Made by a program: the position numbers and the translations under genes
Source of the DNA: an uncultured Clostridia bacterium
GTDB lineage: Bacteria; Bacillota; Clostridia; Christensenellales; Borkfalkiaceae
Length of the DNA stretch: 44,587 nt
Direction: 5' to 3'
Assembly: GCA_947245485.1 (NCBI GenBank)
Contig: CAMXOH010000004.1
Coordinates: 1 to 44,587 of the forward strand
The notes under the pieces: model-generated
Databases searched by the model: none
The model's input: the letters and a program-made list of their open reading frames with translations, nothing else
Told to the model about the DNA's origin: nothing
Part shown: positions 1-44,587 of the stretch, in pieces
Layout: each line of letters begins with the position of its first letter
How positions within the stretch are numbered: position 1 is the stretch's first letter

Positions 1-1783
1 TTTTCGCTTTGCCGTCTTTACGCGTGTATACGAATTCGGAATCGTCCTCGTATTCGTTGCCTTCGTCGTCGAAGTAACCCCACGTAATGCCGTTCAAATC
101 TACCGTCGCTTTGTCTACCGTCCAAACGAGCGTTACATAGTCGAACGCCGTACCGCTCCACTTATAGTTGGTGTCGGTAAGTTTGATTACCGCCGTGTAC
201 GTGCCTGCGTTCGTTACCGTTCCGTTCGAATCTATGCGCATCTTCTCTGCGTCGAATCCGTCGAGGAAGTCTTTCAGCTCGATATCTTTGCCGGTATAAA
301 CGATGTTCGCATCCTCTTTAAGCGTAGGCGCTTGAAGATTGACGGTGACAATCGCCCAATCTTTCGTGTAATACTTTTCGTTATCGGATTTCTCGATAGT
401 GATTGTGATTTTGCTTGCTTTTTGGTCGATTATCTTGTTTCCGTTTTCGTCCGTTTCGGCAACGGGTTTCTGCTTTCTGCTTCCGTCCGCTTCCTTTTCG
501 TACATTTGGAGATAATCGGTACCGCCCGCAACATATTCGCCGTCGACGAGATTATACTTGACGGGTCCGTTAATATCCTCTACAAACTCGCAGTTGTTGC
601 TCGTCACGGTGTATACGTATTCGCCTGTTACGGCGTCTTCTTTGAACTTGCCGTCCGTTTCAACGTCGTAAGTTCTGAGTTCATAGCCTACGCCGTCGCT
701 CCATACGTAGTCCTTAACGTAACTGCCGTCCGCGTTCTGAATAGGCAACTTAGTCGAAGTTACTCCGTCCGTCGCAAGGCTGTCGAATATCGCCTTATAT
801 GAGGTTACGTCCTCCGTAACCGCGATTTTCTTGCCGTCTGCGCCGACGTGGTAACGCGCAATATAGTTACCGCCGTTATCGATATAGTACTTGCCTGTCG
901 AAGTGTTGAACGAGAAACGCATTGCCGTTCCGTCGGATTTCAGTCTGAACTCCTCGTAAACGGGCGAGCCGTCCGAACCGACTACGGGCGCGTTGTTTTC
1001 GTCGTAATACTGAACGTCTTTCTTGGGTACGCCGTTTTCGTCGAGTCTTATCTCGTATACGTTGGGGTCGCTTATATCGATATAGTCCGTATCGTGCACT
1101 TCGTATGCCGCTACGTATTCAAGCTCGTAATCGTATTCGCCGTTGTTGTATTCGGAATACGAACCGTCGTTATTCGTCTTTGCGTAAACTACCCTGTACG
1201 CGCCGTTTTCGAACACGTAGGAGAGCGTGTAGCCGTCCGCGGTTACAGTCTGTTCTTCCGTTTCGCCGAGGAACCAATAACTGCTTTCGGGGTCGCTGAG
1301 TCTGATTTCAAGGGTGTAATCCTTTGCGTCGGTGCCTTTGTTCTTTTCAAAGGTGATAAGCGAGCCGTATTTCTCTCTCAGCGCGTCGAAAATGTGTCTG
1401 AATTCCGCGTTGTCTGTTGTAATATCCTGTTCTACGCCTTCCTTGTAGTCAAGCGTAAGTTCTATGTCCTCGAACACGCTCATATCGATGGGTTCGACGC
1501 TTGCTTTCGTGATATAGAATTCAAGCGGTTTGGACGAACGGTCTACGAGCGCTTTCATCTCGTCCGCCGTAAGCGGCGTGTTTGTGATTACGTCGTAAAG
1601 CGTATTGCCCGAAAGTCTGTACTTACTGCTGTCGTACCAGGAAAGGTTGATTTTGCTGTTAAGACGGACAACCGCCTTATATGTGCCCGCGCTCTTCTTG
1701 GTGAGCGTGCTTTCGCCGCCGAGCAGGTAGACGTATCTTACGTCCGCCGCAGTGAGTCCGAGTCCGAACTGGGTGTTAAGGCT
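1..1783 (-). CDS. Giant surface repeat protein, downstream part in the shifted frame (partial)
   Basis: This is the continuation of the giant repeat protein that begins at 14283. The minus strand from about 1783 to base 1 has no stop in the frame whose codons end on bases 2, 5, 8 and so on. It gives about 594 residues before the window ends. The peptide resumes the Ig-like module exactly where the upstream frame is lost: SLNTQFGLGLTAADVRYVYL, then AGTYKAVVRL. Later come a charged, Tyr/Asp-rich region without obvious modules, and further modules with YTGKDIELKDF and AGTYTAVIKLTDTNYKWSG. Near the edge, ITWGYFDDEGNEY closely resembles a block in the surface protein at 19531-26319 (VKWGYIDEDGNEH). 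There is no start codon or ribosome site of its own, so it is expressed only if the frame is restored. The true C terminus lies outside the window; a membrane anchor there is a guess based on the sister proteins. Confidence 0.85.
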
Positions 1784-4700
1784 CTCTCTCTGCGTGCCGT
1801 GAGCGTATAGTAACCGTTAGTGCCGTTGCTTTCGCCCCAGCCTGCGATTTTGAAAGTCTGTTCCTCGCCGTTGAATACCTCGGAATTGCTTACGAGATAG
1901 GGACGGGGTACCCATACCATAGGCTGTTCGCCGTAATTATAGACGCCGAACGTGTATTTTAAATTTCCTTCGAGTATGATACCGAACTTGTAGCTTTCTT
2001 TAACGAAGAATTCAACGGTGTACTGTACTCCGCCCTCGATATTTTCGTGACTGACGGGAGTCTTAGTGTCGTCGTCGGATACGTAAACTACGTAATCGAA
2101 CATTTTAAGTTCTTCCTCGGTAAGAGTTTCGCCGAGAATTACCGTCGATTGGTCTTCGTTTTCATTCCAACCCGTTACCGAAACCGACATCTTGTCGATG
2201 ATGATTTCTTCTACGTATTGGGGAAGAGCCGTTTCGCCGTCCGCAACGTTCCAGAATATAAGTCCGCTGCTCGCAAGCTCTGTCTTGATTTTGACGGTAA
2301 GACGGTAAGAACCGTTCTTATATCCGTTGTAAATCGAGAAGTTGTTTTCTGCGTTTATGTCAATGAACGGGTCGAGAACTTTATATTCGCCGCCCAATTC
2401 CTCACAGTATTCGACTATGACGTCGAAGTAGTTTTCCCAACCTTCGGGATAACCGAGGAGTTGCATTAAATCGTGGAAAGAACCGTCGAAGTGCGCCCAG
2501 TCGCCCGTATTTGCGGGAGGGTTGAAGCCGTGTTCGACTATCTTCCAGGTAAGCGATTCTATTCCCTCGGGAAGTCCCGTTACCTTGTAGTTGCGCGGGT
2601 CGAGAACCGCCGAAACGTTGAGCGAGAACGTAGTAGTATACTCGCCTACCGCCGACATTCCGTTAGTCGCAAGTCCGCCCGTCGTATATCTTACGTAAGG
2701 CTGTAAAATTTCGGGAAGGTTTTTAAGAGATACCCTCTGAACCTTCGGTTGCCCGTTTTCAATCGTGTATACGAAAGGTTTATCCGCGTCGTAATCCCAT
2801 TCCACTCCGCTCAAATCGATTGGACACTGTTCAATCGCCCATACAATGGTTATCACGTCGGAACCAGTGTAAGGTGTGCCGTCGAGATTTACCCACATAT
2901 AGTTCGAGTTAAGCAGTGAGAATACCGCTTTGAGGTTGCTGTTTGCGTCTACGCTTCTCGAACCTTCGATTGCGAGGTTAACGTTACGCATAAGCCAGAG
3001 CAGATAGTCCTCGGGTTTATCCTTGTCGTAACCTATAAGCACTTCGTATACGGTATGCTGTTCGCCGTCGTAGACGAGAGTAACCGTATCGTTTTTAGTA
3101 GGCGCAACGAGTTTTATGGGAGTAATCGTCCACTTGGGCGAGAACGTCTGAACCGTACCGACAAGCGTTCCGTCTTCAAGCGTGGTGCCGTCGTCGAATC
3201 TTACGGTGTTGCTGTATTCGTCTTTGATTTGCAGATACAGCTTGTAATCGCCGATACGCGTTGCCGTATTACCCGAAATATTGAGATACTGTTCGTACTT
3301 CGCAAGCCATGCTTCGTAGTCCGCGGGAGAAGCGAAAGCATTTTTGAGTATATTGATTTCACTGCCCGTGTATTCTATGCTTTCCGCAATTTCGGGTAAC
3401 TCAATCATCAGGTACTTGATTTCGAACTTCAACTCCACCGCCGAACGGTCGTAAGTTCCGTCGGTTCTCGTTCCCCAATAATAGATTGTAGCTTTTCCGT
3501 TGTCGTCGACGGGTCCCTGTTTGAGTACGTAGGTTATCGAATATGTGCCTGCGTCGCTCTGCGTGAGTTCGTCGCCGCCCCATACCGAAACGTATGAAGT
3601 GTTTTCTACGAGGAACTCAATAGGTCCGCCGTTGTAAATTACGTAAACGTGGTCTTCCGCCAGCATATCGTTGTCGAAATAATACGTCTGTCCGTTGGAA
3701 ATGTAGCCGTAAATGCTCGGTTTGCTCTGTACCTGCACGTAACCTCTGTCCGAATAGGAAGGAATAGTGAAGTACACGTATTCGCCGCCCTCGCCGGTAA
3801 CCGCAAAGGAAAGAGTTATGTTTCCGCTGTAAGCGTCCTTGATTACGGGTACTATCGAGAAGTGCGAGCCTTCCGCCGCTTCGAGTACCGCGTTGATGTC
3901 CGTCTTGTTTGCCGCAAGAGCCGCGTCGTCGCCGACGTAATCGCCGTAATCGTCCTTATAGAATACGTAATCTATGAACTTGGAAGCCGAAACGCCGCCG
4001 CTGAGTACGATTGTCGAAGATTCGTCGTTACGTACCCAGTTGATGACGTACATAGCCTTTTTGTTTATAGTGTGAGAAACCGTTCTGTCGCCTGCAACCA
4101 ACTGGTCCGCGCCGCCCGGAACGGGAACGCGCCAGACTACGTTGGTATCTTCGGGGCCGTTGTTTATACCGCTCTTAATCGAGAGATTGAGCGCATAAGT
4201 TCCGGCGTTGTAAGCCATATACTTATGTCCGTACATAAGCGAACCGTCGTATTCGGAGGTGTTTTCTCCGTTAACGTCGTCAATCGCAGTGTAGTTCACT
4301 GTTATATCGAAGTATTCCGCCCAATCCACGTCAAGGTTGAATACGTTTATGAGGTTGTGGATGTTACCGTCGAACTCGGACCACAGACTGCTGTCCGCTT
4401 CGGGCAAGTCGATGACTTTAAGCTGAACTTCCCAATCGAGAGTCGCGGAGAGTCTGGTGACAGTATCAGTGCCTTCCAAGGTTGTGGAAACGCTCCAAAT
4501 TCCGAAGTTGCTTCCGAACTTATAGTTGTCGAAGTCAATATCGGCATAATCGATAGTCGCAACCGTTTTGTACGAGCCGACTTTCTTCTGGCTGTTGTCC
4601 GTTTCGTCGCCGTTGTGCGTCGTCTTGAATTCGATTTTGGATTTAAGATAAGTAGGAACCTTATCGTTAAGTTCCGCGCTGAAAGGCTGCTCTACGCCGT

Positions 4701-7700
4701 TGATAAGCGTATAGACATAGTCGTTCTCGTAATCCCATTCCACTACGGACATATCGAGTTCCGCTTTTTCAATCGTCCAAGTCATAACGTTCGCAGTGAA
4801 CGTCGGGTCGAGCGTAGGATTTTCCCAATAGTTCGAGTTGAACGAGAACATTGCAGTAGATACGATATCTTGTTCTGCGTCTACCTTTAACGCAGGTTGA
4901 GATATGGTAAGCTGTCCTGCGTCCACGTAAGAGCTTTTAAGATATACTTTATGCGAGTTGCCGTCGTAGACAAACGTTACTGCCGCGCCCGTGACGCTGT
5001 TAATCCATTTACCCTGCGTCTTGTCGTATACCGCCGTCACCATTTCGCCCGTTGCGGCGTCCTGATGCTCGTAATGCCATTCGAATTCTTCGGGTTTGAA
5101 TTTCGCTTTGACGATGCTGTAAGAGTATACGGACTCGCTTAAATAGAAATCTACTCCGCTGTTGTCGTTATAGACAAGTTTAACTCTTACTTCGTAGTTA
5201 CCTATTGCGGAAGGAGCCGAAGCCAAAGGCACGGTTGAACCCGCAACGTAATAATTGAGTACGAGATTGGTATCGTCGATTAATCCGCCCGAAGTATCGG
5301 AAATAATCGATACTTCCGCATTGAAGGGATTGCCAGTGTATTCAAACGAGTTTTCTCTTGTTCCCTCTATTGTTATCTGGTTAAAGATAACCATATCTTC
5401 CGCGCCGCTGTAAACTATTTCCGTAGGGTTAACGTCGCCGTTTATGAATACGAGTTCATAGTTGTTTGCGGGTTCGTTAGGATTAATAACCGTAGAAGGA
5501 TTCTGAGGATTGTTGTATTTGAGGTATGCTTCTACCTTAAACCTTGCCGCCTTGCCGGGAACGCGGTCAAGAGAACCGCTTGTAAGGTATACCCAATCAC
5601 CCGCGCCGCCGTTAAGCGTCTGGTCCCATTTCCAGTAATTATAATTTACGAGATGCGCGTATGCGCCGAGGACGGGTTGCTGTTTAACTTCCGAACCGTC
5701 GGACGAGGACGAACCCTGTAACCAGAACACGTCGATTTTCTGCTTTTGGATTTCCCAGTTGCAGAGCCATTGGAACGTGCCGTCGTAAGTGGATTCGTCG
5801 CCCATTACGGGAGTTTTGTAGTTAATGTTAGCGTTGCTGAACGTAACCTTTGTTACGTACTGTCCTGCATATGTTTGTGCGTTAATAACGTAAGAGCTGT
5901 CTGCGGGATAGGACATCGAAAGCTGATTATAAGGGTTCGTGCTTGCGTCTATTCCGACGTACTTAATCGTTCCGTCAAAGGTGAAGGGGTTCGTATCCCT
6001 GTAATCCCAGGCAAATCCGCTGAGGTCATACTTAGCCTGTTCTATTTTGAAATAGAACGTTATAGTCTTGGAACCGTTTGTACCGTAGGAATAACGGCTT
6101 GAATCCAAAGCGTTAAGCGTTAAATTAACCGCGTAAGTATCGGGATTTGCCGTGTTGAACTCGCTGTTTGCTATCGACGCGCTTGTATCGCCTGTATATC
6201 CGCCGAAATCAACCCACCAGTTATTGAGCGCCGTATTGAAGTCAAGCTCGTAAAGCGTTCCGTCGGGACCCTTCTTACCTTCTTCGTTAATATAAGCGGT
6301 AAAGGTATAGGTTTCACCTTCGAGATAAGGAACTACAAACGGGTGATTTGCGTCTGCTCCGAGTCCGACGTCAGCCGCCGTCCATGTGCCTGCGGCGTCC
6401 GAAGTCTTGGAATAACCCCATATAAGCATCGATTCTTTGAAAGGAGCGGGGTCCGCAATGATTTTAAAGTTGCGGCTTGTAATGTTTAATGTATAGTTAC
6501 TTGACGAAGAGTTCGTCTGCGCCCCGTAAATACTGTAATTGCCCCTGTATATTTTTTGGTTTCCCGCCGAATCGTAGCCGTAAGGTATCTGATGATATGC
6601 GTATGAAACGGTATAAGTTCCGTCGTCCTGTTCAGCAGGCTGTTCATAGTATAGAACCGTCCAGGACGTTCTCGAAAGAGGTTCGAGTCCGAGTCTTGCG
6701 GTATTGCCCGCAGACATGAAGTACACGTCCATATCGAGAATCGCGTCAAGCGAACCGAGCATATTCTTTACAAGGTTGGAAACCCTGACTACTACGTACG
6801 ACTGCGTGCTTATGCTCCACTCTGTGGAACCTCTTTGAAGCGCCGTATCCGTTTCCTGGTCATAGGACCTGTACTCGAATGCGACGTCTACGTGGCGCTG
6901 GATAACGTGGAACGTAAACGAATCCGATGTCGAACCGTTTTGCCAACTCGTCCAGTCAAGCACTTCGTTCTTTATGTTTACCGTGACTGTATAATCGCCT
7001 ATTTCAGAGAATTTAAGGGTAAGTACGCCGTTGTACCAGCTCTCTTCGCAATGTTCAACGTTCACGCCCGCAGGTCCCGTTACGGTATACCCTTCGTATG
7101 CCGTGGAAGTTACGATTCCCGCGTCGTAATCGTCTTTGTCCTTTATTCCGTTGTAGACGTTGCTGATCTGGAAATAAACGTATCCGCCCGCGTATTCAAG
7201 CGTATTGCTCGTACCCTGCGTGATTCTGGGCGAGTCGTGAACCATCTTTTCGATTTTAATAACGAATTCGAGTTCGTCGGTAGTACCGTCTTTCCAACGC
7301 ATATTCACGTCGTCGGTGAGCGAGAACGTAATCGTATACGTATCGGGAATTGCTTCCGCCTTGAACACAAGGAAGTCGGTGCTGATTTTATTACTTAAAA
7401 GATTGTTCTTTCTCGGTCCGTCGTAAGTATCACCGTATACGCTGCCAACCGTCATGTGAGTAGCCGTAGCGGACGCTATATCGTAATAATTTACATAATA
7501 GGCATGCCCGTCGGCAGTGCTTCCGTCAACGGCAGGGTCGTAAGTCATATAGTTACTGTTGAGCCAGTTTGTAATGAGAACCGAATGCTCCTTGGTGTCG
7601 TATTCGACTGTAAGGGTAGTCGTCTGCTTGCCGGGAGAATTCGAAGTATCCGTCGTAAGACTTTCGTTCGTCAGAAGATACTCGTTAGTCGCTACGGGAT

Positions 7701-10700
7701 TGTAGAGTTCCAATACGTTGATTTGCAACGTAAACGTCATAGTCGCTACGTCCGCAAATTTCCAACGCGTGTTATCGGGGTCTACAAGCTCGTACGTAAT
7801 GGTATAAGTACCAGCGTCAGCCGCCTCGTACATATACAGGTTATCGCCGCTCGTATTGTCGGGGTCGAGAAGGTTGAGGTCCGTAAGGTTATTCGTGAGC
7901 GCGCCCTGCGTCATAACAGTATCGTCGAGCGCGGTGTATATATCTATATTGCGCACAACCTTATCGCCGGTTAAGGGATTAATCGCGTAAGTATAAGTTT
8001 TAGTCGTTCCCGAAATCTGCTTATCGTTGTCTGCATTGTCTACTACGATATACGGAGTGTCGTACTGATACTTTTCGATTATGAGGGTAACTTCCAAATC
8101 ATCGGAACTGCCGTTGCTCCAAACCGCGTTCTGCGTAAGCGAAACCCTGAGAATGTACTTGCCTGCGTTTTTGGCTTCAAGCTCGTAAAGTCCCATATTG
8201 AACGCGTCGTAATCGCCGTTGTACTGCGAATCGCTCTTGTCGTAAGTTCCGTCGGCAGGGTTATAAGAGGGTTTCTCTCTGATGAAGAAATCCGCGTCGT
8301 AAGTGCCTACGTTGTTATTGTTGAACGAATCCGCGGAAACTACGCTCCAATTCATCCATCTCCAAGTAGCGTTGTCGTACCAGAGGTTTTTAATGGAAAG
8401 AACGTGGCTGTTGCCGCCGACTACGTCGTAAGTGACGGTTTTTGTTAAACCGACTACGCCCTCTGCGCCCGCAGTCGAACCCGACGGAATATAAATTTCG
8501 GGAGTCGCAACCTTGATGGGGTCGATTATGAGATTATACTCGATTGGCGTATCCGTACCGTCTTTCCACATTAGGTTGTTCGTATCGGAAAGACTGACTG
8601 TAACGGTATAAGTACCCGCGTTTGCGCCGATAGTATAAGGCGTAGTATTGGGGTTGGAATTTATGCTTACGGAAAGTTTATTGTCGTTATCCGCGTTGTA
8701 GACGTCGGACATCGTAACGGAGTCTGCAAGAGTGTAACTCATATAGTCCGCGTCAACGTCTTTAAGCTGTAAAATATCCGCCCAGGTAAGTCCGTTATAG
8801 GTAACGTGCTTATCTCTGTCCGTCGTAACGGTTGCGCCTATAATGGAAGGCGCCAGAACAGCGCGTTTATTGATTTTAATTCTGTAATACTTCGTAGCGG
8901 TATCTACGCCCGAACCGCCCGTTCTCCAACTCTCGTTGGCGGGGTCGAGGTCTAACTGCACCACGTATTCGCGGCTTGCCATAGCCTCGTCGCCCGTTGT
9001 TTCCATAGTGAATTCCCACGTGCCGTCCGCGCCGCGGTTAGGATTTACGGTAAACGAAGTGTAGCCTGCCGTTGCAAGTCCGCTTACGGAAACGGTTACG
9101 AACTTATAAACTGCCGCTCCGTTTGCGCTCATGCCGACGAAATCGCCGAGCTGCGCGCCGTTCTTGTTGTCCGCGTCGAGTTTACCTACCGTAATGCTGA
9201 AATTCTCGCCTGCGGAATACTCGAACTGCTTTGTATAAGTATCGTCAACGAGCTGCTGTCCCTCTTCGCCCTCGATTTGGGGAAGGTCAAGAGTTCTTGA
9301 AATTATGGAATACTCGTAAGAACGCGTGCCCAAGCCGTCGCCGTCCGCCCAGAGATAGTTCTTATCCTTGAAAGATACGGTTACGGTGAAAACGTTGACG
9401 TAAGTTGCGTTAAGCGTATAGGCAACGTATCCGCCGTTTTCTATATCCGTATCGGTATAAGCTATTTCCGTGGGTTGGGGATTTGCGCCTGTGGGAATAT
9501 ATACGAGTCCGGGATTCACCGAACTTACGCCGTTATTCGTCGTCGCCGTATAAGAAACGTGCACAGCGCCCAATTTAATTGCGTCGAAATTGTCGCCGTC
9601 CTCTCCCAAAAGGTAAAGAACGTGCGCGTTGCCGTCATAGGTTACGCTTGCGGCGAAATCGTTATTGGCGTTGAGAACAGCTCCTTTTTTAACGTCCGAG
9701 AAAGCCGTTCCCGAATTTACTATATATGCTTCGGGGCGTTTGACTTTGAGCGGCTTAATGGAAAGATTGTAAGTAACTTCCGCCGCCGTTATGTTCCAAA
9801 CGTAGTCGTTCGTGTCGGAAAGCGCGATATTCAGCTTATAATCGGCTGTATCTTTGGCTTTTACCGTCATAAACCATACGGGCGTTTCGTCGGTACCCGT
9901 ATTTACCAAGTCGTAACCCTTACCTGTGTTGCCTGCGGTGCCGTTCGCGCCGTAGCCGGGAGTTACCGAAATATTGGAATCGGTGCTGAACCAGTCGTTG
10001 ATTACGAAAGCATTGCAATATTCGCCGAGCATAATAGTAAGCGTCTGGTCCTCGGCGGGATTGTAACTTGTGGTTTTTGTGGAGTGCTCCTGGTCTATGC
10101 CGTCCGTGCTTTCGCCGGGAATTGCGCTTACTACCGGCAATTCGACTTTAAGTTTCTGCACGGTAAGTTTGAACGTTACGGGAGTAACGTCCTCGGTTGT
10201 GGCGCTGTTTTTCCAGCAATAGTCCTCTTTCGGCCAAATGGTTATAGTGTACTGTCCCGCATGGAGAACCTTGAACTCTACGTACGTGTCGTCCTGTCCG
10301 TCGTCTACGCTGTAAACCGCGCTGACTCCGTCCGTGATAACGTCGCCGTTGAACGTTTTTCCTTCGATTTTAACGTTGAACTGAGCGGCAAATCCCGTTT
10401 GGATTATCGCCATATTCGTAGTCGGGAAACGTTCTACTTTGATTTTCTTGTCTTTTTCGTTGAATTCGGCGTCGTTTTTAACGAGCGTCGCTCCGCCGAG
10501 CAAGTCGTCGTCGCCGATTCTCTCATACTCTTCGGATTCCTCGTTCCAATAGTTGAAATTGAGTCCGGATACGGGCGAAGCCGCGACGTGGATAACGAAT
10601 ACGTACTCGGTTACGCCTTCTTCGCCCCAAGAATAGTTGGGGTCTTTAACGGTGAGTTTAATCTTGTGAGTTCCGCGTACCTGTGCGGAGAAAGTGAGCA

Positions 10701-13700
10701 GTCCTTCGCTCGTCCAGTCGAGGTACTTGACTTTGTCTTCGTCATATTCGACTTTGATGAAATCAAAGAACTTGTATTTAAGGGAAATCGACAGAATGAA
10801 TTCCGATTCCCAGTAAACTGCGTAGATACCGGAGCCGTGTGCGCCCGTATCGGTTACGGTTACGGGAACGTCGGGATTTACGGAATGGCTTCCGTCTTTA
10901 TCGAGCGTGGGCGCGTCTATATCCTGTTGCGTTACCGTAATCTTATAGATGATACTGTTCGCGTCGGTAGCGACGTAGTCGCCTAAAACGGAGTCCCATC
11001 TATTCCATGCATAGTTATCCTGTCTGAGGCTTATTCTGATATAATACGTATCCGCCTCGGTTACGGAAACTTGCACATAACCCTGTCCGGTAGTTACGTG
11101 TATACCCTTGGAAGCGGGATTTTCGATTTCCGCGCCTTCCGCATTAACAATCGTATAGAAGTGCCACTGGCTGTTGAAACCTGTCTGCGCGTCGTCCGAG
11201 CCGTCGCCTATACGCACGAAATGCTCGCCACCGCCGTACTGCGGCGAAACGTTGAGCCAGCCGTCGGTATCCGACTGCCATACTTCCTGATACTTGCCCT
11301 GGTTGGGGTTATAGTAATAGTAATTGAGAGCTTTAATGCCTATGGGCGTAATCTTGAACGTGAAATAAATCGTATCGTAAGGATTATCGCCCTTCCAGCA
11401 ATAGTTGTTGCTGGGTTTAAGACCGATGGTATACGTGCCTGCGTTTAAACCCGTTAAAGTCAGTTTGCCCGTCGAATTGTCCCATTCGCGCGCGAGAGTC
11501 TGGTCGTACTCGGCGTTCATCGCCGCAGAATTACCCGCCATCATGCTTATGAAATGGTTCTTGAAATCGAAAGGAACTGTTTTGGAATTTGTGCCGTACT
11601 TAATATCGGGGGTAGTGTCTCCGTCGTCCGTAATAAGGTACGGTTTATCAACCGCAAGTCTGTTTATTTTGAGTCTGACGACAGGGGGTGTTACGCCGTC
11701 CGCCCACTTGTAGTTGCGTCTGCATTCGAAAGTAACTTCGTATTCGCCCGCGCCGCGGCCCGAAAGAATGAGAAGTTCGTCGCCCCAGTCTACTTTGCTG
11801 AGCGACATCGTCTTATAGTTGACGCGTTCCTCGCGGCAGTTATAGAAGTAAAGTCTCTGTACCCAGGTCTTGCCGTTTTCGTCGAGTTCGCCGCCGTAAG
11901 TTACTTCAACGTAGTCCGTCACCTGCCCCTCGTGTTCGAGGTAAGGCGCGGTAATCTCCATCGGCGTGATTTCGAACTCGAATACGAGCGTCTGCAACGC
12001 AGGGTCGGTTATATTCGGGTCGGGCAGAATAGTCATACCCGTCGTATCTTTCCAGCCGTAGCCGTTGATGGGTTTAAGATAAATGTAATATACGTCCGCG
12101 TTCTGCGCAACTACCGCAAGAGTATTACTTGCTATGCTTGTAGTTACGTCGGGTCCCGCATTGGGATTTTCGGGCGTAACCGTATTGTAAGCTCCCGTCG
12201 TCTTGAAAGTCAGCGATTCCGCTGATGCGGAAACCTGATTGTCCCTGACGGGCATAAAGCTCATAGTCTGCGTAGTACCGCTGTAAACTACCTGCTTCCT
12301 GTTGCCGGTAATTCCGCCGTCGTCGATAATATCGGGAACGTCTATAAGTTGCGGTCCGATTGTGAAATAGAAGTATAAATCTTCCTGCGAGGGCGGGTCG
12401 TTGTCGTTATCCCAGAAAATGTTTGCGGGATACCTGATTGAAACCGTGATTTTATACGTACCCTGCTGAGTGGCGGAACAGGTAAACATTCCGTCTTCCG
12501 AGTACGGGTTCATCGTCATACCCTGGTCTGCCGTAACCACGAGATACGGCTCTAAAATCGGGTGAATATAGATATACTGCGTCTGCCCCGTATCGTTGAC
12601 GTATTTTGTATTGCCGTTGACGCCCGCCTCTTCCAACAGCGACGGCTTCTGTATGTAAATAGGCGTTATAATGAACTTAAATTCGAGTTCTTGCGTGCTT
12701 CCGCCCAACCACTCGTCCGTACCGGTAGAGGAGTCGTACCTGAATGAGCGTACCCTTATGATATACTCGCCGACTTCCTTCGCCTTGAACGTCATAAGTC
12801 CCTTTGTACCCGAACCGAGTTGAGGTCTGCTTTCGAGCCAAATGTCGGTACTCGTTGCAGGCTGAACGGTAACTGCGCCCGTTACGGGGTCCGTTACGCT
12901 TGTAAAGAGGCTGTAATTGATGAGACCGGGGCCCCAGTCGTTAGCAAGGCTTATGGTAAGAGGTTCGCCCGTGTACTCTTCGGTTTTGCTCAGTCTGTCG
13001 TTGGAAACGTTTATGCTGTCAAGCTCGACTTCGAGCTCGGAAGTGGGCATACGCCTTAAAACTACGATATAGTCGCAATAGTATGACGTAGATGTATCGC
13101 CGAATGCTGAATTGCAAGGACCCCAGTCCCAAGAGCCGGAAGTGTTAGAAGTTCCTCTAAGATGGGCATAAGTTGTAATCCAATAAGACGTGCTGTTATG
13201 GAAAGCATAGAATCTCATCTTATAGACGCCGGTAGGCGCGTCCGCGCTTATCTTCATCTTGATGTCGTAGCCGTCGCCGGAGTTGGTATAGTTCGTACCT
13301 ATTACGCCGCTTGAACCCGAGGTAATTGTACCCGGATGGGTAGTACTCTTCATATACGCCGTGCTGGGCGCAATATCGGTATAATAATCTTCCAGATACT
13401 GGTTATACGACGTAGAGTCGGGGTCCGAACCGACGTAACCGCCCGCGGCGGAAGAATCGGCTGTAAACCAAAAACCTTTAAGATACTGGTTAAAGAAAGC
13501 GCCCGCGTCCTGCGCATAAGTACGTACCCAACTGTACGCACAGTGGGATTTGAGACCGAATTCATAATCTTCGCCCTCGTCGACCCACGCCCAGGTATAA
13601 TAGAAGTGTTCGCCAGCCGAAGTATTTCTCGGCGGAGAATGGCGCCAATAGTTGCCCATAGTAAAACCGCTGACGCCCCAATATCTGTCGTCCGTGGTTA

Positions 13701-14283
13701 CGCTCGTCTTGCTCGAATAATAATCTATCCATTCCGTCTGCAAGCCAACAAGATAACTGTAAGAGCTTACTTCGTCGGGAGGAATAAACCAGTCCTCGTC
13801 TTCGACGGAACCGTCGTTACTGTAAATTTCGCCCTTTGAATAGGACTCAACGAACGTATTTACAGTTTGTATTAACTCCTCGGGATAGTTTTCTGCGTCT
13901 TCGCGTATAAGGCGCGAGGGGATTTCATAGACGTGCGCGAAAAGTTCGAGTACTTCCAATGAAATACCCGTGCGCTCCGACGCGGCGAGAAGTTCGCCTT
14001 CGTCATAAGTTTCGTCGTATTCGGGTTCTTCCGCTACGTCCTCTTCTTGGGTTCCGTCCGCGGTTTCGCCGTTATTCCCTTCGTCTTCCGTCAGGATAGC
14101 ATTTCCCGACTTCTGCTCTTCTCCGTCTTGCGCGCCGTCCTCAACCGCCTGAACGGAAGTTTCGGTTTGAGCGTATGCGCCGACTGACGTGCTCTTGAAA
14201 AGCACGCCTACGACAGCCGCTGCAAATGCGCAGAATAGCGTCAGGAAAATAATCAATAATTTTTTAGTACCCGTAATTTTCAT
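1738..14283 (-). CDS. Giant secreted/surface protein of tandem Ig-like (MBG/YDG-type) modules
   Basis: A 4181-residue reading frame. Residues 1-38 are a signal peptide (KK, hydrophobic core, cleavage after AYA). Residues 40-100 are an acidic low-complexity linker. Residues about 100-420 form a Trp/Tyr-rich domain I do not recognise. From about 430 to the end run roughly thirty beta-sandwich modules of 100-150 residues. Each has an early YTG/YDG/YNG signature, a central AGTYTI-V-L strand, and W-DGT before the last strand, resembling the MBG/YDG modules of Bacillota surface proteins. Such proteins act outside the cell as adhesins or stalks; no ligand can be read here. The last 15 residues (from RERALTPSS) are out of character and result from the frameshift at 1782-1791, so the intact protein would exceed 4770 residues. 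The start is supported by GAGAGG 6 bases before ATG and a consensus promoter about 100 bp upstream. It is a single-gene unit as far as the window shows. No LPXTG motif or anchor is seen in this part. Confidence 0.9.
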   Translation of the reverse strand: MKITGTKKLLIIFLTLFCAFAAAVVGVLFKSTSVGAYAQTETSVQAVEDGAQDGEEQKSGNAILTEDEGNNGETADGTQEEDVAEEPEYDETYDEGELLAASERTGISLEVLELFAHVYEIPSRLIREDAENYPEELIQTVNTFVESYSKGEIYSNDGSVEDEDWFIPPDEVSSYSYLVGLQTEWIDYYSSKTSVTTDDRYWGVSGFTMGNYWRHSPPRNTSAGEHFYYTWAWVDEGEDYEFGLKSHCAYSWVRTYAQDAGAFFNQYLKGFWFTADSSAAGGYVGSDPDSTSYNQYLEDYYTDIAPSTAYMKSTTHPGTITSGSSGVIGTNYTNSGDGYDIKMKISADAPTGVYKMRFYAFHNSTSYWITTYAHLRGTSNTSGSWDWGPCNSAFGDTSTSYYCDYIVVLRRMPTSELEVELDSINVSNDRLSKTEEYTGEPLTISLANDWGPGLINYSLFTSVTDPVTGAVTVQPATSTDIWLESRPQLGSGTKGLMTFKAKEVGEYIIRVRSFRYDSSTGTDEWLGGSTQELEFKFIITPIYIQKPSLLEEAGVNGNTKYVNDTGQTQYIYIHPILEPYLVVTADQGMTMNPYSEDGMFTCSATQQGTYKITVSIRYPANIFWDNDNDPPSQEDLYFYFTIGPQLIDVPDIIDDGGITGNRKQVVYSGTTQTMSFMPVRDNQVSASAESLTFKTTGAYNTVTPENPNAGPDVTTSIASNTLAVVAQNADVYYIYLKPINGYGWKDTTGMTILPDPNITDPALQTLVFEFEITPMEITAPYLEHEGQVTDYVEVTYGGELDENGKTWVQRLYFYNCREERVNYKTMSLSKVDWGDELLILSGRGAGEYEVTFECRRNYKWADGVTPPVVRLKINRLAVDKPYLITDDGDTTPDIKYGTNSKTVPFDFKNHFISMMAGNSAAMNAEYDQTLAREWDNSTGKLTLTGLNAGTYTIGLKPSNNYCWKGDNPYDTIYFTFKITPIGIKALNYYYYNPNQGKYQEVWQSDTDGWLNVSPQYGGGEHFVRIGDGSDDAQTGFNSQWHFYTIVNAEGAEIENPASKGIHVTTGQGYVQVSVTEADTYYIRISLRQDNYAWNRWDSVLGDYVATDANSIIYKITVTQQDIDAPTLDKDGSHSVNPDVPVTVTDTGAHGSGIYAVYWESEFILSISLKYKFFDFIKVEYDEDKVKYLDWTSEGLLTFSAQVRGTHKIKLTVKDPNYSWGEEGVTEYVFVIHVAASPVSGLNFNYWNEESEEYERIGDDDLLGGATLVKNDAEFNEKDKKIKVERFPTTNMAIIQTGFAAQFNVKIEGKTFNGDVITDGVSAVYSVDDGQDDTYVEFKVLHAGQYTITIWPKEDYCWKNSATTEDVTPVTFKLTVQKLKVELPVVSAIPGESTDGIDQEHSTKTTSYNPAEDQTLTIMLGEYCNAFVINDWFSTDSNISVTPGYGANGTAGNTGKGYDLVNTGTDETPVWFMTVKAKDTADYKLNIALSDTNDYVWNITAAEVTYNLSIKPLKVKRPEAYIVNSGTAFSDVKKGAVLNANNDFAASVTYDGNAHVLYLLGEDGDNFDAIKLGAVHVSYTATTNNGVSSVNPGLVYIPTGANPQPTEIAYTDTDIENGGYVAYTLNATYVNVFTVTVSFKDKNYLWADGDGLGTRSYEYSIISRTLDLPQIEGEEGQQLVDDTYTKQFEYSAGENFSITVGKLDADNKNGAQLGDFVGMSANGAAVYKFVTVSVSGLATAGYTSFTVNPNRGADGTWEFTMETTGDEAMASREYVVQLDLDPANESWRTGGSGVDTATKYYRIKINKRAVLAPSIIGATVTTDRDKHVTYNGLTWADILQLKDVDADYMSYTLADSVTMSDVYNADNDNKLSVSINSNPNTTPYTIGANAGTYTVTVSLSDTNNLMWKDGTDTPIEYNLIIDPIKVATPEIYIPSGSTAGAEGVVGLTKTVTYDVVGGNSHVLSIKNLWYDNATWRWMNWSVVSADSFNNNNVGTYDADFFIREKPSYNPADGTYDKSDSQYNGDYDAFNMGLYELEAKNAGKYILRVSLTQNAVWSNGSSDDLEVTLIIEKYQYDTPYIVVDNADNDKQISGTTKTYTYAINPLTGDKVVRNIDIYTALDDTVMTQGALTNNLTDLNLLDPDNTSGDNLYMYEAADAGTYTITYELVDPDNTRWKFADVATMTFTLQINVLELYNPVATNEYLLTNESLTTDTSNSPGKQTTTLTVEYDTKEHSVLITNWLNSNYMTYDPAVDGSTADGHAYYVNYYDIASATATHMTVGSVYGDTYDGPRKNNLLSNKISTDFLVFKAEAIPDTYTITFSLTDDVNMRWKDGTTDELEFVIKIEKMVHDSPRITQGTSNTLEYAGGYVYFQISNVYNGIKDKDDYDAGIVTSTAYEGYTVTGPAGVNVEHCEESWYNGVLTLKFSEIGDYTVTVNIKNEVLDWTSWQNGSTSDSFTFHVIQRHVDVAFEYRSYDQETDTALQRGSTEWSISTQSYVVVRVSNLVKNMLGSLDAILDMDVYFMSAGNTARLGLEPLSRTSWTVLYYEQPAEQDDGTYTVSYAYHQIPYGYDSAGNQKIYRGNYSIYGAQTNSSSSNYTLNITSRNFKIIADPAPFKESMLIWGYSKTSDAAGTWTAADVGLGADANHPFVVPYLEGETYTFTAYINEEGKKGPDGTLYELDFNTALNNWWVDFGGYTGDTSASIANSEFNTANPDTYAVNLTLNALDSSRYSYGTNGSKTITFYFKIEQAKYDLSGFAWDYRDTNPFTFDGTIKYVGIDASTNPYNQLSMSYPADSSYVINAQTYAGQYVTKVTFSNANINYKTPVMGDESTYDGTFQWLCNWEIQKQKIDVFWLQGSSSSDGSEVKQQPVLGAYAHLVNYNYWKWDQTLNGGAGDWVYLTSGSLDRVPGKAARFKVEAYLKYNNPQNPSTVINPNEPANNYELVFINGDVNPTEIVYSGAEDMVIFNQITIEGTRENSFEYTGNPFNAEVSIISDTSGGLIDDTNLVLNYYVAGSTVPLASAPSAIGNYEVRVKLVYNDNSGVDFYLSESVYSYSIVKAKFKPEEFEWHYEHQDAATGEMVTAVYDKTQGKWINSVTGAAVTFVYDGNSHKVYLKSSYVDAGQLTISQPALKVDAEQDIVSTAMFSFNSNYWENPTLDPTFTANVMTWTIEKAELDMSVVEWDYENDYVYTLINGVEQPFSAELNDKVPTYLKSKIEFKTTHNGDETDNSQKKVGSYKTVATIDYADIDFDNYKFGSNFGIWSVSTTLEGTDTVTRLSATLDWEVQLKVIDLPEADSSLWSEFDGNIHNLINVFNLDVDWAEYFDITVNYTAIDDVNGENTSEYDGSLMYGHKYMAYNAGTYALNLSIKSGINNGPEDTNVVWRVPVPGGADQLVAGDRTVSHTINKKAMYVINWVRNDESSTIVLSGGVSASKFIDYVFYKDDYGDYVGDDAALAANKTDINAVLEAAEGSHFSIVPVIKDAYSGNITLSFAVTGEGGEYVYFTIPSYSDRGYVQVQSKPSIYGYISNGQTYYFDNDMLAEDHVYVIYNGGPIEFLVENTSYVSVWGGDELTQSDAGTYSITYVLKQGPVDDNGKATIYYWGTRTDGTYDRSAVELKFEIKYLMIELPEIAESIEYTGSEINILKNAFASPADYEAWLAKYEQYLNISGNTATRIGDYKLYLQIKDEYSNTVRFDDGTTLEDGTLVGTVQTFSPKWTITPIKLVAPTKNDTVTLVYDGEQHTVYEVLIGYDKDKPEDYLLWLMRNVNLAIEGSRSVDANSNLKAVFSLLNSNYMWVNLDGTPYTGSDVITIVWAIEQCPIDLSGVEWDYDADKPFVYTIENGQPKVQRVSLKNLPEILQPYVRYTTGGLATNGMSAVGEYTTTFSLNVSAVLDPRNYKVTGLPEGIESLTWKIVEHGFNPPANTGDWAHFDGSFHDLMQLLGYPEGWENYFDVIVEYCEELGGEYKVLDPFIDINAENNFSIYNGYKNGSYRLTVKIKTELASSGLIFWNVADGETALPQYVEEIIIDKMSVSVTGWNENEDQSTVILGETLTEEELKMFDYVVYVSDDDTKTPVSHENIEGGVQYTVEFFVKESYKFGIILEGNLKYTFGVYNYGEQPMVWVPRPYLVSNSEVFNGEEQTFKIAGWGESNGTNGYYTLTARRERALTPSSDSDSLRRT
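1782..1791 (-). repeat. (AG)5 dinucleotide tract at the frameshift in the giant gene
   Basis: On the minus strand the coding sequence holds five AG units between GC and C. With five units the frame runs on for 15 more codons of non-module sequence to a stop at 1738-1740. With four units (2 bp fewer) it reads Arg-Arg-Glu-Ser-Leu-Asn and continues in the open downstream frame. The tract is thus the exact point at which gain or loss of one unit breaks or restores the gene. Five units is short for a contingency locus, and an assembly or read error is the alternative. Confidence 0.8.
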
Positions 14284-14386
14284 ACCGTACCTCTCTTGTG
14301 ATTTTTTTTGGATTTATACGCATTTTTGCCCTATTTTTCTTTCAGAGGGCAGTATCGCATATTAAAATCCTATTCTATCATCGCTT

Positions 14387-14415
14387 ATTATAGCATACGC
14401 CGCAACTATTGTCAA
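14387..14415 (-). promoter_or_regulatory. Sigma-A promoter of the giant repeat-protein gene
   Basis: Both hexamers match the vegetative consensus: TTGACA (410-415 of this kilobase, read on the minus strand) and TATAAT (387-392), with a 17-bp spacer. The expected transcript begins near 14380, leaving an untranslated leader of about 97 bases before the ATG at 14283. The leader has no long stem that I can see. Confidence 0.85.
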
Positions 14416-14612
14416 CGTTTAATCGTCATTTATTATTTCACCCTTATATGTTCACACCTAACAGTTTTTGCCATTTCCGTTAATTCGCTTTTTCCCCGTT
14501 TTGTTCCTGTTCCGCAACCGATTTGTGCGCCGTTTTTACTCCACGAAACAACCTGTTTATCACGCTTTTTCGCTAAACATTTCACCCCGAACTCTACGCC
14601 CTAGCCGAATAC
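14416..14612. other. AT-rich intergenic stretch without visible feature
   Basis: Between the giant gene's promoter and the palindromic repeat cluster I see no gene, RNA or strong hairpin. The short open frames here lack ribosome sites and recognisable protein character. Confidence 0.5.
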
Positions 14613-14690
14613 CCGTCATTGCGAGGGAGCAACGCGAACGCGGCAATCCGGTCCGTCATTGCGAGCCAACTTGTTGGCGCGGCAATCCGG
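14613..14690. repeat. Two direct copies of a dispersed CGTCATTGCGAG...GGCAATCC repeat
   Basis: Copy 1 (14613-14650) and copy 2 (14654-14690) both start CCGTCATTGCGAG and end GCGGCAATCCG. Between these ends they differ: copy 2 has the small hairpin GCCAAC-TT-GTTGGC, copy 1 has GGAGCAACGCGAAC. This is the type of short intergenic repeat, often found in both orientations, that occurs many times in some bacterial genomes. It lies in the gap between two convergently ordered transcription ends and starts, outside all genes. Confidence 0.8.
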
Positions 14691-14726
14691 ACGTTAAAGC
14701 ATTATTTCTACGTAACAAACACTTTT

Positions 14727-14820
14727 CCCGTCATTGCGAGGGAGCAACGCGAACGCGGCAATCCAGTCATTTTGTTCGTCTTTTCCGCATTGCTTCGTCT
14801 CCTACGGCTCGCAATGACGG
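14727..14820. repeat. Inverted pair of the CGTCATTGCGAG repeat (REP/MITE-like palindromic unit)
   Basis: A third copy (14727-14765, nearly identical to copy 1) faces an inverted copy (14785-14820). The about 94-bp unit therefore begins CCCGTCATTGCGAG and ends CTCGCAATGACGG. Inverted ends around a short non-coding core are typical of REP-type or MITE-like elements mobilised in trans. I see no flanking target duplication that I can be sure of. Confidence 0.75.
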
Positions 14821-14835
14821 TTCGGATATAATAGC

Positions 14836-14868
14836 GAAAAAGAACGCGGTTTAAAACCGCGTTCTTTC
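14836..14868 (-). terminator. Rho-independent terminator after the pair A operon
   Basis: A near-perfect stem AAAGAACGCGGT / ACCGCGTTCTTT with a small A/T loop lies 9 bases past the TAA at 14877. On the minus strand it is followed by a T-rich run (TTCTTTTTCG). It ends the transcript from the promoter at 26432-26460. Confidence 0.85.
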
Positions 14869-14876
14869 TTAATTTG

Positions 14877-17800
14877 TTATTTGTTGCCGTTATAGTCGTC
14901 ATAGAAGCCGTCGATGTCGTAAAAATCGTTACCGCTATCGATTATAGTCTGCGCGGGGGGAACGTTTTTCGTCTTATCGACGCGCGTCGTGGTAGTCGTA
15001 GTGGTAGTCATTACCGAATCGGGCGGACAATCGGGCGTAGACGGAGCGGTAACAGGCTGAGGCTGTTGCGCGTATCTGTAATTAGACGCGTCCGCTTCAA
15101 TCACTTTCTTTTTTTTTACAGGTTCTTCCTGCACGCCCGTATTTATGATTATGGGTTGAACCTGCGGCGAAGGCAACTGCTGCGCCTGAGGCTGTACGGG
15201 GGGTACGGGTTGCCCGTAAGGGTTCATTCCATAAGGCTGCCCGTAAGGATTCATTCCGTAAGGCTGCCCGTAAGGGTTCATTCCGTAAGGCTGATTGTAA
15301 GGATTTTGCTGATTCTGATTGGAATTCTGGTCCGCGCGCATTCTGATAAATTCGTTCGCCATCTTCATAGCGCTCGCTTCCTGCGCCGCCTGCATCTTAA
15401 CCGCGGCTATTTCCTGCTGCGCGCGGCTCGCTTCCTGCGCGGCGCGTTGGTTTGCCGCCGCTATTTCCGCCTGCGCACGGTTTGCTTCCTGCGCGGCGCG
15501 CTGGTCTGCGCGCATCTTTTCAAGCTCTACTTCCATCTTCATCATTGCAAGATTTCCGTTGTCCTGCTGTTGCTGTTGCATAGGCATTCCGTATGGAGGC
15601 ATACCGTACGGGTTCATTCCGTAAGGGGGCATACCGTACGGGTTCATTCCGTAAGGTTGCGGCGCCTGCTGGTGAGCGGCAAATTCGGCTTTCATACGCG
15701 CTATTTCCGCTTCCGCGCGCGCCTTTTCTATTTCTTGCTGAGCCTGCATTCTGAGGCGCTCGGCTTCGAGTTCCGCGCGCGCCTTTGCAAGCTCTATTTC
15801 TACTTTGGCTTTTATAAGCTCGTTATTGTCCGCCTGAATCTGCGTATTCGCGGGCGACGATGCGATTTGCGCTTTGAGCCGCTGAATTTCGGCTTCCGCG
15901 CGCGCCCTTTCGATTTCCTGCTGAGCCTGCGCCCTTGCGCGCTCTGCTTCCATTTCCGCTCTTACGCGGGCAAGCTCTATTTCTACCTGTGCCCTTATAA
16001 GGTCGCTGTTGTCTTTGCCCTGCGACGTAGGGGTTGATGCAAATGCGTCTGCTCTCATTTTCGCTATCTCCGCTTCGGCTTTTACTTTGTCGATTTCAGC
16101 TTGCGCTTGCGCTTTTACGCGCTCGGCTTCCATTTGCGCTCTTGCCATTGCAAGCTCGGCGTCGACTTTCGCCTTTATAAGTTCCGCGCTGTCCTGAGAA
16201 GTTTCGGCAGGTTTAGAAGCAAGCGCTTCCGCTTTGAGCCGCGCTATTTCCGCTTCCGCTTTCATTCGTTCGATTTCCGACTGAGCCTGTGCTTTTGCGC
16301 GTTCCGCTTCCATTTCCGCCCTCGCTTTTGCAAGCTCGGCTTCCACCCTCGCCCTTATAACTTCGTCGTTATCCACGGGTTGAGGCTGTACGCCCGCCTG
16401 CTGTTGCATACTTGCGCGCGCCGCTTCGAGTTCCGCCTTGACTTTTGCAAGTTCGGCATCCGCTTTCGCGCGCTCTATATCGTTCTTAGCCTGAGCTTTC
16501 GCAAGCTCTGCTTCCATTTGCGCCTTTACAAGCGCCGAATTGTCAAACTGCGGTGCGTGCTGTTGCATAGCCTGCTGTTGCATAGCTTGCTGACTGCGTG
16601 CCGCGTCGAGTTCCGCTTTGATTTTCGCAAGTTCCGCGTCCGCTCTCGCGCGCTCTACGTCGCTCTTAGCCTGAGCTTTCGCAAGTTCTGCTTCTACTTT
16701 CGCTTTTACAAGCGCCTCGGTATCCTGCTGTGCGGGTTGCTGTGCCGCCTGCTGTTGCATACTCGCGCGCGCCGCGTCGAGTTCCGCTTTGATTTTCGCA
16801 AGCTCCGCGTCGGCTCTCGCGCGTTCAACTTCGTTCTTAGCCTGCGCTTTTGCGAGCTCCGCCTCGACTTTCGCTTTTACGAGCGCTTCGGTATCCTGCT
16901 GTGCGGGTTGCTGTGCCGCCTGCTGTTGCATGCTTGCGCGCGCCGCGTCGAGTTCCGCTTTTATTTTCGCAAGCTCCGCATCCGCTCTCGCGCGTTCGAC
17001 TTCGCTCTTAGCCTGCGCTTTCGCGAGTTCCGCTTCGACTTTGGCTTTGACGAGCGCTTCGGTATCCTGCTGTGCGGGTTGTTGCGCCGCCTGCGGCTGA
17101 GGTGTACTGCGCGCCGCCGCGACTTCCGCTTTGAGTTTTGCTATTTCGGCTTCTGCGGTTATTCTGTTGATTTCCGCCTGCGCCGCCGCTTTACTGCGCT
17201 CCGCTTCCATTTCCGCTCTTGCTTTTGCGAGTTCGGCTTCTACCTGCGCTTTTACAAGCGCGGAGTTATCGAACTGCGGCTGAACCTGAACGGGGTTCGC
17301 GGCGATTTGCGCTTTAAGCCGCTGAATTTCGGCTTCCGACTTCGCCTTGTCTATTTCCTGCTGAGCCTGAACTTTTGCGCGTTCCGCCTGCATTTCCGCG
17401 CGTGCGCGGGCAACCTCCCTTTCTATGCGCGCCCTGACTTCGTTGGGGTCCGCCTGCTGTCCTTCGGGTTTGGTTGCCATTGCCTGTTGAGCTTTGAGCC
17501 TTGCGATTTCGGCTTCCGCTCTCGCTCTCTCTATTTCCTGCTGTGCCTGCGCTCTTGCGCGTTCGGCTTCCATTTCCGCGCGGGCGCGGGCGAGTTCCGC
17601 CTCTACCTGCGCTTTTACAAGGTCTCCATTGTCCGCTTTTGCCGGTTGCGCCGCCATTGCCTGCGCTTTGAGCCTTGCGATTTCCGCTTCGGCTTTCGCT
17701 CTCTCTATTTCCTGCTGTGCCTTCGCCTTTGCGCGTTCAGCTTCCATTTCGGCGCGGGCGCGGGCGAGTTCCGCCTCTACCTGCGCTTTTACAAGCGCGC

Positions 17801-19517
17801 CGCTGTCGGTATGAGCCGCCGCTTGGGGTTGACTGCGCGCCGCTTCGAGCTCGGCTTTAATTCTTGCAAGTTCCGCGTCGGCTTTCGCTCGTTCTATTTC
17901 GTTCTTTGCCTGCGCCTTTGCGAGTTCCGCTTCCATCTGCGCTTTGACGAGCGCGGAATTGTCGAACTGCGGGTGCATAGGCTGACGGCTTCGCGCCGCA
18001 AGCTCCGCTCTGATTTTCGCAAGTTCGGCGTCCGCCCTTGCGCGTTCGATTTCGTTCTTTGCCTGCGCCTTTGCGAGTTCCGCTTCCATCTGCGCCTTGA
18101 TAAGCGCGGAATTGTCGGATTGGGGCGCGGGTACAGCGTTCTGCTGATTGCGCGCCGCTTCGAGTTCGGCTTTGATTCTCGCGAGTTCGGCATCCGCTTT
18201 CGCGCGTTCAATATCGTTCTTAGCCTGCGCTTTTGCAAATTCGGCTTCCATCTGCGCCTTTATGAGCGCGGAATTGTCAACCTGCGGCGCGCGGGGTTGC
18301 ATAGCCTGCTGACGCGCGGCAAGCATTGCGTTGAGCCTTGCGATTTCCGCTTCGGCTTTCGCGCGCTGTTTGTCGTTTTTAGCCTGCTCCGCCGCAAGTT
18401 CCGCCCTGTGTCTTTCTTCGAGAATGCGCTGACGCTCCGCTTCGAGCTGTCTTGACTGCATAACCGCGCTGTTGTCCGCGTGAACCGCGGGCTGTTGCGC
18501 CGCCAACTGCGCCGCTTGCTGTGCGCGGGCGAGTTCGGATTTAATTCTTTCGAGTTCCGCGTCCGCCTTTGCGCGTTCGATTTCGTTCTTTGCCTGCGTC
18601 TTCGCAAGCTCCGCTTCCATCTGCGCCTTTATGAGCGCGGAATTGTCAACCTGCGGTTGCTGAACTACGGGTTGGCGGTTGCGCGCTGCAAGCATTGCGT
18701 TGAGCCTTGCGATTTCCGCTTCGGCTTTCGCGCGCTGTTTGTCGTTTTTGGCTTGTTCCGCCGCCATTTCCGCTCTGTGTCTTTCTTCGAGAATGCGCTG
18801 ACGCTCCGCCTCTTCCTTTCTACGCGCCGCTTCGTCTTTCTTGGAAAGTTTGGGGTCTGCCGCAAGAGGGGTTGCAGGAGGAACTTCGCCGCGCGCCCTG
18901 TCTTTGCGGTTTGCTTTTTCCGCGCGCGCCGCTTCTTCGCGGAGTCTGCGTATTTCGGCTTCCGCGCGCGCTCTGTCGCGCTCGTTGCGGGCGTTGGCTT
19001 TTGCGAGTTCGGCTTCTACCTGCGCCTTGATAAGCGCGGAGTTATCGGGAGCTTCATGATGAACGACTTTCTTTTCGTTCGCTTCCGCTCTTGCTTTTGC
19101 TATTTCGGCGTCTGCGCGAGCGCGCTCGACTTCCATCTGCGCCTGTGAACGTATGCGTTCGGTTTCGGCTTGCGCCTCCGCCCTCGCCTTTGCTATCTCC
19201 GCGTCGGCTTTGGCGCGCGCAAGCTCGCTGTTATCCTTTTTGACGACTACGCGGGTTCTTTCTTTGACGCGCGTTTTCGTCTTAGCTCCTCGGGGCGCGG
19301 GACGGCGTCCCTTAGGCGGACGGCGCTTTTGGGGCGGGCGTCTCTTTGCCTTGGGCGGATGCGCGTGCGGGTTTTGCGCCCTCTTCTTTTTTATTTTCTT
19401 CGTATAAGTCGCTACGATTAAGAGAACTATAATCAGAAATACCGCGAATACAGCCGCCGCAATTATAACATACGACCAAGGCACGTTATCTGCTATTAAT
19501 TGTTTTATCTTATCCAT
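14877..19517 (-). CDS. Membrane-anchored giant helical-repeat (coiled-coil) protein, partner of surface protein A
   Basis: A 1546-residue protein, not matched to any named family. Residues 1-15 are short and polar, 16-37 are one membrane helix. Residues 40-94 are extremely basic (25 Lys/Arg, one acidic residue; RRPPQKRRPPKGRR-type), which by the positive-inside rule puts the rest in the cytoplasm. Residues about 95-1290 are Ala/Glu/Lys/Arg-rich helical repeats of 45-57 residues with the core KAQMEAELAKAQAKNEIERA, superficially like the TolA stalk. Then follow two low-complexity blocks of MNPYG/MPPYG and NPYGQPYG units, a Gln/Pro-rich stretch, a run of eight Thr, and an acidic Tyr-rich end (DFYDIDGFYDDYNGNK). 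The start is clear: AAGGAG sits 9 bases before ATG and overlaps the stop of the surface gene, with only 13 bp between genes, so translation is likely coupled. A scaffold role under the membrane, bound to the tail of its neighbour, is inference. Confidence 0.9.
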   Translation of the reverse strand: MDKIKQLIADNVPWSYVIIAAAVFAVFLIIVLLIVATYTKKIKKKRAQNPHAHPPKAKRRPPQKRRPPKGRRPAPRGAKTKTRVKERTRVVVKKDNSELARAKADAEIAKARAEAQAETERIRSQAQMEVERARADAEIAKARAEANEKKVVHHEAPDNSALIKAQVEAELAKANARNERDRARAEAEIRRLREEAARAEKANRKDRARGEVPPATPLAADPKLSKKDEAARRKEEAERQRILEERHRAEMAAEQAKNDKQRAKAEAEIARLNAMLAARNRQPVVQQPQVDNSALIKAQMEAELAKTQAKNEIERAKADAELERIKSELARAQQAAQLAAQQPAVHADNSAVMQSRQLEAERQRILEERHRAELAAEQAKNDKQRAKAEAEIARLNAMLAARQQAMQPRAPQVDNSALIKAQMEAEFAKAQAKNDIERAKADAELARIKAELEAARNQQNAVPAPQSDNSALIKAQMEAELAKAQAKNEIERARADAELAKIRAELAARSRQPMHPQFDNSALVKAQMEAELAKAQAKNEIERAKADAELARIKAELEAARSQPQAAAHTDSGALVKAQVEAELARARAEMEAERAKAKAQQEIERAKAEAEIARLKAQAMAAQPAKADNGDLVKAQVEAELARARAEMEAERARAQAQQEIERARAEAEIARLKAQQAMATKPEGQQADPNEVRARIEREVARARAEMQAERAKVQAQQEIDKAKSEAEIQRLKAQIAANPVQVQPQFDNSALVKAQVEAELAKARAEMEAERSKAAAQAEINRITAEAEIAKLKAEVAAARSTPQPQAAQQPAQQDTEALVKAKVEAELAKAQAKSEVERARADAELAKIKAELDAARASMQQQAAQQPAQQDTEALVKAKVEAELAKAQAKNEVERARADAELAKIKAELDAARASMQQQAAQQPAQQDTEALVKAKVEAELAKAQAKSDVERARADAELAKIKAELDAARSQQAMQQQAMQQHAPQFDNSALVKAQMEAELAKAQAKNDIERAKADAELAKVKAELEAARASMQQQAGVQPQPVDNDEVIRARVEAELAKARAEMEAERAKAQAQSEIERMKAEAEIARLKAEALASKPAETSQDSAELIKAKVDAELAMARAQMEAERVKAQAQAEIDKVKAEAEIAKMRADAFASTPTSQGKDNSDLIRAQVEIELARVRAEMEAERARAQAQQEIERARAEAEIQRLKAQIASSPANTQIQADNNELIKAKVEIELAKARAELEAERLRMQAQQEIEKARAEAEIARMKAEFAAHQQAPQPYGMNPYGMPPYGMNPYGMPPYGMPMQQQQQDNGNLAMMKMEVELEKMRADQRAAQEANRAQAEIAAANQRAAQEASRAQQEIAAVKMQAAQEASAMKMANEFIRMRADQNSNQNQQNPYNQPYGMNPYGQPYGMNPYGQPYGMNPYGQPVPPVQPQAQQLPSPQVQPIIINTGVQEEPVKKKKVIEADASNYRYAQQPQPVTAPSTPDCPPDSVMTTTTTTTTRVDKTKNVPPAQTIIDSGNDFYDIDGFYDDYNGNK
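15195..15310 (-). repeat. NPYGQPYGM low-complexity coding repeat
   Basis: The coding sequence repeats a 24-bp unit for MNPYGQPY three to four times near the C terminus of the 1546-residue protein. Tyr/Gly/Gln/Pro-rich tracts like this are usually disordered. Confidence 0.8.
15585..15660 (-). repeat. MNPYGMPPYG low-complexity coding repeat
   Basis: Two copies of MNPYGMPPYG followed by MPMQQQQQ lie in the 1546-residue protein, between two helical blocks. The DNA repeats are recent enough to be nearly identical (ccgtacgggttcattccgta occurs twice on the plus strand). Confidence 0.8.
15661..19235 (-). repeat. Long array of degenerate helical coding repeats (45-57 residues per unit)
   Basis: About 3.5 kb of the 1546-residue gene is made of units built on EAELAKA(Q/R)A...EIERA(K/R)A(D/E)AE(L/I)A(K/R)(I/L)KAE. 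The units are separated by short linkers, many with DNSALIKAQ. One type carries SAVMQSRQLEAERQRILEERHRAE and occurs in two or three places. Such arrays vary in length by recombination. Confidence 0.85.
16580..17095 (-). repeat. Near-identical 171-bp (57-residue) tandem repeats
   Basis: The plus-strand sequence tatcctgctgtgcgggttg occurs at 16721, 16892 and 17063, exactly 171 bp apart. The 57 residues between (TEALVKAKVEAELAKAQAK to MQQQAAQQPAQQD) differ at only one or two positions. The third unit is incomplete and switches to SQQAMQQQAMQQH. These are the youngest duplications in the array. Confidence 0.9.
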
Positions 19518-19530
19518 AGTTTATCACTCC

Positions 19531-22500
19531 TTAATATTCGTCGTCGTATTCGTCATAATCGTCGTATTCATCGTAATCGTCGTATTCGTCATAACCGTCG
19601 TCGTAATATTCATCGTCGTCGTAATAATACGTTGCGTTGCGCCTTCTGATTGCTATTACTATAACGAGTACGAGGAAGAGCAATACCACAAACGAAATTA
19701 CCGCGATTGTAATTATCAGCGTTAAGCTGAGTCCTTTCTTCTCAGGCGATACGTATTTGACTATATACGTATTGTTCGTGATTTCGTTTCTTACTTCTTC
19801 GTAGTTTTCAATACTCTTATTGAACTCTTCTTCGTTCTTTTCGGTGTACTTGACTTCGTATTCCTTGCCCTCTTCGGGGTTTGTTACTTCCTCCTTGGTT
19901 ACAGGGTCATAATAATGAATATCAAAGAAATCGTCGATATCGACTTCTTCACCGTCTTTGTTAACCGCGTGGGGTTTGCCGTCTTCGCCTATGCTCAAAG
20001 TCAGATGCGCTTTCTTGATTTCGAAATGAAGAGTATAGGTGTCGCCCTCGAATCCGTTCCAGCTGTCCTTCGAAGGATTCTTTATCTTGAACGTAAGCGT
20101 GTACTTGCCTACCGCTTTCTGCGTGAGGTGTTCTTCGCCTTCGAGAATGGATACAAACTGTTTGAGCATATCCCAGTTGCTTATGACGAAAGTAATTCCT
20201 CTGCCCGTAAACTCCCTTTCCAGGAAAGTGAGCGTGGGAAGCGCGAGTTTCTGCGGTTCGTCGGGGTTGATTACAGGCGCTTTCACCTCGAAAGGAAGCG
20301 AAATCGATTCCGTGCCGCCGCCTACCCAGGTTGCGCTTACTCCGTCCTTGAAAGTGATAACCAGGGTGTATTTGCCTACCGCCGTTACTTTTATAACGCC
20401 GTCTTCAATGGTTACGTTTGCGTTATCGCAAGAAATTTCGAGATAGTTCTTGTAAATCGTATCCCACGCCGAGAGCTTGAATTCGAGTTCTCCGCCCGTG
20501 TAAGTCTGTTCGCCCGCAACGAAAGAAGGTTTTTCGAGCTCGACGTCAATTCCCGCGCCGGGAGTAATTACAACGGTAAACGTGTATTCTTTGCTGAGGT
20601 CTGCAAAAGTATAATCCAAACCGCTCTTTATTCTTGCAACGATTGTATACGAGCCTACGTTGGTAGCCGTTATCGTTCCGCCGGAAATGGTCACGCCGGA
20701 GTTACTGCAAACAAGTTCTATATAACGGTTGTAGTAGCTTTCCCAGTTGTTTACGTTGAACTGTAACGCTTCGCCGGTGTATTCAGCAGTAACTTTATCG
20801 AGCGTGGGATTGAGTATGACGTTCGATTTGTTGTTGGGGTCTACGATTTCAAGCTGTAACTCGTACTCGCTGTCGTCGTTGCTGACTTTCCAATAACCGG
20901 AAACTTCTCCGCCCGTTTTGAACGTGAATTTAATTGTATAAATACCCGCCGTCACAAATTCGAGTTCGATATTTTTGCCGAGACTCGTACCTGCGTAGAA
21001 TACTTCGTAATCGAGGTACTCGTTGAGAACCATCCAGTTAGTAATCTTGAATTCGATTGGCGAACCCGTATAATCCGTGCTGTACTGGTTGAATACGGGA
21101 TATTCGAGCGCAACCCTCGTGGGTCTTGTAACTGTAAATTTGAGATAAATCGTATCTCTGTTTCCGTCGGTGCCTATCCAGTAAGCATCCGCTTCCCTTT
21201 TAAAACTCAACGCTATAAAGTAATCGCCTATTTCGGTAGCGTAAGCCTCGCCCCTGGTATTGTCGAAATCTTCGCCGTCGGAAATATAGAGGTAATTCTC
21301 ATACTGCTGATACCAACGCTCGATGAAGAAACTGAGCTTATCGCCCGTGTATTCCTGTCTGCCTTCGTTTTCGAATACGGGTTTTTCAAGCTGAACCGAC
21401 GCGGGTCCCGGCGTGAACTTGTATGAAACGAATTTAATTTTATCGAGCGCGCCGTCCGCCATTTCAAATGAAATATTCTTGGAATATTTTTCCGAAACCT
21501 GCGGCTGTGCGTAGAAGGTCACTCCGTCCGTTGTCTTGATATAGTCGAGTTTAACTATACCGCCGTTTTCGTTGGTGTATATGGTTTCGATGATGTCCGA
21601 AATGTATACGCCTCTGACTCTTGCCGCGGGAACCGTACCGTTGGTATCCCATACGACGGAAAGAACCTGCTTATCAACCGTTATGTCGATACGCGCGAAG
21701 AATATATTTGTCTCGACGCCGTCGATTTCCATTATCTGCGAGAAGTCGATAGTATATGCGCCCGCGTGATAACCGAAGTATTTGCCGCCGAAATTTTCGC
21801 CTTCGGGGTCGTTGCCGAAATATTGGCTTCCGTCGTAATTCTTGGTAATATTGTTTTCCGTATCTTTGAACGTAATATCGATATGGAAATAGAACAGCTC
21901 GTCTTCGGGCATATTGCACAGCTCTAAAAGGTTGTGCGGCTTATCGTCGAATTGCGTCCAGTTGTCGTTATAGAAAGGACGCGTAAGTTCTCTTTCCTCG
22001 ATTTCCCAGAATACGAAAGACGATATTGTGGACGGGAAGTTTGCAACCGCGTTATGGTTTGCGTCGCCCGCATAACCGGAGAACGTAAATCTCGTATGAT
22101 AGGTATCTATTGCCGAATACGAATTGCCCTCGGTTTCCGTGCCGCTTGTCGACGTCTGCGGAGTCGTAAAATATTTTACGCCCGATTTGAGATACTCGGG
22201 AAGATTAATCAGTCCTACGGTATACTTGTATTCGCGGCTGGAATCGCCGTCCGCGACTCTGGTATATACGAACGACTCCTCGTCGAAATCGAACTCGTGT
22301 TCGTTTCCGTCCTCGTCTATATAACCCCATTTCACGTTATCGAAACTTATATCCGCTTTTGCGATTTCCCAACTTACCGTAAGAGGGAATTCGGGGTCGT
22401 TATAGTTGTCGGACCAGGTGTAGTTAACGGATATCTGATAGCTGCCCGCCGTAACGCCCGTTAAACCGCGTATATCCGAAATATTGATTATGCTTGCGTA

Positions 22501-25500
22501 ATCGGCTTCGCCCGCAAGCGAGAACTTGTGTTCCGTACCGTCGTACTCGAAAGATAATTTAGCTTCTTCTCCCGTGTTGGCGTCAATCCACTTACCCTGC
22601 TGTTTATCGAAGTAAGCCTCGATTGCCGTTACAACCGTAGTCGTGCCGACAACCTTTGTATGCGTGTAAGTCCAACGCAGTCCCGAAATATCCAAATCCG
22701 CTTTGGTTATTTCAAAGTAGAGTTCGGTAGCGCTTCCGTCCGCAAGGTATCCGCCTTCGAACGTAACCGAAACGGACGCGCAGTAAGAACCCACGTTTAC
22801 GGGAGCGGTTGTGCCGAGACTCGTACCCTTCACTCCGCCGACTACCGTAAAGTATTCAACGGTGAAACTGCTTATTTTAACGGTTGCGGAATCGATTACG
22901 GGTTTAACGTTGAAAGCATTGCCGGTGTAAGTGAATTCCGCATTGTTGTCGCAAGCCTCATCGTTCACTTCGAAGCTGAGAACTACCGGTTCTTTGCCCG
23001 ATTCGACGTCGAATTCCTGCGGTTCGTTATCTATAAGGGTATAATTGTTTGCAAATTCGGGTTTCAAAGTTGCCGAAACTCGGTACGTTTCCGTAACGGT
23101 TTCCGCAGTCAGCGAAGTGCAAGGCACCCAGTCGCTGCCGACTTTATGCTCGTACGAATAAGTTACGTAGCCGTGCCCGACTTGAAGGGTAGGAATAAAG
23201 GTAACGTTTGCGGACGAGCTGTCTGTAGTCCACACAACTATGATTTCCTGAGGAGAAATCGCCCAGTTACAGGTAAACTCGAACTCGCCTGTGAACGAGT
23301 CCTCATCGGATTCTGCGGGTACGGCATAATTGACGTCCGAAATACTGAACGTTACGGAAGTGGTGTAACTGCCCGCGTCTATTCCGTTGCCGTTGGTTGT
23401 ATATTTTTCAACTGTAAGTCCGGGATATTTTGCAAGCGATTCCGCCGTTATTCCGACGCTTTTCTGATTGCCGTTATAGGTGAACGGATTGCCGTCGTAA
23501 TCCCATTTAAGTTCGGAAAGGTCAAGCGTTTTCTTTTTGATTTTGAAATATATCGAATATGTTTCGTCGTTGAACGAAACGTTTTTATTGTATGCGGAAA
23601 TTACAACGGTTACGCAGTAAAGTCCCGCGTTTTTAACCGCTTTGTCGCCCGTGTACGTTGCTTTAAGGTTTTCCTGCGTGAATCTCGTTTCGCTCCACAC
23701 CATCGAGAACTTGTAAATCTCGCCCGTATTTTCCACTTCGAGAGCGGTTTCGGGAGTATTGTGGGTATTGTACGCGCCCGCGCTTACGGGACTGCCGTTG
23801 CCCATAACGTACTGCCAGTTTGCCCTTGCCGCGCCGAATTCGGCAACCGCCTGGTAAACCCTGAACTTCTTCGAAGCGAAGTTGTTCTTCATATAGTAGT
23901 TACTGCCGATTTGTCCCTGAACCAAAGCGAACAGGTTGTAGGAGTCAACGGGAACGCCCGCTGGAATTTCGTACTTTCCCGTGCCCGCATTGTAATTTAC
24001 GTTTATCTGACTGCTGTTCTGCGTGCCCTGATAGTAAACGCGGAACGCTACCTCTGTATTTTCGTATGCGCCGAGTACGTTAAGAGAGAACGAAACCGCG
24101 GTACTCGTATCCCAACTCGAAGGCAGTCCCTCGAAAGAAACGGTAACTTCCGCACGCCCGACGTCAAGTTCGAGCAATACGTCTTCTGTATCTTTATTGT
24201 TCTCGGTACTCGTCGCCCACTGCGTATTTGTGGGGTCCGGTAGCGACGCCTTGAAAATATACGAACCGACCGATTCCACTACAAACGTATGAATATCGTT
24301 GACGACGCCTAAATCCTGTACTTTATCTCTTGCATTGGTATCGGAAGACAGGACGGACGAAACCTCTATCTTTACATATTTGGAAGCGTTGGCTATCTGA
24401 ATATATTGCGCGCCCCTATACGTAAGCGACAGTGTCTTACTGTCCCTGTCCCCCTCTGCGAAATACGGCACTTCGATATTCTTTTCCTTGACGGTAAAGA
24501 CTTGGGAACGTTTCGAACCGCTCGCTATTTCATAGTTATAGTTATATAAATTGTCGTTTAAGATACATGCCGTAGCGTAGTATTCGCCCTTTAAATCGGG
24601 GAAATCGGGACTGTCGTGTAAGCCGGAACCGTTATAGTAACTGTACAGCATACCGAGTTCGGGTTTTAACCCCGCCTGAATATCTCTGTCGAGAATCTGA
24701 CTCTCGTCTACAAACTTAACCGACTTAGGTTGATTGTAGTTTAATATATCGTACTCCCACACTACGTCGAGCTGTATTTTCTTTATGGTGAATTTAGTCG
24801 CTTTCCATCGCGTAGTATTCGGTTCGCCGAGAAAATTCAGGTTGGCGTTTAACAGCTCTACAACCATATAGTATTGCCCCGAGTCCAACGGCGCAACGGG
24901 AATATTGAATTCCGTCTGATTATCCTCTTCGTAAACGTAGAAAGATACAACCATAGTACCGTCGTCTCTCCACCAGCCTTCGAGCTGTGAAGGGTCAACG
25001 GTAGTTCCGCCCGTCGAAGAAATCACCTGTCCTTCGCCGTTGTACGTAGTAACGATTTCATCGGGAAGATTGATGGGCGCAATGGTTTTCTTTGCCGCTT
25101 TGCTGAGGTTGAGGTGTATAGCGGGACGGATACCGCATCTTTCGCTTGCGTCCGCAGTGGTAATAGTACCGTCCCTGTCGGTAGCAAACATAGTATACGT
25201 GCTGTAACTATTCGAACCCCTCGATACGTTGGTACAAGCCGTACGCAACCACGATTTGATGTTATTTCCCCTCTGCTCGTTGTCGAGACGCCAAATGCCG
25301 TCGAGGTATCCCTGGTTGTTACCGTCGAGATTGCCCGTTCCGACTTCGGAAAGACTGGGAAGCCATACTTTGTCGTTCTTCCATACGTCGTAATTTTCTT
25401 TGTCTCTCGCGCTTGCCGTATCGCCCTGCGAATAATCGAAATATCCGGGTTGATAGTAGTTTATAGAAGAGGGCGTGCCGTACGCTTCGTTTGGCCAGCT

Positions 25501-26319
25501 GTAAGTATTGATATTTACTTGGGCAGAAGTAGACGCGTCATAGAACGTGCCGTTCGCGTCAATGAGGTTCATTGCGCTTTCGTTCTTCTGCCACGCTATA
25601 TCGGAAGGCGTAACCAAATCGTCGGTGAGATAACCTGCAACGCCGTCAACCGTTGTTATAAAATCTTTGAATTTGAATTCTTTCGAAGATTTGGGTTCGG
25701 TAGGGTCGGCAAGACTCTGCAAAGAATTAAGGCTTGTATTGTAAACCGCATATTTACCGAGGTTGCCGAGCGTTACGGAACGCATATGGCTTGTTCCGTA
25801 TGAGTTTGTAGGCGCATTGCAACCCGTTGCCGTTACATATGAACCCGCATGGGAGAACTGATAAATTTCCTGCGCGGAAGTAGAACCGTTCGTGGACACC
25901 GTTTCCGCAAGGTACAGCGTCAGTACCGCGTCGCCCGAATTGGAGCGCGAAAGATAAACGGGTATCCATACAAGAGGTTTGTACGAACTCTGGGTAGAAG
26001 CACGGTATCTGCCGTATTCGACTGTTATTTCTCTGTTTGAAATCGAAGTTCCCGCCGTACCGGCGTCTTTTGCGCGTTGAATAAGGTCGTTTATATTTTT
26101 GTTACTGCCGAGTATTCTTGCCGCAAGACTGTCCAACGAACTTTCGTCATAACAGTACTTATTGAAATCGTACAGCGCCGAAACCGCCGTCGTGCTTGAC
26201 GAAGCCGCTTTTGCCGAACCTCCGAAAAGTGAATATCCGAACATAAGACAGCTTAAAAGCACTGCGCATAGCGCAATCAAAAATAAATTTTTAGTTGCCT
26301 TCAATTTGTAAATTTTCAT
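19531..26319 (-). CDS. Pair A surface protein: DUF6273-like head, Ig-like modules, membrane anchor, Tyr/Asp/Glu tail
   Basis: A 2262-residue type I membrane protein. Residues 1-39 are the signal peptide (cleavage near AKA). Residues about 80-410 are the head, ending in WLRTAC...FATDRDG...CGIRPAIHLNL, the pattern of DUF6273. From about 415 to 2090 run MBG/YDG-like beta-sandwich modules (GQYYMVVEL, AGSYTTSVTF, YTGNAF, YTGGELEFKL). Several match the giant protein in the same order. Residues 2100-2190 are charged, 2196-2224 a membrane helix, then RRR and a 35-residue tail with 12 Tyr and 19 Asp/Glu. There is no LPXTG signal. The head and stalk lie outside, the tail inside. The ATG follows GGAG and a consensus promoter about 110 bp upstream; the partner gene starts 13 bp after the stop. 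The ligand is unknown. The tail suits binding to the basic region of the partner, or modification on Tyr; both are inference. Confidence 0.92.
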   Translation of the reverse strand: MKIYKLKATKNLFLIALCAVLLSCLMFGYSLFGGSAKAASSSTTAVSALYDFNKYCYDESSLDSLAARILGSNKNINDLIQRAKDAGTAGTSISNREITVEYGRYRASTQSSYKPLVWIPVYLSRSNSGDAVLTLYLAETVSTNGSTSAQEIYQFSHAGSYVTATGCNAPTNSYGTSHMRSVTLGNLGKYAVYNTSLNSLQSLADPTEPKSSKEFKFKDFITTVDGVAGYLTDDLVTPSDIAWQKNESAMNLIDANGTFYDASTSAQVNINTYSWPNEAYGTPSSINYYQPGYFDYSQGDTASARDKENYDVWKNDKVWLPSLSEVGTGNLDGNNQGYLDGIWRLDNEQRGNNIKSWLRTACTNVSRGSNSYSTYTMFATDRDGTITTADASERCGIRPAIHLNLSKAAKKTIAPINLPDEIVTTYNGEGQVISSTGGTTVDPSQLEGWWRDDGTMVVSFYVYEEDNQTEFNIPVAPLDSGQYYMVVELLNANLNFLGEPNTTRWKATKFTIKKIQLDVVWEYDILNYNQPKSVKFVDESQILDRDIQAGLKPELGMLYSYYNGSGLHDSPDFPDLKGEYYATACILNDNLYNYNYEIASGSKRSQVFTVKEKNIEVPYFAEGDRDSKTLSLTYRGAQYIQIANASKYVKIEVSSVLSSDTNARDKVQDLGVVNDIHTFVVESVGSYIFKASLPDPTNTQWATSTENNKDTEDVLLELDVGRAEVTVSFEGLPSSWDTSTAVSFSLNVLGAYENTEVAFRVYYQGTQNSSQINVNYNAGTGKYEIPAGVPVDSYNLFALVQGQIGSNYYMKNNFASKKFRVYQAVAEFGAARANWQYVMGNGSPVSAGAYNTHNTPETALEVENTGEIYKFSMVWSETRFTQENLKATYTGDKAVKNAGLYCVTVVISAYNKNVSFNDETYSIYFKIKKKTLDLSELKWDYDGNPFTYNGNQKSVGITAESLAKYPGLTVEKYTTNGNGIDAGSYTTSVTFSISDVNYAVPAESDEDSFTGEFEFTCNWAISPQEIIVVWTTDSSSANVTFIPTLQVGHGYVTYSYEHKVGSDWVPCTSLTAETVTETYRVSATLKPEFANNYTLIDNEPQEFDVESGKEPVVLSFEVNDEACDNNAEFTYTGNAFNVKPVIDSATVKISSFTVEYFTVVGGVKGTSLGTTAPVNVGSYCASVSVTFEGGYLADGSATELYFEITKADLDISGLRWTYTHTKVVGTTTVVTAIEAYFDKQQGKWIDANTGEEAKLSFEYDGTEHKFSLAGEADYASIINISDIRGLTGVTAGSYQISVNYTWSDNYNDPEFPLTVSWEIAKADISFDNVKWGYIDEDGNEHEFDFDEESFVYTRVADGDSSREYKYTVGLINLPEYLKSGVKYFTTPQTSTSGTETEGNSYSAIDTYHTRFTFSGYAGDANHNAVANFPSTISSFVFWEIEERELTRPFYNDNWTQFDDKPHNLLELCNMPEDELFYFHIDITFKDTENNITKNYDGSQYFGNDPEGENFGGKYFGYHAGAYTIDFSQIMEIDGVETNIFFARIDITVDKQVLSVVWDTNGTVPAARVRGVYISDIIETIYTNENGGIVKLDYIKTTDGVTFYAQPQVSEKYSKNISFEMADGALDKIKFVSYKFTPGPASVQLEKPVFENEGRQEYTGDKLSFFIERWYQQYENYLYISDGEDFDNTRGEAYATEIGDYFIALSFKREADAYWIGTDGNRDTIYLKFTVTRPTRVALEYPVFNQYSTDYTGSPIEFKITNWMVLNEYLDYEVFYAGTSLGKNIELEFVTAGIYTIKFTFKTGGEVSGYWKVSNDDSEYELQLEIVDPNNKSNVILNPTLDKVTAEYTGEALQFNVNNWESYYNRYIELVCSNSGVTISGGTITATNVGSYTIVARIKSGLDYTFADLSKEYTFTVVITPGAGIDVELEKPSFVAGEQTYTGGELEFKLSAWDTIYKNYLEISCDNANVTIEDGVIKVTAVGKYTLVITFKDGVSATWVGGGTESISLPFEVKAPVINPDEPQKLALPTLTFLEREFTGRGITFVISNWDMLKQFVSILEGEEHLTQKAVGKYTLTFKIKNPSKDSWNGFEGDTYTLHFEIKKAHLTLSIGEDGKPHAVNKDGEEVDIDDFFDIHYYDPVTKEEVTNPEEGKEYEVKYTEKNEEEFNKSIENYEEVRNEITNNTYIVKYVSPEKKGLSLTLIITIAVISFVVLLFLVLVIVIAIRRRNATYYYDDDEYYDDGYDEYDDYDEYDDYDEYDDEY
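19534..19605 (-). repeat. 18-bp coding repeat for the DEYDDY tail
   Basis: The tail of the pair A surface protein is encoded by an 18-bp unit (Asp-Glu-Tyr-Asp-Asp-Tyr) repeated about three times after a looser Tyr/Asp run. Only GAC/GAT, GAA/GAG and TAC/TAT codons are used, so unit gain or loss changes tail length in frame. Confidence 0.8.
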
Positions 26320-26332
26320 TATATTTCTCCAA

Positions 26333-26388
26333 AACCGTGCGGTACGCGAAGATTAAGTAAAAAAATTAAATAATATTTCCGTACGGTT
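26333..26388 (-). promoter_or_regulatory. Inverted repeat in the leader of the pair A operon
   Basis: AACCGTGCGG at 26333-26342 and CCGTACGGTT at 26379-26388 can pair in 9 of 10 positions across an AT-rich loop. The stem ends a few bases before the ribosome site of the gene at 26319. It could be a leader hairpin that affects translation or stability, or an operator; neither is shown. Confidence 0.4.
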
Positions 26389-26431
26389 AAAAAAGGGCAT
26401 AATAAGACACTATCCCTATTTTGGTTATATT

Positions 26432-26460
26432 ATTATAGCATTTAGAATTTATATTTTCAA
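26432..26460 (-). promoter_or_regulatory. Sigma-A promoter of the pair A operon
   Basis: TTGAAA (26455-26460 on the minus strand) and TATAAT (26432-26437) with a 17-bp spacer, and an AT-rich region upstream. Transcription should start near 26425, giving a leader of about 105 bases. Confidence 0.8.
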
Positions 26461-26670
26461 GCCTTTTTGACAAAATTTTTATATTAGTATTAATATGTCC
26501 CCATTACCACAATATATTGTGTTTTGCCTGATTTTTGCGCCCGAAAGTTCGTTGAAATTAAGTTTTTTTGTAGTTTTTGTTCTTTTGCAAAGGTAAAATT
26601 TCACATAACGCCAAAAATTGGCACTTGTAAACCGTACCGAAAACAGCGTGTGTGACAATAAAAAGGCAAT
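26461..26670. other. AT-rich intergenic stretch with two small palindromes
   Basis: No gene is supported here. A perfect 14-bp palindrome CACAATATATTGTG lies at 26508-26521, about 48 bp upstream of the pair A -35 box. A GCCAA-AAA-TTGGC inverted repeat lies at 26610-26622. Either might bind a dimeric regulator. In AT-rich DNA the first could also be chance. Confidence 0.35.
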
Positions 26671-26703
26671 TAAAAACCGAACCCTTTTACGAGTTCGGTT
26701 TTA
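26671..26703 (-). terminator. Rho-independent terminator after the pair B operon
   Basis: A 10-bp stem AAAACCGAAC / GTTCGGTTTT with a 10-base loop starts 7 bases past the stop at 26710. It runs into TTTTTA on the minus strand. Confidence 0.85.
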
Positions 26704-26709
26704 TGTTTT

Positions 26710-27210
26710 TTACTTATTTTCGGCGTCTTTTGCGCTCTCGGGCGCTTGCGCCGCCTTTGAAGGATTTACTGGCGCCGCGGGGCGTCTTACCGCGGGACGG
26801 GGCGCGTTCTGCGCTGCCGCCGCGTTGGGTGTTTTCGCCGCGCCCGCCGCTTTGGGTGCGGGTTGGGGTTTTGCCGCCGCTTTGGGCGCCGATGACGCCG
26901 ACGGAGTATCGCCGCCGTCCGCAAGCTCGTCGATGAGTTTTTCAGCCGCCGCTACCTCGCGGAGTTTTGCCATAAGGCTATCCATAACCTCAACGTTGCC
27001 CTTGTTGTTCATAATTTCCATTGTAAGCTCTGCTTCGCGTCTGCCGAGCAAGGCTTTCGCATAGGAAACGTCCTCGATAGCAACGTCTTTTTTAACGGGT
27101 CTGAGCGCGATAAAGAGAATTAACGCGAATAATCCCGTAACTACAATCATGACCACGAGCAGACCGATAAACCAGCCGTATGCGGGTGATAATAATAACG
27201 CGTTTGACAT
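26710..27210 (-). CDS. Pair B partner: small membrane protein with coiled coil and Ala/Pro-rich tail
   Basis: A 166-residue protein. Residues 12-36 are one membrane helix after the uncharged start ALLLSPAYGWF. RPVKK follows, which predicts a cytoplasmic C terminus. Residues 45-97 are an amphipathic helix or coiled coil (RREAELTMEIMNNKGNVEV) and 98-166 a disordered Ala/Pro/Lys tail. The first about 95 residues are clearly homologous to the 292-residue partner at 32796-33674 (shared AYGWF-GLL, AL-P-K, LL--R--ELT-E--NNK). I know of no family name. The ATG lies 3 bp after the stop of the surface gene. Its ribosome site AGGAGG is inside that gene, coding for the two Arg near the tail's end, so translation is almost certainly coupled. 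It probably pairs with the surface protein's cytoplasmic tail (inference). Confidence 0.9.
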   Translation of the reverse strand: MSNALLLSPAYGWFIGLLVVMIVVTGLFALILFIALRPVKKDVAIEDVSYAKALLGRREAELTMEIMNNKGNVEVMDSLMAKLREVAAAEKLIDELADGGDTPSASSAPKAAAKPQPAPKAAGAAKTPNAAAAQNAPRPAVRRPAAPVNPSKAAQAPESAKDAENK

Positions 27211-27213
27211 ATA

Positions 27214-30200
27214 TTATTTCCTCCTCAATTCCGACTTAATCATTTTACGGAATTCTTCTTCGATTTTCTTGTTTCTGAGAATAAGCAGTACTACTCCGCC
27301 GATTGCAAGTCCGATTGCTACGACTGCAAATACCGCGGTTGCGGCAATGATACCCGTCATACCGACGGAATCTTCGAATACCGCGAACGTGGATTCGCCT
27401 ATAAGTTCCGCGTAGTTGCCCGTTCCCTCTACTCTCGCTACCAATACGTAAGAACCTACGCCGAGCGAATTGAGGTTTTTAATATCCAATGCGTTTTTAT
27501 GTTCCTTATCGGACGCGCTGTATACTTCGAATACTACCGTGCCGTATTTAGCCTGCGCGGTGAGCGCGTTTCCCTTGGAATCCCAATTTCCCTGACTCCA
27601 ACTCTTAACTCCGGGAACTCCGTCCTCTTTCCACGCGTTCTTTGCAGGTGTTACGCTGAACGAAAGGTATGTGTCGAGGTCCGAATAGTTCGCGTCGCCT
27701 TGCAGGTGAGCGCGGAACTGGTACTCGCCTACTTCGAGCTCGTTGTTTCTGTCAAGCCAGTCTGCGGGAATTTCCGTAACCCAGCTGCTGTAACTGTTGC
27801 GGTAGTAGTAAATAACCGAATTCTTGTTGCCGAAATGAGGCTGGCAGTTGATTGTTATATCACGGGTTGCGTAATCGCCGTATACCCAGTCGTGAACGGT
27901 TGGAGTAATATCCCAATAGTTGTTTACTTGGAGTACGGAGAAGTTAATTGCGTATTCCCACTCAGCGTAGTTGCCGTTTTCGTCGAGGCCGTATACGTAT
28001 ACGTAACTTCCCGCGGGCACTTCGCCGTTGCTGTCGAGCATCTCGTTTATAGTGGGCCAAGCCGTCATATCTTCCTTGCTCATTCCGCCTTCGAGATAAG
28101 CCTTATAGTGCGCAAGCGTCGTGATGAAGCTCTTTACGTCGGAAGCGAGCGACGCGAATCCGCCCGAAAGTTCGAGAACGGGCGCTTTGTACATCGTTTC
28201 GAAATCGCCGTACTTCCAGCTTTCGATAAACGGAGTATTGTCGAGCGTCGCGTTGGATTTTGCGATTATTATCGAACGTTCTTCCGTGTATGTATTCCAG
28301 TTATAACCCTTTCCGCCGACAACCGTAGCGATGAGTTTGTATTCGCCTGCGTCCGCTTTGTCGAAACCTTGTTGGTTTCCGACAGGTTTGTAGTGATATA
28401 CAAGGCTTGCGTTCTTAACCGACTGCAAGGTGTATGTATACAGTTCTTCACTGCCGAACGCGGTTCCCCAACGGATTTCGAACTCCGACTGTTTACCCCA
28501 CTCCCAATCTCTGAGATATAGAGGTATAGTAGTGCTGTTGTCGGCGCGTTCGATTGCGAACGTGAATTTTATGAATCCCTGTCCTTCGGAAGTATCTACC
28601 GCCGCGTTCTTCCAGCCGTAGCTGTCGGCGAAATTTTCTCTGAAAGTGAGCGCTACAAATACTTCGTCGGAAGCGTTCGTATAATTCTGCAATTTGCCGT
28701 CGCGGCAGTAAAGAGCAGTAGCTCTGCGCGTTTCAACGTCGTTCAAAGGAGCCGAACCGTCAAGGTACAGTATCTTGAATATATCGCTGTTTGCAAACCT
28801 TACGGGTTCTCCGGTATATTTAGCCGCGCCGAGGTTTAAAGTAGCAACGTCGATATAGTGTTTGATATATAAGGTGTAGTAGTAACCTTTTCTTACGGAC
28901 TCGCTGTTAATATTGACGAGATTCGTATAGTTGTTCGCGGTTACGTTAAGGTAAACGGTATATCTGCCTGCGGCGTTGGGACCGTTCACGTAATTTTCCG
29001 CCGTATAATACGTGTTGCCGCTCAAACTGCCGTTCTTAGCCGACTCAACGTTATACTGCATTGTCAATCTGCCGTAATATTTGTCGTACTGCGGCTTTGC
29101 CCAGATACCCTTGCGCTCGCCCTGAATGGTTTCTTCGTTGAGTTTGAGAGCTGGTACGCCTGCCGTGCTTGCAAACTGCACTATGCCGGGCATATATTCG
29201 ACTTCGAACGAAGGTTTAACCGCCATATTGTTATAGAGGTTGCCCCATAAATCGTTTGTGCCGCTAATCTTGCCTTCCGATTTAAGTCTTCTTACAAGTT
29301 CTTCTATGCCGCATTCCTTAACTTCGAAAGTCCAGCTTACGCCGTTTTCGCCGTTACCCGGCACGTCTTTGTAATCCGCAATATAAATCGTAAGCGTATA
29401 AACGCTTGCAGGCATAGATGAGTTTATTATCTCTCCGTACATAGCATAGTTATAAACATTGGGAGCTTCCGTACCGAAGATAAGTTCGTTCTCGATTGTG
29501 AAAGTTATAAGCTGTTCTTCCATACCGTGGGTAACGGATGAAGAGAGAACAGGTTTGCCGGGCGCCTTACCGCCATAAGTCCAACCGTCGGTTAAATCGT
29601 AAATACCGCCGTTATCTCCGTCGATAAGCTGGGACGCGTCGGAAGTAACTATGTACCATACTTTTTCCACTACGTATTCGTAGCCTTCCGCCGTGCGCGT
29701 TTCGGATATTTTGATGCCGTAAGGATTATCCTGGGGAGTTACGTATTTTAATCTGTAATTGTTACCCGCAATGAACGTTGCCTTTGCCGTGTAAACGCCT
29801 GCGCTTGTTGCCTTTACGCCGACGCTTACGCCGTTTTCGCCGGTAACGATGCTACTGTTATCGTCAGCCGTGTAACTCTTAATGGCTGTGAGATAATCCG
29901 AACCCACCAAAAGCTCGATAGACCAACCTTTATTGTTATACATAAGAGAGGAAGCCGAAACGTTCACAATCTTAGGCGTTCCGAGGTCGGGATTATCCTG
30001 TTCCTGTAAATAGGGAGTATTTCCGTAGATATACAGTTTCTGTCCACCGGTAAGAGGATTTCCGCCGATAACGCCCCAATTCAGTATATCTGTAAGATTA
30101 TTTTCAGTGTTCAAGTCGAGCATAACGGGTTCGACAGTATAATCTTTCTGAATATACTGCGCCGCGTCAACCGCATTGACGTCCCATTTGCCGTATTTTG

Positions 30201-32541
30201 CGTTGAGGTTTACTCTTATTATATAAGTACCCGCATTCTGCAACTTTTCAGGCAATTCGTCTGCTTTTCCCGCTACCGGCGTATATCCCGCTATTTCCAC
30301 GGCATATCTTTCGCCGTACTGCGAAGAATTGAGTTTTCCTTCTGCGTCTTCCCAGGAATCGGCTTTAATCGCGCCCATGGGAGTGTTGGGCGAATTGGGA
30401 GTTATTACGCCATTGGCAAGTTCGAATCTCAAATCTTTGTAATCGTAGTAACGCGCATAAAGAGTTATAATACCATACTCTTTAAGCATCTCGTTCAGCT
30501 CGGTGGCAGTTACAACGCCCTCTCCTACCGTAATTTCGCCATCACTATACCAAACCGATTTCGAATAGCCGTGCTGTACGGGCATACCCGCTTCGGCGTT
30601 TTTCGTCCAGACGTTGTCGTTTTTCGTATATGTATAATCGAGACCGAAGAGTTTATATTCTATATGGTGTTCGCCCGCAGTATCGCTTTCCACTTTATAA
30701 TCGCCGTAAACGAGATATACGGGAACTTCGAACGTAAGCGTTCCGTATGTATTCCACACAGATACTTTGCTGTAATTATCATACGACTCGTTGGAAGGAG
30801 CGATAAGCAAACGGTTATTTTTCGTATCGGTATCGAATAAGCCGCTTACGTCATAGTTTGAAAGAGATTTCGAAAGATAAACTATGGAGAGCTTGGTACA
30901 GCCTTTGAATACGTCCGCACCGAAAGACGTTACGCCTTCGGGAATTTCAAACACTTCAAGGGAGTTACAGTTTAAGAAAGCCTGCGCGTCCATAGTTTTA
31001 AGTCTTGAATCGTCCGTAAATTGAACGGTTTTAAGGCTCGAACAACCTGCAAAAGTCTGCTGTCCGATTTTCGTAACCGATTTGGGAATATTAATAGAAA
31101 TAAGCGAAGAACAACCGTTAAACGCATAGTCGGAAAGGGTTGAAGTCGAAATTGTTTCGGCAAAAACCACTTCCGTCAATGCGGTACATCCCGCGAAAGC
31201 GTATTGATTAATTTCGATAACGTTGGAAGGTATCTTAACGGAAGTTATGTTGTTTTTGTTGAAAAACGCTCTGTTATAGATATTGTAGTTGAAACCGGTA
31301 GGAAGTTCCAGACGCGTCGCCGTGCCCGTGTAGCCTATTAAAAGCTGGGGATTTGCGCTGTTGTCGTTATAGAAAATATAGTCGCCGTTCTCGGATAAAC
31401 GGGTACTTTCGCCGTTGCCGCCGTTATAGACGTACTTCACGGCGTTCTGCGAAAATACCGAAACCGCTACGTCGCCGTTAGCGCCGTTATTTGAAATTGC
31501 GTTCTGTCCCGCAACTATATTCAAATTAGAACGGTTGTCTATTTCTACAAGCCTGAGACAGCCGAGGAAAGCGTTTGAACCTATTGAACTTACGTTTTGG
31601 GGAACAGTAATTTTGTAAAGCGAAACGCACTGATAGAAAGCGTTTTCGCCTATCGTCGTAAGGTTCGACAAATCGCCGAGATTAATTTCGGCAAGCGAAG
31701 AGCAGCCGTTAAAAACGCCCGTGCCTATTGTCGTTATAGAACAGCTTTCGAAATTTACTTTCGTAAGGTATTTACAATCCGCAAATATCGAATCTTTAAA
31801 TCCGTTTTCCGTAAGAGTAACGTTATTAATCTTTACTTCCTTTATATTGGTTCTGTTAAATAAAGAAGTAGGTATATAAGTAATTTTTGCGGAACTGTTG
31901 CCTATATAAACTTTTACGTTGTTGGAAGCGTTCAACCCCGCAAAAGGACTTTCCGATACGGGATTACAGTCAAGAGCGTTATAACGTATCTCTTTAAGCG
32001 AAGATGCGTTGGAGAACGCGCCGTTAGCGAGCGTTTTTACGTGTCCGGGAATAGTAACGTTTTCAAGCGCGCCGCAATTTGCGAATGCGAACGACCTGAT
32101 ATGCAAAAATTCCCCGTTCACAGAATGGCTTGTGGGCAGAATAAGAGTTTTTAAGTTGGAACAGCCGTCAAAAGCGTTCGAACCGATTTCTTTTAAAGCC
32201 GCGGAAGTGCTGAATCTTACTTCTGTAAGCTGTTTCTTGTTGAGAAAAGCCTTCGAAGCAATAGATTCAACCGTCGCGGGTATAACCATAGAAAAGTTAT
32301 TTTCGCCTATTTTCGTAAGCGCGGTTTCCGAAAGTCCTGTAATTACAGTCTTTTTGTCGTTGTCGGAATAAGTAAAACTGTCCGCCCCGCTGATTTCGAC
32401 GACGGGAGTTTCCGCCGCATAAGCGGGCGGAGTTTGTGCGAACGTGCGGACGGGTACCGCAAACAAAATGCCTGCCGAAAGGCATACCGCAGCCACCGAC
32501 GCAAGAAGCGCAAACATAATCTTTTTTCTTAAACTTGTCAT
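27214..32541 (-). CDS. Pair B surface protein: BspA-like leucine-rich repeats, Ig-like modules, membrane anchor
   Basis: A 1775-residue type I membrane protein. Residues 1-35 are the signal peptide. Residues about 60-595 are BspA/LRR_5-type repeats (IGSNAFDGCSNLKTLILP, TIGENAFYQCVSLYKITVP), a family often involved in binding host or matrix proteins. About 600-700 is a degenerate InlB-like segment ending in TLYARYYDY. About 700-1390 are MBG/YDG-like modules. About 1390-1725 are four modules with W-x-G-x-x-x near their start (NYWDITPTVHDWVYGDY), as in the pair C surface protein. EDSVGMTG leads into the membrane helix (about 1730-1755), followed by the charged tail RNKKIEEEFRKMIKSELRRK. No LPXTG. 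A longer frame starts 27 bp upstream at 32568, but AAGGAG six bases before the ATG at 32541, and the signal peptide right after it, decide for the shorter form. The partner gene follows after 3 bp. Confidence 0.93.
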   Translation of the reverse strand: MTSLRKKIMFALLASVAAVCLSAGILFAVPVRTFAQTPPAYAAETPVVEISGADSFTYSDNDKKTVITGLSETALTKIGENNFSMVIPATVESIASKAFLNKKQLTEVRFSTSAALKEIGSNAFDGCSNLKTLILPTSHSVNGEFLHIRSFAFANCGALENVTIPGHVKTLANGAFSNASSLKEIRYNALDCNPVSESPFAGLNASNNVKVYIGNSSAKITYIPTSLFNRTNIKEVKINNVTLTENGFKDSIFADCKYLTKVNFESCSITTIGTGVFNGCSSLAEINLGDLSNLTTIGENAFYQCVSLYKITVPQNVSSIGSNAFLGCLRLVEIDNRSNLNIVAGQNAISNNGANGDVAVSVFSQNAVKYVYNGGNGESTRLSENGDYIFYNDNSANPQLLIGYTGTATRLELPTGFNYNIYNRAFFNKNNITSVKIPSNVIEINQYAFAGCTALTEVVFAETISTSTLSDYAFNGCSSLISINIPKSVTKIGQQTFAGCSSLKTVQFTDDSRLKTMDAQAFLNCNSLEVFEIPEGVTSFGADVFKGCTKLSIVYLSKSLSNYDVSGLFDTDTKNNRLLIAPSNESYDNYSKVSVWNTYGTLTFEVPVYLVYGDYKVESDTAGEHHIEYKLFGLDYTYTKNDNVWTKNAEAGMPVQHGYSKSVWYSDGEITVGEGVVTATELNEMLKEYGIITLYARYYDYKDLRFELANGVITPNSPNTPMGAIKADSWEDAEGKLNSSQYGERYAVEIAGYTPVAGKADELPEKLQNAGTYIIRVNLNAKYGKWDVNAVDAAQYIQKDYTVEPVMLDLNTENNLTDILNWGVIGGNPLTGGQKLYIYGNTPYLQEQDNPDLGTPKIVNVSASSLMYNNKGWSIELLVGSDYLTAIKSYTADDNSSIVTGENGVSVGVKATSAGVYTAKATFIAGNNYRLKYVTPQDNPYGIKISETRTAEGYEYVVEKVWYIVTSDASQLIDGDNGGIYDLTDGWTYGGKAPGKPVLSSSVTHGMEEQLITFTIENELIFGTEAPNVYNYAMYGEIINSSMPASVYTLTIYIADYKDVPGNGENGVSWTFEVKECGIEELVRRLKSEGKISGTNDLWGNLYNNMAVKPSFEVEYMPGIVQFASTAGVPALKLNEETIQGERKGIWAKPQYDKYYGRLTMQYNVESAKNGSLSGNTYYTAENYVNGPNAAGRYTVYLNVTANNYTNLVNINSESVRKGYYYTLYIKHYIDVATLNLGAAKYTGEPVRFANSDIFKILYLDGSAPLNDVETRRATALYCRDGKLQNYTNASDEVFVALTFRENFADSYGWKNAAVDTSEGQGFIKFTFAIERADNSTTIPLYLRDWEWGKQSEFEIRWGTAFGSEELYTYTLQSVKNASLVYHYKPVGNQQGFDKADAGEYKLIATVVGGKGYNWNTYTEERSIIIAKSNATLDNTPFIESWKYGDFETMYKAPVLELSGGFASLASDVKSFITTLAHYKAYLEGGMSKEDMTAWPTINEMLDSNGEVPAGSYVYVYGLDENGNYAEWEYAINFSVLQVNNYWDITPTVHDWVYGDYATRDITINCQPHFGNKNSVIYYYRNSYSSWVTEIPADWLDRNNELEVGEYQFRAHLQGDANYSDLDTYLSFSVTPAKNAWKEDGVPGVKSWSQGNWDSKGNALTAQAKYGTVVFEVYSASDKEHKNALDIKNLNSLGVGSYVLVARVEGTGNYAELIGESTFAVFEDSVGMTGIIAATAVFAVVAIGLAIGGVVLLILRNKKIEEEFRKMIKSELRRK

Positions 32542-32630
32542 AATTGACTCCTTAAAGATTTTTTCCATGCGATAATCGTAATAATTCCCGCAAAAGGCAA
32601 TTATCCAATATAAACATTATATCATTCAAG

Positions 32631-32659
32631 ATTATACAATATATAAAGTAACTTGTAAA
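32631..32659 (-). promoter_or_regulatory. Sigma-A promoter of the pair B operon
   Basis: TTTACA (32654-32659 on the minus strand) and TATAAT (32631-32636) with a 17-bp spacer. The leader to the ATG at 32541 is about 83 bases, AT-rich, without a strong stem. Confidence 0.8.
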
Positions 32660-32737
32660 GTATTTATTTTGGAAATTTTTTGTAAATAGCGCAAAAAAAG
32701 CGGAACATTTTTCCGCGGCGACGAATAGCGGTTTATA

Positions 32738-32773
32738 AAAAATCACCCGCCGTCCGAAACTCGGACGGCGGGT
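32738..32773 (-). terminator. Rho-independent terminator after the pair C operon
   Basis: A perfect 13-bp GC-rich stem (ACCCGCCGTCCGA and its complement, 3-base loop) lies about 22 bases past the stop at 32796. On the minus strand it is followed by ATTTTTTATA. Confidence 0.92.
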
Positions 32774-32795
32774 TGAATTTATTTTCAGGTTTATT

Positions 32796-33674
32796 TTATT
32801 GTTTTTTTGCAAGTCCTTTCGCCACAAGCGCATCGTCGTCCTCATAGGGGAGCGCGTAAATCGAGTGGTTCGTCTTTACGTACAATACGCCGTAATCCGA
32901 CATAAGAAGCGCAATAAGTTCCTTCGCAAGTTTAACTCCTTTCTCGTTTCTTATACGGAACAGACAGGGCGTAACCTGTTTAAACGCTTCCGACTGCGAC
33001 GCTTTTACGGGGAACCTGCCCGCGTATTCCTGCGGTTCGAGCGCAAGATACAGACAGAGTACTTTACCGCGCATCGTCAGCGTTGCCGCATTGTTCTTAC
33101 CAACGTAGAACTTTTCGTAGTTCCAGTGCATTCTCGCTTTGGTCTTTTCGTAACAGAGCAGACAGTTTTTAAGTTCGAAATACCAGACTTTTACGTCGTC
33201 GCCCGCCTGCATCAATTTAGCGGTAAAACTCTTTTTAATTCCGTCCTCGCCCGCAGCAGGCGCGGCTTCGCCGAAAGTATGTTCGATTGCCTGCTTCTCT
33301 CCTTTTTCAAGGCTCTCCTCTTCCGCTGCGGTCAGTCCGCTGTCCACGCCGTAAGTCTTTTTCGCGGAAACGCCGAGTTCCTTTGCGAGAAGTTCGGATA
33401 CTATTTTCTGCGCTGTCGAAACGTCGCGGAGTTCCTGTTCGGCTTTTTCAGCCGCTTCCTTGTTTTCCTTATTGTTAAGAAGTTCGATAGTAAGCTCGGT
33501 CTGACGCTTTTCCAAAAGTTTCTGTGCGAGCTGTTCGGGAACGTTATCGTCCATCTTTATGGGTTTAAGCGCAAAAAGCACTATAAACACGAACAATACC
33601 GCCATAATCAGCATAATAGCCAAAAGTCCCGCAAACCAGCCGTAAGCCGACGAAATCAATAATGCCGTTCTCAT
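32796..33674 (-). CDS. Pair C partner: membrane coiled-coil protein with an extra C-terminal domain
   Basis: A 292-residue protein. Residues 12-36 are a membrane helix after ALLISSAYGWF; KPIK follows, so the rest should be cytoplasmic. Residues 45-100 are a coiled coil (RQTELTIELLNNKENKEAAE) homologous to the 166-residue partner at 26710-27210. Residues 100-147 are a linker. Residues about 148-265 are a globular domain (SFTAKLMQ, YFELKNCLLCYEKTKARMHW, TMRGKVLCLYLALEP, TPCLFRIRNEKGVKLAKELI). I recall this pattern from uncharacterised Clostridia proteins but cannot name the family. The ATG overlaps the TGA of the surface gene (ATGA), with GGAGGT just upstream inside that gene, so translation is coupled. 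The extra domain may be an effector, and the short partner at 26710 lacks it; both points about function are inference. Confidence 0.92.
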   Translation of the reverse strand: MRTALLISSAYGWFAGLLAIMLIMAVLFVFIVLFALKPIKMDDNVPEQLAQKLLEKRQTELTIELLNNKENKEAAEKAEQELRDVSTAQKIVSELLAKELGVSAKKTYGVDSGLTAAEEESLEKGEKQAIEHTFGEAAPAAGEDGIKKSFTAKLMQAGDDVKVWYFELKNCLLCYEKTKARMHWNYEKFYVGKNNAATLTMRGKVLCLYLALEPQEYAGRFPVKASQSEAFKQVTPCLFRIRNEKGVKLAKELIALLMSDYGVLYVKTNHSIYALPYEDDDALVAKGLAKKQ

Positions 33675-36040
33675 TTGTTACCTCCGTGCAGTTCTTTGTG
33701 AACCATCTGGCGGAACCGCTGTTCTATTTTTCTTCTTCTGATAATCATAAGAGTTATGCACACGCCTGCGGCGATTGCGTCAAGCGCCGCGAACGCGATT
33801 GTTACGCCGATTATTCCGCTGAGCGAAACCGAGTCTTCCATTACGGAGAACTGGATTTCGCCGTTGAGCGCCGAGTAATTGCCCGTTTCCGCTACCGCAA
33901 AAGTTACTCTGTAAATACCAACCCCGAGTTTGGAGATTTTATCATAGTCCAGCTGTGTTTTGTTTTGGTTGGAAGTTACGACTTTGCCGTCCGAATCATA
34001 GACGATTACGGTCATCGTATCGTTGCCGTAAGCCGCGTTAGCCGTAATCTTGTTCGAGTCGGAAAACCGTCCTTCGTTCCAGCTAAGCACTTTGGGAATT
34101 TCCGCCCAACTGTTGGCAACCTTTGTAATCTCGAACCTTATGCCGTGTTCCTTTATGTCTTCAGCCGAAGTGTACTCGTTGAGTCCCGTATAGTTGTCTC
34201 CGCCCTTGACGGTTGCAAGCATATAGTAAGTTCCCGCCGCAAGTCCGCCGAGTCTTTTTTCCACGTATGCGGGGACGGTAAGGGAATTTTCTTCCTCTAT
34301 AAGATTAAACGAAGTTACCGTATTTTCTCCGTTCACGAAACCGACGGGCATACCGTCCGAGTCATAGACGGATATATCCGCGGCACCGCCGAGCGCGGGA
34401 ACCGCCGAAATGAGATTTACGTTTTTATTGTAACCGCCGTACGCCCAGCCGAACGCCGAAGGGGTCTCCGTCCAGTAGTTACGCGATTTGAGTACGCTGA
34501 ACCGAACCGCCGTCTGCGTTTCGAGCATAGCGAAGTTAGGCGTTGAACCCGCATTACCCGCCTGTTCCGCGCGCGCATACAGGTAATATGTATTTGCGGG
34601 CAGACTGCCGAGTTTTGCGGCTATATCTGCGTTTACTTCCGTGAAGTTTTCAAGTCCTTCAACCGCGTTTTTGTGAGCGGCGTCCTTATAGATGCCGAAC
34701 GTTACCGAGCCGTTGGAATATCTTGGAACGGCTGAGATTACGTTCACTTCGGGTTCGTATTCGCCGTATCTCCACTGCACGATGTTGGGAGTGGTAGTCC
34801 AGTTATTGCGCGTCGTATGGATAGTGAAAGAAATTACGGACGATAAATCCGAATAATTCGCGCTCTCGTCGCGCGTCTCCGCTTCGAGGTAGTAAGTACC
34901 CGCGTCGAGTTTCGATATAATCTCCGCCATTTCCTCGGTTACTGCCGTAAAGTTTTCGAGAAGTCCCGTATCGTCGAGGGGAATCCTGCACGCCCTGTCC
35001 TTATACAGTCCGTACGCAACCACCGCGTTTTTCGCAGGGTATGCGGGAACCGCAGAAATCACGTTTACTTCCGCGTCGTATTCGCCCCACGTCCACTGTA
35101 CTATGTTGGGAGCCGTTGTCCAATGGTTCTGAACCTGTCTTACGGTAAACTGCACGCGGGTGTCGAGCGCGTCGTAGTTTTCCGTACCCGCCACGTATGC
35201 GCGGAGATAGTAATTGCCCGCGTCAAGCGAAGCAAGCGCCTCTGCGGCAGTCTGTTCCGCCGCGCCGTTCGCCATCAATCCGTTGACGGTGTAGAAACGG
35301 GAAAGGCGGGAATCCGCGAAACTTGCGCCCGCATAAACGGTAAATTCAACCTTTTCCCCCTCGCCGAAAAATGCGGGGACAGCGGAAATGAGGTTATAGC
35401 TTTGGCGGTATTCGTTCCAGTTCCAAGGGATAATGTAAGGTGAAACAGTCCATCTGTTTTCGCCTTTCAATACGTTGAAAGTATATCCGTTGTTGGGGTC
35501 TACGCCGTTGCCGAGTCCCGTAGCTCCGTCCGTTTCCGAAACGAAAGGAATGAGCGAGTAAACGCCGTAATCGAGAGTTTTAAGTTTTGCAATTACCTGT
35601 TCGGGCATATTTCCGTCTTCGTCAAGCGCGAACAAGCCTTTATTCTTTTCGGTATTAGAACCGCCGACGGGCAAACCTTCGTAATCGTCGAAAAGTATTT
35701 CTTTGTCGATTTTGTTTCCTTTTCCGTCAGTCAGGTGCCAGAGCATAAATTTAAGCGTTTCGTTGCCGTAAGCCGCCTTACCCGAAATTCTGTTTATTGC
35801 GGGGTCGAATTCGCCCCACTTCCAGCTTACGAGGTTGGGCGTTATCTCCCAATAATTTTCCGCCTTTTCGGGAGCGGGTTCGGTAGGTTCTTCCGCTTCG
35901 TCCACGCGCGGCAAAGCCGCGTCGTCAGCATAGACTGAATGCGAAGTGAATAGCCAAAGTCCGAAAACAAGGCAAACGGAAAGGAGCGCGGCAAGTACCG
36001 CGGCGATTTTTCCGCCGACCGTAAAAGATTTCTTTCTCAT
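33671..36040 (-). CDS. Pair C surface protein: six Trp-rich Ig-like modules, membrane anchor, basic tail
   Basis: A 789-residue type I membrane protein. The signal peptide is residues 1-38 (cleavage after VYA). Then come six modules of 90-130 residues. Each starts N-x-W-x-x-x-P...W-x-(W/Y)-GE(Y/F), then N-(V/L)ISAVP, then LDAGTYYL-A-V and NY-x-L...F-V. They occupy the whole outside part. EDSVSLSG precedes the membrane helix (742-767); the tail is RRRKIEQRFRQMVHKELHGGNK. The last module, helix and tail align with the pair B surface protein, so the two are paralogues that differ in what they carry at the tip. There is no LRR head and no LPXTG signal here. The start has AAGGAG 8-9 bases before ATG. 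The role outside the cell cannot be read from sequence; a short stalk or receptor is plausible. Confidence 0.92.
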   Translation of the reverse strand: MRKKSFTVGGKIAAVLAALLSVCLVFGLWLFTSHSVYADDAALPRVDEAEEPTEPAPEKAENYWEITPNLVSWKWGEFDPAINRISGKAAYGNETLKFMLWHLTDGKGNKIDKEILFDDYEGLPVGGSNTEKNKGLFALDEDGNMPEQVIAKLKTLDYGVYSLIPFVSETDGATGLGNGVDPNNGYTFNVLKGENRWTVSPYIIPWNWNEYRQSYNLISAVPAFFGEGEKVEFTVYAGASFADSRLSRFYTVNGLMANGAAEQTAAEALASLDAGNYYLRAYVAGTENYDALDTRVQFTVRQVQNHWTTAPNIVQWTWGEYDAEVNVISAVPAYPAKNAVVAYGLYKDRACRIPLDDTGLLENFTAVTEEMAEIISKLDAGTYYLEAETRDESANYSDLSSVISFTIHTTRNNWTTTPNIVQWRYGEYEPEVNVISAVPRYSNGSVTFGIYKDAAHKNAVEGLENFTEVNADIAAKLGSLPANTYYLYARAEQAGNAGSTPNFAMLETQTAVRFSVLKSRNYWTETPSAFGWAYGGYNKNVNLISAVPALGGAADISVYDSDGMPVGFVNGENTVTSFNLIEEENSLTVPAYVEKRLGGLAAGTYYMLATVKGGDNYTGLNEYTSAEDIKEHGIRFEITKVANSWAEIPKVLSWNEGRFSDSNKITANAAYGNDTMTVIVYDSDGKVVTSNQNKTQLDYDKISKLGVGIYRVTFAVAETGNYSALNGEIQFSVMEDSVSLSGIIGVTIAFAALDAIAAGVCITLMIIRRRKIEQRFRQMVHKELHGGNK

Positions 36041-36080
36041 GGGCAGTTTCTCCTTATTGCTGTAATGCGCGCCGCGCCGC

Positions 36081-36098
36081 GCAAATCACCCGATTTGC
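36081..36098 (-). promoter_or_regulatory. Small hairpin in the pair C leader
   Basis: GCAAATC and GATTTGC (7 bp, 4-base loop) are followed on the minus strand by a GC-only run (GCGCGGCGCGGCGCGC). Together they could form a stable structure in the about 85-base leader, ahead of the ribosome site. Role unknown. Confidence 0.35.
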
Positions 36099-36131
36099 CG
36101 AGCAAGGCGTTAAAGACAATATTTCGAGTTT

Positions 36132-36161
36132 ATTCTATCACTTTTTCAACCGAAGTGTCAA
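36132..36161 (-). promoter_or_regulatory. Sigma-A promoter of the pair C operon
   Basis: TTGACA (36156-36161 on the minus strand) and TAGAAT (36132-36137) with an 18-bp spacer; start of transcription near 36125. Confidence 0.8.
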
Positions 36162-36194
36162 GGGATTTTAAAAATTAATAAAATTAGCAGAAAA

Positions 36195-36231
36195 AGGTTA
36201 TTCCGCCCGTTGCCGAAGCAACGGGCGGAAT
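36195..36231 (-). terminator. Rho-independent terminator after the pectate lyase operon
   Basis: A perfect 14-bp stem ATTCCGCCCGTTGC with its complement closes on a C(UUCG)G tetraloop on the minus strand and is followed by CCTTTTTC. It starts 37 bases past the pectate lyase stop. This is the strongest terminator in the window. Confidence 0.95.
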
Positions 36232-36267
36232 TTATTGCATTATATATTATTGTAAAATGCGGTATTT

Positions 36268-39200
36268 TTAAGCGGCAGGCGAAAGCGTCGCAAAATATAG
36301 GGTTGCGGGGTTGTTCTTTTCGATTGCATAAGTTCCCGCTTCGAGTTCCACGGTTATTACGTTGTCTCCGCCCTCGGGCGCGCTCGTGTAATTGACGCCC
36401 CCTATCTTCACTTTTTTGCCCGCGTCTTTGAGATATAGCTTTAAAACCATTTTGGTTTGTATTGTAAACTCTATTTTTGTTCCGTCTTCGAGTTTAAGTC
36501 CCGAAGCAAGCTGTCCGCCGTACGCGTTTACAACTTTCGCAGAGCCGTCCTGATTTTGCTTTGTACCCGTGCTCACGAAAACTTCGTTCGAAGGCGTACC
36601 GCCGAGGAAAGTGCAGGTTATATTGTTTTTCTTGATTTCTTCGTATACATGCATAAGTTCCGCGTACTTAGCATTTTCTTCCTCTGAAAGCGCGGCTTTC
36701 TGCTCCCCGTCCAAACCGTTGTAAAGTCCTTGAAGCGCTGCGCCGTCCGTCAAAGTCACGTTCTCAGCCGTAACCGCGCCGAGCGCGTCCTTAAACTCAA
36801 ACAATTTTTCGTACCGGGCGAGTTTTTCAAGCGCGCTTTCAAGTTTTTCCACGTAGGAACGTTCTATTTCCGCCCTGCGTTCTTCGCCGAAATTTTCGTA
36901 CGTTTCATACGCCGCCGAATAATCCCGTTTCGCTTTTTCTATCGCCGCCCTGTCCGAAACGCCGAGCGTCGAAACGTCGACGAGCGCGTCCACGGTATTT
37001 TTGAAGTTTGTTACGGCAAACGCCGCATAAGCGTTCTCCGCGGCGAACAGAACTTCAACGTTTGTTACCATTGCTTTCTGTTCGGCTGAGAGCGAATTGT
37101 ATGCTTTTTGCGCCGCCGTGATTTTGTCGCCCGACTCCTGCGTTATTTCGCCGAGCGCGTCAATCAGTGCGATAACCGCGTCCGCCTTTAATTTATCGAG
37201 CGTATTTACTGCTGTTTCGAGTTTTGCTTTGAGCGCGGCGTCGAAATTCGCCCTCTCGCTTTCAAGTAATCCGCTGTACGCCGTCTGCGCCTCATGAATA
37301 AGCGCCTCGCTTTCGACGGTAACGTTTTCGGGAATTGCGCTGATGGCGTCTATTGCCGCCTGAACGCGGAGCGCGGAAGATTCCGCAGTAGACGCAAACG
37401 AAAGCGCGGAAATTATAGACTCTTTATCTTTCTGCCCCGAAGCTATAAAGTAAGTGCCCGCGGGCAGTTCCGCAACGAAAGTGCCAGTAAACTTCGACGC
37501 CCACACTTTGCCGTCCGCGCCTACGAATTCGGGCGCGCCGTCTCCGCTTGCGGAAGTCGTAGTCACCGTGACAACCGCTCCGCCCGCAGGAACCGTAAAG
37601 GTGATTATTTGTCCCTTGCCCTTTACCGTTCCGCCCGAAGCGCCCGTAAGTCCCCTGAAAAGCACGCCGTTCACTTCGGTATCGTCTTTGGCGGCAGGAA
37701 GATTAATAACAGTTTCCCCCGACTCGGCAAGCTGAATCGCCTTAGATGGAACGTACTTGTTAAAAGCAATCTCTTCGGCGGATTTGCCGAAGCCGTTCAC
37801 GCCAGCGTTTTGCATAACCTTGACTCTCGCCGTTAGCGCGTCGTCAAGCTCGCAGTCGCTCTTTTGGTTTACTTTGTCATAGTAGAACAATGCAGGGTCC
37901 GTATCGAACTTACTGTAATCGATATTCTCCGCAATAAACTTGCAGGAGTTTGCAACCGTTTCGGTTCTGCTGTTCACATGCGTAGACGCGTCGCCGTTGA
38001 AACAAGCGTAATAAACGTTATTCCAGGACTTAGCCGCACTGCCGCCGCCCTCGCCGCCGTCCTCGACAACCGATTTACAGCCGTCGTAATAGTTGGCTTC
38101 CATAAAGATATAGGTTGCCGCCCTCATAGAAGTAACGTAGCTTAAAGCGGGTTTCGGCGTCGCCGACATATCGCCCGAAATGTAGTTATTGTAGAAATGA
38201 ATGTTTGCGCGCCTTGCAAGCGGCTGACGCGCGCCGCAGTTATTCCACCAGTTGTGGTGCATAGTCACGTCGTACGTAACGGAGCTCTTCGAAGAACCTA
38301 CAAGATTCGTCTTGTGACAGTCGGCGAAATAATTGTAAGACAGCGTATAATATCTTCCGCGTTTGAAATCGCAACTTCCGTCGCCCTCCGCCTTATCGCT
38401 TTCGGCGGGGTCTTTACAATACCCGGGTTTGAATACGTTGTTATGTATCCAGCACCTCTGTACGGGCGAAACGAGAGGAGAAGACGGGTCTGCGTCGCCC
38501 GAAGTTATGCTTCCCGTATTAGGGTCTACCTTCGAACCCTGCGTGCCCTCCATACCTATTGCGTCCTCGGGATAATGTTCGAACGTTATATTTCTCACCT
38601 CGAAACCTTTGCCCGCTTCGTAATTTGTTTTATGGAGATTGTCGTTGGAAACGAAATGCACGCCCCAACCGTACATACCCGCGCTTTCGCCTATGCCCTC
38701 GATAGTGAGATTTTTAGCGTTAGTTATGCGCGCCATTCTGCCGTTATCGCCGACAGAACCGCCGTTTTCGGTAGAGTTGTATGCGGTAAGTCCCTCGATA
38801 AGACTCTTGCCCGCGTCCTCTTTTGCGGGCGAAACTTCCGCGTTAACGTTGTCGAGAATACGCACCGCAACCGCGCCGTAAGTAAAACTGAGTTTCTGAA
38901 TGCCGTAATTTTCTCTTGCCGCGTTGTTCTCGTATCCCCTGTTGTTGAGGATATAGCCTATTCCCTTATGCCCGTTCCAAAGATATTGCGAAATATCTTC
39001 CTTTACCAAACCGTTTTCGGTATTCTTGTAAACGTAATCCGAAATATCGTTCTTGTTCGCGTCCGTAACGTATATGACGAGCGCGCCGTCTTTCAACGAA
39101 CCGTCGTCGTTATACGCGCCCACTCCGTCCGAATAATTGAAATGCGCATAACCCGAACGGTCATAGGCGGCTACCGAAATGTTCTTTACGAGCATATCCG

Positions 39201-40002
39201 AATTGCCGTTTGTTATTTTAAGTTCGTAAATTCCTTCGTTAAGTCCTACCGCGTCTACGCGGGCAACGCCGCCGTTAAAACGTATGAGATTTTCGTCAAG
39301 CTCCAACCACTTGGTTGAGCCGCTCTCGCGATAGTACGCTTTGACGCCTTTAATGCCGTCCGCTTTCCATTCGGCGTAAAGGCTTTCGGAATAACCGCCC
39401 GCCGCCGAAATATTCTCGGGCAACTCAATCGGCTTTTCTTCCGTAACCCGCGTTTTACAGACTGAACATACGCCCTTTGAGTCTACGTTGTGCGCCGCCA
39501 TTTCCGAAACGATTTGATGCCCGCATTCGGCAGACTTCCAATGGTTTAACTTGTCGCTTGACCACTCGTGCGAAAATATATGTCTGTGATTTCCCTCGGG
39601 GCGGACGAAACCGCAGAAACAAAGTCCGTCGGAATCGTATTCATGCCTTGCTATATCCGTAACCACGTCGTGTCCGCAAACTGCGGCGTGCCAGTGATTC
39701 AGTCCGTCGTTTACCCAAGCGCTCGTATTGAAACGGTGGGTATGTTCGCCCTGTTTGACGTACCCGCACACCGTGCAGGCATTATCCGCGCCGTACGTAT
39801 GCGGAGCAATGTCCCTTACGATATTATCGCCGCATTCGGAAGAATGCCAATGGTTGACTTCGCCCTTAGACCAAACCTGCGAAAACGTGTGCGTATGCCC
39901 GTCGGCGGCATATGCCGTACCGGCGTATCCGCCCGCAACCCCGCCGAAAGCCGAAACGGCTATAACGGCGGCGGAGATTGCGGCGGCAAATGTTTTTTTC
40001 AT
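36268..40002 (-). CDS. Secreted multidomain pectate lyase, polysaccharide lyase family 1
   Basis: A 1244-residue secreted enzyme expected to cleave polygalacturonate by calcium-dependent beta-elimination. Residues 1-32 are the signal peptide (cleavage after AYA). Residues 36-183 hold three copies of a His/Cys/Trp module (W...NHWHSAECG...H...C-x-x-C). Residues 200-280 are a fibronectin-like segment. Residues about 280-760 are the PL1 parallel beta-helix. Its marks are DAIGMEG, DGSCDFKRG (Asp541 and Asp545 as likely calcium ligands), HKTNLVGSS (Lys564), and HHNWWNNCGARQPLARR (Arg592 likely catalytic, Arg597). The assignments follow the known PelC pattern. About 790-870 is a small beta domain, 875-1125 FIVAR-like helical bundles, 1128-1244 a carbohydrate-binding-like beta domain. 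There is no membrane anchor. AAGGGG precedes the ATG. It lies 58 bp after the lipoprotein gene with no terminator between, so the two share an operon. Confidence 0.93.
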   Translation of the reverse strand: MKKTFAAAISAAVIAVSAFGGVAGGYAGTAYAADGHTHTFSQVWSKGEVNHWHSSECGDNIVRDIAPHTYGADNACTVCGYVKQGEHTHRFNTSAWVNDGLNHWHAAVCGHDVVTDIARHEYDSDGLCFCGFVRPEGNHRHIFSHEWSSDKLNHWKSAECGHQIVSEMAAHNVDSKGVCSVCKTRVTEEKPIELPENISAAGGYSESLYAEWKADGIKGVKAYYRESGSTKWLELDENLIRFNGGVARVDAVGLNEGIYELKITNGNSDMLVKNISVAAYDRSGYAHFNYSDGVGAYNDDGSLKDGALVIYVTDANKNDISDYVYKNTENGLVKEDISQYLWNGHKGIGYILNNRGYENNAARENYGIQKLSFTYGAVAVRILDNVNAEVSPAKEDAGKSLIEGLTAYNSTENGGSVGDNGRMARITNAKNLTIEGIGESAGMYGWGVHFVSNDNLHKTNYEAGKGFEVRNITFEHYPEDAIGMEGTQGSKVDPNTGSITSGDADPSSPLVSPVQRCWIHNNVFKPGYCKDPAESDKAEGDGSCDFKRGRYYTLSYNYFADCHKTNLVGSSKSSVTYDVTMHHNWWNNCGARQPLARRANIHFYNNYISGDMSATPKPALSYVTSMRAATYIFMEANYYDGCKSVVEDGGEGGGSAAKSWNNVYYACFNGDASTHVNSRTETVANSCKFIAENIDYSKFDTDPALFYYDKVNQKSDCELDDALTARVKVMQNAGVNGFGKSAEEIAFNKYVPSKAIQLAESGETVINLPAAKDDTEVNGVLFRGLTGASGGTVKGKGQIITFTVPAGGAVVTVTTTSASGDGAPEFVGADGKVWASKFTGTFVAELPAGTYFIASGQKDKESIISALSFASTAESSALRVQAAIDAISAIPENVTVESEALIHEAQTAYSGLLESERANFDAALKAKLETAVNTLDKLKADAVIALIDALGEITQESGDKITAAQKAYNSLSAEQKAMVTNVEVLFAAENAYAAFAVTNFKNTVDALVDVSTLGVSDRAAIEKAKRDYSAAYETYENFGEERRAEIERSYVEKLESALEKLARYEKLFEFKDALGAVTAENVTLTDGAALQGLYNGLDGEQKAALSEEENAKYAELMHVYEEIKKNNITCTFLGGTPSNEVFVSTGTKQNQDGSAKVVNAYGGQLASGLKLEDGTKIEFTIQTKMVLKLYLKDAGKKVKIGGVNYTSAPEGGDNVITVELEAGTYAIEKNNPATLYFATLSPAA

Positions 40003-40060
40003 TAAATTTTCCCCTTATCATCCAAAAAAATCCAATCCGTCAGCATCTTTTTAAAATGCT

Positions 40061-43000
40061 TTAAGGCGTATAAGTTACTTCGATACCGTAAAGATAAACG
40101 GTGTTATCCGTGCACAGATAATATTTTACGCCGCCCGTTAAGGTTACTGTCGCAGTACTTAAAGTTTTGACGACAGTCGCAGTAGCTACCGAACCGCCGA
40201 CAACGGAGGCGTCCGTAATACTGTTTGTAGTTTTCGTCGCAATAAACATACTTCTTCCCGTCGAACCGGAAGCCATTTCAAATTTTACCGTAGCTTCACC
40301 CGAAACGCCCGTCAAATCGATTTCTATGTAGTTGGGCGTGCCGGCAGTCGTAGCCGTCGTTTTACCGCCCAAACTTACGCCGTTGCCTAAGCCTCCTCCG
40401 ACAGATTTGATAGCCGCGCTCCCGTGCCCGATATTCAGGTTAATTATGCCGTTAAAACTCTTTGTTCTGAAATTTTCGGCAGTAAGATTTGCATCAATAT
40501 TTGTGCTGTTGAAACCTATTGTAACCTCGTTAGGCAAATCTTCGAACTCAACTATCGCAACCGTTACTTCCTCGTTCAATGCGTCCTCGAACGGGAAAGC
40601 AGTCGCGCCGTCGTCCATATAGTAGCATTTTACACGCTTGCCTTCGGGTATTTTACCATTGTCTTTAAGCGTCTTTGTCAACTGTTCGGCAGTGACCGTG
40701 CCGCCCTTCAAAATTTGCCCGACTGTTGTAAGCAAATTACCTCCCATATCGTTTATTTCCAACGAAACGTATTCGATTGAAGATGAATCGATAGTGAAAC
40801 CGACAATCAAATTCTTTGTTGCTATAACATTGTTTTTACTGTCTACGATATAGTCGTATTTATATTCGAACGAATATGCTATTTTACCTTCCTGCGTTTC
40901 ACTGTCAACGGAATATCTTTCGTCGCCAAGAACGGGAAGCGTAACCGTGAGCGCGTCGTGCGCCGCATTCGTACGGCAAACAAGATTTACCGAACCTTCA
41001 TCCGACGCGGTGGGAAGAGTTAAACTTTCACCGTCGGTAACGTAGTCGTGTCCCACGGGAAGAGTTACGGTAGAGCTTGCGGTAATGATATTCGCACCGT
41101 CTGCGGTAGACGAATATCTGCCGTAGTTAGAGTAATAACATTCGATATTGCCCGCAGTAACGCAACCTGCCGCAGTAGCTTCCGTTTTTTCGAAAGTTTC
41201 TTCGAACTCGTTGTAAATTATTGCAAGATAGAATACGTTCGCGCTCTTGTCGCCGTTTATAAGATAAGTACCCTTATCGGCTTCGAACAGTACAACGCCC
41301 ATTTTCGATACGGTGTTATTACTTGTTCCCGTTTCGTTTTTGCCTATTATCACGCCGCCGCACCCGAGAGGTTTCGAATCGATTACCGTCTTTTTATCCG
41401 TATTCATCAGACGCATAGTAACTTCTACGCCGTCCGTTCCGCTGTATGCGTAAACGAGAATTTTAGCCTTAGCCGCCAATTCAACCTGCAAGAACTTACT
41501 GCCCGAACTGTTAAGTTTCAAACGGTTCGTCGCGTTTACCGTCTGTCCGTTGAATACGAACGATTTGGAGTTGTTTTCGACAGTCAGCGCGCCAACGGCT
41601 TTAACGCCGTCCGCAATAACCGCGCCGTCGCTGAGCGTTCCTACCGCTACCTTGCTCATATCCAATACTAAGTCGTCATAGTGTAATTCGCGGAATTTGG
41701 CTGTCAACGTTAAATCAGCCGTAACCGCTTCGTTTTCGAAATCGTAAGCTAAATCCGCGTTTTCAGCGAACCAACCGAGGAATTCGTATCCGTCGAGCGA
41801 GGGAGCCGCGGGCGCGTTCATATATGCGCCGTCGCGCACCGTCTGAACGGCGGGAACGGTAATTTCGTACTCGCCCTTAGAGAAAGTAACTTTATGCAAT
41901 TTAGTCCATACAGCCGTATAAGTCGTATCAGCCGTGATTACCGTATCTTCCGTAAGTTTATCTTCGCCGTCGTACCAACCGTCGAAAGCGTAACCGTCCC
42001 TCGTAACTGCGGGGATATTTTCAATAGTCGTTCCGTCCTCGACTCTTAACGGCTCTACTTCGATTTCGCCCTCGGATTCAAACGTTACGTTCCAGAATAC
42101 CAAGGAGTCGGAAATCCATTTGGCGGTATAAGTTACGTCTTCCGTGACTAACGTATCCTCGGTAAGTTTCACGCTTCCGTTATACCATCCGTCGAAAATG
42201 TAACCCTCTTTTGCGGGTACTGCGGGTAAAGTTAAGGTAGAACCGTATTTCGCCTTGACGGGTTCTGCTTCGGGAGTTCCGCCCGCCACGTCGAACGTTA
42301 CCGTATATTCGTTAATCTGCCATTTAGCCGTAAAGGTTACGTCCGCGGTGATTACCGTATCTTCCGTAAGTTGTTCTTCGCCGTTGAACCAACCGAGAAG
42401 CGTGTGTCCCGTTTTGTTCAGCGCGTTGAGTTTTGCAATGACTGCGGCGCTTATTTTTCCGTTTTCTATAACGTCTTCCGACTCGATTTCCTCTTCGCCG
42501 TTTACAAAAGTTACCCTGTAAACCACTTCGTCGGGATTCGTCAGCGTCCACTGCGCGGTAAGCGTAATATCAGCCGTTACGGGAGTTTCGAAATTATATT
42601 CCGCTCCGTCCGCATCAACCCATTTGACGAACGTATAGTGTTCGCGCGCGGGGTCTGCGGGTTTAACGGCTTTTCCGCCCTCGGCTATAAGCTGCGCCTG
42701 CATTTCGGGATTTTCGAATTCGCCGCCGTCCAAATCGAACGTTACGGTATATTTATTGACTTCGGGCGCGGGTTCTTTCCACTTCGCCGTAAGGGTTATA
42801 TCGGAGGTTATAACGGTATGTTCGAAATCGAAAGGAGAAGTCGCTCCGTCCGCATACCAACCGTCGAACAGCTTACCGTCAAGCACGGGGTCTGCGGGTT
42901 CCACTGCTTTTCCGCCCGCCATTACTTCCTGTGCGGGAACTTTGCTTGCGCCCTCGCCCGTAACGAAAGTAACTTCGTACTTCGTCACCTGTTCGGGGTC

Positions 43001-44275
43001 TGCAACCCATTTAGCCGTAAGGGTTATATCTCCCGTAACTGTTTCCGTTTCGAAATTATATACCGTTCCGTCGGGTTTAAGCCAACTTTCGAGTCTGTGT
43101 CCGTTCTTTACGGGGTTGTCGGGTCTGACTGCTTTGCCGTTCTTTTTGACGAGTTGCGAAGCAAGTTTGCCGTCCGTCCAAATCGCGCCTGCGCCCGCAT
43201 TGAAAGTTACGGTGTATTCCACGGTAGGGTCTACGGGTTCGGAAGGATTCTTTTCATACGCGAACACGCCGCCGACTCTGATAGTCTGTACGGACGCTTT
43301 TATGGAATAATTACCCGCTTCGAGCGTCTTTTCCACAAATGTATAGTCGTCATCGTACATAGACGCGTCGCCGCCGACTCCCACTTTGAGCGTCTCTTTT
43401 TCCGTTCCGCCTTTCTTGAATACATAGGTATAAACGGGTTCCGCTATACCCTCTTTATATATGCTTATAGTTCCTATTTGTCCCTCTTGGACGATTGAGC
43501 TGTTCGCACCGCTCTTCGCTATAAAACTGACAGCGTTCTGTTCGCCCGTGAGAGAGAACGAAATTGTCTTTTCTTTTTGCAGACTTATATTTCCCTTTTC
43601 GAGTTTAAGTCCGTTCTGTTCGTTTTCGAAGTAAACGCCCTTTTCATACGTAAACTTGCCGACGGTTATGTTTGCCGTGGTCTTGTTTGCGCTCGAATTG
43701 AAAGCCGAAACCGAGCTGTCGGTAAAGTCAGCCTGCGTCTTTTTCCACTCGGAGGGAACAACTTCACCGCCCTCTTCCTTATAACCGCAGACAGAGCATG
43801 CGCCGTCCGTTCCGCTCGCATCGTGCGCCGCCGCTTCGTGTTTTTCCGTAGGCGCAGGGCAAGCCGAATCCGTACACAGTTTATAGTGCTGTTCGGGGTC
43901 GGTATTCACCCAGTTGCCTAGCGTATGGGTATGCTCGGGAGTTACGGGAACTTTTACCCACTTTGCATATAAAGTAAGGTTGCCCGTGACTGCCTTTCCG
44001 AAATCATATTCATTGCCGTCTGTACAGCCTTCGTCCGTGTACCATGACGAGAAAGTATAACCGTTATAGACGGGGTTCTCCGGTTTTGTTGCTGTTTTGC
44101 CGCTTTCAATCTGCTGTGCGGCAACGGCGCTGCCTTCGCCCGTAACGAACGTTACCGTATAATAGACAGTCTCAGGCTGCTTGTTCTTTTTACAAGCGGC
44201 AGAGAAAACCGATACGGACAACGCTACAATCGTTAAAAAAACGAACAGCAGTCTTGCCAGTTTGTTTTTGCTCAT
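40061..44275 (-). CDS. InlB-repeat lipoprotein with carbohydrate-binding-like domains
   Basis: A 1404-residue protein. Residues 1-27 are a lipoprotein signal peptide with a lipobox-like FSAAC (Cys28 would be lipidated and held in the membrane's outer face). There is one InlB/Listeria-Bacteroides repeat (YTVTFVTGEG...LYAKW), a Cys/His segment (HTHTLGNWV...ACSVCGY), and a jelly-roll-like domain at about 170-345. Seven further InlB repeats follow, each GY-F-GWY...VT-D-T-TAKW, then a long beta-rich region. The last 150 residues (NEVTIGFNSTNIDANL to YLYGIEVTYTP) look like a carbohydrate-binding domain. A longer frame begins at 44371, but GGAGGG five bases before the ATG at 44275, followed directly by the signal peptide, decides the start; the extra 32 residues would overlap the promoter. 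Together with the downstream pectate lyase it probably binds plant cell wall material; this is inference. Confidence 0.9.
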   Translation of the reverse strand: MSKNKLARLLFVFLTIVALSVSVFSAACKKNKQPETVYYTVTFVTGEGSAVAAQQIESGKTATKPENPVYNGYTFSSWYTDEGCTDGNEYDFGKAVTGNLTLYAKWVKVPVTPEHTHTLGNWVNTDPEQHYKLCTDSACPAPTEKHEAAAHDASGTDGACSVCGYKEEGGEVVPSEWKKTQADFTDSSVSAFNSSANKTTANITVGKFTYEKGVYFENEQNGLKLEKGNISLQKEKTISFSLTGEQNAVSFIAKSGANSSIVQEGQIGTISIYKEGIAEPVYTYVFKKGGTEKETLKVGVGGDASMYDDDYTFVEKTLEAGNYSIKASVQTIRVGGVFAYEKNPSEPVDPTVEYTVTFNAGAGAIWTDGKLASQLVKKNGKAVRPDNPVKNGHRLESWLKPDGTVYNFETETVTGDITLTAKWVADPEQVTKYEVTFVTGEGASKVPAQEVMAGGKAVEPADPVLDGKLFDGWYADGATSPFDFEHTVITSDITLTAKWKEPAPEVNKYTVTFDLDGGEFENPEMQAQLIAEGGKAVKPADPAREHYTFVKWVDADGAEYNFETPVTADITLTAQWTLTNPDEVVYRVTFVNGEEEIESEDVIENGKISAAVIAKLNALNKTGHTLLGWFNGEEQLTEDTVITADVTFTAKWQINEYTVTFDVAGGTPEAEPVKAKYGSTLTLPAVPAKEGYIFDGWYNGSVKLTEDTLVTEDVTYTAKWISDSLVFWNVTFESEGEIEVEPLRVEDGTTIENIPAVTRDGYAFDGWYDGEDKLTEDTVITADTTYTAVWTKLHKVTFSKGEYEITVPAVQTVRDGAYMNAPAAPSLDGYEFLGWFAENADLAYDFENEAVTADLTLTAKFRELHYDDLVLDMSKVAVGTLSDGAVIADGVKAVGALTVENNSKSFVFNGQTVNATNRLKLNSSGSKFLQVELAAKAKILVYAYSGTDGVEVTMRLMNTDKKTVIDSKPLGCGGVIIGKNETGTSNNTVSKMGVVLFEADKGTYLINGDKSANVFYLAIIYNEFEETFEKTEATAAGCVTAGNIECYYSNYGRYSSTADGANIITASSTVTLPVGHDYVTDGESLTLPTASDEGSVNLVCRTNAAHDALTVTLPVLGDERYSVDSETQEGKIAYSFEYKYDYIVDSKNNVIATKNLIVGFTIDSSSIEYVSLEINDMGGNLLTTVGQILKGGTVTAEQLTKTLKDNGKIPEGKRVKCYYMDDGATAFPFEDALNEEVTVAIVEFEDLPNEVTIGFNSTNIDANLTAENFRTKSFNGIINLNIGHGSAAIKSVGGGLGNGVSLGGKTTATTAGTPNYIEIDLTGVSGEATVKFEMASGSTGRSMFIATKTTNSITDASVVGGSVATATVVKTLSTATVTLTGGVKYYLCTDNTVYLYGIEVTYTP

Positions 44276-44342
44276 ATTCCCTCCAAAAAAATCTCTTTGA
44301 CGGAAACGCCGTATTAAGTTGTACGAACTATCCAAAAAAAAT

Positions 44343-44355
44343 GACGATTTTCGTC
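44343..44355 (-). promoter_or_regulatory. Small hairpin with T-run at the transcript start
   Basis: GACGA-AAA-TCGTC followed by ATTTTTTTT on the minus strand falls at the expected 5' end of the lipoprotein operon transcript. It resembles a very short attenuator or a 5' protective stem. The stem is only 5 bp. Confidence 0.3.
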
Positions 44356-44361
44356 TTTTAT

Positions 44362-44390
44362 ATAATATCACGCATTCGCGCGAATGTCAA
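44362..44390 (-). promoter_or_regulatory. Sigma-A promoter of the lipoprotein-pectate lyase operon
   Basis: TTGACA (44385-44390 on the minus strand) and TATTAT (44362-44367) with a 17-bp spacer; start near 44355, leader of about 80 bases. The spacer contains the palindrome listed at 44373-44386. Confidence 0.8.
44373..44386. promoter_or_regulatory. Perfect 14-bp palindrome in the promoter spacer (candidate operator)
   Basis: CATTCGCGCGAATG reads the same on both strands. It fills most of the spacer and touches the -35 box of the operon promoter, the usual place for a repressor dimer. It is much more GC-rich than its surroundings. No regulator gene is in the window. Confidence 0.6.
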
Positions 44391-44561
44391 TATGATATTT
44401 ATAAGTAGTTTCAAATTTTGTTAAATATTTACAGCTCGTATTTAATTTTTTGTTAAAATTTAAAAAACCGTTTTTTCGCACCCGAAATCATAACTACGTG
44501 TGCAACACGTAGTATGCACAAACCCTAAAAAAGCACGGTACCGCAAATGCGTTCATTCTTT
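44391..44561. other. AT-rich intergenic stretch with one hairpin
   Basis: No gene is supported. A 9-bp stem ACTACGTGT-GCA-ACACGTAGT lies at 44493-44513 without a following T-run on either strand, so I do not call it a terminator. Confidence 0.4.
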
Positions 44562-44587
44562 CGTCATTGCGAGCGTAGCGCGGCAAT
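44562..44587 (+). repeat. Dispersed CGTCATTGCGAG repeat, cut by the window edge
   Basis: The last 26 bases begin CGTCATTGCGAGCG and end GCGGCAAT. They match the ends of the repeats at 14613-14820 some 30 kb away, again in an intergenic region. The copy continues outside the window. Confidence 0.8.

Follow-up and report, generated by a model that had tools for sequence, protein, structure and literature searches.

Bacterial surface proteins are usually seen as passive anchors in the wall or the membrane. Among the described systems that come closest to the locus considered here, csc clusters encode parts that are all extracellular (WxL, DUF916 and LPXTG proteins), and RsgI-type polysaccharide sensors are one-chain proteins with an N-terminal anti-sigma domain. 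The window that we analysed (the whole stretch of 44,587 nucleotides, which is one entire contig, C4, of a Borkfalkiaceae genome of 1.87 Mb in 173 contigs, 95.9% complete) carries its main genes on the minus strand. A sequence-only reading had proposed that one two-gene plan occurs in it three times over, a first gene for a surface protein (S) being followed directly by a second gene for a membrane partner (P).

The S proteins resemble LPXTG/sortase proteins in their signal peptide, long repeat ectodomain, C-terminal hydrophobic helix and charged tail, and differ from them in that no LPXTG-like motif is present, the family has no sortase match and there is a partner gene. Sortase (PF04203) was matched in none of 101 family genomes, nor in the window's own (0/1), with 3 of 14 controls positive; anchoring of the stalks in the membrane, perhaps among other ways, is therefore likely. 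With RsgI-type sensors the pairs would share a binding part outside, a single helix and an effector part inside, and no anti-sigma family was among the domain matches listed for the window partners. The csc clusters of Lactobacillus plantarum are similar in having adjacent genes for surface proteins that have been proposed to work as a complex (PMC1534035); no WxL, DUF916 or related family was among the domain matches listed for the window proteins. Among the papers listed by our search of the open-licence literature, with narrow terms, none looked like an account of this two-gene plan and, since none of the known systems considered shares it, we rate it as apparently new, a rating that rests on limited literature and on a putative contact between S and P.

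Layout of the three gene pairs

The two-gene plan is borne out three times over, from 36040 to 14877 on the minus strand. All six frames are open; the S/P junctions are a 4-bp overlap in pair 1 and spacings of +3 bp in pair 2 and +13 bp in pair 3, with ribosome-site-like GGAGG, GAGGAGG and AAGGAG, respectively. A hydropathy scan (19-residue window, mean of at least 1.7) finds two hydrophobic segments in each S protein, one N-terminal and the other C-terminal, and a single one in each P protein, at residues 17-35. As had been noted, the S proteins (P0001, P0003 and P0005) have no LPXTG-like motif within their last 120 residues, and they have no PEP-CTERM-like motif there either.

Each pair had also been credited with a promoter and a terminator of its own, which agrees with our analysis in part. 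The best minus-strand promoter consensus matches, at 36161, 32659 and 26460 (11/12 each), lie in front of the three pairs (promoter-like sites 36132..36161, 32631..32659 and 26432..26460), and promoter-like sites number 36 overall against 19.6 in shuffles, and also 14 against 6.9; a further one at 14415 (12/12) lies ahead of the gene following pair 3. Hairpins picked by eye follow all three pairs on the minus strand: at 32738..32780 after pair 1 (stem 32745-32773; -28.1 kcal/mol, z -6.2), at 26668..26704 after pair 2 (a 12-bp stem and then a T run, absent from the pattern-scan list; -16.6 kcal/mol, z -5.6) and at 14830..14872 after pair 3 (14-bp palindrome arms 14839-14867; -20.2 kcal/mol, z -5.2). 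The pattern scan for terminators itself showed no excess over shuffles (33 vs 33.1; 15 vs 14.4) and, in the three intergenic stretches, placed minus-strand terminators only after pair 1.

In pair 1 the S protein, P0001 (33671..36040, minus strand; 789 aa), has a signal-like segment at residues 12-30, six repeats that start N.W...P (residues 62, 195, 305, 412, 521 and 643) and a membrane helix at 748-766 (33743-33799), followed by a 23-residue basic tail. Its ectodomain may be of beta-sandwich type, to judge by its appearance and by weak matches to Wzt_C (29.1 bits, under the cut-off of 30.4) and to Por_Secre_tail (27.7, above the NCBIfam cut-off of 23; 19.6 with the Pfam model, below cut-off). 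The partner, P0002 (32796..33674, minus strand; 292 aa), has its membrane helix at residues 17-35 (33570-33626) and, at residues 147-292 (32799-33236), a domain that we call DUF5655-like. P0002 had no Pfam match by ordinary hmmscan, none by sequence search of the PDB and none at 1e-5 in plasmid and phage collections. An AlphaFold2 model of P0002 built from four sequences was set aside (pLDDT 43.5).

Pair 2 is homologous to pair 1 in its membrane parts. Its S protein, P0003 (27214..32541, minus strand; 1775 aa, or 1784 aa if the start is the ATG at 32568), carries a BspA-type LRR_5 region, a C-terminal membrane helix (27277-27333) and a basic tail homologous to that of P0001. Its partner, P0004 (26710..27210, minus strand; 166 aa), has an N-terminal helix at residues 17-35 (27106-27162) and is 44% identical to P0002 over residues 1-96; it lacks the DUF5655-like domain and has a Pro/Ala-rich tail instead.

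Pair 3 belongs to a different class. P0005 (19531..26319, minus strand; 2262 aa), with a DUF6273 match at residues 315-404 and a membrane helix at 2205-2223 (19651-19707), ends in an acidic Tyr/Asp tail (3 basic residues, 19 acidic, 12 Tyr), and in P0006 (14877..19517, minus strand; 1546 aa; helix at residues 17-35, 19413-19469) the 60 residues behind the helix are Pro-rich, with 25 basic residues and 2 acidic. This charge pattern is kept in three orthologous pairs, in which the basic/acidic counts of S tail and P stretch are 3/18 with 24/3, 3/12 with 22/4 and 3/13 with 22/5; the same stretch in 19 domain-carrying partners of other pairs has a net charge of -14 to +2. The body of P0006 consists of about 20 modules free of Pro and Gly and rich in Ala, Glu, Lys, Arg and Gln, mostly of 47-64 residues, and by this composition it is probably helical. 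The sequence-only reading had called the second proteins helical or coiled-coil; when a heptad was looked for in P0006 no peak appeared, and the coiled coil is not upheld there. The orthologues of P0006 are shorter (1313, 1249 and 1181 aa), and its Tyr/Asp-rich C terminus, NDFYDIDGFYDDYNGNK, is conserved among them. Our guess is that pair 3 forms a rod or lattice beneath the membrane, held by charges.

The cluster is flanked by a gene for a Flg_new-repeat protein (44371-40061), next to which lies one for a pectate lyase with a CBM77 pectin-binding module (40002-36268); in the related loci L006, L007 and L008 (L-numbers denote fetched loci) the pectate lyase place is taken by a different gene, by length and sequence. 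Downstream of pair 3, from 14283 onward, runs a giant surface-type gene (14283-1738, minus strand; 4181 aa so far) which is broken, similar sequence continuing in another frame at 1558-2. Its counterpart in the relative L170 has an uninterrupted frame of 4678 aa or more, to which the two pieces from the window align in order, among other repeat matches. The break may be a sequencing error or genuine.

Recurrence of the pairs and covariation of their membrane segments

The pairs are found again, in the same arrangement, in other Clostridia MAGs (L006, L007 and L008, the last being the same contig as G053:C11, classed in the same genus as the window). Pair 2 lies directly behind pair 1 in all three, and pair 3 is found at L041-L042 with L006, at L044, a separate contig, with L007 and at L043 with L008; the gene plan is therefore not chance. 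Junction spacings for pairs 1, 2 and 3 are -4/+3/+13 in L006, +5/+3/+19 in L007 and +4/+3/+19 in L008. Identities in L006, L007 and L008 are 66, 39 and 40% for P0001 and 69, 61 and 59% for P0002. The window's own genome holds a further S/P pair on contig C7 (L009), with overlapping genes.

A check named beforehand was whether the two partner N termini always stand directly behind a surface gene, and they do in the four genomes with strong matches, at 8 of 8 places for the type shared by P0002 and P0004 (AYGWF type) and 4 of 4 for the 1546-residue type. Strong matches to the AYGWF-type N terminus came from G053 and the window's own genome, two out of 151 in the family, and also from the genomes of L006 and L007; these particular pairs are thus narrow in distribution. 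Ten other family genomes gave weak matches only (11 places). Regions from seven of these ten were fetched (L045-L052), and seven of the eight look unrelated by gene order and sequence. In the eighth, L051 (9253-16761; G064:C2), a surface gene with a C-terminal helix is followed by the DUF5655-like domain in other frames with an internal stop, which we would read as a frame-disrupted fusion or pair.

Among 21 non-orthologous pairs, one taken from each orthologous group, the similarity of the S membrane segment with its flanks follows that of the P membrane segment closely (Mantel r 0.86; 0 of 5000 permutations). Common descent of whole pairs could give much of this r, because the S segment also follows the ectodomain (r 0.84); when we controlled for the last 400 residues of the ectodomain and for the remainder of the partner, the partial r was 0.50 (0 of 5000 permutations). 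Between pairs 1 and 2 of the window the similarity is 0.43 for the S helix and 0.44 for the P helix, against 0.14 for the ectodomain and 0.09 for the partner body. By eye, the segments fall into several matched classes; in one of them (L086, L099, L155 and L159) the S tails are short and basic, and all except that of L099 end RRYKQC or RRYKEC, with a terminal Cys.

The DUF5655-like domain and its carriers

The domain at residues 147-292 of P0002, for which a model was built from seven sequences, recurs in the window's own genome in proteins on contigs C7, C15 and C20. It is present in 90 of 101 family genomes and, across the order, in 82 of 200 genomes, spanning 11 families; in the phylum sample it occurs in one of 398, the window's own. 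Among the Pfam and NCBIfam families shown for its 89 members, none was a clear match; the commonest weak one was F-93_WHD (5/89, best E 0.0042), and no PDB chain was matched by the 89-member profile or by nine DUF5655 sequences. Profile-profile comparison with DUF5655 (PF18899, 10 sequences; hhalign) gave a probability of 92.5 and an E of 4.9e-7 for one comparison over 106 of 147 columns; the score was 43.6, and 30 column shuffles gave no more than 16.1. We use the name DUF5655-like because this match covers most of the domain's length. PF18899 itself was over its cut-off neither for P0002 nor anywhere in its genome, and was not in the best 25 of the 36 families matched by the 89 members; kinship to YjbR/MmcQ is weak (score 23.7, probability 12.7; 60 column shuffles gave at most 17.3). 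In contrast to DUF5655, the P0002-type domain did not occur outside the order in the genomes sampled, and it is tied to membrane proteins. No paper naming DUF5655 was found in the open-licence literature with narrow terms.

How often are such carriers paired? In 67 loci (the window, L006-L011, L083-L122 and L150-L169), 41 single-helix carriers have enough sequence upstream to be judged, and 20 of these follow, at a distance of at most 100 bp, a frame of 400 aa or more that bears a C-terminal helix. The figure for the remaining frames of at least 90 aa there is 11 of 469, and five of these 11 are partners of pairs 2 and 3. Genes were taken here as the longest largely non-overlapping frames of at least 90 aa, some of them surely spurious, which may lower the base rate. 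As pair 1 is orthologous in the window, L006, L007 and L008, leaving out the last three gives 17 of 38. The loci are not a random sample: most are strong matches, comprising nearly all same-genus places in five genomes and then high-ranking places, and those from other families were picked by frames of about 270-780 aa, pairing not being looked at beforehand. L152 (132 bp) was scored as unpaired and L161 (an over-long start) as 'other', and both were taken as pairs for the covariation.

A surface gene directly upstream is thus no general rule for the P0002 domain, since 21 of the 41 single-helix carriers lack one. With these 21, and a further 14 carriers classed as soluble and 6 as other (5 more are cut by a contig end), the domain is not confined to such pairs. 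What was to refute the earlier reading, partners standing regularly without a surface gene upstream, is thus partly the case for the domain family and is not the case for the two N-terminal families (8/8, 4/4). The unpaired L087, L098 and L114, together with L116, share a helix class with paired partners (0.44-0.56); for the remaining 17 of 21 (the 20 unpaired without L152, plus L116) the helix-class score is at most 0.27.

In relatives the domain is also found behind the helix of the surface protein itself, so that there are forms with one chain as well as with two. We fetched twenty regions in which the domain sat in a long frame, not every listed long frame being included, and in 19 of them (the exception being L149) one frame holds a signal-like segment, a large ectodomain, a C-terminal helix and the domain; L102, met earlier, is an additional case. 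Because the order in these fusions is outside, membrane, domain, the domain is predicted to lie inside. In the giant L133, matches to MBG_2, Flg_new and Big_2 precede the helix, and a Pfam-level ribosomal L15/L18e domain follows the DUF5655-like domain. Two long carriers, L011 (1715 aa) and L083 (1389 aa), look soluble. Another open frame, 683-1151 aa long and with a hydrophobic segment in its C-terminal part, precedes eleven fusions (L135-L139, L141-L144, L147 and L102) by 142-351 bp and may be a different type of partner gene; in L140 this place is taken by a gene for a multi-helix protein.

Of the 99 distinct carriers that the fetched loci contain, 22 have a uL15/L18e-like tail, formed by the very C-terminal 70 residues or so (examples are L009, L084, L087, L089, L104, L106 and L130-L133, including giant fusions of 4143-5335 aa). 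All 22 are domain carriers, which does not imply that the tail is absent elsewhere, because it was mostly the domain that guided the choice of loci. PF00828 scores, against a cut-off of 21.5 bits, are 45.9 for the L009 partner, 41.4 for L089, 40.6 for L084 and 39.2 for the giant L133; P0002, P0004 and P0006 have no PF00828 match. Unlike free ribosomal uL15/L18e, the four scanned carriers are membrane proteins, with the tail behind the helix and the DUF5655-like domain.

Several helix-less carriers have another kind of neighbour. L011 (8394-13541, on C20 of the window's own genome), L088, L090, L097, L100 and L108 lie 0.5-3.0 kb downstream of a gene with a SpoIVA-like ending (GGVICILL or GGVICIIL), which in the window's own genome is identified as SpoIVA by matches to three Pfam domains; L110, a single-helix carrier, also has a SpoIVA-like neighbour. 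A link of the helix-less carriers to the spore envelope is possible.

Probable two-chain surface complexes and the alternatives

The sequence-only reading took S and P to form one unit across the membrane, and the natural fusions, together with the covariation of the membrane segments where the rest has diverged, support this indirectly. We consider it probable that the pairs encode split, two-chain transmembrane surface complexes. The S protein would be exported via its signal peptide and held by its C-terminal helix, with the long stalk outside; the P protein, made right after it, would span the membrane with its one N-terminal helix, the N end outside and the body inside. The S and P helices would recognise each other in the membrane, by which the stalk would gain a cytosolic body: the DUF5655-like domain in pair 1, a short, Pro/Ala-tailed segment in pair 2, and a very long, probably helical rod in pair 3. 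In pair 3 the basic stretch of P, close beneath the membrane, could also serve as a docking site for the acidic Tyr/Asp tail of S. That the partner body lies inside is predicted from this basic stretch and from the order of parts in the fusions. As neither P0004 nor P0006 has the domain, the case for pairs 2 and 3 rests on the gene plan, helices and charges; the labels given by the earlier reading, 'scaffold', 'ligand-binding' and 'coiled coil', are still inferences. The likely role of such complexes would be to hold, position and perhaps read out stalks from inside, in a lineage seemingly without a wall-tying sortase.

The close coupling of the genes and the matching of the helices would equally be expected if P were a dedicated helper for the export, membrane insertion or stability of S and no lasting subunit, and the small size of P0004 would suit such a task. 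We regard a helper as unlikely, as the domain is permanently fused to surface proteins elsewhere, and partners of the P0006 type reach 1546 aa with a conserved C terminus. That the two genes of a pair are no more than neighbours in an operon, the surface gene being co-expressed with a membrane gene that has nothing to do with it, gains something from the location of about half of the single-helix carriers elsewhere; set against the fusions, the covariation of the membrane segments and the conserved junctions, it seems to us highly improbable.

The pairs might also be signalling receptors, in which binding to the stalk alters the DUF5655-like or uL15-like part and so acts on RNA, ribosomes or gene expression. 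The distant kinship to DUF5655 and the uL15-like tail of the 22 carriers speak for this; no enzyme, kinase, anti-sigma or DNA-binding family is evident in the window partners, however, and these are also without the uL15 tail, pairs 2 and 3 lacking the domain as well, so that we hold signalling to be distinctly improbable. A wider proposal, which we offer as a doubtful one, is that the order (probably Christensenellales) has modular lock-and-key split receptors with matched helix classes, in which stalks and cytosolic bodies (DUF5655-like, uL15-like or long helical rods) would be interchangeable, in one chain or two, and some of which might link surface contact to RNA or translation via a tail derived from a ribosomal protein.

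For split two-chain complexes, as we prefer to read the pairs, the meaning would lie in how the cell surface is connected to the interior. A lineage without detectable sortase, in the one family checked, seems to give its surface stalks a cytosolic half, either fused to them or as a separate matched subunit, and to do so widely; these split and fused halves point to an undescribed wiring of the cell surface to the cell interior. The order-restricted DUF5655-like domain, partly with a ribosomal-protein-like tail, is named here as a family that can be tested, and this tail on some of the cytosolic parts is the most striking loose end.
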